In this document: one piece after another, positions 1 to 64,000 of the stretch
Layout: every line of letters begins with the position of its first letter
Numbering within the stretch: position 1 is the stretch's first letter
Notes under the pieces: model-generated
Database searches by the model: none
What the model was told of the DNA's origin: nothing
The model's input: only the letters and a program-made list of their open reading frames with translations
Virus record (IMG/VR): IMGVR_UViG_3300035181_001402
Location: 62,001-126,000 of that record
Reading direction: 5' to 3' (one strand)
Origin: a virus
DNA length: 64,000 bases
Position numbers and translations under genes: made by a program

Positions 1-857
1 TGGCCCACGAGCTGGGCCATAGGTACTGGTTCCATCAGCTCTCCTCAAGACAGCGAGAGTTCTTTGAGAGCCTCGTCCGGGTGCATAAGAACAAGAAGCC
101 CGAGAAGACGAGGGACCCCTACATCATCCCTCCCGAGAAGATCAAGAAGGGCAAAAACCAGATTCTCGATCTCCTCGGGGCGATTGCAGAGCCCTTGGGG
201 AACATGACGGACTCCAAATTGGGGTATCAGGAGACTCTCGCCAAGTTCGGGCCCCCTCTGGAAGAGGCTGCGAAGAAGCATCGGGATGAACTTTCCAGTG
301 TGTTCACGAACACCACCTGGAAGCGAGGGACCCCCGAGATCGAGAAGCTGTACTGGGATGCCTTCGCCAAGAGCAAGGCTCTTTACGTGTACTTCAAAGC
401 GGCACCCAAGCTGGCCCTGAAGCTCACCAAGTACCCTGACGAGGAGGCAAAGAACACTGCGTTCAAGGCTATCTTGGCGGCTTGGGCCAAAAAGGGCATT
501 GCTCTCATCGACGAATCGATGAAGACCTCCTTCGCATTCATCGACGAATCGATCAAGGACTCGAACGCGAAGGAGCTTCAAGAAACCAACATCGAGCTTC
601 GCACCAAGGCCTGGGAAGACGAGTGGGATGCTGATCCTCGTGAGGTCCTCCCTGTCTCTGATTATGGCCGGAGCAACATTGGCGAAGCATGGGCCGAGGT
701 GTTTCGGTCCTACGTCATGAACTGGGACATGTCTCGTGACCAGCTCGAAACCTTCAAGCTCATCCTGAAGCGATCCTCCCTCGTGACCGCTGAGCAAGTC
801 CTCGCTCGGTTCCAGCTTCTTGGGGGAGATTTCTCTTGTACGTCGCCCCTGATGTAG
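1..857 (+). CDS. Zinc metallopeptidase, 5' end cut by the window edge
   Basis: The frame is open from base 3 and gives 284 residues. It begins at once with HELGH (bases 6-20), the HExxH zinc site of gluzincin-type peptidases, so the N-terminal part lies outside the window. A likely third ligand is a glutamate in GEAWAEVF near base 680, matching the arrangement in the second peptidase at 2596. A short internal repeat (LIDESMK / FIDESIK) and a late AEQVLARF motif are visible. It lies 5 bases before the topoisomerase gene and probably shares its operon. The substrate cannot be read from the sequence; virion maturation or host-protein cleavage are both possible. Confidence 0.75.
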   Translation, partial: AHELGHRYWFHQLSSRQREFFESLVRVHKNKKPEKTRDPYIIPPEKIKKGKNQILDLLGAIAEPLGNMTDSKLGYQETLAKFGPPLEEAAKKHRDELSSVFTNTTWKRGTPEIEKLYWDAFAKSKALYVYFKAAPKLALKLTKYPDEEAKNTAFKAILAAWAKKGIALIDESMKTSFAFIDESIKDSNAKELQETNIELRTKAWEDEWDADPREVLPVSDYGRSNIGEAWAEVFRSYVMNWDMSRDQLETFKLILKRSSLVTAEQVLARFQLLGGDFSCTSPLM

Positions 858-862
858 AACCC

Positions 863-2599
863 ATGCACAGCCGGTCCCTCCGAGTAGCTGCTCAACATGT
901 CGTCTCCCGCCGGGAGGCCGCTCTACGATCCGTCGTGGCAAGGGGAAGCTCCGGGGGGATGCCTCTACCGCCGGAGATGGCGGACCACCCTGCTCTGACC
1001 GCGGGCCTGACGGAGATTTACTCCAACCCCAAAGAGGTTGGAGGCTACCTCGGGGTCATCGACGGAGGCTCTTGGATCGTCTTCGTGGGAGTGTATGGGA
1101 AGTCCGAGCTGTGGACATCCCGCGACCCCAAGGGAGGCACCATCGGGAATCCCTACGTGTTCCAGCGGGACGACATCTCTTCGGCGTCGACCGTGACCAT
1201 TCCCAACCCTGTGTTCCAGTTCTACTCCCCGATCGAACTCAAGATGATGGGTATCACCGAAAAAGTCGCGGCCCGCTACAAGAAGAAAAAGAAGGTCAAG
1301 ACTCAAGACGGCGAGGATATGACCGTCTACGAGTACTCCGACAAGCAGATCGCCAACCGGAACCGGGAGAAGGCGAAGCGAATCGAGAAGCTCCGGGGCA
1401 AGATCGACGACGTCCGCTCGAAGGCCAAGAAGGACCTGAAGTCGAGCGATCCCGAGAAGATGCTCACGGCCCTCGCCGTGATGCTGATGGATCACACGTT
1501 CGAGCGGGTCGGGAACGACGAGAGCGCGGACGACGGGCACTTCGGGGTCACGGGCTGGCAGAAGGACCACATCACCTTCAGCAAGGGCGGGGCGACCATC
1601 AAGTACGTCGGCAAGTCCGGCGTCAAGCACGTCAAGAAGGTGACCGACTCGACCATCACCAAGGCGCTCAAGGATGCCTGTGAGGCGGCCGAGAACGAGA
1701 CGTCCTGTATCTTCGAGTGGGACGGGGGCAAGGTCTCAGCCGAGAAGGTGAACGCCTACCTGAAGGAATTTGACATCTCGGCAAAGGACATCCGTGGGTT
1801 GCACGCGAACGTCGAGATGCAGGACCAGCTCAAGGCCTCCAGGAAGAAGGGCGGCAAGCTCCCCGAAGACCCCAAGAAGCGGGAGAAGCAGCTCAAGGAA
1901 GAGTTCAAGGAAGCCCTCGAAGTCACAGCGGAAGCCGTGGGCCACGAGCCTGCCACGCTGAAGAGCCAGTATCTCGTCCCCGGACTGGAGGACACATATC
2001 TGAAGGATGGGACGGTCATGGACAAGCTCCACGAGAAGGCGGCGTCCCTCAAGCAGGGGTGCGAGAGCTGTAGCTGCCACGGGAAACCCGAAGAGCATGA
2101 CCAGTCGGAACGGATCCTCGCCCGCTTCATGTCGAAGTACAAGGAAGCGAGCTACTACGACGACAACTCCGATTCCTGGGTTGACCCCGGAACGATGTCG
2201 AAGGACCTCGACAAGTGGCTCGACAACCTGCTCCAGTTGACTCAGCGGGCCAACCAGGAGCTTCGGGGGCAGGGCACACCCGGGAAGGCCTTCGTGCAGC
2301 TCACGGATGCCATCGGCGAGCGCCAACACACCAAGTGGTTCCAGTTCTTCTTCAAGGGGACGCGGTACGCCCGGGAGGTCACGGCGGAGATGGTCCCCCA
2401 GGACATGAGCGATCCCAAGATGGCCCAAGCCCTCGATCACTGGCTCGACAATCTCGAACGCCGCATCAAGGCAGCGGACGCAGAAATCCGACGAGAGGCC
2501 CCGAGCGACAAGATGTACGACCTCTTGGACGCGATGAAGGGGTATGAGAGCGAGAAGTGGTTTGCCTACTACTTCCTGCGCCCGGTGTCCTTCCGATGA
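863..2599 (+). CDS. DNA topoisomerase IB, with C-terminal repeat extension
   Basis: This 578-residue protein carries the poxvirus/eukaryote type IB active site in order: RVGND (about residue 215), YVGKSGVKH (about 248), KDIRGLH (about 308) and VGHEPATLKSQY (about 361-370). In the last motif the histidine and the nucleophilic tyrosine are 9 residues apart, as in vaccinia H265/Y274. It should relax supercoils by transient 3'-phosphotyrosine nicks. After the core come a Cys-rich CESCSC segment, a SERILARF motif and two tandem repeats of about 60 residues (LDKWLDN...KWFQFFF and LDHWLDN...KWFAYYF), which are not part of known topoisomerase cores. The ATG at 863 follows the preceding stop directly. 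It sits between two metallopeptidases. Confidence 0.88.
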   Translation: MHSRSLRVAAQHVVSRREAALRSVVARGSSGGMPLPPEMADHPALTAGLTEIYSNPKEVGGYLGVIDGGSWIVFVGVYGKSELWTSRDPKGGTIGNPYVFQRDDISSASTVTIPNPVFQFYSPIELKMMGITEKVAARYKKKKKVKTQDGEDMTVYEYSDKQIANRNREKAKRIEKLRGKIDDVRSKAKKDLKSSDPEKMLTALAVMLMDHTFERVGNDESADDGHFGVTGWQKDHITFSKGGATIKYVGKSGVKHVKKVTDSTITKALKDACEAAENETSCIFEWDGGKVSAEKVNAYLKEFDISAKDIRGLHANVEMQDQLKASRKKGGKLPEDPKKREKQLKEEFKEALEVTAEAVGHEPATLKSQYLVPGLEDTYLKDGTVMDKLHEKAASLKQGCESCSCHGKPEEHDQSERILARFMSKYKEASYYDDNSDSWVDPGTMSKDLDKWLDNLLQLTQRANQELRGQGTPGKAFVQLTDAIGERQHTKWFQFFFKGTRYAREVTAEMVPQDMSDPKMAQALDHWLDNLERRIKAADAEIRREAPSDKMYDLLDAMKGYESEKWFAYYFLRPVSFR

Positions 2600-3861
2600 T
2601 CGCTCACCGAGTTCTCGCCAGGTTCCTGATCGCCGACAAGGTCATGGTCGACCTTGCTCTCATCGAGAAGCTCCGGAAGGACTTCTTGACGCTGGTCAAG
2701 AACATACCCCTGGTCAAAGACTACAAGACAGCGCATGAGCTGCGGGTAGCGATTCGGATCTACTCCAATCGGTTCGATGACATGTTCTTCAAGCACTTCC
2801 TTGGGGACGCCGTCAAGTACGACATTTCCAAGGCAACAGGACACGATGTCTCTTGGATCGACCACAAGACTCGTGCGGTCGCTTGGACATGGATGTCGGA
2901 GCTGAAGAGCATGCCCATCGGGTTTGCCAACGAGTATTACTCCGAGGAGAGCCGGTTCTTGGAGTTCGAGCGCAATGCCCCCAAGTGGAAGGCTCGCGTT
3001 CAAGCCAAAGCCCGAGTCTTCTGGACAGCGATGCGTGAAGTCTTCGAGATGCTCAAGACAAATGGGATGGCGCCCGAAATCCCTGTTGATGTCCCGAAGG
3101 ATGAGACGATCACCTTGGAAGGATTCCAGGTGATCATGCACGGGTTCAAGTCCGATCGAACCGACTTGTCCGATACGCATTGGAATGAGAAGGTTCTCTC
3201 GAAGCTGAAGCAGGGGCTCCAGGACTACAAGACCAAAGCCGCCAAGATTCTCCCCTGGTTGATCCAGAACCAGCTCCCGGTCATCCTGGACTTCGGGATG
3301 ACCCTCGATGAGGGGGGCCGCTACAACGGAGACGGCACCATCACTCTCTCGACGGCCTCCTTGATCTCAGAACGGCCCGAGTGGGCAACCCATGTGATGG
3401 CTCACGAGATGGGCCACCACCTGTTCAAGCACCTCGGCAAGGATGGGAGCGACTTCTGGTACGCCGTGATCAGCGGGGACCTGAAGGAACTCGACATCGC
3501 CGAGCTGTTGAGCAAGTGGCCCCCCAACGTCGGACATTTCACGCATTCGCTGATGAAGCACCTGGAGACATCGGACCCCGTTCTTGCGCTCCAGCTCGAT
3601 GCGCTGTCTCACGACCGTGCCTACCTGCACGACCGCTTCAACCGAGACGACTTCGAGAAGCTCCTCTCAGAGGGCACCAAGACCGTTCGAGTCCCCTCGA
3701 CACCCATCACAGCCTACGCCAACAAGAACCCCGAGGAGGCCTTCTGCGAGGCCATTGGGCTCATGGTCGCCTACGGTCCCGGCCGAGTGCCGGAGCAAGT
3801 CCGACACTGGCTCCACATCGCCATCCCTGGGAAGGTCAAGTTCGCTAGAACTCTTCCATGA
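2596..3861 (+). CDS. Zinc metallopeptidase (HEMGH type)
   Basis: The start ATGA overlaps the topoisomerase stop, so the two genes are translationally coupled. The 421-residue product opens with AHRVLARFL, a motif shared with its two upstream neighbours and the protein at 54154. The zinc site is HEMGHH at about residue 270, and a second acidic motif, EEAFCEAIG (about 379), probably gives the third ligand. The long helical N-terminal region is unrecognised. No signal peptide is seen, so it may act in the cytoplasm or be packaged. It overlaps the opposing dam gene by 17 bases at its 3' end. Confidence 0.8.
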   Translation: MIAHRVLARFLIADKVMVDLALIEKLRKDFLTLVKNIPLVKDYKTAHELRVAIRIYSNRFDDMFFKHFLGDAVKYDISKATGHDVSWIDHKTRAVAWTWMSELKSMPIGFANEYYSEESRFLEFERNAPKWKARVQAKARVFWTAMREVFEMLKTNGMAPEIPVDVPKDETITLEGFQVIMHGFKSDRTDLSDTHWNEKVLSKLKQGLQDYKTKAAKILPWLIQNQLPVILDFGMTLDEGGRYNGDGTITLSTASLISERPEWATHVMAHEMGHHLFKHLGKDGSDFWYAVISGDLKELDIAELLSKWPPNVGHFTHSLMKHLETSDPVLALQLDALSHDRAYLHDRFNRDDFEKLLSEGTKTVRVPSTPITAYANKNPEEAFCEAIGLMVAYGPGRVPEQVRHWLHIAIPGKVKFARTLP

Positions 3862-4777
3862 GGGCGTTCATGTAGGCGAAGGGGTCTTCTTGGTGCTCCG
3901 AGATGAAAGGGGTGAGTCCGTCCCGGCGACCCACCACGACCACTTCGCCCACAGCTTCGCGCTTCGCTCCGTCCGAGTTGATAGAGCGCCCCATCTTCAC
4001 CTCGTGAATTTCCCACCCCTCGTACAGCTCTCTCACAAGGGGCGTATCCGAGTTCGAGAGGACGACGGCCACCCCACGTTCTGCCAGCTCAGAGAAGCTC
4101 TTGGCGAGGGCTCTCTGTTCCGCTTCAGGGAAGCCCTCTGAAGTGTATCCCGTGAAGCTCGCGGTGTCAGAGACCGGCACGTAGGGGGGATCGAAGTAGA
4201 CGAGGTCCCCCGGCTGAGCCTGAGAGACCTCTTGCCACCACGGCTTGTGCTGAATGGTGAGTCCGTCCAGTGTCGAATCGACCCTCCGGAGGACCTCCGC
4301 ACAAGCCGAGATATTGGCCCCATCGCAAATCGAGGCGTTCTCTTCTTTCCCCCAGGGAGAGTTGAACTGCCCCTTCTTGTTGGTCCGGTACAAGCCGTTG
4401 AAGCAGGTCTTATTCAGGAAGATCATCCTGACAGCTCGGGTGACCGGCTCCAGAAGCGCCGGGTCCATCTGCCGCCAGGTCGTGAACGTTTCCTTGGGGG
4501 CGATGCGATACGCGGTTTGTACCGCAAGAAGGTCTCGAATCACCTCTTCACCGAAGCCGCCGACCATCAGGTATGCGTTGACCAGCTCGGCATTCAAGTC
4601 GGTCAGGACGGCCTTCTCGAACCTCTTCTCTTGAGCGAGCGCCCAGAAACTAGCGCCACCCCCAAGGAAGGGTTCGTAGTAGGTCCCGATCTTCTTGGGG
4701 TAGGTCTTGAGGAGGAAGGATAGAAGGGTGGTCTTGCCACCAACCCATTTGAGAAAGGGGCGCGCGGGGGAGGACAT
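3845..4777 (-). CDS. dam: Dam-type DNA adenine-N6 methyltransferase
   Basis: This 310-residue enzyme has the D12-class Dam layout: FLKWVGGKT at residues 8-16, YEPFLGGGA at 34-42 (SAM binding), and the catalytic DPPY at about 196 followed by FTGYTSEGF. It transfers methyl from SAM to adenine N6, probably in a short site such as GATC, and may protect the replicon from restriction or mark its replication state. Its C-terminus AYMNALMEEF is a member of the tail family found across this window. A GGTGTAGC box (4789-4796) lies 11 bases before the ATG, so it may have its own promoter. Confidence 0.93.
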   Translation of the reverse strand: MSSPARPFLKWVGGKTTLLSFLLKTYPKKIGTYYEPFLGGGASFWALAQEKRFEKAVLTDLNAELVNAYLMVGGFGEEVIRDLLAVQTAYRIAPKETFTTWRQMDPALLEPVTRAVRMIFLNKTCFNGLYRTNKKGQFNSPWGKEENASICDGANISACAEVLRRVDSTLDGLTIQHKPWWQEVSQAQPGDLVYFDPPYVPVSDTASFTGYTSEGFPEAEQRALAKSFSELAERGVAVVLSNSDTPLVRELYEGWEIHEVKMGRSINSDGAKREAVGEVVVVGRRDGLTPFISEHQEDPFAYMNALMEEF

Positions 4778-4798
4778 GCCCTCCCCCGGCTACACCGC

Positions 4799-5098
4799 CT
4801 ATCGTTCGTAGAAGCTGCTGGCGGAGGCCACACGCTTCGTGAGCTTGAGCCAGTAGCCACCATCCCTCATCCCTCTGGTCGCCCCCGCCCTTCTCGACGT
4901 GCCACCCGCCTTCGGTCTCGTATCCTCGACTTCAGCTCGTCGAGGATACGAGACGTGAACTGCTGATCGAAGCTGACGAGGATCGTTGACCCCGGCTGCC
5001 AATCCGTTTCGATCACCCGATCGATGTGTTCCTCCCCTGCTTGATGATTTGCGCGTCCACGACGCGGACGCGCTCTTCGATTTCGCTTGCTTTGATCA
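4799..5098 (-). pseudogene. Frame-broken small gene (three lesions)
   Basis: No single frame is open, yet protein-like sequence runs through all three. From ATG 5098 it reads MIKASEIEERVRVVDAQ, then EEHIDRVIETDWQPGSTI in a second frame, YETEGGWHVEKGGGDQRD in a third, and ends KLTKRVASASSFYER. Three changes restore one frame of about 97 residues: one more G in CAGGGGAGG, one fewer G in GAGGATACG, and removal of one copy of a 7-base tandem duplication (GAGGGAT twice). It lies in an operon with 5102-5443. A 16-bp inverted repeat sits at the second lesion. It is either a decaying gene or a badly sequenced one. Confidence 0.6.
4915..4954. repeat. 16-bp perfect inverted repeat inside a broken gene
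   Basis: The arms 4915-4930 and 4939-4954 are exact reverse complements (GTCTCGTATCCTCGAC and its complement), with an 8-base loop. The repeat lies in the frame-broken gene, at a point where the protein-like reading changes frame. Confidence 0.85.
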
Positions 5099-5101
5099 TG
5101 G

Positions 5102-5443
5102 TCAGTTCCCCACGCCGTCCGAGTGCAGAGCCCGAGCTTCCTCGCGGCACTCACAGGGGTCGCTGGCGTGACTCTCGACCCCCATTTGGTTGAAGTCCTC
5201 GCAGACGAAGGTGGTGCCGAACGTCTTGTTGGCCGCGTTCACGACGTGCCCGCAGATGATCTCGAACTCCCCGATGTTCTCGATGTCGGGGGTGTTGTCG
5301 TTGAACATCGCGCACGTCAGAAGGGTGCCGTCCAGCCAGATGTCCTCGAACTCGATGGGCACTTCAGCGGGGAGGGGTCCCTCCTTCACCATCATGAAGC
5401 AGCCGAACTCGGGGAAGGCGATGAGCTTGCCGGTGTTACGCAT
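5102..5443 (-). CDS. Small acidic protein, unrecognised
   Basis: The 113-residue product (MRNTGKLIAFPEFGCFMM...) is acidic with four or more cysteines (ICGHV, FVCEDF, DPCECREE) that could bind metal. No family was recognised. It is the first gene of an operon: a leaderless-type promoter (5450-5477) ends 6 bases before its ATG, and the next gene starts 3 bases after its stop. Confidence 0.75.
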   Translation of the reverse strand: MRNTGKLIAFPEFGCFMMVKEGPLPAEVPIEFEDIWLDGTLLTCAMFNDNTPDIENIGEFEIICGHVVNAANKTFGTTFVCEDFNQMGVESHASDPCECREEARALHSDGVGN

Positions 5444-5449
5444 GGATCT

Positions 5450-5477
5450 CCTACAGGACGACCAGCTTGGGGATCAA
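5450..5477 (-). promoter_or_regulatory. TTGATC-N16-TGTAGG promoter for 5443 gene
   Basis: On the minus strand TTGATC and TGTAGG are 16 bases apart, and the ATG of the 5102-5443 gene is 6 bases after the -10 box. Transcription would start at or near the A of ATG. Confidence 0.75.
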
Positions 5478-5484
5478 CCTGGAA

Positions 5485-6150
5485 TTACAGGTCGACCTCC
5501 CAAGAAAGGAGCGGCTCATCCACGGACCGCTCCCGGAGGACTCGGGCCACGGGTTCGTAGCTTCGCCTGTGGATCGAGCAAGGTCCGTGCGCCTGAAGAG
5601 CCCGCGTGTGTTGGTGGGCGTCGTCTCCGCCGTAGCCCTTGTGCTGCTCGAAGCCATACTCGGGGTAGAGCTTGCCCATCTCGATCATCATCTCGCTCTG
5701 AATGGTCTTGGCGATGATGCTGGCAGCGGAGACCGCCGGGATGAAGCTGTCCGCTTTGTGTATGCTCCGAGCCCCTTCAATCTTGAGGTTCCCATCCACG
5801 ATGGCCATGGTCGAGCCCGGGTGGCTCTCCTTCATGAGAGCCTGTGCCCATGCGACGTTGGCCGTGTGCATCTGGCAAAGACACACGTAGACCCCTTTCG
5901 CGTCGATCTCGACCGAGTCCGAGAAGCGCCAGAGCCAGTTGATGGAGGGGTCGGCCATCAGCTCGTCAAAAGCGAGCTTGCGCCTCTTCTCCGTGAGGTC
6001 TTTCGAGTCCCGAATCCGAGGCGAGCCACACCAACCCGCTGGGGCGATCACGACCGCAGCGACAAGAGGCCCAGCCCAGCTTCCGTAGCCAGCCTCATCA
6101 CAGCCGATGATGTGGAAGTCGCTCGAAGGATCGTAGGGAAGCTCGGGCAT
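5485..6150 (-). CDS. rnhB: Ribonuclease HII
   Basis: The 221-residue product matches RNase HII: GCDEAGYGSWAGP at residues 16-28 supplies the first catalytic Asp-Glu pair, IVDGNLKIEG supplies a further Asp, and KADSFIPAVSAASIIAKT is the conserved late Asp/Ser motif. It cleaves RNA in RNA-DNA hybrids and at single ribonucleotides, probably for primer removal or DNA repair in replication. A GGTGTAGG box (6158-6165) ends 7 bases before the ATG. The C-terminus extends slightly beyond the usual core. Confidence 0.92.
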   Translation of the reverse strand: MPELPYDPSSDFHIIGCDEAGYGSWAGPLVAAVVIAPAGWCGSPRIRDSKDLTEKRRKLAFDELMADPSINWLWRFSDSVEIDAKGVYVCLCQMHTANVAWAQALMKESHPGSTMAIVDGNLKIEGARSIHKADSFIPAVSAASIIAKTIQSEMMIEMGKLYPEYGFEQHKGYGGDDAHQHTRALQAHGPCSIHRRSYEPVARVLRERSVDEPLLSWEVDL

Positions 6151-6158
6151 ACCCGAGC

Positions 6159-6362
6159 CTACACCAGATATTCAATGATGAAGATGTCCCCGCCTTTGAT
6201 GTGCGTGACGATCTCGACGACCCGCACCAAGGTGGGCTTGTTCCCCGACCACGTCGCCTTGTCGTACACCTTGATCACGTCACCCACAACGGGGGTCGTC
6301 TTTGACGACGTGAAGAGAGTCTGCGCCTGCTCCGCCGCCTTGAATTTGAAACGGAGTCTCAC
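6159..6362 (-). CDS. Small protein, unrecognised
   Basis: GTG at 6362 overlaps the stop of the preceding gene (GTGA), giving 67 residues (start VRLRFKFKAAEQAQ, end DIFIIEYLV). The valine-rich centre with VGDVIKVYD looks like a small beta-barrel fold, but no family is recognised. It is the last gene of a three-gene minus-strand operon that begins at 7233. Confidence 0.65.
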   Translation of the reverse strand: MRLRFKFKAAEQAQTLFTSSKTTPVVGDVIKVYDKATWSGNKPTLVRVVEIVTHIKGGDIFIIEYLV

Positions 6363-6823
6363 AGCTCGTCCGTGTTGAGCTGGTCCCAGAAGGTCTTGGG
6401 GGGCTCCGGGGTGGACGGCGTCGTGTTCTTCCCCACCCATTGTTCGAGTTCGGCCCAGTCGGGTTCGGGCCCAGCCAGCGGGAAAGCGTAGGAGTCCCGC
6501 CCACCCTCCCCATTGCGGTAAGAGACGATCAGGGTGTCTGCTTGGGGGTCGATGATATAGATCCACCTGATATCGAAGTTGTATCTCTCACTGGTCATCA
6601 AGGGTTCAGATTCGTCTACCTCCCTCTTGCCAACGAAGGCTTCCCACCTCTTCGATTTGAGCAAGAGTTTGAGATGGGAGTCAAAACCCAGACCCGTTTT
6701 GCCGGCCTGTTGCACCCAATCCCACAACTCTTTCCCAAGACCTGTGGGGTACGAATCGCAGTGGTTGTAGACGCCTTGCCACTGGGAGTAATTGCCCACT
6801 GCCACGCAACCTCGGGTGCTCAT
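6359..6823 (-). CDS. Conserved unknown with C-terminal acidic tail
   Basis: The product has 154 residues from ATG 6823, which overlaps the upstream stop as TGATG; ATG 6832 is an alternative. It opens with RGCVAVGNYSQWQGVYNH and DSYPTGLGKELW, a signature I know from uncharacterised bacterial and phage proteins without an assigned activity. It ends PKTFWDQLNTDEL, the aromatic-hydrophobic-acidic tail shared by many proteins of this window. It is the middle gene of an operon. Confidence 0.72.
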   Translation of the reverse strand: MSTRGCVAVGNYSQWQGVYNHCDSYPTGLGKELWDWVQQAGKTGLGFDSHLKLLLKSKRWEAFVGKREVDESEPLMTSERYNFDIRWIYIIDPQADTLIVSYRNGEGGRDSYAFPLAGPEPDWAELEQWVGKNTTPSTPEPPKTFWDQLNTDEL

Positions 6824-7233
6824 CAGACCCACCCCGGCACGTTCATCTTCTTCGCGCTACAGTCGTGGAAGTCGAAGCAGGGCTTGATGGGAGCGAGGCC
6901 GATGGCAATGTGCGCGGCCACGTTGTGGAGCACCCACCACTTATCGGGCTTCGTGGGGATCTCCTTGAGGCGCATCTCGGTGAACATCGGAACCAGGTCA
7001 CGCATCGCGCGGTTCTTGTTGAGCCAGTTCGAGGTGACCGTATGCAGCTCGACCGTCCTCATGTTCGGGAGGACCCCCAGGAGAGGGTGAGCGACGCAGT
7101 TGTGCGCCAGCCACAAGAGGTGGTGGCGAAGTCGCGGGTTCGGTGTACCGTCTTGAACGAACTTCTCGACCCTATCGTGATAGCGAGACTCGCAGGTCGG
7201 CGGCACCTCATCCTCGAAATCCTCGAAATTCAT
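6823..7233 (-). CDS. Unknown with paired HNxxAH motifs
   Basis: The 136-residue product contains two copies of a His-Asn signature, AHNCVAHPLLG and LHNVAAHIAIG, followed by FDFHDC. The spaced histidines suggest metal binding or a small helical hairpin fold, but no activity can be assigned. Its ATG overlaps the ATG of the divergent HNH gene in a CATG palindrome. A GGTGTAAG box ends 8 bases upstream, inside the HNH reading frame. Confidence 0.72.
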   Translation of the reverse strand: MNFEDFEDEVPPTCESRYHDRVEKFVQDGTPNPRLRHHLLWLAHNCVAHPLLGVLPNMRTVELHTVTSNWLNKNRAMRDLVPMFTEMRLKEIPTKPDKWWVLHNVAAHIAIGLAPIKPCFDFHDCSAKKMNVPGWV

Positions 7234-7621
7234 GGCTGATCCTTACACCGATCGTCGGTTGAAAACATCGCTACGCCGTCGAGCGCTACGCGAAAAGGCT
7301 GTCTCGTATCTTGGGGGTCGCTGCATGAACCCCAAGTGTGGGTACGATCGCTGCGTCACAGCTTTCGACTTCCACCATGTGGACCCCCGAGAGAAGGACT
7401 TCACCATCTCGGGTCGGATGACCTCTTGGAAGGTGATCCGACCCGAGCTAGACAGGTGCGTGCTTCTTTGCTGCCGCTGTCACCGGGAAGTCCACGATGG
7501 GCTTCTACCTGGTTTTCTTGCGGATGACGCGGACCGGGGCATTGATCTCGACGGGTCCGATTTTGATGGTCCATCCTTCGGGGAGGACGATGTTCCGGAT
7601 CTGCTTGAGGACGTCGCCTAA
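7232..7621 (+). CDS. HNH endonuclease-like protein
   Basis: The core holds a zinc pair CMNPKCGYDRC, FDFHHVDPREKDF, and CVLLCCRCHREVHDG, the HNH nuclease layout with its second CxxC. It would cut or nick DNA, perhaps as a homing or packaging-associated nuclease. ATG 7232 overlaps the divergent start; TTG 7257 is an alternative because the divergent promoter lies inside codons 3-9. The last 39 residues run antisense to the convincing minus-strand gene at 7505-7681 and are compositionally odd, so the true product may end earlier. Confidence 0.72.
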   Translation: MADPYTDRRLKTSLRRRALREKAVSYLGGRCMNPKCGYDRCVTAFDFHHVDPREKDFTISGRMTSWKVIRPELDRCVLLCCRCHREVHDGLLPGFLADDADRGIDLDGSDFDGPSFGEDDVPDLLEDVA

Positions 7622-7681
7622 CTCGGCGGCGGGAGCATCCGGCGGGGCGTCGATCTGAATCGTGGCGGTGAGCTTGACCAT
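7505..7681 (-). CDS. Small 58-residue protein, unrecognised
   Basis: From ATG 7681 it reads MVKLTATIQIDAPPDAP and continues to VLPEGWTIKIGPVEI and VIRKKTR. The alternating hydrophobic pattern suggests a small beta-rich fold. It overlaps the 3' end of the HNH gene on the other strand by 117 bases; this frame looks more protein-like than the HNH tail. Function unknown. Confidence 0.6.
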   Translation of the reverse strand: MVKLTATIQIDAPPDAPAAELGDVLKQIRNIVLPEGWTIKIGPVEINAPVRVIRKKTR

Positions 7682-7697
7682 GTAGGTAGGGTAGAAG

Positions 7698-7717
7698 GTT
7701 GGCCCCCCCAGGCCAAC
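7698..7717 (-). terminator. Short hairpin after 7725-8411 gene
   Basis: GTTGGCC and GGCCAAC form a 7-bp stem with a 6-base loop just downstream of the minus-strand stop. There is no long T-run on the minus strand, so a terminator role is tentative. Confidence 0.4.
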
Positions 7718-7724
7718 TTTGCGT

Positions 7725-8411
7725 CTACGACTTGGCGAAGGGGTCTTCGGCCTTGGGCGGGTAGAAGAAGGGCTCCGCGGGCTTCGCCGGTTCCGGAAGG
7801 GTCGCGAGATCCTCCGGAGCGGGTTCCGGAGCCGGCATGGGCTCCTCTTTCTCCAGGATCGGGCGGTCCTTCACCAGAAGACCGAGAGCTTCCTCGGTCA
7901 GGGCTTCCTGAAAACCCTTCTCGTTCGAGGTCGGGTTGAGCTTACCGGCGAGGAGGTTCCGGATGCGCTGTCCTTCCTCTTCGACCAGGGCCACGACGCG
8001 GGCCGTTGCCGCGTAGAAGTTGTCCTCGGGGATGATTCGCATGTACGACCGGCCGCCCGGGATCTCGTCCACCACATCCGGGGTGGCGGAAGTCGTGTTG
8101 AGGCACTTCTTGCCCTCGCCGTAGACGCGGTTACCTCGCGGCGGAGATTTGTACTCGTTTCCAGCACTGGCGATCCGGCCCGTGATGACGATAGCCCCCA
8201 GCTCAGCGATCCAGTAGACCTTGAGCCCCAGAGCGAGAGGGGTCGACTCCAGGGAGGTGAACCGGATCTTGGTGTAGTTGTTACAGGACTTTCGGAGCAC
8301 GGTTGCGAGATCGATCGGGAGAGCCACTTCGTGGAGGACCCTCGCGCTGAATGCGAGGGTCTCCGGAATCGTGTTGTCCTGACGGGAGATGTTGAATACT
8401 TCTCGAAGCAT
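7725..8411 (-). CDS. Unknown with acidic/proline-rich C-terminus
   Basis: ATG 8411 gives 228 residues; the longer upstream frame is antisense-like and overlaps the SWIM gene. A folded N-terminal part (to about residue 170) includes GGRSYMRIIPEDNFY; a Glu/Pro-rich linker (PMPAPEPAPEDL) then leads to a FFYPPKAEDPFAKS end. The EDPFA string also occurs near the end of the Dam protein. No family recognised. Confidence 0.7.
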   Translation of the reverse strand: MLREVFNISRQDNTIPETLAFSARVLHEVALPIDLATVLRKSCNNYTKIRFTSLESTPLALGLKVYWIAELGAIVITGRIASAGNEYKSPPRGNRVYGEGKKCLNTTSATPDVVDEIPGGRSYMRIIPEDNFYAATARVVALVEEEGQRIRNLLAGKLNPTSNEKGFQEALTEEALGLLVKDRPILEKEEPMPAPEPAPEDLATLPEPAKPAEPFFYPPKAEDPFAKS

Positions 8412-8431
8412 GGGAGGGTTCTTTCCGGGGT

Positions 8432-8728
8432 TCAGGAGACGTGGGCAGACTCGAAGAGGGCCGCAGCAAGACGGTGCTTGCAGTGGGCGCCCCGAAGGGT
8501 CGAGTCCGGACAGTTGCAGGTTGACGTCCGGGCACGGCGGTTCACCCGGACGATGTAGTCCTGGGTGGGCGCGGACTCGACGAAGTAGACGTGGTCGCAG
8601 CGACCCGGCTTGACGTTGGCGACGAGCGCCTTGGCTCGCTCCATACGGGGACCGAGGTCGGGGTGCTTCGCCGACCACCTGGCAACAGTGTCGTTCACAG
8701 CGGCGGAGGTAGGGGCTTCACGTTTCAT
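8432..8728 (-). CDS. SWIM zinc-finger protein
   Basis: The 98-residue protein has a basic helical N-terminus, then YIVRVNRRARTSTCNC and CPDSTLRGAHCKH, which fits the SWIM pattern CxCx(n)CxH. SWIM fingers bind DNA or protein and occur in recombination-related proteins. It is a stand-alone SWIM domain here. It starts an operon from a leaderless-type promoter at 8735-8762. Confidence 0.85.
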   Translation of the reverse strand: MKREAPTSAAVNDTVARWSAKHPDLGPRMERAKALVANVKPGRCDHVYFVESAPTQDYIVRVNRRARTSTCNCPDSTLRGAHCKHRLAAALFESAHVS

Positions 8729-8734
8729 GCTTCC

Positions 8735-8762
8735 TCTACAGGTTGGGGGCCGTCTCGATCAA
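8735..8762 (-). promoter_or_regulatory. TTGATC-N16-TGTAGA promoter for SWIM gene
   Basis: On the minus strand the two boxes are 16 bases apart and the ATG at 8728 is 6 bases downstream of the -10 box. Confidence 0.75.
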
Positions 8763-8767
8763 CCAGG

Positions 8768-9001
8768 TCACACGATTCGTTCGAGAACCCCAGCTTCCAA
8801 ATCCTGGAGAGCCCGAAGGGTCATGCGGCGAACGAGGTTGCGGAATCCGTCCCCTTGGGAGGCGAACCCGGCGAACCTCAAAACCGCCAACCAGGCGTAT
8901 TCCACCCTGAACGCAATCGTATCCCGGACCCAATCGGGCAATCCGGGGTGATTTTCGTCCAAGAACTTGTTGGTGGCAAGCTGCCGGTCCATCTTAGGCA
9001 T
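8768..9001 (-). CDS. Small helical protein, unrecognised
   Basis: ATG 9001 gives 77 residues (MPKMDRQLATNKFLDENH..., end LQDLEAGVLERIV), predicted mostly helical. It follows the stop of the zinc-ribbon frame by 8 bases and precedes the SWIM promoter. Function unknown. Confidence 0.65.
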   Translation of the reverse strand: MPKMDRQLATNKFLDENHPGLPDWVRDTIAFRVEYAWLAVLRFAGFASQGDGFRNLVRRMTLRALQDLEAGVLERIV

Positions 9002-9009
9002 GGGGTACT

Positions 9010-9279
9010 CTAGGGTCCGAGCACACCAGGGCGCCACTTCTTCAGCCAGACGTCGTAGAGCTGGTAGCCGCCTCCGGCTTTGGGGTAGGCCACCTCACAC
9101 TCCGACGCGCACTGCTCGGCGAGCTTTTCCTCTTCCTGGGTTCCGTCCCGCATGATGTACGGGCAGCTTCCACAGCGGGGGTTGGGGAAGCTGCTGTACC
9201 AGCAAGCTTCCTTGCAGTTGTCGCAGATGACGATGCGAGCGTGGCGGGGGTTGCTCGCCTTGTAGCCGGGATACTTGAT
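9010..9279 (-). CDS. Zinc-ribbon protein, start unclear (frameshifted)
   Basis: This frame reads IKYPGYKASNPRHAR, VICDNCKEACWYSS, CGSCPYIMRDGTQEEE and ends VWLKKWRPGVLGP. It is clearly related to the neighbour at 9577-9894 (MITYPGFSR... ICENCQHAWWYE). There is no normal start codon at its beginning; it appears to be joined by a frameshift or small deletion near 9280 to the gene that starts at 9536. Four cysteines probably bind zinc. Confidence 0.6.
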   Translation of the reverse strand: MKYPGYKASNPRHARIVICDNCKEACWYSSFPNPRCGSCPYIMRDGTQEEEKLAEQCASECEVAYPKAGGGYQLYDVWLKKWRPGVLGP

Positions 9280-9536
9280 CCTCCGACCACCTTGATACCG
9301 TCGATGAGCGCGTTGACCTCGGTCATCAGGCAGTGGGGGTCGGCCGTGCAGATGAGCGCGTGAGCGAGCATCCGGGCCCGATGCTGGGCCGTGTCCAGGT
9401 TGACGTTGACACAGACGTACAACTCGTACGGCTTCCCCAGGCCGAGGAGCACGTTGTACCCTCCATCTCTCGGGACGCGGGTAATCAGAACTTCGTCACG
9501 GGCTGCCTGACGGGCAGCCTCCAGTTGGGTCGTCAT
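9042..9536 (-). CDS. Small protein whose C-terminal half is out of frame
   Basis: The first 84 residues (MTTQLEAARQAARDEVL ... EVNALIDGIKVV) look genuine: VLLGLGKPYELYVCVNV and a helical AQHRARMLAHAL segment. After about base 9283 the frame turns into Ser/Ala/Thr-rich sequence typical of a wrong frame, while the zinc-ribbon frame 9010-9279 takes over. A one-base error or a deletion that fused two genes would explain it. It is led by promoter 9543-9570. Confidence 0.55.
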   Translation of the reverse strand: MTTQLEAARQAARDEVLITRVPRDGGYNVLLGLGKPYELYVCVNVNLDTAQHRARMLAHALICTADPHCLMTEVNALIDGIKVVGGSSIPATRRATPATLASSSATTARKLAGTAASPTPAVEAARTSCGTEPRKRKSSPSSARRSVRWPTPKPEAATSSTTSG

Positions 9537-9542
9537 GGTGGA

Positions 9543-9570
9543 CCTACAGGGGAACGGGTGGGACGATCAA
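9543..9570 (-). promoter_or_regulatory. TTGATC-N16-TGTAGG promoter for 9536 gene
   Basis: The boxes are 16 bases apart on the minus strand and the ATG is 6 bases after the -10 box, the leaderless arrangement. Confidence 0.75.
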
Positions 9571-9576
9571 CTCGTT

Positions 9577-9894
9577 TCATCGAGGCTCCCCGACGCGCAC
9601 CCCATTCAGGCATTTGTGGTTTTTCCACGGTTCCCCGCAGACTTCGCAATGCCCTCGCCAACGTGCCAACCAAGCACGACGAAGAGGTTTGTTCTCTGGT
9701 GGGAGCCGAAGAACATCTGATTCCGCGAGGCACTCCAGGGCCAAAGCAGTCTCTTCCGGCGTTGCCGCTCGGCTGGGCTCGTTGCAACAGGAAGGAGCCG
9801 TCCCTGTTTCGTACCACCAAGCATGCTGGCAGTTCTCACAGATGAAGAGCTGCTTCTCGGATTCAACGCGGCTGAATCCGGGGTAGGTAATCAT
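9577..9894 (-). CDS. Zinc-ribbon protein
   Basis: ATG 9894 overlaps the upstream stop (ATGA). The 105-residue product starts MITYPGFSRVESEKQ, has a CENC and a CC pair near the N-terminus and CEVCGEPWKNHKC near the C-terminus. The first zinc site matches the frame at 9010-9279, so the two are paralogues. A nucleic-acid-binding role is plausible but unproven. Confidence 0.7.
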   Translation of the reverse strand: MITYPGFSRVESEKQLFICENCQHAWWYETGTAPSCCNEPSRAATPEETALALECLAESDVLRLPPENKPLRRAWLARWRGHCEVCGEPWKNHKCLNGVRVGEPR

Positions 9895-10325
9895 CCCCCA
9901 TTCTCCTCTGCGATGAGACGGTGAACCCGGCGGAGCAGGATCCGCTTCCACTCGACCTGGTCAGGGGTCAGGTGCGAAGGAAGCGGACAGTCGGGCGAGG
10001 GGATGTTGGGGATCCTACCCTCGTGCTCCTTCATCGCGTCCTGGAGCCGACGAGCCGTGGATTCCCAGTACGAGATCATGGTCTTGACCTTGTTCGCCGC
10101 CTTCTTCAGATCCTCCTTCCCTTCGGGAGTGGCCTTGGGGAACTGCGCCGAGAGCTTGTTCAGCTCCGCACGAGCATCGTCGAGCTTCTGAATGGGCTCC
10201 CGGAGCTGCAACCCCAGAACGGCGATCTGCTCCACAGCATTCGCTTCGTCCGCTCCGAGCCGGCGGAGCATGAGGCACTCCATGACGTCGAGCGCGTGAT
10301 CTACGATAACCCGGCGAGGAAGCAT
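9891..10325 (-). CDS. Helical protein, unrecognised
   Basis: ATG 10325 directly follows the upstream stop (TGAAATG). The 144-residue product is predicted mostly helical, with a possible coiled coil at about 45-100 (LQLREPIQKLDDARAEL, KKAANKVKTMISYWES) and a Pro-rich break (NIPSPDCPLPSHL) before a basic C-terminal helix. No family recognised. Middle gene of a three-gene operon. Confidence 0.7.
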   Translation of the reverse strand: MLPRRVIVDHALDVMECLMLRRLGADEANAVEQIAVLGLQLREPIQKLDDARAELNKLSAQFPKATPEGKEDLKKAANKVKTMISYWESTARRLQDAMKEHEGRIPNIPSPDCPLPSHLTPDQVEWKRILLRRVHRLIAEENGG

Positions 10326-10326
10326 T

Positions 10327-10554
10327 TCAGGCCTTCTTGATGAAGATGGTGGGGGGTTCGAACTTGCAGACGACTGTGAAGTTCTTCTCACAGGTGTGGC
10401 ACTCTTTGCCGAGAGTGAAGACTCCGCCCTTTGGAGTCTTCACTCCTTCGACATCGAAGCCATCGAAGTACAGCTCGTTGATCTGTTCGCAGTGCGGGCA
10501 GACCGCTTTTGTCGGCATGCCCAGCATGGAAACGAGATTGAGGTTCAGGCCCAT
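10327..10554 (-). CDS. Zinc-ribbon protein
   Basis: The 75-residue product has CPHCEQINELYF and CHTCEKNF, two CxxC pairs that should form one zinc ribbon. It is the first gene of its operon, read from a GGTGTACT box 8 bases before the ATG. Function unknown. Confidence 0.75.
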   Translation of the reverse strand: MGLNLNLVSMLGMPTKAVCPHCEQINELYFDGFDVEGVKTPKGGVFTLGKECHTCEKNFTVVCKFEPPTIFIKKA

Positions 10555-10560
10555 GTCTCC

Positions 10561-10653
10561 CTAGTACACCGTTTTTGGGGTCGGACCCCAAAAACGTCAC
10601 ACGGCCCTGGAAATCCTGGCGATTCGGGCCGCTGTCGGTGTAGGGATCTGCCC
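10561..10653. promoter_or_regulatory. Divergent promoter region with 10-bp inverted repeat
   Basis: The gap between divergent genes holds a minus-strand GGTGTACT box next to the gene at 10554, a perfect inverted repeat (10571-10580 / 10586-10595, GTTTTTGGGG with a 5-base loop), and a plus-strand GGTGTAGG box (about 10638-10645) 9 bases before ATG 10654. The repeat could be an operator. Confidence 0.6.
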
Positions 10654-12969
10654 ATGGGCGACTTCAAAATCTTCTCTCTGCAAGACGAAATCAACCAGGA
10701 CCCGCATCGGATCCTCCAGAAGCATGGCCTCCCGCTTCCTCCGGCCGGAATCAAGGTCCTGAAATGCAATGTCGCGATTCCGATCACGAACGGGGTCGCC
10801 CCGCCGGAAGAGGGGGATGAACTCATGGCGTACTGGATCGAGCAAGAGGAGACCACAACAAGCGCTCTCTCCTTGAACGTCTACGCGTGGGGGGACTACG
10901 TGTTCGTCGGGGACCATCACTATACCGACATCAGCACCTACCAGATCGTCGGGGGGGTTGAAGAGGTCGAGCCGTTCGTCGAGATGCAGGTCATCGGAGT
11001 CCCGGAGCATCGGCAAGTCCAGGTCACCAAGCAGTACGAAAACCAGAATGCCCCTTACTTCAGTCGTTGGTCGTCAAGGACCGTCTCGCGACTGGACACC
11101 TACAACGATCGCTACGACTACGATCTGAAGCGCCATGTGCCTGGCGCCCCGTGGAACTTCTGCAAGATGAAGGTCACGGCGGGGTCGGTCTCACAGGAGG
11201 TCAACCTCAAGATCCACCGTCCCTTGGGCGGCACCCTCACGCTGAACCAGGGGTCTTTGGACTTCAAGGCTTCCCTGAACTTCTTCGGGCTGCCGTTGAC
11301 GTGGACCGAGTCGCTGGCGCTCGACACCAATCGCTATGGTGAGGGTCGCGATCAGCAGTGGTCGAAGATGACCGAGCTTCTCCGTGGATACAAGATCGCA
11401 GAGGGTGCTGATGCGCTCTGGACTCGATTCCTCGACGACAACGCGAAGAACGGGGAAGACGTCGCGAAGGTCAAGGGCATCGAGGGTCGGAAGGCTGTCA
11501 AGGAAGTCCTCGCTCGGCTGCGTGTCGAGGAGCCGCTTCTCGCTCGCTTCTACGACTGGCTCCACGAGAGCAAGACCTCTGGCGGGACCAGCAACAACAC
11601 GTTGCTGGCGGCCTTCCTGACGAAGCATGGGACGGATTACGATGCTGTCGTCGCGGGCCTTCGTACGGCCATGGCAGCGGCCCCGGGGAAGGTGACCATC
11701 ACCAAGAGCTGGCGGAGTCGTCGGGGTGGTGCCAACTCCTACTCGTACGAGCAGCCGATGGGGCGGCGGGAAATCTGCCTCTCGCTCCCGGGTGCTTCCG
11801 AGAAGAACGAGGAGCAGCGCTCGAAGAAGGAGTGGAACATGCGCAAGGGCGCACGGAACCAGGCCATCGGCTTGGGCGTGTCCCCCGAAGGCCACCCGAC
11901 CCTCCTTGCGGCCATCGAGGCTCAGGAGATCCCGCTCAGCCTCTTCCACAAGCACGGAGACGCTCTGGCCCTCGTGAACACGGAGTTCGATCTCTGGGAG
12001 ATGGCTCTCGTTCAGCCGGGCTGGAGGCCGATCCTCTCCGAGATCGCCCACGATGCGAGCCGGCGGAGCAAGTACGAGAAGGACATCACGCCCTACCTCG
12101 CCTTCCTGTTCCGGCTGCCCAACTACCTCGATCGGAACACGGAGCCGGGCGCGGGCTGGAAGATGATGCCCAAGTTCGTGAAGTCGGAGTACGAGCTGGA
12201 GATGAAGGACGAAGAGGCGTCAGAAGCGGGGACCACCAAGCGTCGTTCCGCGATGACTCCCGACGTCAACAACGCCAAGCGGACCGTCGTGGTTCCCTAC
12301 GTCGCCATGGCGATCTCGGGCATTCAGACGACCTACTGCTACTCGCTCGACTACCAGGTCTTCGAGACGATGGACATCGACCGTCAGTCGAGCACCCCGA
12401 TCGTCCGTGAGCTGGAGAAGAAGCTCAACGGGCGCGACGACTACGGGATGATGTACTTCACGCTGACGGGGACCGCGAGGAACACGGGCTACCCCGCCTT
12501 CCTGATCATCTTCGAACGGCGCAAGACCATCTCGAAGACGCACGTCCACTTCCACCGGGTCCACCCGTGCCGCTCGAAGGACGGCCGTGAGACGCCGGCA
12601 TCCAAGCTCATCGAGGAGGGATACCGCTACATGGCGGGCAACATCCGGGCGGAGGAAATCTTCGCACAGCAGGGCGACCTCATCTTCATCAAGACGGACC
12701 AGAAGATCGAGATCACCGACGCGGTGAAGCCGGTGAAGGAGTTCGAGTCTCACTGCTTCGTCCCCAAGCAGGACAAGCCCGTGCTCCTGGCTCCAAACAC
12801 CACGAAGATCAAGAACCGGCTGGGGCACCTCATCTGCGAGGGCATCTTCATGGTGAAGCACCCCGAGCACGAGAACATCAAGGCGATGCCGGCTGGCACG
12901 TACGAGGTTCGGCGTTGCAAGTCCTACGAGAACAACCCCACCGGGGTCTGGGTTCTCAACATCGACTGA
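10654..12969 (+). CDS. Large 771-residue protein, unrecognised
   Basis: This is one of the largest genes here. ATG 10654 is chosen because a GGTGTAGG box lies 9 bases upstream. The start (MGDFKIFSLQDEINQD) has no signal peptide or membrane segment. Visible segments are a beta-rich N-terminal third, a helical central part (AVKEVLARLRVEEPLLARF), a Gly/Ser stretch near RSRRGGANSYSYE, and a C-terminal region with THVHFHRVHP, whose histidines might bind metal. I cannot place it in a family. It is transcribed alone, with a convergent gene directly behind it. Confidence 0.8.
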   Translation: MGDFKIFSLQDEINQDPHRILQKHGLPLPPAGIKVLKCNVAIPITNGVAPPEEGDELMAYWIEQEETTTSALSLNVYAWGDYVFVGDHHYTDISTYQIVGGVEEVEPFVEMQVIGVPEHRQVQVTKQYENQNAPYFSRWSSRTVSRLDTYNDRYDYDLKRHVPGAPWNFCKMKVTAGSVSQEVNLKIHRPLGGTLTLNQGSLDFKASLNFFGLPLTWTESLALDTNRYGEGRDQQWSKMTELLRGYKIAEGADALWTRFLDDNAKNGEDVAKVKGIEGRKAVKEVLARLRVEEPLLARFYDWLHESKTSGGTSNNTLLAAFLTKHGTDYDAVVAGLRTAMAAAPGKVTITKSWRSRRGGANSYSYEQPMGRREICLSLPGASEKNEEQRSKKEWNMRKGARNQAIGLGVSPEGHPTLLAAIEAQEIPLSLFHKHGDALALVNTEFDLWEMALVQPGWRPILSEIAHDASRRSKYEKDITPYLAFLFRLPNYLDRNTEPGAGWKMMPKFVKSEYELEMKDEEASEAGTTKRRSAMTPDVNNAKRTVVVPYVAMAISGIQTTYCYSLDYQVFETMDIDRQSSTPIVRELEKKLNGRDDYGMMYFTLTGTARNTGYPAFLIIFERRKTISKTHVHFHRVHPCRSKDGRETPASKLIEEGYRYMAGNIRAEEIFAQQGDLIFIKTDQKIEITDAVKPVKEFESHCFVPKQDKPVLLAPNTTKIKNRLGHLICEGIFMVKHPEHENIKAMPAGTYEVRRCKSYENNPTGVWVLNID

Positions 12970-13221
12970 TCACTTCGCGATGGCCGTCGCGAGGTGCTTC
13001 AGGTAGGGGCGGACAGGGGCGTTCACGAAGTCGATCTGGACGAGCATCGTCTTGATCCCCACCAGCTCCTTCAAGGGCGCCGTCTTCATGACGTCCAGGA
13101 GGATCCCGATCGTCATGTAGTTGGTCCCGCTGGGCCCTTCCACTTCGAGGGGCTCGTCGAGGGAGATTTCCTTCTCGCTGAGGAAGGTCTTGAGCCACGT
13201 CATGAAAGTCTTGGGCGTCAT
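12970..13221 (-). CDS. Small protein, unrecognised
   Basis: 83 residues (MTPKTFMTWLKTFLSEK..., end PYLKHLATAIAK), mostly helical, with a central LEVEGPSGTNYMTIG strand. Its stop abuts the stop of the large convergent gene (TGATCA). Own promoter at 13228-13255. Confidence 0.7.
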   Translation of the reverse strand: MTPKTFMTWLKTFLSEKEISLDEPLEVEGPSGTNYMTIGILLDVMKTAPLKELVGIKTMLVQIDFVNAPVRPYLKHLATAIAK

Positions 13222-13227
13222 GGGGGT

Positions 13228-13255
13228 CCTACAAGTTGGGGGTCGGACGGATCAA
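13228..13255 (-). promoter_or_regulatory. TTGATC-N16-TGTAGG promoter for 13221 gene
   Basis: The boxes are 16 bases apart on the minus strand; six bases separate the -10 box from the ATG at 13221. Confidence 0.75.
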
Positions 13256-13302
13256 CCGTAAAATTGGCCCTGTTCTACCCCCAAAACGGTGTAAGAGGGG
13301 TC

Positions 13303-13551
13303 ATGCCCAAGAAAGCAGAGAAGCTCTTCGTCACGATCCTCGAAGTCCGCGGGTCGGGTGAGTTCCCCTGGGATATGCTCCGGTACGACATGTGCGGACC
13401 GAAGACGGAGGAGGACTCCTACAAGCTGAGGACGTCCGAAGAAGTACGGACGGTGACTCTCCGCCGGTTCAGTCCCAGCGGGAAGCCGGCGACCGAGGAC
13501 CGCTGGAGGTCCTTCGGCTGGCAGGTCCTCAGCGAAGTCTCTCCCGGTTGA
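13303..13551 (+). CDS. Small protein, unrecognised
   Basis: ATG 13303 lies 7 bases after a GGTGTAAG box (13288-13295). The 82-residue product (MPKKAEKLFVTILEVRG..., end GWQVLSEVSPG) has a beta-rich pattern. No family recognised. Its stop overlaps the next TTGATC promoter box. Confidence 0.65.
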   Translation: MPKKAEKLFVTILEVRGSGEFPWDMLRYDMCGPKTEEDSYKLRTSEEVRTVTLRRFSPSGKPATEDRWRSFGWQVLSEVSPG

Positions 13552-13575
13552 TCCCACGGCCCCGCCAGATGTAGG
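13548..13575 (+). promoter_or_regulatory. TTGATC-N16-TGTAGG promoter for 13582 operon
   Basis: Spacing is 16 bases and the ATG follows the -10 box by 6. The -35 box overlaps the preceding stop codon. Confidence 0.75.
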
Positions 13576-13581
13576 TTCCCC

Positions 13582-13818
13582 ATGCCCCAGTACCCTTCCG
13601 AAGTCCTCGCCGTTCTGTCCCCTCACGATTCCGACGTCGCAAACGGAATGATCCAAGCCGTCGGAAAACACAACTGCGCGAACACCCTCGCGCTCCATGC
13701 CGAACGCGTCGAGCACTTCGTCAACCGAGTCCGAGACCTCGGCAAGCTCCCGTCGGAGGTCGTCATCACGGTCATCAACGTGGACGATGTCCACGGGGCC
13801 CTCTCGCGGACGTGCTGA
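13582..13818 (+). CDS. Small protein, unrecognised
   Basis: 78 residues starting MPQYPSEVLAVLSPHDSD, with VVITVINVDDVHG near the end. First gene of a tight run (13582-15777) in which each start overlaps or nearly touches the previous stop. Function unknown. Confidence 0.65.
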   Translation: MPQYPSEVLAVLSPHDSDVANGMIQAVGKHNCANTLALHAERVEHFVNRVRDLGKLPSEVVITVINVDDVHGALSRTC

Positions 13819-14021
13819 TGCCAGGTTGCGACTGGCAGGCGATGCGTGACGGGGGTGAGGTCCCCTTCGCTCGCGGGCTCGCCGGTCGGGAGGGGATTCA
13901 GGATGTCATCGACATCCTCGACAAGGAAGAGGGCGAGATCCTTCGAGCGCACAAGGGGCTCGCCGTCGTGGTCGTGGACCACGGTGTCGTCAAAATCTTC
14001 TCGGCGGGGATTGCCAAGTGA
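13818..14021 (+). CDS. Small protein, unrecognised
   Basis: ATG 13818 overlaps the preceding stop (TGATG). 67 residues with an amphipathic helix (IQDVIDILDKEEGEIL) and a hydrophobic strand (GLAVVVVDHGVVKIF). Coupled to both neighbours. Function unknown. Confidence 0.6.
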   Translation: MPGCDWQAMRDGGEVPFARGLAGREGIQDVIDILDKEEGEILRAHKGLAVVVVDHGVVKIFSAGIAK

Positions 14022-14209
14022 GTCGGGAAGCCAAGAAGGCTCGGGAGCTGCTCTCGCTCCCGCTGCATGATGAAGACATCCGTCTTCGGACGGCGCACCT
14101 CGAAGAGTACGCCGTCTTCATTCAGAGCACGTCGGTCAACCGGAAGTTGATCGCGGGCACCCGGCTTCTGTACGAGATCCCGGACTGGGATGCCGCAGTG
14201 GCATCCTGA
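14018..14209 (+). CDS. Small protein, unrecognised
   Basis: GTG 14018 overlaps the preceding stop (GTGA). 63 residues (SREAKKARELLSLPLHDE..., end YEIPDWDAAVAS). Function unknown. Confidence 0.6.
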   Translation: MSREAKKARELLSLPLHDEDIRLRTAHLEEYAVFIQSTSVNRKLIAGTRLLYEIPDWDAAVAS

Positions 14210-14418
14210 CGAACACCATTAGCAAGATCGTATCCGCTTCTCAGACTCCGACAGGGGGGTTCAACCTCACCCTGTCGGACGGCTCAATCGTGGACGTGCT
14301 CACGATGCCCAAAGAGGCCCGGGAATTCGCCCGCCGCCTCCGAGAAGCGGCCGATCGGCCTCAACCAAGCTGCACAGACGAGTTCGACCACTTCCACGGT
14401 CACTGCGGCTGCAAGTAG
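14209..14418 (+). CDS. Small His/Cys-rich protein with non-ATG start
   Basis: The frame after TGA 14207-14209 reads TNTISKIVSASQTPTGG and continues for about 69 residues to CTDEFDHFHGHCGCK. The start would be ACG at 14209 (in the position where TGATG overlaps are normal here) or CTG at 14206. The Cys/His tail could bind metal. It keeps the spacing of the operon, so it is probably real. Confidence 0.5.
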   Translation, partial: TNTISKIVSASQTPTGGFNLTLSDGSIVDVLTMPKEAREFARRLREAADRPQPSCTDEFDHFHGHCGCK

Positions 14419-14425
14419 GGAACGT

Positions 14426-14605
14426 ATGAACTATCACGAGCTTCGGAAGAATGACGATGAGTTTCGCCGGGCGAACGTCGAGATCGCCCGGAAGATCCAG
14501 GACAACGAGAACCGGCAGCTCTTCCGCCTCTTCCTGGCGTTGATGGCCCTGGCGGGGCTCTTCGGCCTGGGTATCGTTGGACTTCTCACCCTCTTCACCC
14601 GGTGA
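14426..14605 (+). CDS. Small single-pass membrane protein
   Basis: 59 residues: a charged N-terminal helix (MNYHELRKNDDEFRRAN) then one membrane segment at about residues 35-57 (LALMALAGLFGLGIVGLL). Likely sits in the inner membrane with the N-terminus in the cytoplasm. Role unknown. Confidence 0.65.
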   Translation: MNYHELRKNDDEFRRANVEIARKIQDNENRQLFRLFLALMALAGLFGLGIVGLLTLFTR

Positions 14606-14609
14606 TCCC

Positions 14610-15089
14610 ATGCCCACCCTGAGCATCCCTGCCATCTCGAATCCTGAGCTGGCAAAACGCGCGAAGACGATCCGTCCCGTCGGCAAGAGAGACGGCAAGC
14701 TCTACTACTACGACAGCAAGAGCGATCACCGCAACACATCGTTCTCGTGGACGACGCTGACTACCGAGGAAGCGATCGTCAAACCTCATGGTCTGACCCT
14801 TCGCACCCTGCACAGCTTCTCCTACGCCGGCTTCTTCAAGCCCAGCGTCGCGGAGGTCATCGCACAGATCCCCGAGGAAGTTCGCGATGAGGTCGTGGCT
14901 TTCCTCGTCGAGGGGCCCGATACGGTGGACGACATCAACCGCGAGAGAGAAGCCCGTGATGCCGGCTTCCATGTGGCGAAGACGACCCTCTACGTCGTGG
15001 GGAAGCCGAAGCCCCAGAAGCCCCTGCCTCCCCCGAAGCCCGAGTCGACGCCTTTCGGCAAGGCTCTCCTCGACGACGGAATCGGCTGA
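14610..15089 (+). CDS. Unknown with C-terminal LLDDGIG tail
   Basis: 159 residues. The body holds YYYDSKSDHRNTSFSW and HSFSYAGFFKPSVAEV, then a Lys/Pro linker (KPKPQKPLPPPKPES) and the tail TPFGKALLDDGIG. The tail, set off by a flexible linker, is nearly identical to the end of the unrelated protein at 22897-23370. This layout suggests the tail is a modular signal. Function unknown. Confidence 0.75.
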   Translation: MPTLSIPAISNPELAKRAKTIRPVGKRDGKLYYYDSKSDHRNTSFSWTTLTTEEAIVKPHGLTLRTLHSFSYAGFFKPSVAEVIAQIPEEVRDEVVAFLVEGPDTVDDINREREARDAGFHVAKTTLYVVGKPKPQKPLPPPKPESTPFGKALLDDGIG

Positions 15090-15091
15090 TC

Positions 15092-15427
15092 ATGCCTCAA
15101 GGGCGCCCTGAATACACGCCTCTGAGCAACAGTGCTTGGAACTACCCCAACTGGGTTTCCGAGTACATGGCTCTGTGTGAGTACATCGGGCATGGGGACC
15201 TCGTTGCCCGTCATAAAGAGCTGCTCGGGAAACAGGCCTACACCTTTCAAGGCTTCAAGCGTTACTGGGTGTGGGAGAACCTGGAAGAACGCTGGCGAGT
15301 CTACGTCTCCAACACGAAAGGGATCGGAGTCGAGGTCATCTGTGCCAAGGACCACCGAACCCCTTCCGAGCAAGATGCTCTCGCTGCCTGGACGGCTTAT
15401 CGCAAAGCCGTCGGATGTCCGGTGTGA
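15092..15427 (+). CDS. Unknown, tandem paralogue A
   Basis: 111 residues. The C-terminal half (RYWVWENLEERWRVYV ... AAWTAYRKAVGCPV) matches the following gene (LWIWENTPGYWRLYT ... AAWNAFRKALGYPV), so the pair arose by tandem duplication. Function unknown. Confidence 0.72.
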   Translation: MPQGRPEYTPLSNSAWNYPNWVSEYMALCEYIGHGDLVARHKELLGKQAYTFQGFKRYWVWENLEERWRVYVSNTKGIGVEVICAKDHRTPSEQDALAAWTAYRKAVGCPV

Positions 15428-15429
15428 AC

Positions 15430-15777
15430 ATGCCCAAAAAACGCGCCTGGTCCAACCCCATGATCAACATCGTGCATGTTGATCGGGATCGGTACATCAA
15501 TGAAGAGATGGAACTCCGGGCCTGGCTCGACACGCAGAAGGGCCCTGGGGTGTCTCTTCTCGACCTCTTCAAGCTGAAGCTCGGAAGACAGACCACCACC
15601 TTCGTCAAGGGGCCGGAATGCCGGCTCTGGATCTGGGAGAATACACCTGGTTATTGGCGTCTCTACACCAATAACCAGGTGGGAGTCGACTTCGAGGTCA
15701 TTGGTCCCGGGGCCAAAGAAGAGGATGCTTGGGCTGCCTGGAACGCTTTTCGTAAGGCTCTCGGCTATCCGGTGTAG
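15430..15777 (+). CDS. Unknown, tandem paralogue B
   Basis: 115 residues starting MPKKRAWSNPMINIVHV. It shares the W-rich core and the AAWxAxRKAxGxPV end with its upstream neighbour but has a different N-terminus. A 13-bp inverted repeat (ACCTGGTTATTGG, about 15647-15682) lies inside the coding sequence. Confidence 0.72.
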   Translation: MPKKRAWSNPMINIVHVDRDRYINEEMELRAWLDTQKGPGVSLLDLFKLKLGRQTTTFVKGPECRLWIWENTPGYWRLYTNNQVGVDFEVIGPGAKEEDAWAAWNAFRKALGYPV

Positions 15778-15842
15778 TATGTCCGCGTAGTACGGCAGGA
15801 CTCACTTGTCGTCAATGTCGGCAATATATCGGAGAAGATAGT

Positions 15843-16013
15843 ATGAAAACGTTCTTTGCGTCCATCCTCGTCGCGGGTTGCCTGTTCATCGGGTGTACTG
15901 ACGAGCAGGCTGCTTGCGTGGCGAAGTGTGAAGATGCACACAAGGGTGACAGCGATGCGCTGTACGCCTGCCAGGAGAAGTGCAAGCCGGACACCGAGCT
16001 TCCCGCCAAGTGA
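15843..16013 (+). CDS. Small lipoprotein with twin CX3C motif
   Basis: 56 residues. The N-terminus is a lipoprotein signal (MKTFFASILVAGCLFIGC) with the modified cysteine probably Cys18. The mature part has C25-x3-C29 and C43-x3-C47, a twin CX3C arrangement that would form a disulfide-locked helical hairpin in the periplasm. The GGAGAAG upstream is a normal ribosome-binding site, unlike most genes here. Role unknown. Confidence 0.65.
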   Translation: MKTFFASILVAGCLFIGCTDEQAACVAKCEDAHKGDSDALYACQEKCKPDTELPAK

Positions 16014-16042
16014 AGCTGCCTCAGTCGGTGTAGTCCGCCCCC

Positions 16043-16540
16043 ATGGGCGTTGACTATTCAGCAAATCTGATCTTGGGTGTGGCCGTTTCTCGCGAGGAGC
16101 TATTCCCGAGAGACCCCGAACCTTCCGTGCTCTGTAAAAAGGGGCACGTCAGGGAGAACTCCTTCGAGTTCTGCCCCCAAGACGGCACCCCGTTCAAGGA
16201 AAAGTACATCCGCCGGCCCACGGCCGCACTCCGCGCGTATGCAGAGACGCTGAGGATTCCTCCTGAAGACCTCTTCAGCATCGGGGACTGGGAAAAGAAC
16301 GTCGGAATCTACGACGGCCAACCCTTTCCCAGCAGCATGAGCGACAAGGAAATCACCCCGGTGCTCGGTATTGAACTCCTGACAACGGGGAGTCATCGTG
16401 GGGGATCTACCCAAGATGCCATTTCGAGGTCACTCCTGGGAACGACGGAAATGGCGATGCTCATTCGAAGCATTGCCACCAAGATCAGGATCCCCGAAGA
16501 TCGCCCCATCGAGCTGTACCTCACGTTGAGCGCGGGCTGA
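16043..16540 (+). CDS. Unknown, MGVDYS-type protein with zinc site
   Basis: 165 residues, starting MGVDYSANLILGVAVS and carrying CKKGHVRENSFEFCPQDG. I know this start and zinc-like motif from other uncharacterised phage and bacterial proteins. A GGTGTAGT box lies 8 bases before the ATG. Function unknown. Confidence 0.75.
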   Translation: MGVDYSANLILGVAVSREELFPRDPEPSVLCKKGHVRENSFEFCPQDGTPFKEKYIRRPTAALRAYAETLRIPPEDLFSIGDWEKNVGIYDGQPFPSSMSDKEITPVLGIELLTTGSHRGGSTQDAISRSLLGTTEMAMLIRSIATKIRIPEDRPIELYLTLSAG

Positions 16541-16561
16541 CTTGGTGTACTAACCGAGGGC

Positions 16562-18244
16562 ATGAAACGACGTATTGCCCTCGGCCTTCTCGTCCTGATC
16601 GCTCTGACCCTCTACTACTACGCCCCGGCGTTCGTTCGCTGGCGGGTAAGCGAGAAGCTCGCAGAGCGCTACCCGGATGTGAAGGTGGACTTCATCGAAC
16701 CCCAATGGGGGAAGACGGTCCTCCACACAGTCACGTTCGACCGCGGGTGGGTATGCGGGAAGCTCGATACGGTCATGATCACCTGGAAGGATGCCATCAC
16801 AATACAGGGCGGAATCGTTCGCGTGTACCCCGAGAAGCGACCCTCCTCGACTGGGGAGGGCCCGAGCAAAGACATCACCATCACTGACCTCGAAGGTACG
16901 GTGATATCTCCCGAAGGTGTCTTTGCTTTCGGAGGTCTCTCCCTGCACGGCCCCATGGTGACCATCGACAATGTCGGGGCTCATAGGTATGGCCGGAATG
17001 CCTATCTCAACGGGGTCAAGTTCAACAAGAACCACCTGGACTTCGCCCACATCGATTCAGCGTCGATGGTCATCCCGGAAGACGGCCCCGACCAGCTCGG
17101 AACGTTGACCGCCACGGCTATCGAGGTCTCCCGCAACCCCGAAAAGGAATGGCGGGCGTCGATCGAACACGCTGAAGTAGCCGAGCTGAACGCGAGCGCT
17201 TCAGCGGTCCGGCTCGAAGAGTACATAGGCGAAGACAAGATCCACCGGGTGGCCCTCCTCCTGGGTTCAGCCACCATCGAGCACCCGAAGCTCTTCAGCA
17301 AGCCTCTGACTGTGCATCAGATGCGGATCCCGGTGGATGCCTACACGTTCGAGAGCGGGGAATTCACGGTCTGGCACGACTCGGGCTTCACCCCTGTGAT
17401 CACGGGCAACTTCAGGAAGAAGACGCTGACGGGCAAGGGCACCTGTTCGGAATGGCTCGAAGAGATGCCGGACCAGCTCAAGAACGAGTACGTCAAGCAA
17501 CTGGACATGACGGGAAACATGTCCTTCGATGTCTCGAAGGACCCTCCGCATGCCTTCTTTCTCTACACATGCAAGGCGACATGTGACGTCCCGCTGTTCA
17601 AGAACCTCAAGAAGACCTTCGCCTACGACATCTTGGAGGCGGACGGGACGCCGGGGATGCGAGCGATCGGACCTGGAGGAAAGGACTGGACGCCTCTGGC
17701 TCAAGTGAGCCCCGATGTGATCACGGCTTTGACCACCATGGAAGACCCGGGCTTCTTCCAGCATCGGGGCCTCAGCGGGATGGCCATCGAGAAATCTTTC
17801 CAGATGAACCTCAAGGCGAACAAGTTCGTGCGCGGGGGATCGACCCTCACGATGCAGCTCGCGAAGAACCTCTGGCTCACCCAAGAGAAGACCATTGGCC
17901 GCAAGGTTCAGGAGGCCTTCTTGACGATGGGGCTGGAGAGCTGCCTCTCGAAGGAAGAGATCCTCGCGCTCTACGTGAACGTGGTCGAGTTCGGCAAGGG
18001 GCTCTACGGGATCGGCCCGGCGTCCAGGAAGTACTTCAAGACCTCAGCCATGGGATTGGCCCCCGAAGAGGCCTTCTACCTCGTGTCGATCCTCCCCCGG
18101 CCTCGGACCGCCAACCCTCCGGATGCTGCGACGTTGGCCCGCGTGAAGAAGCTGATGGCCCGGTTCACCAAGGAAGGCCGGATCCCCGACATGGGGATCG
18201 ATGACGGCCCGCTCGACGCCGCGGGCTGGGATCCCTCCCCTTGA
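16562..18244 (+). CDS. GT51 peptidoglycan glycosyltransferase with AsmA-like N-terminus
   Basis: 560 residues: a membrane anchor at about 6-24 (ALGLLVLIALTLYYYAP), a long beta-rich region resembling AsmA-type N-termini, then a GT51 domain. The GT51 motifs are EDPGFFQHRG (about 394, catalytic Glu), GGSTLTMQLAKNLWL (about 425) and EAFLTMGLESCLSKEEIL with LYVNVVEFG. The enzyme polymerises lipid II glycan strands. There is no transpeptidase domain. Such genes are normal in bacteria but very unusual in a phage. A GGTGTACT box lies 10 bases before the ATG. Confidence 0.88.
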   Translation: MKRRIALGLLVLIALTLYYYAPAFVRWRVSEKLAERYPDVKVDFIEPQWGKTVLHTVTFDRGWVCGKLDTVMITWKDAITIQGGIVRVYPEKRPSSTGEGPSKDITITDLEGTVISPEGVFAFGGLSLHGPMVTIDNVGAHRYGRNAYLNGVKFNKNHLDFAHIDSASMVIPEDGPDQLGTLTATAIEVSRNPEKEWRASIEHAEVAELNASASAVRLEEYIGEDKIHRVALLLGSATIEHPKLFSKPLTVHQMRIPVDAYTFESGEFTVWHDSGFTPVITGNFRKKTLTGKGTCSEWLEEMPDQLKNEYVKQLDMTGNMSFDVSKDPPHAFFLYTCKATCDVPLFKNLKKTFAYDILEADGTPGMRAIGPGGKDWTPLAQVSPDVITALTTMEDPGFFQHRGLSGMAIEKSFQMNLKANKFVRGGSTLTMQLAKNLWLTQEKTIGRKVQEAFLTMGLESCLSKEEILALYVNVVEFGKGLYGIGPASRKYFKTSAMGLAPEEAFYLVSILPRPRTANPPDAATLARVKKLMARFTKEGRIPDMGIDDGPLDAAGWDPSP

Positions 18245-18246
18245 GG

Positions 18247-18274
18247 TTGATCCGACGCAGTGACTTCCTGTAGA
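18247..18274 (+). promoter_or_regulatory. TTGATC-N16-TGTAGA promoter for 18282 gene
   Basis: 16-base spacing, with the ATG 7 bases after the -10 box. Confidence 0.75.
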
Positions 18275-18281
18275 TTGCCCC

Positions 18282-19034
18282 ATGAAGACCATCGTTCGCG
18301 CTTTGCGCTGGCTCGTCGGAGAAGCCTGGGAGAAGATCAACGTCTTCGAGACGTGGAAGACGCTGCTCCAGATCGGGAAGAAGCACGGCCGCCGCTTCTT
18401 CGTCTTTGCGGTCATCTGGGAGCTGATCGAGGACGTACTGTTCCCCTTCATCTCCTGGAAATGTGGGATGCCCGCGCTCATCCCGTTCTTCCTCGTCATG
18501 CACTTCGAGCCGCTGGTCTACCCCGCCGCTTTCTGGGCCTTCCGGATGTACGACCGAGTCCAGGGGCGTGAACCGTGGGAGCCGGATCGCGGGGCGCAGT
18601 CTTCCAACTGGCGGAGCGCCGGGAAGGTCGCGGTTGTGGGGGTCGCGGGTACAGGCTGGTACGTGGCGATTCTCTTGAGCCTCGGGTACTCCCCGAAGAT
18701 CCTGATGGTGTTCGTCGGGCTGATGGCCGCCTTCGGGTTCATTCACGAGAGGATCTGGCACGACTCGAATTTCGGGATCGGAGACAACGGAGCTGGAGAC
18801 CCCGATCACGTATTCTTCCGCCGCGTCTGCGCAAAGACGGCAACCTACGCTCTCGTCTCGACCACGATCCTCACGTCCCTCTTCAAGGTGGCCTTCAGCG
18901 CCATCCCCTGGCACGTAATCCTGGCTTGCCAGGGAACTGGGCTGTGCATGTACTTCGTCTTCGAGGCGGTGTGGGCCCGTAGCAAGTGGGGCGTCGCGAC
19001 CGTCTCGCGGCTGTCCCCCATCCCCAAAGGTTGA
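18282..19034 (+). CDS. Multi-pass membrane protein
   Basis: 250 residues with about four to six hydrophobic segments (for example IPFFLVMHFEPLVYPAAF, ILMVFVGLMAAFGFI, YALVSTTILTSLFKVAF). A cytoplasmic basic start (KTIVRALRWLVGEAWEK) precedes them. No family recognised. It follows the GT51 gene under its own promoter, so an envelope role is possible. Confidence 0.7.
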   Translation: MKTIVRALRWLVGEAWEKINVFETWKTLLQIGKKHGRRFFVFAVIWELIEDVLFPFISWKCGMPALIPFFLVMHFEPLVYPAAFWAFRMYDRVQGREPWEPDRGAQSSNWRSAGKVAVVGVAGTGWYVAILLSLGYSPKILMVFVGLMAAFGFIHERIWHDSNFGIGDNGAGDPDHVFFRRVCAKTATYALVSTTILTSLFKVAFSAIPWHVILACQGTGLCMYFVFEAVWARSKWGVATVSRLSPIPKG

Positions 19035-19058
19035 TCCCCACGGGCTTCAGCCTGTATG
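19031..19058 (+). promoter_or_regulatory. TTGATC-N16-TGTATG promoter for 19068 gene
   Basis: 16-base spacing. The ATG at 19068 is 9 bases after the -10 box; an ATG also lies inside the box. Confidence 0.7.
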
Positions 19059-19067
19059 AGCCTCATC

Positions 19068-19526
19068 ATGCGAAGCATTCTCAAGTCGATGATCTGTACG
19101 ACGTTCGAGGCTGTCTGCGGCAAGTGGCAGAGCAAGAAGCCCGTGCCGCAGGCCTTCAAGTTCACGTTCCGCCTTCAGACCAATCACGAGGTGGAAGAGG
19201 GCTACCGCTACCTCGACGTCCTGATCTACGGCGCGTCGAACTACGTCCAGGTCTACTGCCGGGAGCAATCCAACGTCATCTCGCTCGACGACATGGAGGA
19301 ATCGGACCCCGAGGATCAGACGGGCGAGATGGTTCCCAAAGAGGGGAAGGGCTACGTCAAGACCACGAAGCCCTGGGAGAAGGTCGCCGACCACGATTCG
19401 TGCTGGCGCGAAGGGATCGAGAAGATCCTCAAGACCTACGAGCCCCGAATCACAGCGCTCGACTCGCCTCTGTCCACCATGCCCTGGTGGGATCTGGTTC
19501 TCCCTCAAGATGAGGGGATCAGTTGA
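19068..19526 (+). CDS. Unknown protein
   Basis: 152 residues from ATG 19068 (MRSILKSMICTTFEAVCG). A central block GYRYLDVLIYGASNYVQVYC is beta-rich. The end MPWWDLVLPQDEGIS is a weaker variant of the common tail. Function unknown. Confidence 0.7.
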   Translation: MRSILKSMICTTFEAVCGKWQSKKPVPQAFKFTFRLQTNHEVEEGYRYLDVLIYGASNYVQVYCREQSNVISLDDMEESDPEDQTGEMVPKEGKGYVKTTKPWEKVADHDSCWREGIEKILKTYEPRITALDSPLSTMPWWDLVLPQDEGIS

Positions 19527-19550
19527 TCCGAAGGGCCTCCAGCTTGTAGC
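19523..19550 (+). promoter_or_regulatory. TTGATC-N16-TGTAGC promoter for 19557 gene
   Basis: 16-base spacing and ATG 6 bases after the -10 box. The TTGATC overlaps the upstream stop. Confidence 0.75.
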
Positions 19551-19556
19551 AGAAGC

Positions 19557-19793
19557 ATGGCCCGCAAATCCTCCTCCAAATCCCGTGTCGCCTCCAAGGC
19601 CGACTACGCCCACATCTGCCCGATTTGCAGGATCTACGATCCTTCGCATTTCGTGCATCATCCTGGCTGCCCCTGCGCGGTCATCTTCCCCATCGCGATG
19701 CACATGATCGGCATCAACGCGGCTCGAATGCGGCGAGATGGGGTCAACATCCGGGGCTACGTCAGGACCCCCAAAATCTCGGTCCCCGGTTGA
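19557..19793 (+). CDS. Small Cys/His zinc-binding protein
   Basis: 78 residues with a basic start (MARKSSSKSRVASK) and a zinc-like cluster CPICRIYDPSHFVHH followed by GCPCAV. Function unknown. Confidence 0.65.
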   Translation: MARKSSSKSRVASKADYAHICPICRIYDPSHFVHHPGCPCAVIFPIAMHMIGINAARMRRDGVNIRGYVRTPKISVPG

Positions 19794-19817
19794 TCCCTAT
19801 GCTCCTACCTCTGTATG
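19790..19817 (+). promoter_or_regulatory. TTGATC-N16-TGTATG promoter for 19824 gene
   Basis: 16-base spacing and ATG 6 bases after the -10 box. Confidence 0.75.
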
Positions 19818-19823
19818 GTGGCC

Positions 19824-20072
19824 ATGAAAGCAGCCAAGCTTGCACGGTCCTTCAAGAAGAACTCCCTCCCGGTTCTCTCGCATAGCGAGGGCATCGAAGA
19901 GCTGGACGGCGAGGTCGTCCTGACCGACACCGTCATTTGCGTCCCTTGAACGGGGACGCAAATGACGGTGTCTCAGAAGGTGGGGGAGAACTTCATCCTC
20001 TACCCCACGACCCGCAAAGTTTCGGCCGTTCTCGATCAACTACGGGCTATTTTTCAGCCCGTTTCGGTGTAG
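19824..20072 (+). pseudogene. Small gene interrupted by TGA in a hairpin loop
   Basis: From ATG 19824 it encodes 41 residues (MKAAKLARSFKKNSLPVL..., end DTVICVP) to TGA 19947. The same frame then stays open to TAG 20070, reading VSQKVGENFILYP and TTRKVSAVLDQLRAIFQ. The TGA sits in the 7-base loop of a 20-bp perfect inverted repeat. Either the repeat arose inside a once continuous 82-codon gene, or only the short form is made. Confidence 0.5.
19926..19972. repeat. 20-bp perfect inverted repeat
   Basis: The arms 19926-19945 and 19953-19972 are exact reverse complements with loop TTGAACG. The repeat lies inside a small reading frame and its loop carries the stop codon. No T-run follows, so it is not an ordinary terminator. 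Confidence 0.9.
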
Positions 20073-20073
20073 T
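20040..20073 (+). promoter_or_regulatory. Hairpin followed by GGTGTAGT promoter
   Basis: ACGGGCT and AGCCCGT form a 7-bp stem with a T-rich loop, directly followed by a TTCGGTGTAGT box (20063-20073). The downstream ATG is 25 bases away with a GAAGGA ribosome-binding site between, so this promoter makes a leadered mRNA. Confidence 0.55.
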
Positions 20074-20098
20074 AACCCCCGAAGGAAAACCAACGAAA

Positions 20099-22669
20099 AT
20101 GCCCTCACGATCTTTCCGAATCACCACCAGTCTCTTCCTCGTTCTCGCCGCCGTCAGCACGGCCACGCCGGCTGTTGCGGCCCCCGTGCCGGTCAACAAC
20201 TACGTCTGCATCGACGGGTCTGGCAGCATGTACGGGACCATCGACGACCTGCGAAACCAGGTCAAGATGAAGCTCCCGTCGATCATGGGTCCCAACGACA
20301 CCCTCTCGATGGTCGTCTTCTCCAGCCGTGGCGAGGTCCACAAGGTCTGCGAGGGCGTCAAGATGGCGGATTTCAAGTCCGTCTACCCGCTCATCGATCG
20401 CCTGGTCCGGGCCACGAACTACACGGGTTTCATCGACCCCCTGAAGGAGATCGCGGCCATGCGTGATCGGGTCGGGGCGAAGCACCCGGGAGCCAACTCG
20501 TTCTGGTTCCTCAGCGACGGTGACGAGAACCAGGGCAGCCGGGCTCAGGTCATCGATGCCATGAAGCTCGCGTCCGCCAAGATGGACAGCGTCACGGTCG
20601 TCGAGTTCGGTCGATACGCCAACCGCGCGCTCCTCACCGACATGGCCACCGTGGGCAACGGTCGTCGTCTCTTCGCGGCCAACTTCGCAGCCTACGAGCC
20701 GGAGTTCGAGGCCACCATGGGTCGCAAGCTCACGGGCGGCAAGCGTGTCGACGTCAAGCTCGACGGAGAGCCCGTCGCGGGCCTCGTGTACGGCTTCCAG
20801 GGCAACGACCTGCTCACGTTCTCGGTCGCCAACGGCTTCGTCTCGGTCCCCGAGGATGTGACGGCGATCTCGTACATCTCGGCCACGGCGGTGGGCGATG
20901 CAACCCGTCACCTCTCGCTCACGCAGCTCGCCAAGGACAACAACGACAAGGTCAAGGGCGACTACACGGGGCTCGACAACGCCTACGCGGCCTTGAGCCT
21001 CTTCGCGGTGCGCCTCAAGGGCGAGGTCGTGATCCCGCTCCTCAAGGCCCTCGGCGACGTCAAGCTCATCGAGGCCTTCTCGACCTGCTTCGGCAAGGAG
21101 AAGTACTCCGACTTCGAGAAGCTCGCTCGCGAGGCGGCCTTCGGTCGCGGGCGGTTCGAGAAGGGCTACAACCCCGACGCCGTCCCCGCGGACGACGCCT
21201 TCACGGTCTTCCGCCTCCTGGAGATCCTCACCAAGAACCCGGGAAACAAGCTCCGGATCGAGGAGTTCGAGAAGAGCTACGCGAAGATCGGCCGCGCGAA
21301 GATCGCTTCCGCCGAGAACCTCACGGTGGATGAGGCCGCGAAGGTCGGGGAGTACAACGCCGAGATCGACGTGCTCCGTGCGGACATGAAGGGCAAGCGC
21401 TCCTCGATGGTCATCGAGCAGATCAAGGAGAAGATCGCCGTCGTCGAGGCGAAGATCCAGGCCATCCTGGACTCGAAGTCTCCGGCCCTCAAGTTCGAGG
21501 CGACCCCGGTCCCGGAAGGGATCCCGATGACGAGCCTCGTCTTCAACGAGGAGACCCCCAACGTCTCCGTGCTGACGACGCGTCAGGGCAAGGTGGCTCT
21601 CAAGGACCGGATCCAGGCGGAGATGGCTCGCCTCGTCGCGGACAGCAAGGCGACCCCCGCAAACGACAGCGAGAACGCGGACAAGCTCCTCCAGATCGCC
21701 AAGATCCCCGAGGTGATGGACACCTTCCGCTACCGCAACTACGCCCCCATCAAGGACGGCTGGTGCAACGCCGACGAGCTTCCGGTTCGTCTGACGAAGG
21801 CCACCCTGGACGAGCTGGTCGCGGCGGGCTTCACGATGGCCATGCTCAAGGACCCGCCCACGAGCTTCCCGACGGCGGGTGATGTCGACGTCACGATCAT
21901 CCTGAAGGGGATGCCGACGATGAACCGCCAGATGGTGAAGGAGACTTCGGCGCTCAAGCTCTTCGAGCTGGAGTACCGCCTCACCAAGCTCCGGGCGGCG
22001 CAGAAGGTCTACAAGGCCTTCAAGACCGAGACGGTGGGAGCGAAGAAGTCGGAAGGCTTCGTGGCCATCTACGGCGAGCACGCGGAGAAGTTCCTCAAGG
22101 AGCTGGGACTCACGGAGTCCGGCGGCTTCGCTCCGAAGGTGACGACGGCCGACCCGATCGACTTCTACATGAGCCGGATCCTCACGGTCATGCTCTACGA
22201 GGAGGGCGCCAAGGACAAGATCGCGGCCGGCAAGGCAGCCACGGGCAAGCTCGACACGCTCCCGAGCATGGCGGAGCTGAACAAGAAGATCGCCGCGAAC
22301 GGCAAGATGGCCGGCGGGGCGGCTCTCATGGCGGAGGTCGTCAAGGAGGTGGAAGCCTTCAAGAAGTCCGACGTCTACACGAAGGCGAAGGACCCGGAGA
22401 CGCTCTTCGCGGCCTGGATCGAGGGGCAGGCCGACCAGACGGTCAAGGAGACGCGGGCAGCGCTCCGTGAGAAGGCTCAGATGGTCTTCTCGATCATCGT
22501 CGGGCAGGTCTGGTTCTCCGAGCCGGAGTACGCGACCCCGGTCGCCTTCACGATCCCGACGAAGAAGGACCCCCGGAACCTCCTCGGCACCCTGGCGACG
22601 ATGACGACGGTCGACGGCTCCAAGGTCGACTTCATCGTCGGGCAGGAAGAGGAAAAGGTCCTCGTCTAG
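20099..22669 (+). CDS. Secreted VWA-domain protein
   Basis: 856 residues with a clear signal peptide (residues 1 to about 29, LFLVLAAVSTATPAVAA). A VWA domain starts at about 34, with MIDAS motif DGSGSM (about 39), NYTGFIDPL and FLSDGDENQG. The rest is Lys/Glu-rich and helical with no recognised domain. VWA domains bind partners through a metal ion, so it probably acts in the periplasm or outside the cell. It is unusually large for a phage accessory gene. Transcribed alone from a GGTGTAGT promoter. Confidence 0.85.
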   Translation: MPSRSFRITTSLFLVLAAVSTATPAVAAPVPVNNYVCIDGSGSMYGTIDDLRNQVKMKLPSIMGPNDTLSMVVFSSRGEVHKVCEGVKMADFKSVYPLIDRLVRATNYTGFIDPLKEIAAMRDRVGAKHPGANSFWFLSDGDENQGSRAQVIDAMKLASAKMDSVTVVEFGRYANRALLTDMATVGNGRRLFAANFAAYEPEFEATMGRKLTGGKRVDVKLDGEPVAGLVYGFQGNDLLTFSVANGFVSVPEDVTAISYISATAVGDATRHLSLTQLAKDNNDKVKGDYTGLDNAYAALSLFAVRLKGEVVIPLLKALGDVKLIEAFSTCFGKEKYSDFEKLAREAAFGRGRFEKGYNPDAVPADDAFTVFRLLEILTKNPGNKLRIEEFEKSYAKIGRAKIASAENLTVDEAAKVGEYNAEIDVLRADMKGKRSSMVIEQIKEKIAVVEAKIQAILDSKSPALKFEATPVPEGIPMTSLVFNEETPNVSVLTTRQGKVALKDRIQAEMARLVADSKATPANDSENADKLLQIAKIPEVMDTFRYRNYAPIKDGWCNADELPVRLTKATLDELVAAGFTMAMLKDPPTSFPTAGDVDVTIILKGMPTMNRQMVKETSALKLFELEYRLTKLRAAQKVYKAFKTETVGAKKSEGFVAIYGEHAEKFLKELGLTESGGFAPKVTTADPIDFYMSRILTVMLYEEGAKDKIAAGKAATGKLDTLPSMAELNKKIAANGKMAGGAALMAEVVKEVEAFKKSDVYTKAKDPETLFAAWIEGQADQTVKETRAALREKAQMVFSIIVGQVWFSEPEYATPVAFTIPTKKDPRNLLGTLATMTTVDGSKVDFIVGQEEEKVLV

Positions 22670-22672
22670 GGG

Positions 22673-22700
22673 TTGATCCGAGACATGGTCCCTCTGTAGA
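22673..22700 (+). promoter_or_regulatory. TTGATC-N16-TGTAGA promoter overlapping an inverted repeat
   Basis: 16-base spacing and ATG 9 bases after the -10 box. GACATGGTCCC (22682-22692) and GGGACCATGTC (about 22704-22714) form an 11-bp dyad centred on the -10 box, a possible operator. Confidence 0.7.
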
Positions 22701-22709
22701 AGGGGGACC

Positions 22710-22874
22710 ATGTCTGACCCCATTTCCTCCCGCGTCGTGATGACCCCCATTATCAAGTGGGTCGTCCGTATCCTACTCGTCGTGGCGGCGAAGAACGCAG
22801 TCCCCGCGGACTCAGTCGACTTCACCCCCGCCGAGTCCCACGACTCCCCCTCCAGCGAAATCTACGTCGGCTGA
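22710..22874 (+). CDS. Small protein with one hydrophobic segment
   Basis: 54 residues: MSDPISSRVVMTPI, a hydrophobic stretch (IIKWVVRILLVVAA) that may cross the membrane, and an acidic Ser-rich tail ending SSEIYVG. Function unknown. Confidence 0.55.
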   Translation: MSDPISSRVVMTPIIKWVVRILLVVAAKNAVPADSVDFTPAESHDSPSSEIYVG

Positions 22875-22896
22875 GCTTTTTGGTGTACCTGTTGGT

Positions 22897-23370
22897 ATGG
22901 CCAAGAAGCTCTTTCATGATGACGACTGCGGGGAATTCCTGGATCAGACCGGAATGTGCCCGAAGTGCAGGTTCCACCCGGACATGCAAAGCACCTCCTT
23001 CAAAGAGGTGCCTGACGCCGACCACACGGCAGGAAGACACACCATGATCAGTATCAAAGGTTTGAACAAGGCTTCTGTTTTGGTGGCGCTGTGCAACGCC
23101 ACCCAACCCCTCGGTTTGGGGCGGCTTCAAGCTGGGATCTCTCCGAGTGAGGCCAATGCCTCCGAGAAGCTCGCCCAGTCGTCCAACATCGATTACTTCC
23201 TGGGGCGGCCCATCAAGGCCGATCTCAGCGGCGACGAGTTCGACGAGAGGCTCTTCGATCGTGATGCGGGCCCGGGGGCGGCCAAGAATGCCACCACCAA
23301 GCTGCGCGCTTCTCTCAAATCCGAGTCGACGCCTTTCAGCAAGGCTCTTCTCGACGACGATATCGGCTGA
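22897..23370 (+). CDS. Two-domain unknown with C-terminal LLDDD tail
   Basis: 157 residues. The N-terminal 49 form a zinc motif (CPKCRFHPDMQST). From about residue 50, MISIKGLNKASVLVALCN and IDYFLGRPIKADLSGDEF match a widespread uncharacterised family I have seen as a free-standing protein, so this is a fusion. The end SESTPFSKALLDDDIG nearly repeats that of the 14610 protein. GGTGTACC lies 7 bases before the ATG. Confidence 0.78.
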   Translation: MAKKLFHDDDCGEFLDQTGMCPKCRFHPDMQSTSFKEVPDADHTAGRHTMISIKGLNKASVLVALCNATQPLGLGRLQAGISPSEANASEKLAQSSNIDYFLGRPIKADLSGDEFDERLFDRDAGPGAAKNATTKLRASLKSESTPFSKALLDDDIG

Positions 23371-23392
23371 AGTCTCGGTGTAGCCGGGGGGC

Positions 23393-24112
23393 ATGAAGCT
23401 ACTCGGAATCTCTGGTCTTGCGGGCTCTGGCAAAGACACCGTTGCCAATTTCCTCCGCAACCTCAACTTCGTTCCCATCGCCCTAGCGGATCCTCTCAAG
23501 AGGATCTGCCGAGAGGTCTTCGACTTCACGGAGGACCAGCTCTGGGGTCCCTCGGCAAGCCGCAACAAGCCGGACACGCGATACCTCCGCAAGCACGGCC
23601 CCTGGACGACGGACAGCAAGTGCGCTTGCTGCGGCATGCCTGGGAAACTCGACGGATTCGAGGAAGGCGGTCCTTGCCACCTCACGCCTCGATTCGCTCT
23701 CCAGATGCTCGGCACCGAATGGGGTCGAGCATGTTTCGACAACACCTGGGTGAACCTCGCGATCCAGAACGCCAGGAAGCTACTCGGGCCGAATCTGGTG
23801 GGGTACAACCAGATGACAGGCTTCTACAGCCTCGTGACGGCTCTGGAGATCCCGACCTTTGGCCAAGGGGTGGCCATTTCCGACGTTCGATTCAAGAACG
23901 AGATGACCGCCATCAAGGAAGCCGGCGGGAAGCTCATTCGGGTCGTGCGGCCCGGGGCTGGGCTGAAGGGGGCGACGGGGCTTCACGCGAGCGAGGTCGA
24001 GCAGATGTCGATCCCCAACGAAAACTTTGACGTCGTCATCGTCAACGATGGGACGCTCGATGACCTGGCGAGATGCGCCAGGGAGGCAGCCGAATCTCTG
24101 GCCTTTGGCTGA
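23393..24112 (+). CDS. Deoxynucleoside monophosphate kinase
   Basis: 239 residues with P-loop GLAGSGKD (residues 8-15) and the dNMP-kinase pattern of phages T4 gp1 and T5: LADPLKRICREVF, a middle insert with CACCGMPG that may bind zinc, FALQMLGTEWGR, ISDVRFKNE and a late NDGTLDDLA. It phosphorylates dNMPs for DNA synthesis. Its GGTGTAGC box is 8 bases before the ATG. Confidence 0.9.
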   Translation: MKLLGISGLAGSGKDTVANFLRNLNFVPIALADPLKRICREVFDFTEDQLWGPSASRNKPDTRYLRKHGPWTTDSKCACCGMPGKLDGFEEGGPCHLTPRFALQMLGTEWGRACFDNTWVNLAIQNARKLLGPNLVGYNQMTGFYSLVTALEIPTFGQGVAISDVRFKNEMTAIKEAGGKLIRVVRPGAGLKGATGLHASEVEQMSIPNENFDVVIVNDGTLDDLARCAREAAESLAFG

Positions 24113-24136
24113 GGTCATTTCGGTGTATGATCCACC

Positions 24137-24399
24137 GTGACAAAGAAGCTCACAGAAGATCAAAAACGCCTCCGAGGCGCCGCGCTAGCCATCCGAATTG
24201 GTGAAGCCGTGGCCGTCGAGCTGTTCACGGCCTTCCAAAAGCTTGAGAACAGGGGCCCGCCTTCGTCTGGCCCGACACCCTCCACAAAATACTCCCTGGG
24301 ATGGTGAAGACACAGTGCTGTATGGCCTGCGTCAAAAAGCACTATGGGGTGGGGCAGGAAGCTGCCAAGAAGAAGCTTCAAGAACTTCTGGAGAGCTAG
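24137..24399 (+). CDS. Small Cys-containing protein, frame broken at a G run
   Basis: GTG 24137 lies 7 bases after a GGTGTATG box. The frame reads TKKLTEDQKRLRGAALA to TGA 24303. A second frame continues PAFVWPDTLHKILPGMV, KTQCCMACVKKHYG and ends KKKLQELLES at TAG 24397. One extra G in ACAGGGGCCC (about 24255) joins them into one protein of about 87 residues. I treat this as one gene with a probable sequencing error or recent mutation. Confidence 0.6.
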
Positions 24400-24402
24400 A
24401 TC

Positions 24403-24708
24403 ATGGGCTGGGCAGCACACCACATCGCGAAGCTTCAAAAGGGTGAGGTCGTTCAATTTCGACCTCACGGCCACTCGATGACAGGGAAGATCGAGAGCGG
24501 CCAGCTCGTGACGATCGAGCCCCTGCTGATGGCGACCCCCCTGGAGATGGGGGACATCGTCCTTTGCAAGGTGAAGGGCAACGAGTACGTCCACCTCATC
24601 TCCGCGGTGCGCGACCGCCAGTACCAGATATCCAACAACAAAGGGCACGTCAACGGCTGGGTGACCCGAGGAGCCATCTTCGGGAAGTGCGTCCGAGTCG
24701 CTCCGTGA
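24403..24708 (+). CDS. S24-like (LexA/UmuD-type) small protein
   Basis: 101 residues. FRPHGHSMTGKIESGQ resembles the catalytic Ser region of S24 peptidases, and GDIVLCKVKGNEYVHLI and YQISNNKGHVNGWV follow the same fold order. Phages carry many such short forms without a DNA-binding domain; whether it cleaves itself is unclear. It starts a coupled run of four genes. Confidence 0.7.
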   Translation: MGWAAHHIAKLQKGEVVQFRPHGHSMTGKIESGQLVTIEPLLMATPLEMGDIVLCKVKGNEYVHLISAVRDRQYQISNNKGHVNGWVTRGAIFGKCVRVAP

Positions 24709-24920
24709 GCTACCGCGCGACCCGAAACTTCACGGTAAAGCATGGTCCTGGAAGAGACCAAGTATTCAGAGCAGGGGATATCATTTCTGATGACCTGTTC
24801 AGAGAACATCCTGCACTTCAAGGAGCTGTTCACCAGGGATGGTTGGTGGGAATCCCTGAAGTCCCTCGTGGAGTATATCCTACCTGGCAAGCCCATTTGC
24901 TCGCGGACGAGATCATCTGA
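24705..24920 (+). CDS. YRAT-type small protein 1 with tail
   Basis: GTG 24705 overlaps the previous stop (GTGA). The 71-residue product reads SYRATRNFTVKHGPG, DIISDDLFREHPALQG, HQGWLVGI and ends YPTWQAHLLADEII. It is the first of three tandem paralogues that share this order: YRAxxxF, acidic D-rich loop, short helix, TW tail. Confidence 0.78.
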   Translation: MSYRATRNFTVKHGPGRDQVFRAGDIISDDLFREHPALQGAVHQGWLVGIPEVPRGVYPTWQAHLLADEII

Positions 24921-24922
24921 GC

Positions 24923-25111
24923 ATGCCGTATAGGGCGACCCAAGAATTCTACTACTCGCTGATGCTCGGCGACATCACGGTCTACAAGGACGACATCGTG
25001 TCGGACTGGGAAGTGAAAGAGTACAATCTGGAGGACGCTATCAAGCAGGGTTGGCTTGTCTCATCCGAGCCCCCTACTTGGCAAGAGCGCTTGCTCGCGG
25101 ACGACCTATGA
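24923..25111 (+). CDS. YRAT-type small protein 2 with tail
   Basis: 62 residues: MPYRATQEFYYSLML, DDIVSDWEVKEYNLED, KQGWLVSSE and the end PTWQERLLADDL. Paralogous to both neighbours. Function unknown; a small beta-barrel domain with an attached tail is plausible. Confidence 0.78.
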   Translation: MPYRATQEFYYSLMLGDITVYKDDIVSDWEVKEYNLEDAIKQGWLVSSEPPTWQERLLADDL

Positions 25112-25305
25112 AATACCGTGCAATGAAGGACTTCTTTGGGGTAGGCAACTCCATCCTCTTCGCCAAGGGGGCGACCATCACCGAAGAGGACTTGGTGCGG
25201 CAGCCCTGGTTGCAGCGCTCTATCTTCTCGGGGACGATTGTCGAGGTGCCGGAGGAGGCATCGAAGCAAGCAACCTGGCACGATCACCTCATGGAAGACG
25301 ACTGA
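25108..25305 (+). CDS. YRAT-type small protein 3 with tail
   Basis: ATG 25108 overlaps the previous stop (ATGA). 65 residues: KYRAMKDFFGVGNSI, TITEEDLVRQPWLQRS and the end ATWHDHLMEDD. Third member of the tandem set. Confidence 0.78.
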   Translation: MKYRAMKDFFGVGNSILFAKGATITEEDLVRQPWLQRSIFSGTIVEVPEEASKQATWHDHLMEDD

Positions 25306-25311
25306 GAAGTC

Positions 25312-25566
25312 ATGGCCGAGATCGACGAAATGTGGGACCTCTTGCACCCACCGTCCCCAACTCCTCCTCGGACCTCGGGCAAGATCGAACCCATCTCGTG
25401 CTTTCGAGGGCTTCGTTTGGAGCCTAAACCCCATCTCGTGCTCGGCACAACGATAGAGGGTCTCCGGTTTGCCATCGAACAGCTCTGGTGGGAGATTTCT
25501 GCTTTTTCTCATGAGAAAGAGATTTCAGGCCTCCTTCCCTGTCTGATCTATCCTCCGAAGCACTGA
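25312..25566 (+). CDS. Unknown with N-terminal DEMW and proline-rich start
   Basis: 84 residues starting MAEIDEMWDLLHPPSPTPP, similar in style to other N-termini here (acidic, then YW or MW, then Pro-rich). The frame ends at TGA 25564 but continues open as QEIRHDLARLQELGTQ into the next frame, so the two could be one gene cut by a nonsense change. Confidence 0.5.
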   Translation: MAEIDEMWDLLHPPSPTPPRTSGKIEPISCFRGLRLEPKPHLVLGTTIEGLRFAIEQLWWEISAFSHEKEISGLLPCLIYPPKH

Positions 25567-25629
25567 CAAGAGATACGACACGACCTTGCCAGGCTCCAAG
25601 AGCTGGGTACGCAATCCTTCATCGGGACG

Positions 25630-25818
25630 ATGGATTGCTTCGTCATTGACTGCTTCTGGTTTGTCTCGGGGGAAGACGTCCAAAGCCGGGTCCTGTTCTG
25701 CGACCCCTCTGGGACCCTCTCCAGGATGTCTGAAGAGGACGCTGATGCGTTCTACCGTGCCTACGATGTGGGCATCGAACACACCTCCGAAATTCTCCGC
25801 TCGAAAGGTCTCTGGTAG
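25630..25818 (+). CDS. Unknown, perhaps the 3' part of the 25312 gene
   Basis: 62 residues from ATG 25630 (MDCFVIDCFWFVSGEDV..., end TSEILRSKGLW). It is in the same frame as 25312-25566 with only one TGA between. No ribosome-binding site or promoter is evident at its own ATG. Confidence 0.5.
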   Translation: MDCFVIDCFWFVSGEDVQSRVLFCDPSGTLSRMSEEDADAFYRAYDVGIEHTSEILRSKGLW

Positions 25819-25846
25819 TTGATCCGCGGAAGGGTCGAGCTGTATT
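25819..25846 (+). promoter_or_regulatory. TTGATC-N16-TGTATT promoter for 25857 gene
   Basis: 16-base spacing; ATG 10 bases after the -10 box. Confidence 0.7.
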
Positions 25847-25856
25847 GCTCCCCGCC

Positions 25857-26021
25857 ATGACGATCGACTACAACGACCTCTTCAACGCGGACCCCGCGAA
25901 CGTCGTCAGGCTTGCCCGAGCCCTCAAGATTCCGCTCGGGACGAAGTCTCACGACGGCCTGTGCAAGGCCGTCGCGCAGTGGATCCGCAAGAACCCCACC
26001 CCGAAGCTGAAAAACCGCTAG
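25857..26021 (+). CDS. Small helical basic protein
   Basis: 54 residues (MTIDYNDLFNADPANVV..., end NPTPKLKNR) with a helix-turn-helix-like arrangement of two or three short helices and a basic tail. It might bind nucleic acid, but nothing proves it. Confidence 0.6.
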   Translation: MTIDYNDLFNADPANVVRLARALKIPLGTKSHDGLCKAVAQWIRKNPTPKLKNR

Positions 26022-26105
26022 GGATTCCGAGGGGTTAGCAACAATCGTCCGCCAGCCTGTTGATTTGTGTGAAAAGCACACCATGGTTGGTGTAGAAGAA
26101 ACACC

Positions 26106-26822
26106 ATGAGTCACACGTACGAATATCCCCGACCGTCCGTCACGGTCGACTGCGTTGTCTTCGGCGTCGCAGACCATCTCAAGGAGATGCACGTTCTCCT
26201 GATCCGCCGTGGCTCCGATCCCTTTCAGGGGTTGTGGGCTCTTCCGGGCGGGTTCGTCGAGACCTCGGATACCGGGAATCAGGGCGAGTCCCTGGACGAA
26301 GCGGCGCAACGTGAGCTGAGCGAGGAGACGGGGGCTCAAGTGGGCTTTCTGGAGCAGCTCGGCACCTACGGAACCCCCGGGAGAGACCCGCGAGGCCGGG
26401 TGATCTCGGTCGCCTACTACGCTCTGGTCCGCCTGGAAGACCATCCGGTCAAGGGTGGTGATGATGCGGCAGAGGCCAAGTGGTGGCCGATCGAGAAAGC
26501 CCTCCAGATGTACAAGGCTTTCGATCACGACAAGATTCTCAAGGATGCTTGGGCAAGGCTCCAGGCGAAGGTTCGATATGCCCCCATCGGGTTCAACCTT
26601 CTTCCGCCGAAGTTCTCTCTGACGGAGCTGCAATCGCTCTACGAGCTGATCCTCAATCGGACGCTCGACAAGCGGAACTTCCGCAAGCGCATCCTGGCAA
26701 TGGGCATCCTCAAAGAGGCGGGTGTCCAGGTTGGTGTTCCGCACCGACGAGCAACCCTCTACAGATTCGACAGCGTTGCTTACGAGCGAGCTGTTCGTGA
26801 AGGTTTCAACTTCGAGATTTGA
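26106..26822 (+). CDS. Nudix/winged-helix protein, NrtR-like
   Basis: 238 residues. The Nudix domain covers about 10-140 with a near-complete Nudix box (GGFVE ... [11 protein letters not shown] then SEETGA) that has a short insertion after GGFVE. From about 165, [15 protein letters not shown] and [14 protein letters not shown] form the winged helix typical of NrtR-type regulators. NrtR proteins bind ADP-ribose and repress NAD genes; close relatives hydrolyse it. The stop overlaps the NAMPT start, so the two are translationally coupled. A TTGGTGTAGA box precedes it. Confidence 0.85.
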
Positions 26823-28219
26823 TGGAGACCCCCATGACCACGTACGAAACGAACCCGATCCTCGACACCGACAGCTACAAGCTCTCGCACCCCGAGCTGC
26901 AATATCCGCCGGGCATGACGCGCATGTTCAACTACTTCGAGTCGCGCGGTGGCCGCTACGGCTCGACCCTGTTCTTCGGCCTCAGCTACCTGTGCCAGGA
27001 GTACCTCAGCAAGGGCTTCACGCAGGCCCACGTCAACGAAGCGGCCGACTTCGCCGCTCTCCATGGTGAGCCCTTCCCCAAGGCCGCCTGGGACCGTCTG
27101 GTGGCCAAGGGCGGCTTCTACCCGGTGAAGATCAACGCGGTTCCGGAAGGCACGCTCGTCCCGACGCACAACGTGCTCATGACCGTCGAGTCGACGGATT
27201 CCGAGGCTCCGTGGGTCGGCTCGTGGATCGAGAACCAGCTCGTGCGCCTCTGGTATCCGATCACCGTCGCCACCCAGTCGTTCTTCATCAAGAAGATCAT
27301 CTTCGAGGCCCTCGTGAAGTCCTCGGATGACCCGGTCGGCGAGATCGGATTCAAGCTCCACGACTTCGGCAGCCGGGGCGTCAGCTCGCGGGAATCGGCC
27401 GGCATCGGCGGCATGAGCCACCTGGTCAACTTCCTCGGCTCGGACACCATCGAGGGCATCCGCTTCGCCAACTTCTACTACAAGGACAAGATGGCGGGCT
27501 TCTCGATCCCCGCGTCGGAGCACTCGACGATCACGAGCTGGGGCAAGTCGAACGAGATCGACGCCTACCGCAACATGGTTCACCAGTTCGCGAAGCCGGG
27601 CAAGATGTTCGCCTGCGTCAGCGACTCCTACGACCTCTACAACACGGTCGAGAACATCTGGGGTGACACCCTCCGCGAGGAGATCAAGGAGTCGGGCGCG
27701 ACCCTCGTGATCCGGCCGGACTCGGGCAATCCTTCGGAGGTCATCCTCAAGTGTCTCCATATCTTGGAGCGCAAGGTCGGGATGACGACCAACACCAAGG
27801 GCTTCAAGGTCCTTCCGAAGTACATCCGCCTGATCCAGGGCGACGGCGTGAACGAGGAGTCGATTCGCGAGATCCTCAACGTGATGATGGCCAACGGCTA
27901 CAGCGCCTCGAACATCGGATTCGGCATGGGTGGCGCTCTGCTTCAGGGTGTCAATCGCGACACCCAGCGCTTCGCCTACAAGTGCTCGAACATCGTGGTC
28001 GACGGCGAGCCCCGGGATGTCTTCAAGGACCCCGTCACCGACAAGGGCAAGCGCTCGAAGGCAGGGCTCCTCGACCTCATACACGAGAACGGCGAGTACA
28101 AGACCGTCCAGGGCTTGCGCCGGAACAGCGCCCTCATCCCGGTCTTCGAGAACGGGAAGATCCTGGTTCAGCCGACCCTCGCCGAGATCCGGAAAATCTC
28201 GGAACGTCACATCTTCTGA
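26822..28219 (+). CDS. nadV: Nicotinamide phosphoribosyltransferase (NAMPT)
   Basis: 465 residues from ATG 26822 (TGATG overlap; ATG 26834 also possible). It follows NAMPT throughout: ILDTDSYKLSHPELQYPP, HDFGSRGVSSRESAGIGG (about 179, catalytic His in human numbering H247), PASEHSTITSWG (about 232) and LVIRPDSGNPSEVIL (about 295). It makes NMN from nicotinamide and PRPP. Together with the Nudix regulator it forms an NAD salvage module like those used by large phages to keep or rebuild host NAD. Confidence 0.95.
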   Translation: METPMTTYETNPILDTDSYKLSHPELQYPPGMTRMFNYFESRGGRYGSTLFFGLSYLCQEYLSKGFTQAHVNEAADFAALHGEPFPKAAWDRLVAKGGFYPVKINAVPEGTLVPTHNVLMTVESTDSEAPWVGSWIENQLVRLWYPITVATQSFFIKKIIFEALVKSSDDPVGEIGFKLHDFGSRGVSSRESAGIGGMSHLVNFLGSDTIEGIRFANFYYKDKMAGFSIPASEHSTITSWGKSNEIDAYRNMVHQFAKPGKMFACVSDSYDLYNTVENIWGDTLREEIKESGATLVIRPDSGNPSEVILKCLHILERKVGMTTNTKGFKVLPKYIRLIQGDGVNEESIREILNVMMANGYSASNIGFGMGGALLQGVNRDTQRFAYKCSNIVVDGEPRDVFKDPVTDKGKRSKAGLLDLIHENGEYKTVQGLRRNSALIPVFENGKILVQPTLAEIRKISERHIF

Positions 28220-28232
28220 CCCCAAGAAGAAA

Positions 28233-28279
28233 ACTTCGGTAGATGAAGGGTATCTGGTGTATCTCTCATCTACCGAAGT
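28233..28279. repeat. 14-bp inverted repeat enclosing a GGTGTAT promoter box
   Basis: ACTTCGGTAGATGA (28233-28246) and its exact complement (28266-28279) flank a loop holding CTGGTGTATC. The direct repeat ACCCCAAGAAGAAAA lies on both sides. It may end NAMPT transcription while carrying the promoter of the next gene, 44 bases upstream of its ATG. Confidence 0.65.
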
Positions 28280-28307
28280 CGACCCCCAAGAAGAAAAGAG
28301 GCCCCCC

Positions 28308-28487
28308 ATGGGCAGCAGCGTCTACAGCGAAGAGTTCAGCGACAGTGCCAAGAAGGCTGTGAGCGAGACCGTCCCGGCGACCCCGGCGGTGGTCGCTCCG
28401 ACGGTCCCGGAAACCAAGGAAGAGCCCCCGGTCACGACCCCGGCTCCCACCACGACCCCGACCGGCGAGACCCCGGCGACCCCCTGA
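28308..28487 (+). CDS. Short protein matching only the N-terminus of the next VWA protein
   Basis: 59 residues. MGSSVYSEEFSDSAKKA resembles the start of the neighbour (MGGSSYSEDFYNARKA), but the rest is a Pro/Thr-rich tail (PPVTTPAPTTTPTGETP). It looks like a stand-alone N-terminal peptide, made perhaps by partial duplication. Confidence 0.6.
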   Translation: MGSSVYSEEFSDSAKKAVSETVPATPAVVAPTVPETKEEPPVTTPAPTTTPTGETPATP

Positions 28488-28562
28488 AGCGATGTTGGGG
28501 TTGCCGCATAGTGCGAGTGACCCCAACACCTTCTCACCTGAGACGAAGAAAGAGAGTCCCCC

Positions 28563-29522
28563 ATGGGCGGTTCCAGCTACAGCGAAGACTTCTACAATGC
28601 GCGCAAGGCGGATCGTGTCCGCACGGCAACCACGACGTTCGCCTATTCGGCGGCCGTCGTGTCAAAGCCGCGTTCCGAGCAGCGGACGCACGCTCTGCTC
28701 GACCCCAAGAACAAGCTCATCCGCGAGTCCCGCGACTCGGCGGCTCATCCCGAGTCGCTCGCCGTGGCCGTGATGTTCGACGTGACGGGCTCGATGTCGA
28801 CGACCCCGAAGAGCTTTCAGGAGAAGCTCCCGCGGCTGATGAACCTCCTCACGGAGAACGGCGTCCAGCATCCTCAGCTCCTCTTCGGATGCGTCGGTGA
28901 TGCCCGCAGCGACAAGGGCTCGATCCAGATCGGCGAGTTCGAGTCGGGCAACGAGATGGACGAGACCTTCAGCAACGTCTGGCTCGAAGCGGGCGGCGGG
29001 GGCACGAAGCAGGAGAGCTACCAGAACGCGCTCTACTTCTTCGCCCGGCACACGCAGATCGACTGCGTCGAGAAGCGCAACAAGAAGGGCTACCTCTTCC
29101 TCCTCGGCGATGAGGAGGCCTACCTGAGGGTGAGCAAGCGTGAAGTCGAGGCGCTCTTCGGCGAGACGCTCCAGGAGGACATCCCCCTGGAGCAGATCAT
29201 CGCGGAAGCCCAGGAGAAGTACAACGTCTTCTTCATCATCCCGGCCGAGACGTCCGGCGGGCGTGACTCCAGGATCCGCAACTACTGGGTCAAGCTCTTC
29301 GACGAGACCCACGTCCTCGCTCTGGCCTCCGCCGAGGGCGTGGCCGAGACGATCGCCCTCACCGTGGGGCTCTGCGAAGGGACGACCGATCTCGACCGGG
29401 CTCGCCAGGGCCTCGCGACGGCGGGTGTCTCGGGCAAGCTGATCAACGACACCGTCGCCAGCCTGACGCCCCTCGCCGAAAGCCTCGGCAAGGCCAGCAC
29501 CAGCTCGACCATCCGGCTCTAG
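28563..29522 (+). CDS. Cytoplasmic VWA-domain protein
   Basis: 319 residues without a signal peptide. The VWA MIDAS is DVTGSMSTTPKSFQEKL (about 73), followed by LLFGCVGDARSDKG, GGGGTKQESYQNALYF and YLFLLGDEEAYLRV. This form is found in other large phages as an uncharacterised protein. A 9-bp inverted repeat (TGTTGGGGT ... ACCCCAACA, about 28493-28529) lies in its leader. It follows the NAD genes. Confidence 0.85.
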   Translation: MGGSSYSEDFYNARKADRVRTATTTFAYSAAVVSKPRSEQRTHALLDPKNKLIRESRDSAAHPESLAVAVMFDVTGSMSTTPKSFQEKLPRLMNLLTENGVQHPQLLFGCVGDARSDKGSIQIGEFESGNEMDETFSNVWLEAGGGGTKQESYQNALYFFARHTQIDCVEKRNKKGYLFLLGDEEAYLRVSKREVEALFGETLQEDIPLEQIIAEAQEKYNVFFIIPAETSGGRDSRIRNYWVKLFDETHVLALASAEGVAETIALTVGLCEGTTDLDRARQGLATAGVSGKLINDTVASLTPLAESLGKASTSSTIRL

Positions 29523-29524
29523 CA

Positions 29525-29570
29525 ACAAGAGACGCCCCTGGGGTTGATCCTCGGGGGCGTCTCTTGTACT
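29525..29570 (+). promoter_or_regulatory. Promoter built into a 14-bp inverted repeat
   Basis: ACAAGAGACGCCCC (29525-29538) and its exact complement (29554-29567) form a strong hairpin just after the VWA gene. The loop contains TTGATC (29544-29549), and TGTACT (29565-29570) overlaps the right arm; the spacing is 15. ATG 29577 follows 6 bases later. One element may serve as terminator and as the next promoter. Confidence 0.65.
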
Positions 29571-29576
29571 TCCGCC

Positions 29577-30094
29577 ATGCCTACCCCCATCTTTTCTGTC
29601 ACTTCTGCGGGCAGCACTACTCCTCCGAGGCACTGAAGTTGTGGCCCTGGAAGTGTGCAACCTGCGAATGCAGCACCTACCGCAATCCAGCCCCGGTCGT
29701 GGTGGCCATCGTCCCCGTCAGTAAGCACAAAACCCTGATGGGAGCCCTCGTCATCCGGCGCAACATCGAACCGGCCAAGGGGACCCTCGCTCTCCCCGGC
29801 GGCTACGTCGACTTCGGAGAATCCTTCGAGCAAGCGGCAGCTCGGGAGATCGAGGAAGAAGTGGGGATCGTGACCCCCGCCTCGGAGTACCGTCTCCTCG
29901 AAGTCAAGACGACTCCCTCGGGGTCGAGCCTGATCATCTTCTGCGGAGGACCTATCGTTCTCTGGGAAGACGTCCAGAAGGCGTTCAAGCCGAACCGCGA
30001 GGTATCCGAGGTGGCCATCGCCCTCTGGGATGCGGAGCTGGGCTTCCCGCTCCACACGGATGCGCTCCGCCGGTACGCTCACGACCCGCGGTGA
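29577..30094 (+). CDS. Nudix hydrolase with zinc ribbon, start frameshifted
   Basis: The protein has a zinc ribbon (FCHFCGQHY and CATCECSTY) and a complete Nudix box (GGYVDFGESFEQAAAREIEEEVG). It probably cleaves NADH, ADP-ribose or similar nucleoside diphosphate compounds. In-frame starts are poor (TTG near 29562). The promoter rule points to ATG 29577; with one more C in ACCCCCAT this ATG would read MPTPHLFCHFCGQ. A missing C (sequencing error) is the likely reason. Confidence 0.82.
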
Positions 30095-30110
30095 ACCCCC
30101 AGGGCATGGG

Positions 30111-30138
30111 TTGATCCAAAGGCTCCCCGCCTTGTATA
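30111..30138 (+). promoter_or_regulatory. TTGATC-N16-TGTATA promoter for 30146 gene
   Basis: 16-base spacing; ATG 7 bases after the -10 box. Confidence 0.75.
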
Positions 30139-30145
30139 GATCCCC

Positions 30146-30351
30146 ATGCCCATCGAACTCTCCCCCAGCTCATGAACACCCTCGCCGGCTTGATCGGCGG
30201 GGGTGCTTCCATTGACGACCTGTTCGCCCGTCTGCGGGACGAAGGGCACATCCCGGAGCACGAGTTTCCGGGCATCCTTTGCAAGGTGATGGTGAACACC
30301 TTGGCGGACAACACCAACAACTTCCGCAACCAGCTCGTGAGGCACCTGTGA
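30146..30351 (+). CDS. Small helical protein, frame broken at a C run
   Basis: ATG 30146 fits the promoter but runs into TGA after 9 codons (MPIELSPSS). With one more C in CTCCCCCAG it reads MPIELSPQLMNTLAGLIGG and continues ASIDDLFARLRDEG to QLVRHL. Otherwise the start is ATG 30172 (59 residues). Function unknown. Confidence 0.6.
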
Positions 30352-30620
30352 ACCTCGAAATCCACGACGACACGACAGACGAAGGCGGCACCCTGATTGG
30401 GGTCGCTCGCAACCTGGAATACATGTAACAGGCGGAGCAGTGGGTACATGACTCCAAGGAGGAGAGGCGGGTGGCTCGCTTCGTCCTGTTCTCTGACCCC
30501 ACGACGCCGATTCGCGAATGGCGAATGGTCAACGGAGAACCGAGTGATGCACCCATCACCCCGGGGACGGTTGCTGATGCTCGGACGTTCGCCCCGCGAG
30601 GCAACGGACCGAGCATGTAG
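30348..30620 (+). pseudogene. Small gene with in-frame TAA
   Basis: GTG 30348 overlaps the previous stop. It reads NLEIHDDTTDEGGTLIG to TAA 30426, then the same frame continues QAEQWVHDSKEERRVARF and LFSDPTTPIREWRMVNG to TAG 30618. The two halves look like one 90-codon gene with a nonsense change. Confidence 0.5.
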
Positions 30621-30623
30621 AGG

Positions 30624-30651
30624 TTGATCGGCGGCTCCCTCGGACTGTAGG
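30624..30651 (+). promoter_or_regulatory. TTGATC-N16-TGTAGG promoter for 30658 operon
   Basis: 16-base spacing; ATG 6 bases after the -10 box. Confidence 0.75.
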
Positions 30652-30657
30652 CTGATC

Positions 30658-30891
30658 ATGACTCCTGAAGAAATGGTTGACGCCCTATTCGCCAACAAGC
30701 CGGTGAAAGTCCGAGTGCCCGAAACGGGCAAAGGCTTCACGATCGACCCGAAGAAGGGTTTCGCAGGAATCATGTTCTTCGGGATCATCCCCGAAGGAAA
30801 GAAGCGCGCCCTGAAGACTCACGGATACATGCTCATGGGGCGGAATGAGCTGTGGTCCTGGGTAAACGGCCTTGATTCCGTGGAGAACTGA
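30658..30891 (+). CDS. Small protein, unrecognised
   Basis: 77 residues: MTPEEMVDALFANKPV, VRVPETGKGFTIDPKKG, FGIIPEGKKRALK, with a Trp-containing end (LWSWVNGLDSVEN). First gene of a two-gene operon. Function unknown. Confidence 0.7.
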   Translation: MTPEEMVDALFANKPVKVRVPETGKGFTIDPKKGFAGIMFFGIIPEGKKRALKTHGYMLMGRNELWSWVNGLDSVEN

Positions 30892-30892
30892 A

Positions 30893-31252
30893 ATGCTGAA
30901 TACCATCGATCGTGCTCTTGCTCTCAGAACCTCCTACCGTGAAATCCTGGTCGCTCGCAACGGGCACTGGGGTACTTGCGTGTACTGCCCCCGAGATGCT
31001 GATGGGGTACCGCATCCCGAACGCTGCGACGACTACTCACGTTCGGATCACCACCTCCCGGCCAGCTCGACGCACCGTGGCGAGGGTGTGGCCACGACCG
31101 AAGACATCGCGGCGATGGCCCGAGTGCTCTTCGAACGAGCCCTGAAGCCCACGAAGACGGGCCAGCCCGCGGTGGACGCCAAAGCGGAATGGGATCTCGC
31201 CTGGGATTGCGTTCGTACCGCCGAAGAGAAGTTTTACCCCCGCCGAGGTTGA
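30893..31252 (+). CDS. Small Cys/His protein, unrecognised
   Basis: ATG 30893 lies one base after the previous stop. 119 residues with GTCVYCPRDADG and CDDYSRSDHH, a possible zinc site, then a helical C-terminus. Its stop overlaps the next promoter. Confidence 0.65.
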   Translation: MLNTIDRALALRTSYREILVARNGHWGTCVYCPRDADGVPHPERCDDYSRSDHHLPASSTHRGEGVATTEDIAAMARVLFERALKPTKTGQPAVDAKAEWDLAWDCVRTAEEKFYPRRG

Positions 31253-31276
31253 TCCGAAACCCGCCCCGGCTGTAGG
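31249..31276 (+). promoter_or_regulatory. TTGATC-N16-TGTAGG promoter for 31283 gene
   Basis: 16-base spacing; ATG 6 bases after the -10 box. Confidence 0.75.
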
Positions 31277-31282
31277 ACTACC

Positions 31283-31651
31283 ATGCCCACCAAGACCACG
31301 TACGACTTCACCAAGCTCACTGCGGACCTCAAGGATGGCCTCATCGTGGCCAAGCAGGTTGCGGCGGCCACCCACGATGGCGGCACCTGTAACTTCGACG
31401 CCCCCAAGTTCCACTTCAGCCGTTCTCCGTCCCCCAAGGTGCGGGCGGAGTTCGAGAAGGCCGCCACGGAAGCAGGGGTTCCCGGCTACTGGACGGGAGA
31501 CTCGTTCGGTAATCACAAGAACCGTCGCTTCGTCTTCGGTCCCGGCTGTGGCGGGCAGGCCTACTCGCGAACGAAGGCCGCGGAAGCTCTCTGTGACCAC
31601 CTCGTCAACGCGGGCTGGGACAACATCAGCATGTACTACCAGGCGGACTGA
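31283..31651 (+). CDS. Small protein, unrecognised
   Basis: 122 residues (MPTKTTYDFTKLTADLK..., end NAGWDNISMYYQAD) with GGTCNFDAPKFHF and GPGCGGQAYSRTKAA. Alpha/beta composition; the pattern recalls other uncharacterised phage proteins. Confidence 0.7.
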   Translation: MPTKTTYDFTKLTADLKDGLIVAKQVAAATHDGGTCNFDAPKFHFSRSPSPKVRAEFEKAATEAGVPGYWTGDSFGNHKNRRFVFGPGCGGQAYSRTKAAEALCDHLVNAGWDNISMYYQAD

Positions 31652-31706
31652 CCGTCGGGTGCGGTAGTACGAAAGGGTTATCGATCCTCTCTTACACCGC
31701 ACCCTC
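31652..31706. promoter_or_regulatory. Intergenic 9-bp inverted repeat
   Basis: GGGTGCGGT and ACCGCACCC flank 28 bases before the HNH gene. No clear -10/-35 pair is seen for the HNH gene, which would fit a gene that relies on neighbouring transcription. Confidence 0.4.
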
Positions 31707-32276
31707 ATGGAAGACTTGCTCGGACAAACATTCGGACTGATTACTGTGTGCGAATCGCTGGGAGGGGCACACAAGCTCGGGTACAAGCACAGGGGCCAAA
31801 TCGTCCGAGGGAAGTGCGCGTGCGGGAACGATTGGACGGGGTTTGCAGAATCCTTGAAGAAAGGGAACACCAAAAGTTGTGGGTGTTTGCCTCATGGGTC
31901 CAAGCCTCGTCAGGATAGAGAAGCTTCAGCACTTGCAGCTCTGTCGAAGAATTACCAGAGACACGCCACTCGAAGGGGCCATTCCTGGGACTTGTCGGCT
32001 GCCGCCTTCCAGACGCTCATCAAGTGTGCGTGCTACTACTGCGGCGCTCCCCCCAAAAGTGTTTGCCGGCGCATCCCCAAAGGGGTCCGAAAGACTGGTA
32101 GTTCCATCACATACAACGGTATCGATCGGAAGAACAACTCCCTTGGGTACACGACTGATAACGTCGTCACATGTTGCGCAATTTGCAACTACGCCAAGAG
32201 GTCTCTTTCACTCGAAGCGTTCCTAGAGCACGTGAAGAGTATATATCTCAAGCATTTCGAGGTTAGTCATGTCTGA
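31707..32276 (+). CDS. HNH homing-type endonuclease
   Basis: 189 residues. The N-terminus has CACGNDW and SCGCLPHG, a phage-type DNA-binding zinc element; the core has CYYCGAPP, YNGIDRKNNSLGYTTDNV and CAICNYAKRSLSLEAF, the HNH layout seen in free-standing homing nucleases. Base composition is clearly more AT-rich than neighbours, as is the first 130 bases of the following purA-like gene, which it overlaps by 8 bases. This suggests recent arrival by homing. Confidence 0.85.
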   Translation: MEDLLGQTFGLITVCESLGGAHKLGYKHRGQIVRGKCACGNDWTGFAESLKKGNTKSCGCLPHGSKPRQDREASALAALSKNYQRHATRRGHSWDLSAAAFQTLIKCACYYCGAPPKSVCRRIPKGVRKTGSSITYNGIDRKNNSLGYTTDNVVTCCAICNYAKRSLSLEAFLEHVKSIYLKHFEVSHV

Positions 32277-33612
32277 AGCGTTGATTGTTCTTGGGTTGAA
32301 TTATGGTGACGAAGGTAAAGGAACCATCGTTGATTATTTGGCCCGAAAACACAACGCAAAGGTAGTGTGCCGATTTAACGGAGGAGCACAGGCTGGTCAC
32401 AACGTGGTCCTGGAGGATGGTCGGCATCACACCTTCGCTCAGTTCGGGAGCGCCACCTTCGTGCCCGGAGTGAAGACGCACCTCAGCCGGCACATGCTCG
32501 TGAACCCGATCTTCATGCTCTCCGAGGAGAAGCACCTCCGTTCTGTGGGTGTCCTCGACGCCTTCGAGCGGCTGACCATCGAGAGAGAAGCTCTGGTCAC
32601 AACGCCCTACCATGTGACGGCGAACCGCATCCGGGAGATGGCCCGCTCGAACCGCCACGGCTCCTGTGGAATGGGGATCGGCGAGACGGTGAGCAGTCAC
32701 TTGAGCTTCCCGGATCACGACCTTCAAGTCGGAGACCTGGAAGACCGGGCTAAGGTTGGGATCCAGTTGACGAAGGTCCGGGATCGCTACCTCACAGAGC
32801 TGTCTCATCTCCACAGCCCCGAGTGCAAGTCCAGGGACCTCGACTGCATCTGCTCTTTCAAGGCAGAGTGGAACATGCTGTTGAGCAACAGCCTTCACCC
32901 TGTGATCAGGGATTTGCTGAATGGTTTCCGCCAGCTCCCGCTCCAGGTTGTCGGTTCAGCCTATCTCCAGCGCATCATGAAAGAAGGGACCACGATCTTC
33001 GAGGGCGCTCAGGGTGTCCTGCTCGACCAAGACTACGGGTTCCACCCCTACACGACCTGGTCCGACACGACATTCGGCAACGCCCTCAACCTGATCGAAG
33101 GCTTCTCGGGGGACATCAGGAAGATCGGTATCCTCCGGTCCTACATGACCCGGCACGGGGCGGGTCCGTTCGTCACGGAAGGCAAGGGCGTCTTTCTCCC
33201 GACCCCGAAGGTCGAGCACAACGCGCTCAACTCCTGGCAACAGGATTTCAGGTTGGGGGCCTTCGACGCGTTTGCCACCCAATACGCTCTGAGGGTTATT
33301 GGGGGTGTCGACGAGATCGCCATGACGCACTGCGATGTGGCGTGTCTGCGGACGAATGAACCGCACAGGATATGTGTGGACTACCTGGGGGGCCTGGGTG
33401 TTGCATCGGAGTTGAGGGATGTGTCTTGGGTGTCCGATATCCGGGGGCGTTTTGACGACCGAGAGAAAATCTCTTTGAATCTCTCTCAGGCGTGTCCGGT
33501 GTACTTGGAAGAGAAGGTCAACTGGGGAATGTTCATCCCCACGATCGAAGACCTCCTGAAGACGCCGATCACCATCAAGTCGTTCGGCCCCACGGCCAAG
33601 GACAAGCGATAA
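32269..33612 (+). CDS. purA: Adenylosuccinate synthetase-like enzyme (PurA/PurZ superfamily)
   Basis: 447 residues. GLNYGDEGKGTIVDYL holds the GTP loop and catalytic Asp14 (E. coli Asp13); AQAGHNVV gives His44; GSCGMGIGETVSS (about 131) and IFEGAQGVLLDQDYG (about 242) and the end SFGPTAK follow PurA. The Arg-rich GRRRR loop near the IMP site is replaced (DFRLGAFDAF). PurZ, the phage 2-aminoadenine enzyme, has Ser instead of Asp14, so this looks like a divergent PurA acting on IMP, or an unknown substrate. The 5' end is AT-rich like the HNH gene. Confidence 0.85.
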   Translation: MSEALIVLGLNYGDEGKGTIVDYLARKHNAKVVCRFNGGAQAGHNVVLEDGRHHTFAQFGSATFVPGVKTHLSRHMLVNPIFMLSEEKHLRSVGVLDAFERLTIEREALVTTPYHVTANRIREMARSNRHGSCGMGIGETVSSHLSFPDHDLQVGDLEDRAKVGIQLTKVRDRYLTELSHLHSPECKSRDLDCICSFKAEWNMLLSNSLHPVIRDLLNGFRQLPLQVVGSAYLQRIMKEGTTIFEGAQGVLLDQDYGFHPYTTWSDTTFGNALNLIEGFSGDIRKIGILRSYMTRHGAGPFVTEGKGVFLPTPKVEHNALNSWQQDFRLGAFDAFATQYALRVIGGVDEIAMTHCDVACLRTNEPHRICVDYLGGLGVASELRDVSWVSDIRGRFDDREKISLNLSQACPVYLEEKVNWGMFIPTIEDLLKTPITIKSFGPTAKDKR

Positions 33613-34526
33613 TGGACCTCATCACGATTATTCTGCCCCCCACGCGACCACGTCACGCCACCAATGCGTGGGAAGCGCTCATGGCGGATGACGATGGTAA
33701 CCTCGAGGGGGACACCGCAATCTTCACCTTCGACATGAAGGTTGCGGAAGGGGACCTCTGCGACATCTACCGAGGCACCTACAACGGCCGCCCTGCGGCC
33801 CTGAAGGTCTCTCATGGGGTCGACGTCAACGACCTCGTCGAGCACGAGGCGGACGTCATCCGGCACCTCTTCCCCGCAGAAGAGGCGAACGCTGGGTTCC
33901 TCCGCTACCTTTCCAAGCTCAGCTACTCCTTCCACAACGAACGGGAGGGGAAACGGATCAACGTCTTTCCCTGGCTTGGGGAGCACGTCTCCGTCGCGGA
34001 CATCCTGAAGGCCTACCCCGCGGGCATCGAGTACCAGAACATGGTCTGGATGTTCAAGCGCGGGCTGGAAGGCCTCGGGTACGTCCATGAGAAGAACGTC
34101 CTTCACGGAGCGGTCCTCCCTCCGCACTTGCTGATCCATCCGGCCGACCACGGGGCCAAGCTGATCGACTGGTCTTACGCCGTCACCAACGCGAACACAC
34201 GGCGGAACAAGGTTCGGGCCATGTCCGCCCCTTGGCGTAGCTTCTACGCTCCCGAGATTCTCGCCAAGGAGATCCCGACGGCGGCGACGGACATCTACAT
34301 GCTGGCCAAGTGCATGGTCGCCCTGCAAGGCGGGGACGTCACCACGAACGCGATGCCGGATACCACACCGGAGCCCATTCAGAGGTTCTTGAGGGAGTGC
34401 CTGTCTCCCATGCAACACCTCCGGCCGAACAACGCATGGGACCTCGTCGAGAAATTCAACGAGGTACTTCGACGAGTGATCGGCCCGCCGAAGTACTTCA
34501 AGTTCGAGATGCCCCCCAAGGTGTGA
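33612..34526 (+). CDS. Protein kinase-fold protein lacking catalytic residues
   Basis: 304 residues; ATG 33612 overlaps the purA stop. Kinase-like order is visible: RPAALKVSHG (Lys), then VLHGAVLPPHLL (about 163) where HRDLKPxN is expected, and LIDWSYAV (about 184) in place of DFG. The catalytic Asp, Lys and Asn of the loop are absent, so it is probably a pseudokinase or uses another chemistry. Near the N-terminus, NAWEALMADDDGN (residues 18-30) matches the common tail motif, here at the wrong end. No membrane segment. Confidence 0.72.
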   Translation: MDLITIILPPTRPRHATNAWEALMADDDGNLEGDTAIFTFDMKVAEGDLCDIYRGTYNGRPAALKVSHGVDVNDLVEHEADVIRHLFPAEEANAGFLRYLSKLSYSFHNEREGKRINVFPWLGEHVSVADILKAYPAGIEYQNMVWMFKRGLEGLGYVHEKNVLHGAVLPPHLLIHPADHGAKLIDWSYAVTNANTRRNKVRAMSAPWRSFYAPEILAKEIPTAATDIYMLAKCMVALQGGDVTTNAMPDTTPEPIQRFLRECLSPMQHLRPNNAWDLVEKFNEVLRRVIGPPKYFKFEMPPKV

Positions 34527-34528
34527 CC

Positions 34529-34705
34529 ATGAATCTGCAAAGAAACACTCCCGTCCTGTTCGTGATGACCCTCGTGGCCCTTCTCCTGTGGGGAAGCGGA
34601 GTGGATCATCACCTCATCGCCTGCTTCCTCTTCGGGGCGGCCACCTTCTCGACCCTCGACCACCTCTTCACCTGGGTGCGGGGGAAGGCTGTGGAAGGGA
34701 AGTAG
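34529..34705 (+). CDS. Small membrane protein
   Basis: 58 residues with two hydrophobic segments (TPVLFVMTLVALLLWG and LIACFLFGAATF) and a basic end (VRGKAVEGK). Probably inner membrane. Coupled to the kinase-fold gene. Confidence 0.65.
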   Translation: MNLQRNTPVLFVMTLVALLLWGSGVDHHLIACFLFGAATFSTLDHLFTWVRGKAVEGK

Positions 34706-34713
34706 GGAGTCCC

Positions 34714-34998
34714 ATGTTCAAGTTCAACGGAGGCAGGGGCGCAACGATCTGTGACTTTTGCCGGACCATGTTGACCAGCGGGACTCGACAGATCCGACCC
34801 TTCCTCACGGTCAAAATGGCGGAGGGGTCCGAGGAGCATCTTGCTCTGATCCACCTGTGTGACGCACAGTGCTTGTCCAAGAAGATCGCCGTCGTGGAAA
34901 AGCAGACCGCAGAGGGTTGGGGAGATGACCGCGATTTCGGAGCTGAGAACCTGCAACTCCTGATCGCCGCTCAGGGACCGAAGCCCGAATCTCCTTGA
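34714..34998 (+). CDS. Small zinc-site protein
   Basis: 94 residues: MFKFNGGRGATICDFCR, then an HLCDAQCLSKKIA segment that may complete a zinc site. Function unknown. Confidence 0.65.
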   Translation: MFKFNGGRGATICDFCRTMLTSGTRQIRPFLTVKMAEGSEEHLALIHLCDAQCLSKKIAVVEKQTAEGWGDDRDFGAENLQLLIAAQGPKPESP

Positions 34999-35009
34999 TT
35001 CTTCTTGTT

Positions 35010-35034
35010 GAGCCTCTCGATGTGGAGGCTCAAC
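35010..35034 (+). repeat. 10-bp inverted repeat next to the endolysin start
   Basis: GTTGAGCCTC and GAGGCTCAAC flank an 8-base loop directly before the ATG at 35035. A hairpin here could limit access to the start codon. Confidence 0.6.
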
Positions 35035-36159
35035 ATGGCGAAGATCGAAGACATCGGGTGGGGATCCTACAAGGGCTACGAGGGACCCTTCTTTCGAGGG
35101 TCCGTTCCCTATACCCTTCCGGCCGACCCGTCGAGCATGGACAAGGTCATGGCGGTGATCACAGCGACCGAAGGCGGACGCTACGATGCCATGAACCTCT
35201 ACGACCGGATGATCTGCACAGCAGGGATCATTCAGTGGGGCGAGGCGGGCCAGTACAGCGTCTCCGATATGCTCGGGGCCATCGTTGACCAGGCAGGGGG
35301 CTTCCCGAAGCCTTTCCAGACTCAGCTCTCCAACGCCGGCATCAACTTCGAGAAGAATGCCAAGGGCCGCTGGAGGTTCTTCTTCCGTGACTTCCGAGGT
35401 GAGGTCGACCGGCTCGATGAGCAGAAGCAGCTCTTCTTGCTCCGCTCGAACGGCTTGAAGGGAACTTGGGACGAGGGCTCAAAGGAGTATGCCAAGAGCT
35501 GGGCGGCAGCCATTGCAAACACCCTGGCACTCCCCGAGGCGCAGAAGGTCCAAGTAGCCTTCACGGTCCCGAAGCTCATGGGCTTCGTCACGCCGGAAGC
35601 CCACGCCATTCTATGGGGGGGTTCTCTCTCGACGGAGGCTTCTTCCATGTCTTCAGGCTGGATCGGGGCTCTCCGTTCGGCCTACCTTTCCTTTGCCGCC
35701 AATCTCCCCACCGTCGCAAGCAACCAGCTCAAGATCGCCGTCGCGAAGTCGAAGGCTCCGAAGTGGTCCTCGGACTGGTGCATCGACATCTTGAAGCAGC
35801 TCACGTTTGGGCCGCAGATCACAATCTACCCGGTTCGCTACAACGGGATCCGGCCGCTCATCGAGCGGATCTACGGTGTGGACCTGCCCGACTTCGCAGC
35901 GGATCTCCGGGCTTGGAGCGCGAAGCTGGGGATCGACCCTACAGACTCGATGCCTCCTTTCCTGACCCCGAAAGAGGTTCAGACGGAGCTGATCGCAGAG
36001 GGCTATGACCTCGGACCGGCGGGAGCTGATGGGCGGATCGGGATCAAGACCACGGATGCCCTGTTCGCTTTCCAGGGGGTCCACGGGCTCAAGGTCGACG
36101 GGATCATCGGACCCATGACCCGGAAGGCGCTTCTGGCCGAGTGGCAGATGAGGAACTAG
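35035..36159 (+). CDS. Endolysin-like protein with peptidoglycan-binding domain
   Basis: 374 residues. The N-terminal half (MDKVMAVITATEGGRYDAM, MICTAGIIQWGEAGQ) resembles phage lysozyme-like cell-wall enzymes with a Glu in ATEGG. The C-terminal 70 residues form a PG_binding_1 repeat (TPKEVQTELIAEGYDLGP, GRIGIKTTDALFAFQ, VDGIIGPMTRKALL). No signal peptide. It could be the lysis enzyme or be carried in the virion. Confidence 0.82.
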   Translation: MAKIEDIGWGSYKGYEGPFFRGSVPYTLPADPSSMDKVMAVITATEGGRYDAMNLYDRMICTAGIIQWGEAGQYSVSDMLGAIVDQAGGFPKPFQTQLSNAGINFEKNAKGRWRFFFRDFRGEVDRLDEQKQLFLLRSNGLKGTWDEGSKEYAKSWAAAIANTLALPEAQKVQVAFTVPKLMGFVTPEAHAILWGGSLSTEASSMSSGWIGALRSAYLSFAANLPTVASNQLKIAVAKSKAPKWSSDWCIDILKQLTFGPQITIYPVRYNGIRPLIERIYGVDLPDFAADLRAWSAKLGIDPTDSMPPFLTPKEVQTELIAEGYDLGPAGADGRIGIKTTDALFAFQGVHGLKVDGIIGPMTRKALLAEWQMRN

Positions 36160-36370
36160 ACGGGCCGCCAAAACCTGCGTCGAGGGATGCAGGAAGGGGC
36201 TTGTTTCTGCCAGGGCCCGCGATTGATCCTGTAGAGGAAACCCCCAGAAGCAGGGTCAAGTTTGCGCTCGACCTGGCAGCTTCGCATACACGTTGCTGCC
36301 CCAGCGGAACCTGTAGCCCCAAGTCTGTAGATGTGGGAGATGGGGTGCATCTCCCACATCTACACCGACA
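36160..36370. other. Intergenic gap between convergent cell-wall genes
   Basis: About 210 bases without a supported gene. It contains a 17-bp inverted repeat at 36326-36364 that probably ends transcription from one or both sides. No RNA gene could be recognised. Confidence 0.5.
36326..36364. terminator. 17-bp perfect inverted repeat between convergent genes
   Basis: The arms 36326-36342 and 36348-36364 are exact complements (TGTAGATGTGGGAGATG) with a 5-base loop. Position between convergent genes suggests a bidirectional terminator, though no long T-run is present. Confidence 0.6.
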
Positions 36371-37069
36371 TCAGAGCATCGAGATCGTCGGGATGGTCAT
36401 CGACTCGACCGGCTCTGCGGGAGCCTCCGGCTTCAGGATGTCCGCGGTCGTGAAGCTCGGGATGTGCGTCCCGAACCAGCGGACAGCAACCCCCATGCGG
36501 AGCTGGCTCTCCTTGGAGCCTCCATCGCACGAGCCGCTCGCATAGGCCCGGAGACCCTCCAGTGTGCCGAGACGCGAGCACGAAGCCACGGACGACTTCA
36601 TCAAGTGGTGCGCAGCTCGGAAGCACTTCTTCCGATCCGCAAGCAGCTCGTCAGCCGTCCAGCCAACCTGGACATCAGCGGCATCATCGTAGGGAGAAGC
36701 CCATCGACTCAGGGTCTTGTTCCAGTCCCTCGTTCGCCCCTTGCCCACGTTGATCTGCATCAAGCAGACGCTCTTCCCACCATCGCCTCGAAGGATGCCA
36801 TTGTCCACCTTCACAGCGAAACGACCCGACTCGAAGTAGGCCCCTCCGAGCATTGCCGCCGCCGTGCGGACCAAGCCGTGATCAGAGCCCTTCGTCGATG
36901 CGCTGTAGAACGAGGGCTCGCTCATGACCACTTCAGCAAGGTCTTGGGCGGTCTGCTCATACCGTGCCTGGGTTTGCTCGGGAGTTTCGAGACCTCCCCC
37001 ATATTGGGTGTGACCCGGCGGAGCCTTGGCCACCAAGAACGCCAGGATCCAAGAAACAAGAAACTTCAC
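36371..37069 (-). CDS. Lytic transglycosylase-like secreted protein
   Basis: 232 residues from GTG 37069, which has a strong AGGAGG 6 bases upstream. The N-terminus is a signal peptide (KFLVSWILAFLVAKA). GGAYFESGRF with a likely catalytic Glu, SVCLMQINVGKG and GLRAYASGSCDGG follow the SLT-type transglycosylase order. It should cleave peptidoglycan glycan strands in the periplasm. A GGTGTAGA box near 37116 gives a leadered mRNA, unlike most genes here. Confidence 0.78.
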   Translation of the reverse strand: MKFLVSWILAFLVAKAPPGHTQYGGGLETPEQTQARYEQTAQDLAEVVMSEPSFYSASTKGSDHGLVRTAAAMLGGAYFESGRFAVKVDNGILRGDGGKSVCLMQINVGKGRTRDWNKTLSRWASPYDDAADVQVGWTADELLADRKKCFRAAHHLMKSSVASCSRLGTLEGLRAYASGSCDGGSKESQLRMGVAVRWFGTHIPSFTTADILKPEAPAEPVESMTIPTISML

Positions 37070-37153
37070 AATCAACCTCCTGAAAGCCTGCCCCAAAAAG
37101 AGCAGGGCTGGCCTTTCTACACCAGATAAAGTCGAAATCAAGAGAAATCGACC

Positions 37154-37201
37154 AAATTATGAGCCTTTTGGGGGTGTTGATCCCCAAAAGGCTCATAATT
37201 T
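37154..37201. repeat. 20-bp perfect inverted repeat
   Basis: AAATTATGAGCCTTTTGGGG (37154-37173) and its exact complement (37182-37201) enclose an 8-base loop. It lies between divergent genes, beside their promoters, and may be an operator for both. Confidence 0.85.
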
Positions 37202-37235
37202 CTAGAACGCCTTCACTTCTGGTGTAGACGCCTTC

Positions 37236-37751
37236 GTGCCCATCGACTCAAAGAAGCTCAAGGCGATTCACGAGATGTTCCTGAGCAAGTCTCCGGACTC
37301 GACTCAAGAACATCTCTATGCAGCATACCCCAAAGCACGAGGGTTCTCCCACAACGAACGTGATCTGTCGATTCTGGACGCCACCATCATTTTGGGGCTA
37401 GCCCAAACGTGGCCCGAAAACGAAGAGGAACCGAACCAGGTGTTCTTCTTGGTTCGGTCCGCAGACGAGCTGGTCTGGTGTCTGAAAAGGCTCAAGGAGA
37501 TTGCCAAAGGCTTCTTCGAGCGCCTCAAGAAGATGCCCAGTCAGAAGGAGGCCAAGGTGAAAGCTGCAAAGCTCATCGCCTCTTTCTTCAACAACCTTCG
37601 TATCGGGATCTCCACGCAGTTTGACGAGCCCCCGGCCCACTGGGTGTCCTACAGCTACCTCGCATCCGATCCTGTCCCGACCTGGATGCGTGACAAGCTT
37701 ATCTCCGTGCCTGTTGCAGTGGACATGTTCGCCGGAGTCGAGGAACAGTGA
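37236..37751 (+). CDS. Helical protein, unrecognised
   Basis: 171 residues from GTG 37236, 7 bases after a GGTGTAGA box. Mostly helical and basic in the middle (KEIAKGFFERLKKMPSQK). The end VPVAVDMFAGVEEQ is not the common tail. Function unknown. Confidence 0.7.
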   Translation: MPIDSKKLKAIHEMFLSKSPDSTQEHLYAAYPKARGFSHNERDLSILDATIILGLAQTWPENEEEPNQVFFLVRSADELVWCLKRLKEIAKGFFERLKKMPSQKEAKVKAAKLIASFFNNLRIGISTQFDEPPAHWVSYSYLASDPVPTWMRDKLISVPVAVDMFAGVEEQ

Positions 37752-37842
37752 GTCTATCTGGAGAGGAGACTTTCAAGTTTCCGTCTAGTACGTGATCTAA
37801 CATACTAGAAGCTACCTGTCGAAGTCGGTGTAACCTCTCCCC

Positions 37843-38676
37843 ATGTACGACGATGCCTCGCTGGACGATTACTGGGCCGTGCTGCGGCCCGAGCCGCAGA
37901 GGCGAACCCCTGAGCCCATGCCGTCCCCTGTGATCTCCCTTGAGACCGCGACCGAATGGGCCAAGACCCTCGGCTCGCCGGGTCACACCCCTCTCATGGT
38001 TGTCCCGGGCACACCGATGGAGCGATGCCTGACTTTTCGAGCAGTGGCCCGAATCGGGGGGATCACCCATTTTGAGTGCGACCCGGAAAACGACGCCTGG
38101 TTGGAGGTGGGCCTCGACACGACCATAGCAGCGCTCGTCTCCTGTCAGGACCTCGATCTGGAGGGCACCATCCGAACGATGGCCGACACGACCCACTACC
38201 TGGAGCACGATGTGTTCCGGCTCCTCTGGGAAATCAGGTTCTTGCGTCGAGAGAACTCGGTTCAAGCTGAGGAGCTGTTCGATATCTTTCGACGGTGGAT
38301 CCGTGATGCACACCTCCGAGAGCATGAGGTACAGAGGCTCCGGGCCCTCGGAGTCTCGAAGTTTCGCACATCCTTCCGAGAGAAAGTGGAAGTGCTGTGC
38401 TTCCTCCGCACCCTCGCCTCTCAGAATGAGATCCAGAGCAGCTTGGTTCTGGCCTTCAATGGGTTGGACCAGGCCATTCAAGCGGAGAACAAGGATGCTC
38501 TTCGCCAGCTCGTGTCTCTCGCCTCTGAAGTCCGACGATGGGCGCTGATCACCCATTGCCCGATCGGCATACTCCTTGGATTCTCGACGACTCGAAGCGA
38601 TACCGCAAAACTCCGCAAGCTCAATCAAAACCTCACCGCCGAATTGGAGGCCGGGCTCGCCTGGTCCAAGTCATGA
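37843..38676 (+). CDS. Unknown with N-terminal DDYW peptide
   Basis: 277 residues. It begins MYDDASLDDYWAVLRPEPQ, a short acidic YW peptide followed by a Pro-rich linker (RTPEPMPSPV), then a mostly helical body. The N-terminal peptide resembles those of the 43215 and 59482 proteins. GGTGTAAC lies 8 bases before the ATG. Confidence 0.72.
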   Translation: MYDDASLDDYWAVLRPEPQRRTPEPMPSPVISLETATEWAKTLGSPGHTPLMVVPGTPMERCLTFRAVARIGGITHFECDPENDAWLEVGLDTTIAALVSCQDLDLEGTIRTMADTTHYLEHDVFRLLWEIRFLRRENSVQAEELFDIFRRWIRDAHLREHEVQRLRALGVSKFRTSFREKVEVLCFLRTLASQNEIQSSLVLAFNGLDQAIQAENKDALRQLVSLASEVRRWALITHCPIGILLGFSTTRSDTAKLRKLNQNLTAELEAGLAWSKS

Positions 38677-39185
38677 TCCGGATCAACTTCACATGTGATG
38701 TCGTCGAACTCGAACCTCTCGACGTTGATGAAGGGGACGAAGACCTCCTCATGCTCGTCGCCACGGCCACAACCCCCATCGGGGGGAATGACCATGTGCA
38801 GCATCAGTTCGCAGCAACGGGGGAATGGGACGACATTCCGATTGCAGCGGGAGCCCGCTCGACGGGGGGACTGGTCTATCGAGAGAGACAAGCCACTCAG
38901 CCGGGGAAGTATCAAATCCGCTCGGCGGTCCGCAATGGGAAAGAATCGCATCGGAATTTCGACCTATCCATCGAACACACGGGGGGCCGAAATCTCAAGC
39001 TCACGATCGAGCCTGGGAGCACCCCTGCGTTCTGGATCATGGGCAACTTCGATCCTGTCAAGACCGGCGCAGATCGTACGACCATCCACATCGAAAACGG
39101 CCAAGTCACGTCGATCGACACGGGGAAGCCGAACGATCAGCGTCGTCCGACGGCCTGGGAGAAGATGGACGACGACGACATCTAG
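38673..39185 (+). CDS. Unknown with C-terminal acidic tail
   Basis: 170 residues; ATG 38673 overlaps the previous stop (ATGA). The body is beta-rich (MIRINFTCDVVELEPL, TPAFWIMGNFDPVK). The end RRPTAWEKMDDDDI is a clear example of the common tail. Function unknown. Confidence 0.75.
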   Translation: MIRINFTCDVVELEPLDVDEGDEDLLMLVATATTPIGGNDHVQHQFAATGEWDDIPIAAGARSTGGLVYRERQATQPGKYQIRSAVRNGKESHRNFDLSIEHTGGRNLKLTIEPGSTPAFWIMGNFDPVKTGADRTTIHIENGQVTSIDTGKPNDQRRPTAWEKMDDDDI

Positions 39186-39206
39186 CTCTTGGTGTCCATA
39201 TAAGGG

Positions 39207-39812
39207 ATGCCCCATCAGCTAGACCCCCAAAGCGGCATGGGGATGAGCCCTCCGCGCTGCCTCATCTGCCGGGCCATCTTCAACCCCAACGAGCCGTACA
39301 CCTCGTGTGACCACATCTCGGTTGAGGACCTGTTCAAGAACCCCAAGGTTCAGACCATCTACGACATCGACATGGACGAGAAACCCGTGGGCATGGGTCT
39401 CTCGGGTGAGCGCTTCGACTTGAAGTGCCCCGACTGCGCGAAGACATTCATGCAGCTCCGAAAGTCCATGCACGGGCTCTTCTACGGGTGCCCTTCCTAC
39501 CCCGCGTGCAAGGGCACTCACGGGGCCAATGCAGACGGCGCTCCGAAAGGTATCCCTGGGGATCTCGCGACCCGTCAAGCCCGCACTGCGGTCCACCTGG
39601 TCTTCGACCGTATCTGGAACCAGCCCGGCTCCAATCTGAGCCGAATCCAGGCCTACACCTGGATGGCTGAGACCATGGGCATCCTCCCCACAGAGGCCCA
39701 CATCGCCCGATTCTCCATCGAGATGTGCGGAAAGCTTGCCATCTTGGTGCGAGAACACTTCGGGGTCACGAACGCGTGGGAAGCAATCCTCGACGACTCC
39801 ATTGGGGAGTGA
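39207..39812 (+). CDS. Topoisomerase-type zinc-finger protein with tail
   Basis: 201 residues. CLICRAIFNPNEPYTSC opens the protein; CPDCAKTFMQLRKSM with GLFYGCPSYPACKG forms a zf-C4 topoisomerase finger, followed by a helical domain (RTAVHLVFDRIWNQ). It probably binds single-stranded DNA or RNA. The end TNAWEAILDDSIGE is the common tail. CATATAAG just before the ATG is a possible -10. Confidence 0.82.
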   Translation: MPHQLDPQSGMGMSPPRCLICRAIFNPNEPYTSCDHISVEDLFKNPKVQTIYDIDMDEKPVGMGLSGERFDLKCPDCAKTFMQLRKSMHGLFYGCPSYPACKGTHGANADGAPKGIPGDLATRQARTAVHLVFDRIWNQPGSNLSRIQAYTWMAETMGILPTEAHIARFSIEMCGKLAILVREHFGVTNAWEAILDDSIGE

Positions 39813-39816
39813 CGCG

Positions 39817-40104
39817 ATGAAACGCTACCCTGAAGGATGGGTCCCCAAACAGCGTTTGCCGGGGGTTCAGTTGAGGATGAACCAGATAGCTATCACCCAC
39901 AGGATGAAGCTGTCTTGCCCTGTCTGCGAGCGTGGGCCCATGAGGCTTATCGACGGTCCCTACGGCCGCTTCTACGGCTGCAAGCACTGGCCGGACTGCG
40001 TGTCTCGGATTGCGGCCGAGTATGACGGAACGCCGAAGTACCAGAAAAAGAAGCTGCCCCCGAAGTCCTTTGAGGAACAGCTTCTCACGGACGACTTTGA
40101 CTAG
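39817..40104 (+). CDS. Small topoisomerase-type zinc finger with tail
   Basis: 95 residues with CPVCERGPMRLIDGPYG and RFYGCKHWPDC, a single zf-C4 topoisomerase finger, a Lys/Pro linker and the end SFEEQLLTDDFD. It is coupled to a larger finger protein of the same type. Its TAG stop overlaps the TAG of the opposing kinase gene in CTAG. Confidence 0.82.
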   Translation: MKRYPEGWVPKQRLPGVQLRMNQIAITHRMKLSCPVCERGPMRLIDGPYGRFYGCKHWPDCVSRIAAEYDGTPKYQKKKLPPKSFEEQLLTDDFD

Positions 40105-40570
40105 TCGTTGGTGATCGTCTCGACCGTCCAGTAGGGCGGGAGGGGCTCGGCGACCCGAGCGGGAGGGGCTCGGCGACCCGAGCGGCCATGGCCTGGACGA
40201 CGTCCAGGGGAGTCCCGTGCAGGTTCCGAGCTGCCGCCTTCTCGACGGAGCACTCGATGCGCAGGATGGCCGCTTCGTACCCGAAGGCCGAAGCCGCGAG
40301 CATGTAGGGCGAAATCTCGGAGGCGCACGTATTCGTGTTGTCCACGATGATGAGCGCCTTGTCCGCTTCCAGAGCGCGGAGGAACGAGCGGAAGCACGCC
40401 CCGTGAGCCTCTCCGAGCTTGGACAGATCGTGTTCGTACACGCCTGCCTCGTTGATGAACGAATCGTCCGTGGAGACGATGACGGACTGGGGGACGCCAT
40501 CGATCAACTTCTTGGCGATCGTGGACTTCCCCACCCCAGACGGACCTTGCAGAACGATAACCTTCGGCAT
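40101..40570 (-). CDS. P-loop nucleotide/polynucleotide kinase-like, frame broken by a 23-bp duplication
   Basis: The product starts MPKVIVLQGPSGVGKST (Walker A at about 9-16) and has IVSTDDSFINEAGVY, IIVDNTNTCASEI and IECSVEKAAARNLHG, the order of T4 Pnk-like and AAA_33 kinases. Without one copy of the 23-base tandem repeat at 40136-40181 it would end AEPLPPYWTVETITND at 40101. As it stands the frame is shifted and runs to 40085. The duplication is either very recent or an assembly error. Confidence 0.78.
40136..40181. repeat. Exact 23-bp tandem duplication
   Basis: Bases 40136-40158 and 40159-40181 are identical. The insertion shifts the kinase frame near its 3' end. Confidence 0.95.
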
Positions 40571-40577
40571 GTGTACC

Positions 40578-40605
40578 TCTACACAGGAAGCCCGAGGAGG
40601 ATCAA
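40578..40605 (-). promoter_or_regulatory. TTGATC-N16-TGTAGA promoter for kinase gene
   Basis: 16-base spacing on the minus strand; ATG 40570 is 7 bases after the -10 box. It is back to back with the plus promoter at 40621. Confidence 0.75.
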
Positions 40606-40620
40606 CCAGATTTTCCCTGG

Positions 40621-40648
40621 TTGATCCTCTGCCTGGTGTTTTTGTAGG
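40621..40648 (+). promoter_or_regulatory. TTGATC-N16-TGTAGG promoter for 40655 operon
   Basis: 16-base spacing; ATG 6 bases after the -10 box. Confidence 0.75.
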
Positions 40649-40654
40649 AAGGTC

Positions 40655-40927
40655 ATGGCCCTCGCCACCCTCCCTGAAATCTCGAAACAACTTCGAGAGA
40701 TCGCAGCCCTGGTTTCGCAGAGTACCCGCGCGTACTGGGCGATCATGCACCTGGCTGAGGACCTGGCTGAGGACCTGGAGGACTTCAAGAACCCGCGTCT
40801 GGTTGGGGCTGCGAGCTTCAACTTTCGGGATCTGGCCTGGCGACCGAATACAGACGGGGATGAGGAAGCTGCCCTTCTTCTCGCCGCTGAGTACCTCCAA
40901 CTGAACGACGAAGACTGGGAAGTATGA
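40655..40927 (+). CDS. Small acidic helical protein
   Basis: 90 residues (MALATLPEISKQLREIAALV, end LQLNDEDWEV). A 12-base tandem repeat encodes AEDLAEDLED. The acidic Trp end only loosely resembles the common tail. Coupled to the swivel-domain gene. Confidence 0.65.
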   Translation: MALATLPEISKQLREIAALVSQSTRAYWAIMHLAEDLAEDLEDFKNPRLVGAASFNFRDLAWRPNTDGDEEAALLLAAEYLQLNDEDWEV

Positions 40928-42249
40928 CGACCGGCCAAATGCACTTTCGGATCGACGGAGACGACTTCACCCGCATCGCCAGGGACTTCTTTCTGGAGGA
41001 GCGCCCTGATGCTGCGTGGCGCTTCATCACGGAAGGCCTGATGGGCGGGGAGCCGGGACAAGCCGAGTACTACGCCAAGCTCATCCTCAACGGGAAGACC
41101 AAGCTCGTCGGCAACGAGACGGTGGGCCTGGAGCCGGTCGACGATGACGCGGCGGACTTCCAAAAGCAGGCCCGGTACATCTACGCCGGCCGCATCCGTA
41201 AAGAGGGACGATGGTGGCGGCCGAGAGCCAAGGTCACGAACTTCGGCCCCGAGGATTGGCCGAAGGGTGCCGTGGCAGGCGACCGGGCTACCACGGCAGG
41301 CAAGGCACAGCTCCACGAGATCGGACGTCAGCGCGTCGCTCACTACGGGCTCAAGGATGAGCGCGTCTTCGATGTCGAGGGGGACTCCCTCATCTTCGAA
41401 CCGACCGGAGAGCCGCCGCATTGGTGGCCAGTCAACCGGACGACGGATGCCGCTCTCAAGGACTTCCTGGCCGCCGGGCGCAAGCTGGAGCTGTATGGCT
41501 GGTCGCGTCGCTACCAGGCCCACACCAAGAAGATCACCCCGCCGCCCCTCACGGACGACGATAAGCAGGCCATTGCTGCCAAGCGGGCCAAGGAGGACGA
41601 AGAGGATCGGAAGGAGATCGCTGCCTTCTCGATGAAGTGCATCACCATCGGGGCTCAGGTGGTGCTTCAAGCTGGCGACGATACGTTCGAGCTGCCCTTG
41701 GAGGACGGGTCGACGATCAAGGTCCCGCGGGCACCCTTCGAGAACTGGGCCCTCCGGAACACGTCGCTGAGCCACCTTGCCCCGCCGTGGAAGTGTATCT
41801 CCAGTCCGGGTATGAAGATGCCGGGGGACGATGTCAACCACACGGACTGGGTTCTCGGAGCCTGGCAGACCCTCAAGTCGGCTTACGAGGGCCTGGTCAA
41901 GGATGCCTCCTGGACTGCACGCTTCGACCTTCAACGGAAGCTCGGCAACTGGGAGTGTGGTGTCGTCGTCTCGGGGGAGGATGTGACGGGGGAGGTCGGC
42001 AAGGACATCCTCGTTCTGTCCGACCTCGACCCCAAGAACCTCGAAGCCGTGATGAAGTCGAAGGCCGTCATCACGCAAGCGGGAGGAAGGCTCGCGCACC
42101 TGGCTCTGGTGGCGATGGAGCACTGCGTCCCGATCCTGCTTGTCCCCGACGCTCTGACTCGCTACCCCAAGGGGGCGAGGTTGACCCTCTCGCCGAAAAA
42201 CGGGAGGATACACACGCGGGAAACCGGGGCCATCTACGACTGCGGTTGA
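40924..42249 (+). CDS. Protein with C-terminal phosphohistidine swivel domain
   Basis: 441 residues. The C-terminal 80 match the PEP-utilising mobile domain: ILVLSDLDPKNLEAVM, SKAVITQAGGRLAHLALV (His at about 392 in place of the phosphohistidine of SHAA) and GARLTLSPKNGRIH. In PPDK or PEP synthase this domain shuttles phosphate; no ATP-grasp or PEP domain is seen here. The N-terminal 350 residues, with a highly charged DDDKQAIAAKRAKEDEED stretch, are unrecognised. Confidence 0.78.
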   Translation: MTTGQMHFRIDGDDFTRIARDFFLEERPDAAWRFITEGLMGGEPGQAEYYAKLILNGKTKLVGNETVGLEPVDDDAADFQKQARYIYAGRIRKEGRWWRPRAKVTNFGPEDWPKGAVAGDRATTAGKAQLHEIGRQRVAHYGLKDERVFDVEGDSLIFEPTGEPPHWWPVNRTTDAALKDFLAAGRKLELYGWSRRYQAHTKKITPPPLTDDDKQAIAAKRAKEDEEDRKEIAAFSMKCITIGAQVVLQAGDDTFELPLEDGSTIKVPRAPFENWALRNTSLSHLAPPWKCISSPGMKMPGDDVNHTDWVLGAWQTLKSAYEGLVKDASWTARFDLQRKLGNWECGVVVSGEDVTGEVGKDILVLSDLDPKNLEAVMKSKAVITQAGGRLAHLALVAMEHCVPILLVPDALTRYPKGARLTLSPKNGRIHTRETGAIYDCG

Positions 42250-42273
42250 TCCCGGCCACCCTCTTGCTGTAGG
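42246..42273 (+). promoter_or_regulatory. TTGATC-N16-TGTAGG promoter for 42280 gene
   Basis: 16-base spacing; ATG 6 bases after the -10 box. Confidence 0.75.
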
Positions 42274-42279
42274 TGAAAC

Positions 42280-42519
42280 ATGGACCGTCGAACCAACTAC
42301 GAAGATCGCACCATCCGTCGTCTGACCCGCGTCATGTACCCCAAATATGTGGAGGTCGTGAAGAAAGGGGTGACGCAGGGCGACATCTGGACCCTGAATG
42401 TCTCCGGGAAGAAGTTCCTCGCCCTCGTCGGCGACGGCAACATCACCGTGATGGCAGAAGGTGGGGGCTTCCGTCAGGTGGGCACCCCCAAGCGCCCCAA
42501 GTCCACCCCCATCTTCTGA
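42280..42519 (+). CDS. Small basic protein, unrecognised
   Basis: 79 residues (MDRRTNYEDRTIRRLTR..., end KRPKSTPIF) with a central VTQGDIWTLNVSG beta pattern. Function unknown. Confidence 0.65.
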   Translation: MDRRTNYEDRTIRRLTRVMYPKYVEVVKKGVTQGDIWTLNVSGKKFLALVGDGNITVMAEGGGFRQVGTPKRPKSTPIF

Positions 42520-42521
42520 CC

Positions 42522-42734
42522 ATGTCGACCCCTCAGAACCTCTCCCTGGAAGAGCGCCGTCGTCTCTCTTGGGCATCGTTGCACTCCCATGGGGATGCTA
42601 CGCAACGATGCCCGGTGGTTCACTGCGAGCACAACCGTCCGCTGGGACCTATGCCGGGCTCCTCGTGTTGCTGCTCGTGGTGTCGAGGCGGACCGTGGCT
42701 GATAAAAGAGCCCGCGCCCAGTTCGAAGGTGTAA
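42522..42734 (+). CDS. Small Cys-rich protein
   Basis: 70 residues (MSTPQNLSLEERRRLSW...). CPVVHCEHNRP and SSCCCSWCRGG carry six cysteines that may bind zinc. Its last codons contain the GGTGTAA box of the next gene. Confidence 0.6.
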   Translation: MSTPQNLSLEERRRLSWASLHSHGDATQRCPVVHCEHNRPLGPMPGSSCCCSWCRGGPWLIKEPAPSSKV

Positions 42735-42737
42735 TCT

Positions 42738-43211
42738 ATGGCGATGAACCCCGACGCCGTTGCAGTGTGGCAAGACTTGAAGACGTGGGCGCTCCCTATC
42801 TTCGAGTGGTGCAAGGTGCATCCCTGGGGGGTTCTTGCGCTCAACGCGTTCTTCTTCCTCGGGTGTTTCGACTCCTACCTGAGAGGGGCTCGCAAGCACC
42901 GTCGCATTGCAGACGCCTTGCAACGCCTGGACAGAGCGAAGATCCAAGGACTGGAAGAGGAGGTGCAGAGGCGCACCCACCTCCAAGGTCGAGCCCAACA
43001 AGCGATTGCGGATCTTCGAGAACAGATCGCGGCCCTTCGCCCCGCGGGCGACACCTCACCTGAACTCTTCCCCGAGATCCCTTCGCCTCCCAAGAAGGCC
43101 CCGCGAAAGTCTCGGGCAAAGAAGATCCCGCCGGAGCCGACCACTTGGCACTCAAAGCTCCTCGAAGAGGGCGATGAGATCGGGACGGTCGAGAACACCG
43201 AGAAGAAGTAG
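42738..43211 (+). CDS. Membrane-anchored coiled-coil protein with tail motif
   Basis: 157 residues (ATG 42744 would fit the promoter distance better, at 8 bases). One membrane segment (WGVLALNAFFFLGCF, about 28-42), a coiled coil (about 55-100), a basic Pro linker (KKAPRKSRAKKIPPEP) and TTWHSKLLEEGDEIG, the common tail, followed by 11 more residues. The layout resembles a spanin or anchor, but nothing proves it. Confidence 0.72.
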   Translation: MAMNPDAVAVWQDLKTWALPIFEWCKVHPWGVLALNAFFFLGCFDSYLRGARKHRRIADALQRLDRAKIQGLEEEVQRRTHLQGRAQQAIADLREQIAALRPAGDTSPELFPEIPSPPKKAPRKSRAKKIPPEPTTWHSKLLEEGDEIGTVENTEKK

Positions 43212-43214
43212 ACG

Positions 43215-43946
43215 ATGCCTACCCCTGACGACGACAACCTCAAAGAATACTGGGAAGACCTACAGGTTGGGCCGGTCCCTGAACCCGCGCTCCCGAACTT
43301 CTACGGGAAGCATCCTGGAGACCTCGTCATCGGGACATACAAAGATCGGGTCCTCGTTCGGATTCACCCTGACGGCACTCTGACCTACGGCCCGGACTAC
43401 ACGCCGGATGAAGCTGCGGTCGAGTTCTGGACGCAGATGTGCGTCCGTCGTTTGGAGTCCGAAGAGCGGGTGATGCACCTCGGAGTCGTCGAGTCGATGC
43501 TCATTCGCATGGGGAACGCCGACCTCAACTATGAGAACCGACGGAGGCAAGCGCAAGCTGAGGGCGCCACGGACCACGATCGCTTCCAAGCAGAGATGGC
43601 CCTTCGCAACCTCGAAGCGATCGTCCACCAGACGATCGAATTTGGACGGGGCTTGGTTGCTCGCCCGGATCCTCCGGCTCCCATCGTGCCCGACCCTGAC
43701 CCCATCATAGACGGGCCCCCTGTCGACTACAACTCGTCTCCCATCGTGGATCCCCCTCCGACCCCGCGACCCTCCATTCGACAAGATGCGTGGGACATTA
43801 TGACGAACAGACTCGAAGAGGCTGCTATTCGTCGCTCCACGGAGCACAGGCTCGCGCCTGGGTTCGGCAATGGCGTTGGGCCTTGCGTGTGCGGAGCTGC
43901 TTGGGATTTCAGGCAGCGTCGATGCTCTACCAGGAATTCTGGTTGA
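43215..43946 (+). CDS. Unknown with N-terminal KEYW peptide
   Basis: 243 residues. It begins MPTPDDDNLKEYWEDLQ, then FYGKHPGDLVIGTYKDR and DGTLTYGPDYTPDEAA, a pattern known from other uncharacterised phage proteins. A Pro/Asp-rich linker leads to a helical end with AWDIMTNRLEEA and a CVCGAAW zinc-like cluster. Function unknown. Confidence 0.75.
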   Translation: MPTPDDDNLKEYWEDLQVGPVPEPALPNFYGKHPGDLVIGTYKDRVLVRIHPDGTLTYGPDYTPDEAAVEFWTQMCVRRLESEERVMHLGVVESMLIRMGNADLNYENRRRQAQAEGATDHDRFQAEMALRNLEAIVHQTIEFGRGLVARPDPPAPIVPDPDPIIDGPPVDYNSSPIVDPPPTPRPSIRQDAWDIMTNRLEEAAIRRSTEHRLAPGFGNGVGPCVCGAAWDFRQRRCSTRNSG

Positions 43947-43970
43947 CCCTCGCATCCTTCAATTCGTAGA
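43943..43970 (+). promoter_or_regulatory. TTGACC-N16-CGTAGA promoter for 43977 gene
   Basis: A one-base variant in each box of the TTGATC/TGTAGN consensus with the same 16-base spacing and 6 bases to the ATG. Confidence 0.7.
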
Positions 43971-43976
43971 ACAGTA

Positions 43977-44702
43977 ATGAAAGACTTCTCCTTCGAGACG
44001 GTTGATCAGCTCCTCGAAAAGGCGTTCGATCTCGACTACTTCCACACCTTCGAGGAAGACGGGTTCACCGAGCCAGCCATCCCGCACCTCTGGGTTCCGG
44101 GCAACTGCCCGCTCGTGGTCATCGTGGGCGAGAACGCCAGCGGGAAGAGCTTCATGCGTCGGATCGTCCAGGGCATGTGCCAGCGGTCGGAGATGGAGTG
44201 CATGACCATCTCGATGGAGGGCCGTCGAGGAGGCTTCGCGCCCCCGATTGTGACCGCATTGATTTACGGCGACGAGATGTACAACTCGACGGGGCAACTT
44301 TCAGGCAACACCGTGACCGCCGGGATCAACACATGTAAGAGCCGTGACAAAGACCACGTCATCTTCTGGGATGAGCCGGACTTCGGGCTCTCCGGCGGAT
44401 GGTCGGCGGGCGTCGGGATTGCGATTCGAGATTTCGTCACAGAGATCCCGAAACACACCAAGGCCGCCTTCGTGGTTTCTCACAGCAAGGACCTGGTCAA
44501 GGAGCTGCTCCCCCTTCGTCCGCACTATGTCCACCTCGGGTCCACCGAGCACCCGGACACGCTTCAGGCCTGGCTCGACGCGCCCTCGATCCCCAGGGCC
44601 ATCGGCGATCTGGACGCGGTCTCTCACGCTCGGTTCAAGCGGATCCAAACTGTATTGGACGCACTGAAGAAGCCGCTTGCAAAAGCGACGACGGCGAAGT
44701 AG
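43977..44702 (+). CDS. ABC-type P-loop ATPase
   Basis: 241 residues. Walker A is GENASGKS (about 51), Walker B is VIFWDEPDFGLSGG (about 128), and AFVVSHSKDLVKE supplies the switch histidine. Such single ABC-ATPase domains occur in SMC-like and phage proteins; a signature LSGG may overlap the Walker B region, which is unusual. Own leaderless-type promoter and a strong terminator behind it. Confidence 0.78.
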   Translation: MKDFSFETVDQLLEKAFDLDYFHTFEEDGFTEPAIPHLWVPGNCPLVVIVGENASGKSFMRRIVQGMCQRSEMECMTISMEGRRGGFAPPIVTALIYGDEMYNSTGQLSGNTVTAGINTCKSRDKDHVIFWDEPDFGLSGGWSAGVGIAIRDFVTEIPKHTKAAFVVSHSKDLVKELLPLRPHYVHLGSTEHPDTLQAWLDAPSIPRAIGDLDAVSHARFKRIQTVLDALKKPLAKATTAK

Positions 44703-44741
44703 GCTGGTTTCTCTGGGTCGGTCGTGGTGAGTGGGCATGGG

Positions 44742-44774
44742 AGCCCGGGAAGTCTTGGCTTCCCGGGCTTTTTT
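44742..44774 (+). terminator. Rho-independent terminator
   Basis: AGCCCGGGAAG and CTTCCCGGGCT form an 11-bp stem with a 6-base loop followed by TTTTT. It ends the 43977 gene and lies at the stop of the convergent 44774-45517 gene. Confidence 0.85.
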
Positions 44775-45517
44775 CATTGGCCCACGCCAGGAAGACGCAC
44801 GAGCTTCAGCGCTCCGTTGTGGCTCACGAGGGGCGCCAGCTCCGGGCTCCGGAACACGTCGAACAGGTGCATGTCCTGACCGTCGACCGTGCAGCCCAAC
44901 GAGACGAGGGTGACCGTCTGGCTGTAGTCCGTGTGCGCCATGTTGTGTTGCCACCCACAACCCTGAATGACGCGGACGAAGCGCCCCTTGGAGTCCTTCG
45001 TGAGAGAGACATTGGCTTCCCCTCGGATGCCCTTGAACCCCACGCCCTCGAAGTGCCAGCCGTAGTTCTCGACGAAGCCCGGGTGGGAGAGAATCGCGTT
45101 GTCGATGACCCAGTGCTTGCCGACGTTGCACACGATGCCCTGGGGGTTGCCTTGAGCGGCAAGAGCTGCATCGATCCGTGAGCTGTGTGCGAGCATCGCC
45201 GCCGTGGAAGAATCGAACGGCTGAATCGACGGCTCCAAAGAGACGGACTTCTGCGCCCAGATGAGATCCGCCAGCTTCGGGGTGAGCAGAGAGCAGCCGA
45301 GAAGATCCGCGAGGTGTTGCTCTGTCTCGGCGGAAGCGTTGATCCGGATGCCCTCGATTTTGAGGGCATCCGAGAAGACCTGGAACTCGGCGTGGTGCTC
45401 GCCATGGTCGGAGGTGACCGTGGACCACAGAATAGGGTCGAAGGTCCCGTCTGCGACGAGTGCTCGGATCGCCTGCTCACGAGCAAGCCCAGCGGACGGA
45501 GGAAGGTTCAGGATCAC
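44774..45517 (-). CDS. Conserved unknown protein
   Basis: 247 residues from GTG 45517, with AGGAAG about 10 bases upstream. NYGWHFEGVGFKGIRG, GCGWQHNMAHTDYSQT and VSLGCTVDGQDMHLFDV resemble uncharacterised proteins I associate with myxobacteria and phages. The fold is beta-rich with a possible His/Asp site. Divergent to the 2H phosphoesterase gene, with TGTATA reading in this direction and TATACA in the other. Confidence 0.72.
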   Translation of the reverse strand: MILNLPPSAGLAREQAIRALVADGTFDPILWSTVTSDHGEHHAEFQVFSDALKIEGIRINASAETEQHLADLLGCSLLTPKLADLIWAQKSVSLEPSIQPFDSSTAAMLAHSSRIDAALAAQGNPQGIVCNVGKHWVIDNAILSHPGFVENYGWHFEGVGFKGIRGEANVSLTKDSKGRFVRVIQGCGWQHNMAHTDYSQTVTLVSLGCTVDGQDMHLFDVFRSPELAPLVSHNGALKLVRLPGVGQ

Positions 45518-45550
45518 ACTGAGGATCTTCCTAAAAAAACCCTATACACG

Positions 45551-46594
45551 ATGGCCATGATCAGACTTCGTGTACCGCCCGAGACTGCTCAACTCTTGAA
45601 GCAGATCGACCTCAAGGGATTTGGGAATCCGGAACCCATGGATCAGGCGCACATCACGCTGCTCCATCTGGGGGACGATGTGCCCATTGAGACTCTGACC
45701 GAGGCCATTCGTGTGCTGTACGATGTAGCCTCGAAGACCAGGCCATTCTCAGTGCAGACGAGTCGAGCGGCAACTTTCCCTTCTCAGGAGGGGAAGAAGA
45801 CCCCCATGATCGCTCTGGTGGACTCCAACGCCCTTCACGACTTCCACCGAGTTCTCCAGGACGCCTTCGACTCAGCCGGGGTCGATTTCTCGAAGAAATG
45901 GCCCGAGTTCAAGCCTCATGTGACTTTGGGGTATTCTGAAGACCCGTTGGTCGACGCAGATCACGTATTCGACGAAACTTTCCCTACGGTCGAGTGGGGC
46001 GCCCATGAAGCTGTGCTTTTTGGGGGTGATAAAGGAAAGCAGACCATCATGGTGACAACCCCCTTCTCTCTGAGCCCATTTCGACAGGCCGTTCGACAGG
46101 CCATGTCACGAGCTGCAAACCGGCCCTACGAGCACGACCAAGAAGCTCGCACCGAGAAGCGAGTCTTCATCGACCGAGCAAGGCTTCTTGCCCGTGCTGC
46201 GGAAGTCTCCGACGACGCATGGATGCACAACTTCGCTCGGGATATCGCAACAAGGCTCGAACGAGCGGGCACCACCTGGAACCTATCCCCGGCTCAAAGT
46301 GCCACCCTCGAAAAGGGGTTCGCTCGCTACCGTCTCTTGATGTCGCAGCCGGCGGAGATCTCCAGGCTGTTGGCCGAGAAGCAACAGGGGGCCCGATCCA
46401 AGTTCGAGGAGGAAGAGCGCATCACCAAATTGCGGATTCGCTGCATCAAGCTCATCGACACAGCAACGGAGCAGGATGACATGTGGGTCGCGAACTTCGC
46501 GAAGAACGTCAACACCCTGATGAGGGACAAGAAGCCCCTCTCTTCACGTCAGAGCGAGATGCTGGAGAAGAGCCTCAAACGCTACAATCTGTGA
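45551..46594 (+). CDS. 2H phosphoesterase with C-terminal helical extension
   Basis: 347 residues. Two H-x-T motifs, AHITLLHL (His34) and PHVTLGYS (His123), define the 2H phosphoesterase fold of LigT and 2',5'-phosphodiesterases. Phage 2H enzymes (such as T4 Acb1) can destroy cyclic nucleotide signals of CBASS defence or act on RNA ends; which applies here is unknown. After about residue 185 two similar helical repeats follow (DDAWMHNFARDIATRL and DDMWVANFAKNVNTL). Confidence 0.85.
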   Translation: MAMIRLRVPPETAQLLKQIDLKGFGNPEPMDQAHITLLHLGDDVPIETLTEAIRVLYDVASKTRPFSVQTSRAATFPSQEGKKTPMIALVDSNALHDFHRVLQDAFDSAGVDFSKKWPEFKPHVTLGYSEDPLVDADHVFDETFPTVEWGAHEAVLFGGDKGKQTIMVTTPFSLSPFRQAVRQAMSRAANRPYEHDQEARTEKRVFIDRARLLARAAEVSDDAWMHNFARDIATRLERAGTTWNLSPAQSATLEKGFARYRLLMSQPAEISRLLAEKQQGARSKFEEEERITKLRIRCIKLIDTATEQDDMWVANFAKNVNTLMRDKKPLSSRQSEMLEKSLKRYNL

Positions 46595-46964
46595 TGTTTG
46601 AAGCCCAGTAGATGACGTCCTTCTGAGAGTACGACCTCGCGTGCCCCATCTCTTCGAGCCATGCGAGACCATGCCGTAGAAGGGCAGAGGAGACCCCCGA
46701 CGTCTTCCGCCACGCTTCGAGCTGGGGCCACGTCCGAGGTTCCGACAAGTACTTGGAGATGGGGGCGGTCCACCCCACCCAACAAGGGTCCGTGAGAGCG
46801 GGAGCCCGCACATCCGAGAGCCGGTGATCGAACTTGTTCTTGGGGTTTCCAGGAACAGGGACGGGTTTTTTGGTGCGGGAAGGTCTCTTCACAGACGGGA
46901 CTTTTGCTGCGGGGGCCACGTAGGAAACAGGGAACCCCAAGTCGTCTTCCGTCTCTTGCCACAT
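46575..46964 (-). CDS. Winged-helix-like protein
   Basis: 129 residues. A basic Pro-rich N-terminal part (VPSVKRPSRTKKPVPVPG) precedes a C-terminal winged-helix-like domain (PQLEAWRKTSGVSSALL, GLAWLEEMGHARSYS). It may bind DNA. GGTGTAGG lies 8 bases before the ATG. It overlaps the convergent 2H gene by 20 bases. Confidence 0.65.
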   Translation of the reverse strand: MWQETEDDLGFPVSYVAPAAKVPSVKRPSRTKKPVPVPGNPKNKFDHRLSDVRAPALTDPCWVGWTAPISKYLSEPRTWPQLEAWRKTSGVSSALLRHGLAWLEEMGHARSYSQKDVIYWASNITDCSV

Positions 46965-47028
46965 CCCCCGTCCCTACACCGACACTTTTATCGTTGCAGG
47001 ACTCCCCAAAGAATCGTAGGAAATAGGT

Positions 47029-47856
47029 ATGGCCACCGTCATTGCTCAATGCAAGAGCTGTCATCAGATGATCTATTGGGAGGACCACATCGCGGGAGCT
47101 TGCTCCTGTCTTGAAGGCTCCTTGCGTCAGCTTCTCGCTCAGAAGCAACACGAACCGCGAGTCAAGCTACAACGACCAGCAACAATGGCCCGAACCGCGA
47201 GTCAAGCTGCGATCCGTCAACAGCTCCCCGACCTCACCCCCGAGATGCTCCTATCGAGCAGCGCCCTCCGAGAGATGAGGGCCGCCGAAGGCTACACGCA
47301 GCGCATGCCCGTTCCTCGGGCTCCCCGAGAGGACAGGAACGTCTTTCGGCGTGAGTATGCAGCCTCCTTCGACTCCGAAGATGAGCCCGCTGAGGACCCG
47401 GCGGCGTCCCTGGGGAGCCTGGAGGACATCTGGGGTGGGGCTGTGGCGAGGGATACCGGGCGGCGAGGAAGCCTCGACATCGATTTCTCGACCGGGGAGC
47501 TGGATTACGATCCCCCTGTGCAGCAAGCGAGGCCTTCGGGAATGGGGGCAGCCAGCCAGCCGCGCTTCAATGTCACGCGCCCCCCGACGGATCAGACCGC
47601 GTTCCGTCGAGAGCTGGTTGGGGCCAACATGCGAGAGATCGGACGAACCCGAAACGGGCAGGTCATCTTCTCGGATCGGAGCACCCGCTCGGTTGACGAA
47701 CCCGCGCCCCGTCCGAGCTTCATCGAGCACACCTCCAGGGCTGTGCCTGCCCCTCAAGCAAACGCCCGTACTGCGGCGATTCGAGCTGCGGAGCATGCGA
47801 AGCTCCCGACGGCGTTCGAGGTTCTACAGAGGCCCTTCCTCGAAGACGACGACTGA
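47029..47856 (+). CDS. Disordered zinc-site protein with tail
   Basis: 275 residues. The N-terminus has CKSCHQMIYWEDH and CSC, a zinc site. Most of the rest is Arg/Pro/Glu-rich and looks disordered. It ends KLPTAFEVLQRPFLEDDD, a longer variant of the common tail. A TTGCAG-N15-CGTAGG pair with 8 bases to the ATG may be its promoter. It could act as a scaffold. Confidence 0.72.
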   Translation: MATVIAQCKSCHQMIYWEDHIAGACSCLEGSLRQLLAQKQHEPRVKLQRPATMARTASQAAIRQQLPDLTPEMLLSSSALREMRAAEGYTQRMPVPRAPREDRNVFRREYAASFDSEDEPAEDPAASLGSLEDIWGGAVARDTGRRGSLDIDFSTGELDYDPPVQQARPSGMGAASQPRFNVTRPPTDQTAFRRELVGANMREIGRTRNGQVIFSDRSTRSVDEPAPRPSFIEHTSRAVPAPQANARTAAIRAAEHAKLPTAFEVLQRPFLEDDD

Positions 47857-47896
47857 TTTGGGGTCGTCTTGGGGGTCCGTGGTGTAACCTAGAGCC

Positions 47897-48703
47897 ATGG
47901 ACAAGGACGCATTCGTTCGACTGCTTCGCGGCATGCTCCCGCACATCTACGTCAATGCGGAGGAAGGGGCTTTGCTCCGCATCTTGAATGGGATGAAGGC
48001 GGCGGATACGACAGACCCCGAGAACCACACGAGGATCGAGGTGTTCAACTCCGAACGCGGTCTTGTTCCTCTGCGCGAGTATCTTGCGCAAGGGGTGCGA
48101 CCCCCGGTCCGCTTGGTGCCGGTCCGCTTTCGAAAGTTCTTTCTTTCGCTCCCCCAGTCCGACGACTTCCGTCGGATCTACATCATCCTCGACGGAGATC
48201 GCTGGCTTCAGGACCCGGAAGCTCATCGCCACATTCGGGACAAGGCGAGCCGGCGCACCTTGGATCCGTGCGACACGCACACTTTGGTCTTCGTGGGCAG
48301 CTCCAAGGGAATCCCCGAGGACCTCGCGGACATCGTGCATGTCGTTCCGGAGCGGTTCGTCGAGGACCTGGAGAGCATTCAGACGCACCTGGACACCTTG
48401 GACAAGATGTTTCAAGAGATGGCGCCCCAGTCGAATAGCAGCACCGCGCAAGTTCAGGGCATGAAGTACAACGCTCCTGGCATCGCCAACGAGTTGGTTG
48501 GTCTGAGCCTGACGCAAATCGATGGTGTGATTGCTCAATGCATCCTCGACTGCGCAAAGTCGACGGCCCTTGTGCAGATCCTTCCGGTCGAGCTGGTCCG
48601 GTTTCATCGCTACCGGCTCTTCAGGGCTCAAGCCCCTCGACCGACACCCCCACCATGCACTGAGCTGGACAGCATGGGGCGGTGTAGTCCCGCCCCATGC
48701 TAG
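47897..48703 (+). CDS. Unknown, resembles the N-terminal domain of Ycf46-type AAA proteins
   Basis: 268 residues. FRRIYIILDGDRWL, THTLVFVGSSKGIPEDL and VHVVPERFVEDLES, then YNAPGIANELVGLSLTQ follow the domain that precedes the AAA module in Ycf46-like ATPases, but no Walker motif is present. The last 20 residues run across the next promoter, so the true end may lie earlier. GGTGTAAC lies 8 bases before the ATG. Confidence 0.6.
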   Translation: MDKDAFVRLLRGMLPHIYVNAEEGALLRILNGMKAADTTDPENHTRIEVFNSERGLVPLREYLAQGVRPPVRLVPVRFRKFFLSLPQSDDFRRIYIILDGDRWLQDPEAHRHIRDKASRRTLDPCDTHTLVFVGSSKGIPEDLADIVHVVPERFVEDLESIQTHLDTLDKMFQEMAPQSNSSTAQVQGMKYNAPGIANELVGLSLTQIDGVIAQCILDCAKSTALVQILPVELVRFHRYRLFRAQAPRPTPPPCTELDSMGRCSPAPC

Positions 48704-49134
48704 ACATGTCCTCTCCCGAGTCCTTCATCAAGGGCCTCAGCATCCTCAACAACCTCAAGGACCTTGTCGTCGAGAACTCGACGAAGAAGGGCTTCCGTGA
48801 GAAGCTCATGGAGGGCTTGACGGCAACTCAGATCGCGGGCCCGATCGGCATCCTCATCCGAGCTGCCGTGATGACGATGAACGAGGTCGGCGAGCTGGCC
48901 GAGTTTTGGGAATCGTTTCGGGATGGGACTCTCTTCTCGGAGTGCGATAAGGCCGAGAAGATGCGCTCGATGGGGCTACCCGTTCTCACGAGCGCCGAAG
49001 AAGAAGTCGCGGACTCCTTCATTCGGACTCTCGATCGGGCCGAAGCCTTCAACGTCGATGTGGCGAAGGCTGTCGCCGTGAAGATGCTGATGAACGCAGG
49101 GCGCGCGCATCTTCACGGCGGGAAGCGGGCCTAG
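48697..49134 (+). CDS. Helical protein, unrecognised
   Basis: 145 residues (MLDMSSPESFIKGLSIL..., end GRAHLHGGKRA). A hydrophobic stretch (TQIAGPIGILIRAAVM) may be buried or membrane-associated. GGTGTAGT lies 8 bases before the ATG. Its TAG overlaps the opposing TAG in CTAG. Confidence 0.68.
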   Translation: MLDMSSPESFIKGLSILNNLKDLVVENSTKKGFREKLMEGLTATQIAGPIGILIRAAVMTMNEVGELAEFWESFRDGTLFSECDKAEKMRSMGLPVLTSAEEEVADSFIRTLDRAEAFNVDVAKAVAVKMLMNAGRAHLHGGKRA

Positions 49135-49817
49135 AAGCAGGTCCCCTCGATGAACCATCCGCCGACCTTGCTCTCTGCCGTGCAGATGCTTCCGTGCTTG
49201 CAGAAGCCGAGGTCGGCCGGGTCACCCGAGCAGAGGAGCTTCCTCATCGGGTCGTTCCACTTCCCCTGGTAGAGCTTGTACCCGTTTGGGGAAGTATCCC
49301 CCGACCCGTAGCACCCGAGCACCGTGTAGTACCCGCCGCCAGGCTGCGGAACAGCACAGACGACGGGCACATGGGGCAGGCAGACTTCGTCGAGGCAGAC
49401 TCCGTCGGGACAGAGATCCCCATCCGTCGCGCAGAATCCGCCACCCGAAGACGAAGACGCCGAAACGGAGGTCGACGAGCTGGTATCGCTCGTCCCTCCG
49501 TCCATCCCACCCGTCGTCCCCATCTCACCCCCAGCTCCGCCGAGTCCAGACGTCCCTCCCGTGCCGCCCGTACCGGACGAGGTCTCGCTGGAGCCGCCCG
49601 TACCCGAGGAGCTGGAGCTGGACGACACGGAGACCGTGGTTCCACCTTCGCCGCCCGTGCCGGAGCTGGAGGAAGCCGAGGAGCTGGATGAAGTCGTCGA
49701 AGACGAGCTGGAGGCCGTCGAAGACGAGCTGGAGGTGGTGTCGGGCCACGGGACCGTGTAGTCCGTGCCGCAACCGAGGACAAAACCAGAGAGTATGACC
49801 AGAACGGTGTGCTTCAT
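49131..49817 (-). CDS. Ser/Gly-rich lipoprotein with Cys-rich C-terminus
   Basis: 228 residues. The signal ends in a lipobox (VLILSGFVLGC, with modified Cys16). A long Ser/Thr then Gly-rich linker (about 25-125) leads to a Cys-rich globular end (CATDGDLCPDGVCLDEVC ... CSGDPADLGFC). This architecture is characteristic of surface lipoproteins of Myxococcota. It should sit in the envelope, perhaps as a superinfection or receptor-masking factor; the role is unproven. Confidence 0.78.
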   Translation of the reverse strand: MKHTVLVILSGFVLGCGTDYTVPWPDTTSSSSSTASSSSSTTSSSSSASSSSGTGGEGGTTVSVSSSSSSSGTGGSSETSSGTGGTGGTSGLGGAGGEMGTTGGMDGGTSDTSSSTSVSASSSSGGGFCATDGDLCPDGVCLDEVCLPHVPVVCAVPQPGGGYYTVLGCYGSGDTSPNGYKLYQGKWNDPMRKLLCSGDPADLGFCKHGSICTAESKVGGWFIEGTCF

Positions 49818-49823
49818 GTAGCC

Positions 49824-49851
49824 TCTACAGTCCGACCTGGATTCGGATCAA
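49824..49851 (-). promoter_or_regulatory. TTGATC-N16-TGTAGA promoter for lipoprotein gene
   Basis: 16-base spacing on the minus strand; ATG 49817 is 6 bases after the -10 box. A divergent GGTGTAAG box for the 49873 gene lies just beside it. Confidence 0.75.
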
Positions 49852-49872
49852 CTGGTGTAAGTAAAAAAAGCC

Positions 49873-50355
49873 ATGCCCAAGCTCGACAAGAAACTCCGCC
49901 TGGAAGTCGCACAGACTGTGCTCGATGGAGGATCCGTCCTCTTTCTCACTCCGAACTCAGAAATGACTGACCGGGTTGCAGACCTCTTCAGGAAGGCGTT
50001 CGTGGAGAACGCCATGGAGGTGAAGGGCTGCGCGGAACTCACCGCCCGCAAGCTCATGAAGCCGGAAGGCGCAAATCCGAGCTATGTCCAGCTCGCGAAG
50101 GGCCCCGGCCACGCCTTCTTCCACCCGAACCAGGACATGACCGCCGACGAAGAAATCGGGAATCCGACCTTCGTTTACTGGCCGACCGAGGGCGGGGACT
50201 ACCAGAAGGTGCCCTACAACACATGGAAGAGGGAGCGGCGGGCTCACCTCTGGCGGCCGGTTCACCTGAAGGGGCAGCTCCTCTGGGAGGACACGCCGGC
50301 TGTTGTCGCGGGCCCGTTGAATGCTTGGGCCAAGATCCTGGAGGATGACCTGTGA
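49873..50355 (+). CDS. Unknown with C-terminal acidic tail
   Basis: 160 residues. The N-terminal half (LEVAQTVLDGGSVLFLT) is alpha/beta; a central HPNQDMTADEEIGN loop follows. It ends GPLNAWAKILEDDL, a clear example of the common tail. First gene of a coupled three-gene operon. Confidence 0.75.
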   Translation: MPKLDKKLRLEVAQTVLDGGSVLFLTPNSEMTDRVADLFRKAFVENAMEVKGCAELTARKLMKPEGANPSYVQLAKGPGHAFFHPNQDMTADEEIGNPTFVYWPTEGGDYQKVPYNTWKRERRAHLWRPVHLKGQLLWEDTPAVVAGPLNAWAKILEDDL

Positions 50356-50594
50356 CCCCAAGCGAGATGCGGCTGGCGGGCATCCTCCTGGAGATGGCGG
50401 CCGACGAGTTCGGCAATCACGGCTGCAACGACTTCAAGTTGCCACCGATGCCGGAGACAGCCGTGCGCGACCTCCTCACGGAGTACTACGCCCCGGATCC
50501 GATCCCTGACCTTCAAAAAAAGAGCCCCATCCTCAACGACGCGATCCTCATGTCGTTGATGGCCAAGAAGCTTCTGGTGTATGCCGGGCCATGA
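50352..50594 (+). CDS. Small helical protein, unrecognised
   Basis: GTG 50352 overlaps the previous stop (GTGA). 80 residues (TPSEMRLAGILLEMAADEF, CNDFKLP, MAKKLLVYAGP). The pattern is familiar from other phage small proteins without known function. Confidence 0.68.
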   Translation: MTPSEMRLAGILLEMAADEFGNHGCNDFKLPPMPETAVRDLLTEYYAPDPIPDLQKKSPILNDAILMSLMAKKLLVYAGP

Positions 50595-51016
50595 GCACGA
50601 CGGCTTGGGACCTGATCCTCAACGACTTCGATGAGATCGAAGAACGGATCACGGCGGCCTGCCTCGCCTGCAAAGCCCGCGGCATCATCGTCCAGTCCGG
50701 CGACTGGGGCGTCACCTATGACGAAGACTCCCACGTGTGGGTACAAGGCACACCATGGAGATCGAACCCAGGACTTCCTGTGAATCTCCTCGGCGCCTTG
50801 ATTCTCAACGAGAATCAAGGCGCCGAGACCTACATCTACGAAATGCGGGTTAGGTATGCTCCCACCGCCACGGTAAGCAGGCTCCTCGGCGTCGGGGTCG
50901 CCGGGACTATCTCATTCTTCGCGGGGTGCGATGCAGCTAGATTCCCTTCCGAGGGAACCCGGACTGCCTATGACCTCGGACAGCGGTTGGCAACAGAGAT
51001 TTCGCATCCTCTGTGA
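50591..51016 (+). CDS. Unknown with N-terminal AWDLILND motif
   Basis: ATG 50591 overlaps the previous stop (ATGA). 141 residues. It begins MSTTAWDLILNDFDEIEE, the tail motif placed at the N-terminus. An 18-bp perfect inverted repeat lies at 50789-50827 in the coding sequence. Function unknown. Confidence 0.65.
   Translation: MSTTAWDLILNDFDEIEERITAACLACKARGIIVQSGDWGVTYDEDSHVWVQGTPWRSNPGLPVNLLGALILNENQGAETYIYEMRVRYAPTATVSRLLGVGVAGTISFFAGCDAARFPSEGTRTAYDLGQRLATEISHPL
50789..50827. repeat. 18-bp perfect inverted repeat inside a gene
   Basis: CTCGGCGCCTTGATTCTC (50789-50806) and its exact complement (50810-50827) are separated by only AAC. It encodes LGALILNENQGAE. Such a tight perfect fold-back in coding sequence is unexpected. 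Confidence 0.9.
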
Positions 51017-51059
51017 AATCTCTGAATGTCCGGGATAATTTCTGGTGTACTACGGAAGT

Positions 51060-51353
51060 ATGACCGACCTCACTTCGATTCCGACCGCGACCGCAACTGC
51101 AACCCCGAAGCGCACCAAGCGCTCGGCCAAGAAGACCGTGGCCAAGAAGACCGTGGACACCACCATCAACGCCGTGGCTGCGTGGGCGACCACCAAGGCC
51201 AAGGCCAAGAAGGGTGACCGCGCCATGTTCGAAGCCGCCGCCGGCTTACTCAACCAGCTCGCCAGCGCTCAGGCTGCGCTCCTCGCGAACCTCAGCCCCA
51301 GCGTGCTGAAGGCCGTCAAGGACCGCCTCGCTTCGCTCCCCTACGGGAAGTGA
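51060..51353 (+). CDS. Basic Lys/Ala/Thr-rich protein
   Basis: 97 residues. The N-terminal 55 are rich in Lys, Ala and Thr (KRTKRSAKKTVAKKTV, TKAKAKKGD), like the tail of histone H1-type proteins, so DNA or RNA binding is likely. The C-terminal half is helical. GGTGTACT lies 8 bases before the ATG. Confidence 0.7.
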   Translation: MTDLTSIPTATATATPKRTKRSAKKTVAKKTVDTTINAVAAWATTKAKAKKGDRAMFEAAAGLLNQLASAQAALLANLSPSVLKAVKDRLASLPYGK

Positions 51354-51357
51354 ACGC

Positions 51358-51396
51358 AAAAAAGCCCCCGGAGCATCTCGCTCCGGGGGCTTTTTT
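51358..51396. terminator. Bidirectional rho-independent terminator
   Basis: AAAAAAGCCCCCGGAGC and GCTCCGGGGGCTTTTTT form a 17-bp inverted repeat with a 5-base loop between convergent genes; T-runs lie on both strands. Confidence 0.92.
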
Positions 51397-51400
51397 CGTT

Positions 51401-52249
51401 TCAGCCGGCCTTCTTCCAGCCATCCTCAGTCAGCGTGACCCGGAAGGTCCCCCGCGGGTTGTCCTTCGAGGTCCCGTTGTCCCTCTCGTTCAGCCAGAAC
51501 CGGATGCCCAGCCCCGGCTTCTGGTGAAGAAGCCAGACGAAGCAGACCCCGCCACCATTCTCCAGCTCGCGAGAGACGACCATCGGACGACCGTCGCGGT
51601 GGACCAGGATGCGCTCATCCGCGTCCTTGATGCGACGGAGGTTGTTGACCGTGCAGTTCGAGTTCCTCGTGCAACCCGCCCGCTTCGCCGAGTGAATGAC
51701 CGCCGTACCGACGACCGTGTAGTACTTCCCGTCGTGACGGAGAGTATCGATGAAGGGGTGCTTCAACCCCTTCGCGAAACGGTCTGCCGTTTCCTCCAGA
51801 GCCACCTGAAGGCCATCCTTCAGGGCAGCCGGAGCGGCATCGTTCACGTCCTCCAAAAGGAGGTCCATGTCCGCCGGATCGAGCGCGAGATTCACGCCCG
51901 GGTTCGAGGGCGGAGTCTTCTCCTCCTTCCCCTGAAGGAAGTTCCGAAGAGCCTCTTCCGTCTTGGAACGGACAGCCTCCGGAAGCTTGAGCGCCTCGAT
52001 CGGAACCTCCTTGTGAAGATCCAGAACCGGCGCCTGTTCCGTGACGGGGAAGAGCCTGGATAGTATCGTCCAGGCGTGGCGGTTCGTCTCCGCCGGGTAC
52101 TGCTTGCCCATCGGCTCCGACATCAGCCGCTCCAGGAACTTGGTCCGCACCGCGTCCACCTTGTCGGGCCGGAGAGCGCCCTCCGAAGCGAGAACCGCCG
52201 TGAGGGTCTGGAGTAGAAACGAGTTCGAGCCTTCCTTGATCTTCGCCAT
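51401..52249 (-). CDS. Unknown protein with C-terminal domain
   Basis: 282 residues. The N-terminal part is helical (FLLQTLTAVLASEGALR); the C-terminal part has GKYYTVVGTAVIHSAKRAG, RILVHRDGRPMVV and GVCFVWLLHQKPGLGI, a beta-rich domain. No family recognised. It has a long leader with a hairpin (about 52293-52320) from a GGTGTAGA box near 52345. Confidence 0.7.
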   Translation of the reverse strand: MAKIKEGSNSFLLQTLTAVLASEGALRPDKVDAVRTKFLERLMSEPMGKQYPAETNRHAWTILSRLFPVTEQAPVLDLHKEVPIEALKLPEAVRSKTEEALRNFLQGKEEKTPPSNPGVNLALDPADMDLLLEDVNDAAPAALKDGLQVALEETADRFAKGLKHPFIDTLRHDGKYYTVVGTAVIHSAKRAGCTRNSNCTVNNLRRIKDADERILVHRDGRPMVVSRELENGGGVCFVWLLHQKPGLGIRFWLNERDNGTSKDNPRGTFRVTLTEDGWKKAG

Positions 52250-52375
52250 GACACACCTCTGTGTGAGTGTTTCGACCCTCGGTCCTCCACTGAGGACTCC
52301 GAGGGAGACAGAGACTCCTCTGAGCCCCGGTCGTATACCCACTCTACACCAGAGATATCGTGTCTCGGACAGAAA
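52250..52375 (-). promoter_or_regulatory. Leader with imperfect hairpin
   Basis: Reading minus, a CTGGTGTAGAG box near 52345 is followed by about 95 bases with CCCTCGGAGTCCTC and GAGGACCGAGGG pairing (two-base bulge), then the ATG. A leader of this length is rare in the window and may regulate the gene. Confidence 0.5.
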
Positions 52376-52738
52376 TCAGAAGTCTTCGTCTTCTTTCATC
52401 AGACGCTCATGCCACGTCCGAACACTCGGCACCGAAGACGGCCCATAGTGCTTATAGTCGATGTGGCTCACGAATTTGCGAATGAGCTGGGGTTGCCCCA
52501 TCGCCCATCGAGCGGGATACAGAACATTGAGCCCTTGGACTTCATGGGTGTGAGGCCGGCTATACCCGTCTCGGAAGCAGACAGTCATTTCAGACTGAGC
52601 ACTGTTTGGGGGTGAATAGACATGCACCTCTTGAACATGCTCGTCGCTTCTCAAGACTGATTGAAAGTGACGGAAACGAGTGAACTCCTCGGAGTTCGAG
52701 GTGGGGAATCTCAGATCCCAAATAACCAGGTCAGGCAT
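52376..52738 (-). CDS. Unknown with C-terminal acidic tail
   Basis: 120 residues from ATG 52738 (MPDLVIWDLRFPTSNSE). The mid part (VHVYSPPNSAQSEMTVCF, GYSRPHTHEVQG) is beta-rich. It ends VRTWHERLMKEDEDF, the common tail. Coupled to the gene at 52740-53129. Confidence 0.72.
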   Translation of the reverse strand: MPDLVIWDLRFPTSNSEEFTRFRHFQSVLRSDEHVQEVHVYSPPNSAQSEMTVCFRDGYSRPHTHEVQGLNVLYPARWAMGQPQLIRKFVSHIDYKHYGPSSVPSVRTWHERLMKEDEDF

Positions 52739-52739
52739 A

Positions 52740-53129
52740 TCAATCCTCCAGGATGGCATCCCAGGCCGTGGGATGCTTCAAAGGCGACCATTCCAAACAG
52801 AAGTCATCCCAAGACGAAATCCTGAATTGTTTCGAGTCGTCCCGGCGGTAAGACAGCCAGCCCTTTTTGATGGTCACGACGGAGACCATATTTCGGAAGT
52901 GTGTGGGATCCTTGTCCACGAACACCGCGTCATGGTGTACCCAATGAGGGACCAGCGTGCCCCCTTCTCTCGGTTTGAACGGGGCCCAGCCAAGCTCGAT
53001 CTTCTCGAATGAGGTGTCTACGGATTCGCCCACCGCCAGAAGCCAGATACCATCCGCAGAAAGAGCGACCACTTCAGCCCAGTAGGCGGGTCCTTCAAGC
53101 TCCAGCCAATCCCCAATTTCGTAGGCCAT
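52740..53129 (-). CDS. Unknown with C-terminal acidic tail
   Basis: 129 residues (MAYEIGDWLELEGPAYW..., end KHPTAWDAILED). The N-terminal part looks like a small barrel; the end is the common tail. GGTGTAAT lies 9 bases before the ATG, back to back with the divergent 53147 gene. Confidence 0.72.
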   Translation of the reverse strand: MAYEIGDWLELEGPAYWAEVVALSADGIWLLAVGESVDTSFEKIELGWAPFKPREGGTLVPHWVHHDAVFVDKDPTHFRNMVSVVTIKKGWLSYRRDDSKQFRISSWDDFCLEWSPLKHPTAWDAILED

Positions 53130-53146
53130 CCCCAAGAGATTACACC

Positions 53147-53473
53147 ATGAAGTGGAACGTCGACAAAGCCCTGACGGAATTGGCGAAGTGGGCAAGCGAT
53201 CGGGACACCTTGGCGGGCATCTCGCAGGTCTACGTGGACGCTTCGAGGGCGACAGAGGTTGGGGTGCATCCGACCCCGCCCGAGACGCAGCGGGGTGTCT
53301 GCTTCGTCTGGAAGGTATATCTCCTCGCCGGGATGAACATCCACAGCTTCTACGGCCGGACGATCCAGGAGGCCTACCACAAGGCTCGCCGGATGCTGAG
53401 GCCGCCGGTCGGCAAGTCGACCAAGAAGAAGGTTGATCGGTTCAAACGCCGTCGTGTAGGACACGAGCAATGA
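53147..53473 (+). CDS. Unknown small protein
   Basis: 108 residues (MKWNVDKALTELAKWAS..., end RFKRRRVGHEQ). A central GVCFVWKVYLLAGMNIH beta hairpin and a basic C-terminus suggest nucleic-acid contact, unproven. Only 17 bases separate it from the divergent gene. Confidence 0.68.
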   Translation: MKWNVDKALTELAKWASDRDTLAGISQVYVDASRATEVGVHPTPPETQRGVCFVWKVYLLAGMNIHSFYGRTIQEAYHKARRMLRPPVGKSTKKKVDRFKRRRVGHEQ

Positions 53474-53707
53474 GCGAACCCGAAACGAAAGCCGAAAAAG
53501 AACCCGCTTGCATGGCCATTTCGTGGGCCATCAACCCCTACATCGTCACCCTTGCGGTCCGGGGGGATGGTGGTGTACGTCACAAAAAGCGTGGGGACCC
53601 ACGCTCACCACAAGTACATCGGGACCTTCGGAGCCCCCGACGAAACAGCGGAGATGGAACATCTCCGCGGCTTCCGGGATCTGATCCAGAGGAAGTTCGC
53701 GAAATGA
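53470..53707 (+). CDS. Small protein, frame broken at a G run
   Basis: ATG 53470 overlaps the previous stop. It reads SEPETKAEKEPACMAISW and NPYIVTLAVR up to a run of six G at 53561-53566. The protein-like reading then continues in another frame, MVVYVTKSVGTHAHHKYI to FRDLIQRKFAK, with stop 53705. One G fewer joins the parts. Alternatively ATG 53567 starts a separate gene. Confidence 0.55.
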
Positions 53708-53907
53708 AAGAGAAAAAGCCCCCCATCTCTCTGAAGGCTGTCCGCAAGGCGTGCAGCTTGCCGGAGAACGTCGCAAGCGTCGCCTGGTGGAGCAACATGT
53801 TCCACGTCTGGTGGTACAAGCCTATCGACGTCAGGAAGGCACAGGAGCGTCTGAACAAGCTCCTGGACGACAAGGGAGTGCATGATGGGCGTTGCCCTAC
53901 GCTCTGA
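53704..53907 (+). CDS. Small protein, unrecognised
   Basis: ATG 53704 overlaps the previous stop (ATGA). 67 residues (MKEKKPPISLKAVRKAC..., VAWWSNMFHVWWYKPID, end VHDGRCPTL). Trp-rich centre. Function unknown. Confidence 0.62.
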   Translation: MKEKKPPISLKAVRKACSLPENVASVAWWSNMFHVWWYKPIDVRKAQERLNKLLDDKGVHDGRCPTL

Positions 53908-53981
53908 GTACCCTTGTTGGGGATCGTCCCGCCTTCACGGTCGACGACGTCTACACGCCTCCCATGCACATCCTGGAGTAA
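53882..53981 (+). pseudogene. Possible tiny gene with a frame change
   Basis: ATG 53882/53885 begins a short frame (MMGVAL), while the protein-like reading YALSTLVGDRPAFTVDD and VYTPPMHILE ends at TAA 53979 in another frame. One C fewer in GCCCTAC would join them. Weak evidence only. Confidence 0.35.
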
Positions 53982-54153
53982 GAATCTTGGGTACGCGAGC
54001 CTGAATCCCTATATGGTCAAGACTCGCGTACGTCGTCCGGTGGACCTTCCCAGTAATGGGTGAGCTACGATGCTCTTGAGCCATTCGACCGCGGAATCAA
54101 CAGCGGGCAAACCCGGCGGGCGTGGTGGAAAGCCACGCCACTTTTACTTTTAG
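53982..54153. other. Unresolved gap before 54154 gene
   Basis: About 170 bases. It holds a short frame MVKTRVRRPVDLPSNG (ATG about 54013, stop 54058), a second frame with SYDALEPFDRGINSGQ after it, and a 27-codon frame MLLSHSTAESTAGK ending at the TTTTAG before 54154. One base more in the GGG near 54060 would join the first two. No clear call is possible. Confidence 0.35.
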
Positions 54154-54474
54154 ATGAGCGCATGTATGTCTTCTCCGACCTCCGAACGCGTCCTCGCCCG
54201 ATTTCTCCAGGCCTCTGAAGCCATCCCCAAGGGGACGCAGTTCGAGGTTGTGATGAAGCACGGGGATTGGTGGTCCGAGATGCGCAAAGGCAGCATCTTG
54301 GTTGCTCAGGACGCTGGGACCTTCGGAGCCCCCTTGACCTTCAAGGAGCGAGGGGACAGCCACGGGAGCGGGTTCCCCATGACCCCGACGAAGGTCAAAG
54401 ACAAGATCCGCTTGGTGGGCAAGCCCTACGGCGGGAAGCCCCGCGACCTCACCGTCACCATGAAGACCCCCTAG
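54154..54474 (+). CDS. Unknown with N-terminal LARF motif
   Basis: 106 residues. MSACMSSPTSERVLARF resembles the SERILARF and AHRVLARF motifs of the topoisomerase and peptidase at the left end, 50 kb away. A beta-rich body follows (FEVVMKHGDWWSEMRKG, FPMTPTKVKDKIRLVG). TAG shared with the opposing gene in CTAG. Confidence 0.7.
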   Translation: MSACMSSPTSERVLARFLQASEAIPKGTQFEVVMKHGDWWSEMRKGSILVAQDAGTFGAPLTFKERGDSHGSGFPMTPTKVKDKIRLVGKPYGGKPRDLTVTMKTP

Positions 54475-54731
54475 AAGTCTTCGTCGAGCCTCTCCCACCA
54501 CGTTGGGTACGTGGGCTCAGGCCCAAGCGAGGGATCCCGAGCAGGATACCTACAGGTTGGGAGCTGCATTGAACCTATCTCAAATGGGAAGTAGGTTCTT
54601 TGCCATTTCGAACAGCGCTTGCAGATATAAACACCCGACAAGTGTCCAATTAGATTTGGGCGCGAATCTATGTGCTTCGTTCTGGTAGGATCCGACTCAA
54701 ATAGGTGACCGGCGTTATACGTCGTCGCCAT
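54471..54731 (-). CDS. Zinc-site protein with acidic tail
   Basis: 86 residues (MATTYNAGHLFESDPTR). CKRCSKWQRTYF with a later Cys forms part of a zinc site. It ends TYPTWWERLDEDF, the common tail. AT-richer than its surroundings. It overlaps the preceding gene by 17 bases. Confidence 0.72.
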   Translation of the reverse strand: MATTYNAGHLFESDPTRTKHIDSRPNLIGHLSGVYICKRCSKWQRTYFPFEIGSMQLPTCRYPARDPSLGPEPTYPTWWERLDEDF

Positions 54732-55107
54732 CGAGATGCTCCCAGACCGTAGGGTTTGAAGCGTTCTCGGCCAATCGTTTTGCCTGCTCGCGGTCTCGCT
54801 CTGACAGCACTTCGCCAAGCAGGCTGTTCAGAGTGTGGGTGTCCCGCAGTTCTCGTGCTTGGGCGCGATGATCGACCACCTCTGCGCGGGCTACATCCCT
54901 CTGTCGAATGACCTTCCGAAGAATCTCGACTGACGTTTCATCGGAGTCATCGGCATATCCCGAGAGAATGCTCCGAAGCTGTGCGAGAACACGCTGGTCC
55001 TCCGTCTCTTGTCGCCGCTCGCGAACGAGGGTAATGAGCTTCGGGGCCCCGAATGCTATCGAGATGAAAAGCACTGCAAGGCTAAGGAAGGCAATGAAAG
55101 AGATCAT
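54715..55107 (-). CDS. Membrane-anchored helical protein with tail
   Basis: 130 residues: an N-terminal membrane segment (MISFIAFLSLAVLFISIAF), a long coiled coil, and the end SNPTVWEHLDGDDV. The anchor and exposed tail on one protein suggest the tail faces the cytoplasm. Start ATG overlaps the upstream stop (ATGA). Confidence 0.75.
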   Translation of the reverse strand: MISFIAFLSLAVLFISIAFGAPKLITLVRERRQETEDQRVLAQLRSILSGYADDSDETSVEILRKVIRQRDVARAEVVDHRAQARELRDTHTLNSLLGEVLSERDREQAKRLAENASNPTVWEHLDGDDV

Positions 55108-55502
55108 CCGATTTCCTCTTCATCCGAGAGCAGGGCCGCAGCTCCCGCCGGCTGTGCAGCTTTCGGCAGGGGTGCGAAGATAAGACCGTTACCCCACGAA
55201 AGCATCCCTTCGAAAGGGGCACAAGCCGAGGTAGAGAACCAGGAGGCCTTCAACGCCTTCAACACATCCTCGGTATCTCGCAGAACATGCGAAGCAACGT
55301 TGCCTTCAACATCAGGGCGCATCGGCAGTTCTTTGCTTCTCTGAACCTTCAACGCGAGGTGGGAAGAGAACTCATTCCTGTTGAGTGGGGAACTATTGGG
55401 TTTCGCGGACCCGACAGTGTACCCAAGCTCGACGAGCTTGGAGATGATGGCTTGAGCGTGATCACCACAGAGCAGGGTCACCCAAATGAACACGGTGTAC
55501 AT
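55104..55502 (-). CDS. Small protein with LLSDEEEIG tail
   Basis: 132 residues from ATG 55502 (MYTVFIWVTLLCGDHAQAI), which follows the microprotein stop by one base. The body is alpha/beta. The end AALLSDEEEIG is the same as that of the upstream microprotein, at DNA level too. Confidence 0.7.
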   Translation of the reverse strand: MYTVFIWVTLLCGDHAQAIISKLVELGYTVGSAKPNSSPLNRNEFSSHLALKVQRSKELPMRPDVEGNVASHVLRDTEDVLKALKASWFSTSACAPFEGMLSWGNGLIFAPLPKAAQPAGAAALLSDEEEIG

Positions 55503-55503
55503 G

Positions 55504-55608
55504 TCAACCGATCTCCTCTTCATCCGAGAGCAGTGAGTAGGGGCACCCAGAGCTGCGCGTAGCCTCCAAAAGATGAAGGGCTGTCCCACAAGCGGGACAG
55601 CCCTTCAT
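55504..55608 (-). CDS. 34-residue zinc-ribbon microprotein with LLSDEEEIG tail
   Basis: ATG 55608 follows GGTGTA directly. It reads MKGCPACGTALHLLEA, TRSSGCPYSLLSDEEEIG and stops at 55504. CPAC and a later Cys suggest a minimal zinc site joined straight to the tail. The start codon lies in a 15-bp hairpin arm. It is coupled to the next gene, which has the same nine C-terminal residues. Confidence 0.55.
   Translation of the reverse strand: MKGCPACGTALHLLEATRSSGCPYSLLSDEEEIG
55573..55608. repeat. 15-bp perfect inverted repeat covering a start codon
   Basis: ATGAAGGGCTGTCCC (55573-55587) and its exact complement (55594-55608) are separated by ACAAGC. On the minus strand the first arm contains the microprotein ATG. 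It also lies just after the 55634-56860 gene and may act as its terminator. Confidence 0.85.
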
Positions 55609-55633
55609 TACACCTCAACCCGCGCGAACCTGC

Positions 55634-56860
55634 CTACCAGTCGGAGCCGCCACCGCTGGAGTCCGAGCTGGAGGACGAATCCGAGCTGGAGGTGTCCGAG
55701 CTACCCGAGTCGTAGCTCGGGGGGTCGTAAGTGGGCGCCTCGAACGAGCTGCCCCGCCCTCCGACCGCGGAGGGCGGGGCAGCTGGCTCCGGAGTCGAGG
55801 ACCAGTTCGAGGAGCCCCCACCCGCATCGTAGCTCGAAGAACCCCCCGTGCTGGGCTCGTAGCTCGGCGTGGGCTCGTAGCTGTGACGGTGGGTCGGAAC
55901 CTCCCGCTCGATGTACACGTCACGCTCGATGACGCGGTCGTGGTTCCGGTTCAGGGACTCGCCGATGAGCATACCCGTGAGCAGGTCGTTGCCGTTCGAG
56001 CCGTAGTTGCCCCCGTACCCACCGCCACCGTTGTTGATGATCGTCGTGGAACTCGATGCAGCGGGAGCCGGAGCCGGCTGGACGTAGGTGGAAGCGGGGA
56101 CCCGGCGAGGGATGTGAGTGCTCACCACGTTGTAGTCACCCCGACCGATGCCGCCCGTCGTCGCCCTGGCGGACCCTGCTGAGGCACTGGCCGTCGCCGT
56201 GGACTTCCGAACACCCTCGGCCCATGCCTCGTTGTTGATGTTCTGCGAGCGCATCTCCTGAGCTTCCTCACGGGTCTCGTTCAGCACGGCCTGGTAGCGG
56301 GCCTGATCCGCCTGCGACTTGCGGTACAGGTAGATGGCGAACCAGACGAGCGAGCCGACACCGAGGAAGATGAGAGCCCAGCCGCCGAAGCCGAGGCCTT
56401 CATGCACGACGATCGGGGGCGGGGGAGCAAGAGTCCCGCTGGTCGTCCGAGTCGAGACATCCGCACGGGCTCCGATGGCTGTGAGGCCTCCGACCCAGTT
56501 CTTCTCGCGGAAGGCAGGATTGCCCGCGGCGAAGATCGAGTCCTGATCGAGGGCTTTCACCGGGACGCCGACACCGAACCGGACGATCGTCGAGTGGTGA
56601 TCCGGATCGAGCGCGATGACGATGACGTTGGGCGAGTCCACCCAGGCTTTGGCCGCGCTGACGAGCGCTTCCTTGGCGGGCGAGACCCGGATGAGTACGT
56701 GGGTCTCGAAGGACCAGCTCGACCCTCTGGCCTGGAGGGTCGCGACGTCGGCCGACGAGAGCAGATGCGCGTCATCTCTGACGACGACTCGTCCAGCCAT
56801 GGCGGACAGGGCCCAGAAGAAGACGGCGAATGCGAGAGGGAATGCTGAGAGTTTTTTCAT
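55634..56860 (-). CDS. Secreted/membrane TPM-domain-like protein
   Basis: 408 residues: signal peptide (AFPLAFAVFFWALSAMAG), a domain like TPM/YgcG (RVVVRDDAHLLSSADVATL ... DPDHHSTIVRFGVGVP), a membrane segment (WALIFLGVGSLVWFAIYLY, about 160-178), and a long Ser/Gly/Tyr-rich cytoplasmic end. TPM proteins act in the periplasm; the function in phages is unknown. Confidence 0.78.
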   Translation of the reverse strand: MKKLSAFPLAFAVFFWALSAMAGRVVVRDDAHLLSSADVATLQARGSSWSFETHVLIRVSPAKEALVSAAKAWVDSPNVIVIALDPDHHSTIVRFGVGVPVKALDQDSIFAAGNPAFREKNWVGGLTAIGARADVSTRTTSGTLAPPPPIVVHEGLGFGGWALIFLGVGSLVWFAIYLYRKSQADQARYQAVLNETREEAQEMRSQNINNEAWAEGVRKSTATASASAGSARATTGGIGRGDYNVVSTHIPRRVPASTYVQPAPAPAASSSTTIINNGGGGYGGNYGSNGNDLLTGMLIGESLNRNHDRVIERDVYIEREVPTHRHSYEPTPSYEPSTGGSSSYDAGGGSSNWSSTPEPAAPPSAVGGRGSSFEAPTYDPPSYDSGSSDTSSSDSSSSSDSSGGGSDW

Positions 56861-56866
56861 GTCTCC

Positions 56867-56894
56867 TCTACAGGTTACACCGCGTTGAGATCAA
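56867..56894 (-). promoter_or_regulatory. TTGATC-N16-TGTAGA promoter for TPM gene
   Basis: 16-base spacing on the minus strand; ATG 56860 is 6 bases after the -10 box. It lies over the 3' end of the DUF2325-like gene. Confidence 0.75.
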
Positions 56895-58044
56895 CCGAAG
56901 CTCGTTCGAGGAAGTCGAACGATGCACGCAGATCCCCAACACCGCCACGGAAGGCGAGAGCGTAGGGGGTCGGGCAGTCCCCAGCGGCATCCGTCAGTTT
57001 CTTGCTGACAGCGTGCCCGATCAGACCCTCCAGAATGATCATGGCGCCCACACCCCCATTTCGGATCTTCTGTGCGAGGTTGGATGACACCTTGTGCCCG
57101 CCGTTATCGGTGGGATACCATTCGGCCTCGATGTTGAAGCGTTCCCGAATCGTGCGGAGCTTCTCCTCTTTGACGATGCCCCCGATGATGACGAGCGGCT
57201 TGTTGTGAAGCCGGGCCCGAAGCGCGGGCCATTCTCCAGGGGTGACCGTCTTCGCGAGGATCACATCCTCTTCACCCTCGAAGGCAGCGAGCTTCTCCCT
57301 GTATTCGCGGGCAACCCTCTCCCAGTCATCGTGGTGGTCCTTCGAGAGCCCCCGGACGTAGTTGTGAGGGCAGTTGTCCCCACGGACCTTGGAGAGCAGG
57401 GGAATCGATCGCTCGACCTGCCAGAACAGATGATGGGTGGAAGGCAGCCGCACCATCATCTGTCGCACCTCCGCCGTGAGAGCCTGCACATAGGCTTGGA
57501 TCTGGACAGGGGGTTTCTTCCGGAGGTCCGACGTGGCGAAGTCCTCGATCTCGTCGAGAAGCCTCTGTGCGTTGTGCGCAAGAGGGTCCTCCTCGACGGC
57601 CGGATCTTCCTGCGGTGTGGCCTGGGGAGGCGCTGCAAGAACCTTGAGGATCAGCTCCCCAATCGTCGCAGGGGGAACCTCTACCACTTTGGTCTTGGCT
57701 TTGGCCGGGACAGCGGGAGGGAGGGTCGGAAGCTCTTGCGGAGGGGCTTTCAGCTCTTGCGGAGGAGCTTGATACGGGACAGCCCCGATCAACTCCAGAA
57801 GGCCTGTCAAGGCGTCGCGCAATTTGAGACGCTCCGCGTCGATCACAGAGGGCGCGGAAGTGGGGGCCTCCTGTTTGATGGCCGCGAGCATTGCAGCAAT
57901 GGTGCGTTGCTCCGCATCCTCTTTGTGAGCTACCTCGAAGGTAGTGAGTCGTTCTCGGAGACGCGCGACCATGTCGGAGATGGGACGCACCTCGGCTTGA
58001 ACGCTGAGAGCACAGGCATTGGACAGTATATTGGGAAGTCCCAT
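56875..58044 (-). CDS. DUF2325-like protein
   Basis: 389 residues from ATG 58044. A helical N-terminal part with a Pro/Ala linker (QAPPQELKAPPQELPTLP) is followed by a C-terminal DUF2325-like domain: LVIIGGIVKEEKLRTI, AMIILEGLIGHAVSK and YALAFRGGVGDLRASF. DUF2325 proteins are common in myxobacteria; their function is unknown. Promoter GGTGTAGAG near 58124 gives a long leader. Confidence 0.78.
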   Translation of the reverse strand: MGLPNILSNACALSVQAEVRPISDMVARLRERLTTFEVAHKEDAEQRTIAAMLAAIKQEAPTSAPSVIDAERLKLRDALTGLLELIGAVPYQAPPQELKAPPQELPTLPPAVPAKAKTKVVEVPPATIGELILKVLAAPPQATPQEDPAVEEDPLAHNAQRLLDEIEDFATSDLRKKPPVQIQAYVQALTAEVRQMMVRLPSTHHLFWQVERSIPLLSKVRGDNCPHNYVRGLSKDHHDDWERVAREYREKLAAFEGEEDVILAKTVTPGEWPALRARLHNKPLVIIGGIVKEEKLRTIRERFNIEAEWYPTDNGGHKVSSNLAQKIRNGGVGAMIILEGLIGHAVSKKLTDAAGDCPTPYALAFRGGVGDLRASFDFLERASVDLNAV

Positions 58045-58190
58045 GGTTTTCCGGGATACCCACAAGTGGGGTGTTCGACGTAGAGTGTGCGCAAAATCGA
58101 CCTCCGCTGAGGTCCTTCCCTCTCTACACCAAGGACGCAGGGTGTAAAGATTGGACGGAATCTCGGAGACAACGGAAAAGAAGGAACTAG
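58045..58190. promoter_or_regulatory. Divergent leader region
   Basis: Two GGTGTA-type boxes face away from each other (minus near 58124, plus near 58139). Both genes have leaders of about 45-75 bases. The plus gene has AAGGAA 7 bases before its ATG, so these two use normal ribosome binding. Confidence 0.5.
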
Positions 58191-58913
58191 ATGCGCCACA
58201 TTATTGCTACGCTTGCCCTGATCGCTGCGGGAGCCCTTGGAAGCGCGAGCTGCACGGTCATCGACGCGAACGACAAGCAAGACGTCTCGAACAAGATCAG
58301 CGCGATGCCCGCTGACGTTCAGCTTTCCTTGCGGATCATGGCCACCAAGATCAACGCCCAGAAGTGGCTCAGCCACAAGCCGACGAATGACCGTGTCGGA
58401 GAGCTGAAGTGCTTCTACGACATCGGCGATGGTGAAGGGTGGCAGCCCATCCTCACCAATGACACCGACCTCCTGGTCGACTTCATGCTTCAGTGTCTCA
58501 ACGGGGGCTTGAACAGGACGTACGTGTCCTGTGGTTTGACGTGGGGGAAGAGCCAGATCCCCCTCGCAAAGCAGGCGCTCAAGGAGCTGTTCACGACCAA
58601 CCCGATGCTCAAGGTCCTGGTGCCGGACGTGTCGACGGTCAAGTTCGACTGCCGGTACGAATGGGACTGGCGGTACGACCCGATCGGCGGAGAGGTGCCG
58701 CAAGAGTGCGTCGACCCGAAGGCCGTGAACAACGACGACATCATCAACGCGCTCGTCGTTAGCCCGCACCCGCCCCCGGGCTTCCCGACGGAAGAGCTGA
58801 TCCCTCTTCTCCCTTACCTGTGCCCGCTGGATGTCGGCCCGGGTTGGGGCTGCCCCAGCTCGCCCACGAACCCGGGTGGTGGGGTGGGTGCCTCGACGGG
58901 AGGTGGCGGGTGA
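58191..58913 (+). CDS. Lipoprotein, unrecognised
   Basis: 240 residues. Lipoprotein signal with lipobox GSASC (modified Cys21). Body with LKCFYDIGDGEGWQPIL and a Cys-rich end, and a Pro/Gly tail (SPTNPGGGVGASTGGGG). Probably outer- or inner-membrane attached. Coupled to the next secreted protein. Confidence 0.75.
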   Translation: MRHIIATLALIAAGALGSASCTVIDANDKQDVSNKISAMPADVQLSLRIMATKINAQKWLSHKPTNDRVGELKCFYDIGDGEGWQPILTNDTDLLVDFMLQCLNGGLNRTYVSCGLTWGKSQIPLAKQALKELFTTNPMLKVLVPDVSTVKFDCRYEWDWRYDPIGGEVPQECVDPKAVNNDDIINALVVSPHPPPGFPTEELIPLLPYLCPLDVGPGWGCPSSPTNPGGGVGASTGGGG

Positions 58914-59455
58914 AGTCCCTTCTCTGCGCTCTGGTGATGGCACTCGGGCTGGTTGTCTCGACCTCTGCGCAAGCGTCGGAAGAGTACAACACGCCGTGGG
59001 AAATCGGGGTTCACCTGGAATACGAGGTGATCGGGGCTCACCGGGCGACCGGCGGAGCCATGCCTCAAGTGTTCGTGCAACACTGGTGGTCCCTCATCGA
59101 CAAGACTCTGTTCGTGGCTGCCGGAGCAGACCTCGGCGTCTTCGGATTCGGTGCGGATTCTCACTGGATCGGAGTCTTGGGGGGTCCTACTGTTGCAGTG
59201 GCGCTTGCGCCCTGGGATAAGCCGGTGGCGATCGGCCTGAAGTTTGCGATGGACTTCGGAAGGATCCCGGTCTGCAATGCCTGGGATCTGTGCCTTCGCT
59301 ACGTGGGTGCTTTTCCGACCGGCGAATTTCGCTTGGTGTGGTTCCCCTCCGAAAACACGGGTTTCGGCGTGAATATCGCCGGAGAGTACGTGAACACCGT
59401 CGCCTGGGAAGGCGTGGGGATCCGGACTGGTGCCACGGGCGTCATCGCTTTCTGA
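58910..59455 (+). CDS. Secreted beta-rich protein, possibly outer membrane
   Basis: GTG 58910 overlaps the lipoprotein stop (GTGA). 181 residues with signal peptide (SLLCALVMALGLVVSTSAQA) and alternating strands (FVAAGADLGVFGFGAD, FGVNIAGEYVNTVAWEG) that could form a small outer-membrane barrel. Role unknown. Confidence 0.72.
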   Translation: MKSLLCALVMALGLVVSTSAQASEEYNTPWEIGVHLEYEVIGAHRATGGAMPQVFVQHWWSLIDKTLFVAAGADLGVFGFGADSHWIGVLGGPTVAVALAPWDKPVAIGLKFAMDFGRIPVCNAWDLCLRYVGAFPTGEFRLVWFPSENTGFGVNIAGEYVNTVAWEGVGIRTGATGVIAF

Positions 59456-59481
59456 ACCCACACGTCGGTGTATAGGACAGC

Positions 59482-59871
59482 ATGTCCGCCGACGACTTGG
59501 AAGAATACTGGGAGGTCCGTGTCCTCCCTCCCCGCCCTCCCGATATTCTCCAGCCCATCGAAACCTCCACAACTTCCGAGCCCCGCCCCAACATCTTCCG
59601 GGGGTCCGCCGCGGTCTACATGGAGTGCATCGACTCCAACCGCGAGAACATCGGACCCCGCCGACCCGTCAGCTTGACCCCTGTGCCAAACAGCGATGGT
59701 ACGCGCTGGCGATTCGACCCCGAGTATCACACCACCCAATCCGTCACCATTGCTCGAATCGAGATTTGGGACAGCCCTCTTGGGGGTCACATGCTCTACT
59801 TCTCCGACTTGGAGCCCATCGTTCTACACCCCGACGCAATCGTCTCCCTTCTACTGGACATCAAGCTCTGA
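59482..59871 (+). CDS. Unknown with N-terminal DLEEYW peptide
   Basis: 129 residues. MSADDLEEYWEVRVLPP then a Pro-rich linker and a beta-rich body (AVYMECIDSNRENIGP). The N-terminal peptide matches those of 37843 and 43215. GGTGTATA lies 7 bases before the ATG. Confidence 0.7.
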   Translation: MSADDLEEYWEVRVLPPRPPDILQPIETSTTSEPRPNIFRGSAAVYMECIDSNRENIGPRRPVSLTPVPNSDGTRWRFDPEYHTTQSVTIARIEIWDSPLGGHMLYFSDLEPIVLHPDAIVSLLLDIKL

Positions 59872-59872
59872 C

Positions 59873-60151
59873 ATGCCTACCGACCGCCAAACCCTCGTCG
59901 CTGTTCTATCCCTACCCCCGGGCAAGCTCTCTCAGCGAGAGAAGACCATCTTCACGCAGTGGCTCGATACGCTCGACGCGGGAGTCATCGCCCTGACCAA
60001 GGGGCAGCGAAAGTGGGTCGACGACGTCTTCGTGAAGAACGAGCTGGACAAGGGAGAGAGGCCACCCCCGAAGCCGCTGAAGGGGCGCATCAAGAATGAG
60101 CAGCCCCTCGACAAGATGCCCAAGCCTCTCAAGCCTCCCGGACGAAAATGA
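59873..60151 (+). CDS. Small helical protein with basic Pro tail
   Basis: 92 residues (MPTDRQTLVAVLSLPPG, LSQREKTIFTQWLDTL). The end is Lys/Pro-rich (KGERPPPKPLKGRIKNE, KPLKPPGRK), likely disordered and nucleic-acid-binding. Starts one base after the previous stop. Confidence 0.65.
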   Translation: MPTDRQTLVAVLSLPPGKLSQREKTIFTQWLDTLDAGVIALTKGQRKWVDDVFVKNELDKGERPPPKPLKGRIKNEQPLDKMPKPLKPPGRK

Positions 60152-60360
60152 GCGCGGAGCACGACTTCGAGTCCAAGATCGTGGGGTATCGTAGAGCCCC
60201 TGAGCCCCAATGGGTTCAGGACATCGTACGCTGCTACGAACACTCCATCTGGGAGTACACCTGCAAAAACTGTGGGAAATCTTTCAGGATGGAGAGCGGT
60301 CAAATGAGCCTGCTCCTACTCATGCTGGACACTGAACTGGAGTGTCCTGGGGTGAAGTGA
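60148..60360 (+). CDS. Small zinc-site protein
   Basis: 70 residues. ATG 60148 overlaps the previous stop (ATGA). CYEHSIWEYTCKNCGKSF may bind zinc. Ends LECPGVK. Confidence 0.65.
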   Translation: MSAEHDFESKIVGYRRAPEPQWVQDIVRCYEHSIWEYTCKNCGKSFRMESGQMSLLLLMLDTELECPGVK

Positions 60361-60902
60361 TGGCGCGATGGGATCACGCTGACGAGGAGTTCTATGGTGA
60401 AGGGTCTGACGTCGAAGGGGACATCCGCCTCAACCTCGCCATGGTCGAGATGATTCGGACCGATCTCGGAGACAAGAAAGCAGCTTGGGCTCAAACCAGG
60501 CTGAATATCCCCGAGCTGGACTACTCCATGTGCTTCCGGACTGGGATGTGGCTGCGCTACGCCCAAGACCCCGTCACTCAAGTACGCCTGGAAATTCTCG
60601 ACGTCCGCTCAACAACCTGTCTCGTTTACTGCGTCGGATGGGATGAACCGTCGGAAAAAACGAAGGACACTCTCTGCCGATACAGAGTGTCTGAGCCCCC
60701 CACAGAACCACTGCCCTCCTGGGTGAAGCCCGGGGCTTGCTTTATCGATGATAATGCGAGATGGTGCATAAGAACACTTCGAGGAGGGATGTTTACTGCG
60801 ATGTCCGGTGAGTACTTCAATTACTGGACTGCTGAAGAACTTGCCCGTGGGGATGTGCGGCCCATCTTCACGGCGTGGGAACAGCTCGACGACTTGAAAT
60901 AA
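60360..60902 (+). CDS. Unknown with C-terminal acidic tail
   Basis: 180 residues; ATG 60360 overlaps the previous stop (TGATG). An acidic N-terminus (HADEEFYGEGSDVEGD) precedes a beta-rich body (VRLEILDVRSTTCLVYC). It ends PIFTAWEQLDDLK, a variant of the common tail. AT-richer in its second half. Confidence 0.7.
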   Translation: MARWDHADEEFYGEGSDVEGDIRLNLAMVEMIRTDLGDKKAAWAQTRLNIPELDYSMCFRTGMWLRYAQDPVTQVRLEILDVRSTTCLVYCVGWDEPSEKTKDTLCRYRVSEPPTEPLPSWVKPGACFIDDNARWCIRTLRGGMFTAMSGEYFNYWTAEELARGDVRPIFTAWEQLDDLK

Positions 60903-60904
60903 CA

Positions 60905-61213
60905 ATGGCTACTCGTTTCTGCATACACTTCGCCGATGTCGACTGCTGTGATGTGCCGTGTTCACGGCAAGGCTGCGGACACGATTGCTCTTGGCATGAG
61001 TACGGGCTCTGCATCGGGACTGGTTGTATCTGCACAGAGTTCGACGGCACCCCCGTTATCAGAGACCTCCACGCCGAGGACCTGAGCTTCATCCTGGAGT
61101 TGAAGTCTGCAACCCCCGAGAAGCTCCGCGAGCTTCAGATCAACCTGCACTTTGGGGGTCCCGAGTGGCAACGCATCGCAGTTGAGCGAGAAGTCTCGAA
61201 AAGATTGGTGTAG
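60905..61213 (+). CDS. Small Cys-rich protein
   Basis: 102 residues. CIHFADVDCCDVPCSRQG then CGHDCSWHEYGLCIG and CICTEFD carry about ten cysteines, probably binding two zincs. A helical end follows (LSFILELKSATPEKLREL). Confidence 0.72.
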   Translation: MATRFCIHFADVDCCDVPCSRQGCGHDCSWHEYGLCIGTGCICTEFDGTPVIRDLHAEDLSFILELKSATPEKLRELQINLHFGGPEWQRIAVEREVSKRLV

Positions 61214-61222
61214 TCGCTCGGG

Positions 61223-61795
61223 ATGCTGACGAAGAAGATCCTGACGGCGACGAAGCACTACCTGAGCAAGACCCCTGAAGAGAACCGCGCCTATGGCTTG
61301 GTGACGGACGGGAAGATCAACCCTGGCACCTTCCGCTTCATGCCGGTGCTGGCGTGGATTCGCAAGAAGCCCGAGAGGACAATCCTGCTCCTCTCGGGCT
61401 TCTTGCTGCGCATGACGGAGGGTGCGTTCGTGGGCGGCCTCGACTGGTCCATCCCGTTGAACCAGGAGACCGAGGACGAAGCCGCGAACCTTCTCTCGGC
61501 CTTCGGCTGGGACAATCGAGTGTGGCCTTCAGACCCGGGCTGGCCCGACCTTCTGCCGGATGAGGAACACACGCTTCACGGGATGCTCAAGAAGAAGGGC
61601 ATCCTGGAGACGCTCACGTTCCCGCCGAAGGAATCGGGCAACAAGGTGATGACGGTTCATGTGCTGAAGGTGTCGAACCCCTTCCCGCTGCCGATCCTGG
61701 TTGCCGACGAAGACCGCCAAGAGGTGACCCCCGAGATGCGGGCGAAGCTCCGCGAGCTGGTCGCCGACCCGAGCTGCTTCGCGCTGTCCTCCTAG
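61223..61795 (+). CDS. Unknown protein
   Basis: 190 residues (MLTKKILTATKHYLSKT..., VLAWIRKKPERTILLLSG). Mixed helix and strand, no family recognised. GGTGTAGT lies 8 bases before the ATG. TAG shared with the opposing gene in CTAG. Confidence 0.7.
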   Translation: MLTKKILTATKHYLSKTPEENRAYGLVTDGKINPGTFRFMPVLAWIRKKPERTILLLSGFLLRMTEGAFVGGLDWSIPLNQETEDEAANLLSAFGWDNRVWPSDPGWPDLLPDEEHTLHGMLKKKGILETLTFPPKESGNKVMTVHVLKVSNPFPLPILVADEDRQEVTPEMRAKLRELVADPSCFALSS

Positions 61796-62381
61796 TCGTC
61801 GGCGAGAATATGCCCCCAAGCGTTGTCGGGTTTACCTTTGGGCCCTCTCGTCCGAAGCAACCTGACAATGGGGAGGTCGGCCGCCGCAACCAGGGAATCA
61901 TACAGCCCCCTGGTTGCGATGGAGCATTGGTCGATGTGGTGTACAGGGTCGGAGATATCCCGCACCGTGATGAGCCACACGCCCTTCTTCTTCTGAATGT
62001 AGACCCCTGCCCGCCAGGTGCTCATAGCCTTCGTGATGGGGTCCTGGACTCCCGTGGCGACCTCGAAGGGCTCCGGCACCCGAGCCATAGGGTTCTCAGT
62101 CTCACGGTAGAGATGTCTCCCGAAGGGCCGGCGCGTATACTCCGTGCTGATCTGGTTCAAAGGGATTTGAGTCTCATAGCAGACGGTCTCCCCCGCGAAA
62201 GAACGCCTCCAGGCACGAGGGACACGATCTCTCTCCGGGTGATCATGTCTCCGGGGAACCTCCCGGGTCGCCATGTCACAAGGCCCGCGACCTGGGAGGT
62301 ATTCAGCGATCGGATGACCACATGGCCGGGGCACATGTCCCCCAAAATCAGGACCGGCTTCTGCATCATGTCGAGGATCAT
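61792..62381 (-). CDS. Unknown with C-terminal NAWGHILADD tail, frame broken at a G run
   Basis: ATG 62381 lies 8 bases after a GGTGTAGA box. It reads MILDMMQKPVLILGDMC to REIVSLVPGGVLSRG, then the protein-like frame changes to GETVCYETQIPLNQIS and continues to PKGKPDNAWGHILADD. One more G in the CGGGGGAG run near 62192 joins the parts into about 195 residues. Probably a sequencing error, because the tail is a normal member of the common set. Confidence 0.65.
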
Positions 62382-62387
62382 CTTGGG

Positions 62388-62411
62388 GATCTACACCGCG
62401 GTGTACTCTAG
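62388..62411. promoter_or_regulatory. Back-to-back GGTGTA promoters forming a palindrome
   Basis: TACACCGCGGTGTA (62392-62405) is a 14-base perfect palindrome made of two divergent CGGTGTA boxes. It drives the minus gene at 62381 and the plus gene at 62415. Confidence 0.65.
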
Positions 62412-62414
62412 GGC

Positions 62415-63134
62415 ATGGGATCGACCCCCAAAAAGACCCCCGTGAAGTACCCCTCATGGTGGACCGAGAAAGCCGCACCACATCGAAACATGTTGATGGT
62501 GCGGTACGATTACGGACACTCCAAGGAGGACAGGTCTCTGTACGGATGTCTGGTCGTGGGGGACAACCAGAAGCTCCTCTGGCTCAGCAACGAGCAGATC
62601 CGAGAGGAATGGAAGCCCTTCCGCGCGCCCTACTCCGCAGTCATCCCTCTGGGGGTATGGCCGTCGTGGGTGACTCGACGAGATGTCCAATGGCACACTG
62701 CGCCGGACCATCCTCGGCGAATGACCATCGTCTCGTACAAGAACAAGAGCTTCTGGCTCGCAACCACCACAGTGGTCGAGCCCTTCGAGGGACCGCGATT
62801 CCAAGTCTACCGGGCAACGCAGAGCTTCAAGGTCGACCTTGAGGTCATTCAATCCGGAGACCAGCTCACCCTCGATAGGGATTACAACGTGTGGTACGTG
62901 CGTAAGAAGAGCATCGCACGTTATTGCAACAGGGAGATCACAGCCTTCCTTGGCATGCAGTACCTCACCCCCGTGATTCAACCGAACGGACACCCCTTCG
63001 ATTGGAGCATTCAGAGGTACACTACACGCTTCTGGAGTCTCCATACTTTCGCTCTCAATCACCGGCCTCTGATGCCCTCAAAACCGACATCTTGGGACGT
63101 TGTGATGGCCGACGAATTCGAGGAAATGGTGTAG
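62415..63134 (+). CDS. YRAT-type protein with tail
   Basis: 239 residues. A middle part has FQVYRATQSFKVDLEVIQ, like the three small YRAT proteins at 24.7-25.3 kb, and the end KPTSWDVVMADEFEEMV is the common tail. The N-terminal half, with WLSNEQIREEWKPFRAP, is unrecognised. GGTGTACT lies 7 bases before the ATG. Confidence 0.72.
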   Translation: MGSTPKKTPVKYPSWWTEKAAPHRNMLMVRYDYGHSKEDRSLYGCLVVGDNQKLLWLSNEQIREEWKPFRAPYSAVIPLGVWPSWVTRRDVQWHTAPDHPRRMTIVSYKNKSFWLATTTVVEPFEGPRFQVYRATQSFKVDLEVIQSGDQLTLDRDYNVWYVRKKSIARYCNREITAFLGMQYLTPVIQPNGHPFDWSIQRYTTRFWSLHTFALNHRPLMPSKPTSWDVVMADEFEEMV

Positions 63135-63143
63135 GAACATCCC

Positions 63144-63689
63144 ATGGGAATCCTCGATCGTTTCGTGAGTCGCGTCTGTGAAAAAGTCTCCAAGTGGGCC
63201 CCTTCGTGGCGCATGATCACCCGCGGGGACAACGAGCCCTACCTGGAAAGGTACTACTTCTTCCGGCGTGCATGGGTTCGAGAATGGTTCAAGACTCACG
63301 GCTGGGCAACCCCGAGATTCGTCGCCAAGATCCCCTCGCTCTACCTTCACCACTTCGTGGCGGGGGATGATGAGGTCGAGTTGCACAACCATCCCTTCAA
63401 GAGGAGCCTTGCGTTCGTCTTGACCGGGGGTTATCACGAGGAACGCAAGGTGGGGAATGAGGTCCACAGCCGGATCATCCTGCCCTGGTCCTTCAACCTC
63501 ATCGACGCCAACACCTTCCACAAGGTGGAACTGCTCAACAAGGAACTGGGTGCTTGGACCATCTTCCTCTCGGGAGAGCGAACCCAGCGCTGGGGCTTCT
63601 GGCATCCGGAGACGTTCGAGTACGTCGATTGGGAGCAGCATGTGGACGCCCGCCCCAACCCCGACGCCCGGCTTCACCATGCCCCCTAG
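63144..63689 (+). CDS. Cupin-like protein
   Basis: 181 residues. YLHHFVAGDDEVELHNH, RSLAFVLTGGYHEERK, ANTFHKVELLNKE and GAWTIFLSGER follow the cupin order, with histidines that could bind metal. Similar proteins occur in other phages without known function. GGTGTAGG lies 8 bases before the ATG. Confidence 0.75.
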   Translation: MGILDRFVSRVCEKVSKWAPSWRMITRGDNEPYLERYYFFRRAWVREWFKTHGWATPRFVAKIPSLYLHHFVAGDDEVELHNHPFKRSLAFVLTGGYHEERKVGNEVHSRIILPWSFNLIDANTFHKVELLNKELGAWTIFLSGERTQRWGFWHPETFEYVDWEQHVDARPNPDARLHHAP

Positions 63690-64000
63690 CATGTGGGCTG
63701 GAGGCCCGCCCTATCCTCATTGGGTGGTCATCAACCAACTCGTCGAAACCACGGGAAGACACGGCCAAAGGTACGAACGGTCAGTCATTACCAGGATCAC
63801 TGACGGGATGGTTTACGTTTGGTCTAATACCGAACGTGGTGAGACTTGGTATCGAGCAGAGCATTTCGTTCACGAATGGAGGGTTGTGCCCCCGGAGCAA
63901 CCCACGCGGGGAATTGGCTCTGTTTGGGCACACCACAGAACTGGGGAACGCGTCACAATCACGGAAATCTCACTGAACTATGTGAGTCACCGCAACGAGG
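63679..64000 (+). CDS. Unknown protein, cut by the window edge
   Basis: ATG 63679 overlaps the previous gene by 11 bases, and the frame stays open to the end of the window (107 codons). It reads MPPSMWAGGPPYPHWVVI, MVYVWSNTERGETWYR and SVWAHHRTGERVTITEIS, a strand-rich pattern. Function unknown; the C-terminus lies outside. Confidence 0.62.
   Translation, partial: MPPSMWAGGPPYPHWVVINQLVETTGRHGQRYERSVITRITDGMVYVWSNTERGETWYRAEHFVHEWRVVPPEQPTRGIGSVWAHHRTGERVTITEISLNYVSHRNE

Follow-up and report, generated by a model that had tools for sequence, protein, structure and literature searches.

The DNA analysed here (the window) is a stretch of 64,000 nucleotides that forms part of a jumbo phage, and it raises the question of why so many of its proteins share one short terminal peptide. 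An initial annotation had described this C-terminal tail on about 23 unrelated proteins and had proposed that it is a docking, compartment-targeting, packaging or degradation signal read by a single hub protein, with a likeness to the acidic tip of SSB.

The tail and the proteins that carry it

All 16 peptides quoted in the initial annotation were recovered as exact C-termini of ORFs when checked against the open frames of the window, which confirms the initial observation; the coordinates given with them were gene edges, several only approximating the true tail ends. A re-trained profile yielded 20 frame ends of at least 8 bits in the window, and two short frames (5832-5861, minus strand, 41 codons; 8671-8712, plus strand, 32 codons) were excluded because they overlap called genes. 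The 18 credible tailed ORFs comprise 15 of the 16 quoted peptides and three newly found ones (Table 1). The figure of about 23 was, therefore, slightly high for the window, with further tailed proteins found elsewhere in the same phage. The end of the Dam methyltransferase is a genuine ORF end of doubtful membership, since it scored 10.5 bits on a first profile that had itself been trained on it, and less than 8 on the second.

The motif is composed of Thr, Ser or Asn, a key aromatic residue (Trp; Leu in one relative), an acidic and a basic residue, two aliphatic residues and further acidic residues. An example of the W-type peptide is KPTAWERLLEDDL. As in adaptor tails of the SspB type, the short terminal peptide lies behind a linker, which is richer in Pro (10.9% versus 5.5%) and in Lys plus Arg (17.1% versus 12.4%) than the comparable place of untailed proteins, in agreement with the Pro/Lys linker described initially, and which is presumably flexible. 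Among 80 tails, examined in a 16-residue search window, 2-11 residues follow the core, the part beyond the key residue has a mean net charge of -2.7, and the last residue is Asp in 17, Glu in 14 (31/80 acidic), Gly in 12 and Ala in one.

Table 1. Copies of the motif in the window; "quoted" marks the form given in the initial annotation and "new" a tail absent from it
Feature	Gene	Position	Strand	Bits	Remarks
Dam methyltransferase end AYMNALMEEF	3845-4777	3845..3877	-		doubtful; phrog_56
tail PPKTFWDQLNTDEL (quoted TFWDQLNTDEL)		6359..6397	-	16.9	ORF end at 6359
tail ESTPFGKALLDDGIG	14610-15089	15045..15089	+	10.0	kept in G002
tail ESTPFSKALLDDDIG	22897-23370	23326..23370	+	9.7	G002 match is a 59-residue frame without tail
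tail YPTWQAHLLADEII / PTWQAHLLADEII		24879..24920	+	12.4	new
tail PPTWQERLLADDL	24923-25111	25073..25111	+	17.0	kept in G002
tail ATWHDHLMEDD	25108-25305	25270..25305	+	17.6	new; G002 ortholog only 40% identical, yet tail kept
internal copy HATNAWEALMADDDG, kinase-like protein	33612-34526	33660..33689	+	17.4	at residue 20
tail RRPTAWEKMDDDDI	38751-39185	39147..39185	+	23.3	kept in G002
tail VTNAWEAILDDSIGE, zinc-ribbon/DUF3268 protein (Pfam)	39207-39812	39768..39812	+	18.9	kept in G002 and in G005 (49.6% identical, RTAWDILMDDDTS)
tail PPKSFEEQLLTDDFD	39817-40104	40060..40104	+	8.3	
tail LPTAFEVLQRPFLEDDD / PTAFEVLQRPFLEDDD	47185-47856	47806..47856	+	11.7	new; kept in G002
tail LNAWAKILEDDL	49873-50355	50317..50355	+	18.0	kept in G002
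N-terminal copy MSTTAWDLILNDFDE	50591-51016	50597..50626	+	16.6	same in G002
tail VRTWHERLMKEDEDF		52376..52420	-	16.2	
tail HPTAWDAILED		52740..52772	-	26.6	
tail YPTWWERLDEDF (quoted TWWERLDEDF)		54471..54506	-	26.6	end at 54471
tail NPTVWEHLDGDDV		54715..54753	-	21.5	G002 ortholog 48% identical, tail identical
tail FTAWEQLDDLK (quoted TAWEQLDDLK)		60867..60902	+	16.7	end at 60902; kept in G002
tail DNAWGHILADD (quoted NAWGHILADD)		61792..61827	-	14.5	end at 61792; kept in G002
tail KPTSWDVVMADEFEEMV	62496-63134	63084..63134	+	15.8	kept in G002

A profile built from the 16 quoted tails revealed an excess at C-termini in both held-out proteins of the same phage and related phages. At 10 bits or more, it matched 7 of the 275 held-out proteins, compared with a mean of 0.35 (maximum 3) in shuffles, and at 12 bits or more it matched 6, compared with a mean of 0.05 (maximum 1), while internal blocks of these proteins gave 2/3163 and 0/3163 matches at the two thresholds. 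Because the shuffles preserve the amino-acid content of the final 20 residues, an artefact of composition is unlikely. The same profile matched 21/573 proteins in G003 and 13/350 in G005, two other jumbo phages, mostly on proteins other than those tailed in the phage of the window. These are the independent counts, since the later tail profile was trained on G001, G003 and G005 and its counts in those records are not. In four records, the tailed proteins amount to 80 of 1828, that is, several per cent of the proteome. Outside the clade, the tail was matched at 2 of 1981 viral loci, and no excess was detected by the profile scan in LR745208 or Tunturi_5. A first DNA pattern, too narrow for counting, picked up tails in 4 of 26 records and none in the window's own. 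The capsid protein of the clade is present on several hundred contigs (at least 518 stretches, among the 600 listed and examined). A search of titles and abstracts in one open-access library found no report of a single linear motif shared by several per cent of a phage proteome, although such a search carries little weight.

The tailed proteins are unrelated, as initially stated: once the tails were removed, 35 distinct proteins from G000 and G001 gave one similar pair (G001 13717 and 14009, over 46 residues). They are mostly accessory. In G001, 20 of 26 tailed proteins lack a homolog in five clade phages, compared with 182 of 414 untailed ones, and the core at 100-250 kb, with its 135 genes, contains no tailed protein. 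Comparison with PHROGs of 20 proteins, of which 19 were tailed or candidate members, returned almost no named function, and the AlphaFold model of the most conserved tailed family had a pLDDT of 44. The recognisable clients include a kinase-like protein (Pkinase, PF00069, E 5e-8), a viperin-like protein and an RlaP-type nucleotidyltransferase with the called end TVWEQL.

A probable tethering peptide rather than an end-read degron

Matches of at least 12 bits were found 75 times at C-termini and 26 times elsewhere, with about 6 of these 26 expected by chance. The kinase-like protein of the window carries its copy internally, and its orthologs in G003 and G005 carry theirs at residues 45 and 191. 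The motif is, thus, independent of position, though mostly C-terminal. The occurrence of N-terminal and internal copies favours a tethering peptide, which the tail looks like, over a degron read from the end. That the tail acts as a degron, or that it marks virion proteins for packaging, was considered highly improbable. Packaging has a precedent in T4-like phages, which package internal proteins through targeting sequences, but the T4-type capsid targeting sequence is N-terminal and is cut by the head protease, unlike the mostly C-terminal tails. The degron reading draws on the fact that the phage encodes ClpX; against it stand the acidic and variably placed ends and the N-terminal and internal copies. 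Moreover, ssrA recognition rests on Ala-Ala and its free carboxylate, according to the part of the source consulted (PMC7652416), whereas the tails lack a terminal Ala-Ala. Degradation through a classical C-terminal degron, one of the options raised initially, is thus disfavoured, although a tethering peptide may deliver proteins directly for degradation.

The kinase-like motif bearer also suggested phosphorylation of the tail Thr. This was set aside because Asn replaces the Thr in 4 of 66 tails and because no kinase homolog was found (E 1e-4) in the tailed records G018 and G008.

Constraint on the tail and its phage-specific forms

The tails of 14 ortholog pairs with G002 differ at 12 of 140 residues, with no gaps, whereas the preceding 25 residues differ at 85 of 324 and have 26 gapped positions (Fisher, 1e-5), and the rest of the proteins differ at 218 of 1159 (Fisher, 0.002); pairs were kept only where the G002 protein scored at least 6 bits, with G001 13717 and G000 86564 left out as non-orthologs. 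The ratio of amino-acid-changing to silent differences, 12:16 in tails, is not significantly lower than in linkers (85:55, p 0.10) or in the rest (218:224, p 0.56).

A second line of evidence came from the dialects in which relatives spell the tail, such as PTAWERLLxDD, KSVWEHLLED and PTILDRILxDD. In a scan in which the key position (position 0) was unscored, and for which a stricter threshold was used because the lower one was noisy, this position was Leu in 6 of 6 tails of G008, whereas it was Trp in 43 of 67 tails of G001, G003, G005 and G018 (Fisher, 0.0035). One ortholog family even switches dialect in place (NAYTHLL, TAFDRIM, NAFSRLL, TTLDRLM). Such phage-by-phage spelling suggests one common partner protein, and the concerted replacement of Trp by Leu is what would be expected of one co-evolving reader. 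Hence, the tail is very probably a docking motif read by one receptor. The docking proposed at the outset is, therefore, well supported by inference from constraint and dialects; that a single receptor reads the tails, and that it would be ClpX, are likewise inferences.

Peroxisomal PTS1 signals and the cargo peptides of encapsulins and microcompartments are likewise short C-terminal sequences that many unrelated proteins have in common and that a single receptor recognises. The phage tails differ in their phage-specific dialects, and their receptor is a putative one.

Candidate receptors

Could the reader be the ClpX that these phages encode? The XB tail of E. coli SspB is basic (LRVVK). It docks on the zinc-binding domain (ZBD) of ClpX (PMC8138137) and functions in other positions too (PMC12373786), as far as the consulted parts of these sources go. 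The phage tails resemble it in being short peptides placed behind a linker, with a motif that is used at other positions as well, in phages that encode a ClpX with a ZBD. They differ in that XB is the tail of one E. coli adaptor, whereas each phage has many tailed proteins, and in being acidic with a W..LL core, hence not XB-like as judged by sequence. We tentatively propose that a single receptor, evolving in step with the tails of its phage, reads them all, which would account for the dialects, and that the likeliest candidate for this receptor is the phage's own ClpX, acting through its N-terminal ZBD as in the reading of XB. In that case, the tailed proteins would be an interchangeable set of adaptors and effectors anchored to a viral ClpX that cooperates with the ClpP of the host. 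This whole chain, although possible, is well short of an even chance.

A complete ClpX with ZBD (zf-C4_ClpX, AAA_2 and ClpB_D2-small at L003:3245-4495) was identified in the phage of the window. The gene is present in all five records G000, G001, G002, G003 and G005 and in 11 of 23 further ones (53-61% identity); LR745208 and Tunturi_5, both without a tail excess, lack it. The ClpP-docking [LMV]GF loop and the pore-1 loop are kept in 11 of 11 clade ClpX; no ClpP was found in 10 records, and host ClpP would therefore be needed. The ZBD of the clade is unusually basic, with a net charge of +2.2 (n=11) compared with -2.9 in 69 other viral ClpX, while the remainder of the protein is similar (-4.6 versus -6.3). 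Of the 11 clade proteins, 9 have Lys or Arg between Cys residues three and four, compared with 0/69 other viral and 0/80 bacterial ClpX. A review has already noted that some jumbo phages encode ClpX and suggests that it serves as a translocase or in virion assembly; the part of that source consulted makes no mention of a shared client tail (PMC7824862).

Several observations count against ClpX as the reader, and two phages do not agree with the match of charges. G018 has clear acidic tails and, nevertheless, a ZBD of net charge -2 with Asp at the diagnostic site, and the ZBD of L112 (G010), a record with one W tail, has a net charge of -1. The 149-kb fragment G026 has no ClpX, although two W tails lie close to its capsid gene (L216). 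Conversely, G017 (0/312 proteins at 9 bits) and G012 (a 255-kb fragment with 227 called genes, none with a recognisable tail) contain ClpX. The clade ClpX changes may also go back to a single event in an ancestor, and the charge test therefore lacks phylogenetic independence. Loss of the RKH loop (kept in 0/11 clade and 48/72 other viral ClpX) was rejected as a clade mark because the loop was found in only 20 of 80 bacterial ClpX, although the search pattern that yielded this control set biases it. A covariation of Phe at Cys4+8 with W tails, predicted beforehand, had only two F-type tails of G011 in its favour, and G010 already spoke against it.

The presence pattern of ClpX is shared by 40 other families (41 in all), and a phage hub other than ClpX is nearly as likely: a scaffold or compartment protein could gather early effectors and enzymes in the style of encapsulation or targeting peptides (amphipathic helix, linker). 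The few recognisable clients are enzymes, of which the kinase-like and viperin-like ones fit a scaffold equally well, and the untailed core of G001 is also in its favour; yet a scan of ten proteins, the majority of them clade-conserved, gave no Pfam match pointing to a shell or scaffold. One candidate, a conserved 296-aa protein, was discarded when Foldseek showed it to be a gp32-type SSB.

A host protein (for example, an RNA polymerase, ribosomal or Clp component), with dialects following host identity, is a rather unlikely receptor. The accessory, quickly replaced nature of the tailed genes would suit host takeover, but the concerted difference between Trp and Leu is easier to explain with a fast-evolving phage receptor. 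Tunturi_5, whose host belongs to the Acidobacteriota, has no tails, although this is a weak argument.

Docking on the replisome, in the style of the SSB C-terminal tip or of a sliding-clamp peptide, appears improbable. The gp32-like SSB of the phage ends with a similar hydrophobic spacing (for example, DFTDLLDQV), and several proteins near the polymerase of LR745208, a relative, end in SILDLF or SVLDMF. However, this SSB tip keeps Phe in G008, where the tails have Leu, has its acidic residues before the core rather than after it, and is present in LR745208 without a tail excess; in addition, the polymerase, DnaB-like helicase and RecA of the window's phage have no tail. The beta-clamp binding peptide is a QLxLF-type pentapeptide, and no such core occurs in 66 tails. 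The likeness to SSB noted initially, an acidic and hydrophobic docking peptide, does not transfer directly: 0/18 window tails end in PF, no PF00436 SSB was found in G000, and the phage's own gp32-type tip differs from the tails and ignores the dialect.

Implications

Should ClpX be the reader, the system could be a plug-in platform for targeted degradation, consisting of a viral ClpX with a re-specified ZBD, the borrowed ClpP of the host and, in each record, some 6 to 40 exchangeable bait or effector proteins docked by their tails, a reading that we regard as unlikely, though worth stating. Some baits would be fragments of the major capsid protein of the phage itself, able perhaps to catch defences that sense capsids or the capsids of rivals, and the dialects would stop the adaptors of co-infecting phages from using each other's ClpX. 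CLIPPERs, as described in the part of the source consulted, likewise combine a binding part, a linker and an anchor (XB), but are engineered (PMC12373786), whereas the phage tails are natural and, if this reading is right, a virus-encoded set.

Whichever the reader, the tail provides a handle on dozens of accessory proteins, which probably act through it, and the dialects make the receptor findable via co-evolution. If that reader is ClpX, viruses would encode natural bait-linker-anchor proteins resembling engineered degraders.

Enrichment and Anatomy of the C-Terminal Tail

The initial annotation had proposed that unrelated proteins in the window share a C-terminal tail, in which a Thr/Asn/Ser is followed by a key aromatic residue (mostly Trp), a Leu/Ile/Met pair and an acidic end. 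All 16 of the tails that it quoted proved to be exact frame ends, and 18 credible tailed frames were counted within the window. The carriers are indeed unrelated: comparison of 35 distinct tailed proteins with their tails removed yielded one similar pair. The source record, G000, spans 128,096 bases (the window covering 62001-126000), and its DNA polymerase matches that of a 350-kb IMG/VR record (G001) at 100% identity and that of a 275-kb record (G002) at 94%, so the window is part of a jumbo phage. The clade is very large, since relatives of the G000 major capsid protein are encoded in at least 518 of the 600 pattern-matching stretches listed; identity is 90-100% across the 80 contigs kept (L187-L266). 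The nearest cultured relative met was Tunturiibacter phage Tunturi_5 (Acidobacteriota host), with a capsid protein 48% identical. The capsid protein of record LR745208 is 83% identical, yet its DNA polymerase match reaches only 34.7%.

The predicted C-terminal excess was recovered when a profile built from the 16 tails was run on unseen proteins. Among 275 G001 proteins without any G000 homolog, seven reached at least 10 bits, where 200 rounds of shuffling the 20 C-terminal residues gave a mean of 0.35 and a maximum of 3; six reached at least 12 bits (shuffles mean 0.05, maximum 1). The same profile matched 21/573 proteins in the 437-kb phage G003 (shuffles mean 0.63, maximum 3), 13/350 in the 252-kb G005 (0.55 and 3) and 1/320 in Tunturi_5 (300,000 of 308,711 bases scanned). 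A second profile, re-trained on 66 tails from G001, G003 and G005, matched at 12 bits 9/465 proteins of G018, a phage outside the training set (mean 0.12, maximum 2), 3/554 of G008 (0.17 and 2), 0/312 of G017, 1/566 of LR745208 and 0/320 of Tunturi_5. In 72 non-clade viral loci, 2/1981 proteins reached 10 bits.

Taking the commonest residues at each position, the 66 tails used for training give P-T-A-W-[ED]-R-[LI]-L-[ED]-D. Thr/Ser/Asn at -2 is paired with Asp/Glu at +1 of the key residue in 64 of 80 tails, a capping-box pattern that may cap a helix. Core spacing varies by one residue (e.g., TWQERLL), 2 to 11 residues follow the core within the search window, and the mean net charge downstream of the key residue is -2.7. 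The upstream linker is richer in Pro (10.9% vs 5.5%) and Lys/Arg (17.1% vs 12.4%).

The motif is not strictly C-terminal. Proteins of four phages held 15 non-C-terminal matches at 15 bits or more (block shuffles mean 1.1, maximum 5) and 26 at 12 bits (mean 6.1, maximum 14). Two lie inside the window, in a kinase-like protein and a 141-residue protein; three other window genes gave weaker matches (11.0-12.8 bits) close to chance, which are left out of the count. Orthologs of the kinase-like protein carry the motif at residue 45 (G003) and 191 (G005); none was seen in its LR745208 relative. The kinase-like gene lies directly 3' of a gene for an adenylosuccinate synthetase, possibly PurZ rather than PurA, in which case this may be a Z-genome phage.

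Features discussed in the text (L-handles denote stretches of phage records; other coordinates are those of the window)
Location	Strand	Feature	Detail
33612-34526	+	Kinase-like protein	Pfam Pkinase; internal motif at residue 20
in window		141-residue protein	N-terminal motif; starts MSTTAWDLILNDFDE
5485-6150; 26106-26822; 26822-28219		Weaker matches	
32269-33612	+	Adenylosuccinate synthetase	best PHROG: 2-aminooxy adenylosuccinate synthetase
15092-15427; 15424-15777	+	Adjacent genes, similar ends	AAWTAYRKAVGCPV; AAWNAFRKALGYPV
45185-46594	+	RNA-ligase-like protein	
55634-56860	-	End rich in Ser/Asp/Gly	SGSSDTSSSDSSSSSDSSGGGSDW
L005:2172-2744; L023:16066-16563; L072:11116-12093; L090:16104-16808	-	Capsid-like stretches	
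L070:17038-18243	+	Viperin-like protein (G003)	tail KTAFERLLEEDD
L020:6809-7699		Putative SSB	296 residues
L003:3245-4495	+	ClpX	zinc-binding domain
L021:297-2015	-	GroEL	
L041 (LR745208 264999-309891)		Ends near DNA polymerase	SILDLF, SVLDMFA or SILGMFGATND

Proteins Carrying the Tail

Tail carriers are mostly accessory proteins. In G001, 20 of 26 tailed proteins (at least 9 bits) lack a homolog in five clade phages, vs 182 of 414 untailed ones, and none of the 135 genes between 100 and 250 kb is tailed; their size is ordinary (median 142 residues, 147 for untailed proteins). The capsid-gene flanks of the 80 contigs gave 5/982 matches, three from one family with an end unlike the tail and two, in L216, tail-like. 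Conserved tailed families are few, one being present in five records, as are recognisable carriers: zinc-ribbon/DUF3268, viperin-like, kinase-like and RlaP-type nucleotidyltransferase proteins, the called frame of the last ending TVWEQL and its G005 ortholog having another end. Four tailed accessory proteins hold stretches of 37-66 residues resembling the phage's own major capsid protein, one similarity being weak; such proteins could be baits or decoys, and the stretches also occur on untailed proteins (e.g., G005 222382, Tunturi_5 122430).

The two adjacent genes with similar ends are perhaps a duplication, and the window also encodes an RNA-ligase-like protein and one with a Ser/Asp/Gly-rich end. 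The ends of several LR745208 proteins in L041 resemble sliding-clamp peptides.

Constraint and Dialects

Of 35 tailed G000/G001 queries, 18 were matched in G002, and 14 pairs were used, four being set aside (two non-orthologs, the capsid protein itself and a 59-residue frame without a tail). The tail core differed at 12/140 residues with zero gaps, the linker at 85/324 plus 26 gapped positions (Fisher 1e-5) and the rest of the protein at 218/1159 (Fisher 0.002, core vs rest). Changing to silent codon differences were 12:16, 85:55 and 218:224, respectively, the core ratio being lower, not significantly (p 0.10 against linkers, 0.56 against the rest).

When the key position was left unscored, 6/554 G008 proteins matched (shuffle mean 0.35), all with Leu there, vs Trp in 43 of 67 matches from G001, G003, G005 and G018 (Fisher 0.0035). 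At +2, His occupies 6/7 G018 tails and Arg 27/31 G003 tails, and one family switches its key residue in place: NAYTHLL (G001), TAFDRIM (G003), NAFSRLL (G005) and TTLDRLM (G008). In G017 a few ends resemble TRLERVxxE, including that of a protein homologous to a W-tailed one in G005, but they do not exceed the shuffles significantly. The concerted differences between phages point to one reader, or docking partner, per phage, the strongest inference of this analysis.

The phage's own SSB appears to use another reader. A conserved protein (model pLDDT 75.5), whose best PDB matches in Foldseek are RB69 and T4 gp32 (four matches, E 3e-5 to 5e-4), is a putative gp32-like SSB. Of six clade phages, five have the end [DE][FW]xx[LIM][LI]xxV and the sixth, G018, has EEFKEFIDTV; the LR745208 end is similar. 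In G008 this tip stays aromatic, whereas the tails have Leu; therefore, the two are probably read differently.

ClpX as a Candidate Reader

Forty-one of the G001 families recur in four or more of five clade phages and are absent from the examined parts of Tunturi_5 and LR745208 (444,893 of 485,034 bases of the latter). ClpX was picked among them because its relatives read adaptor C-terminal peptides through the N-terminal zinc-binding domain (ZBD), as described in PMC8138137, PMC3983244 and PMC12373786. It is a tentative candidate, rather doubtful on balance, and the other 40 families share its presence pattern. Among 23 records, 11 encode a ClpX at 53-61% identity, three at 47-49%, and nine lack it (LR745208, Tunturi_5 and seven fragments of 133-233 kb). 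One such fragment, G026, bears the two W tails of L216, which counts against ClpX. The ClpX with its ZBD in L003 and the GroEL in L021 are encoded by one and the same phage species.

In favor of ClpX, the clade ZBD has a mean net charge of +2.2 (n = 11, range -2 to +5), vs -2.9 in 69 other viral ClpX, the remainder of the protein being similar, and -0.5 in 80 bacterial ClpX, a set picked by a biased pattern. Lys/Arg lies between the third and fourth Cys in 9/11 clade, 0/69 other viral and 0/80 bacterial proteins. The C-terminal ClpX-docking peptide (XB) of the E. coli adaptor SspB is basic, and acidic tails with a basic ZBD would be the mirror image of that arrangement. The pore-1 and ClpP-docking loops are kept in 11/11 clade ClpX and ClpP was not found in 10 records, so the phage ClpX would work with host ClpP. 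Against ClpX, G018 has clear tails yet an acidic ZBD, the ZBD of L112 (from G010) is also slightly acidic although one W tail was observed there, G012 encodes ClpX but showed no tails, and the core codon ratios fall short of significance.

Whatever the reader may be, a single one common to all tails of a phage is the most natural conclusion. The tail itself is real and strongly enriched, a linear docking motif that changes slowly and has its own dialect in each phage.
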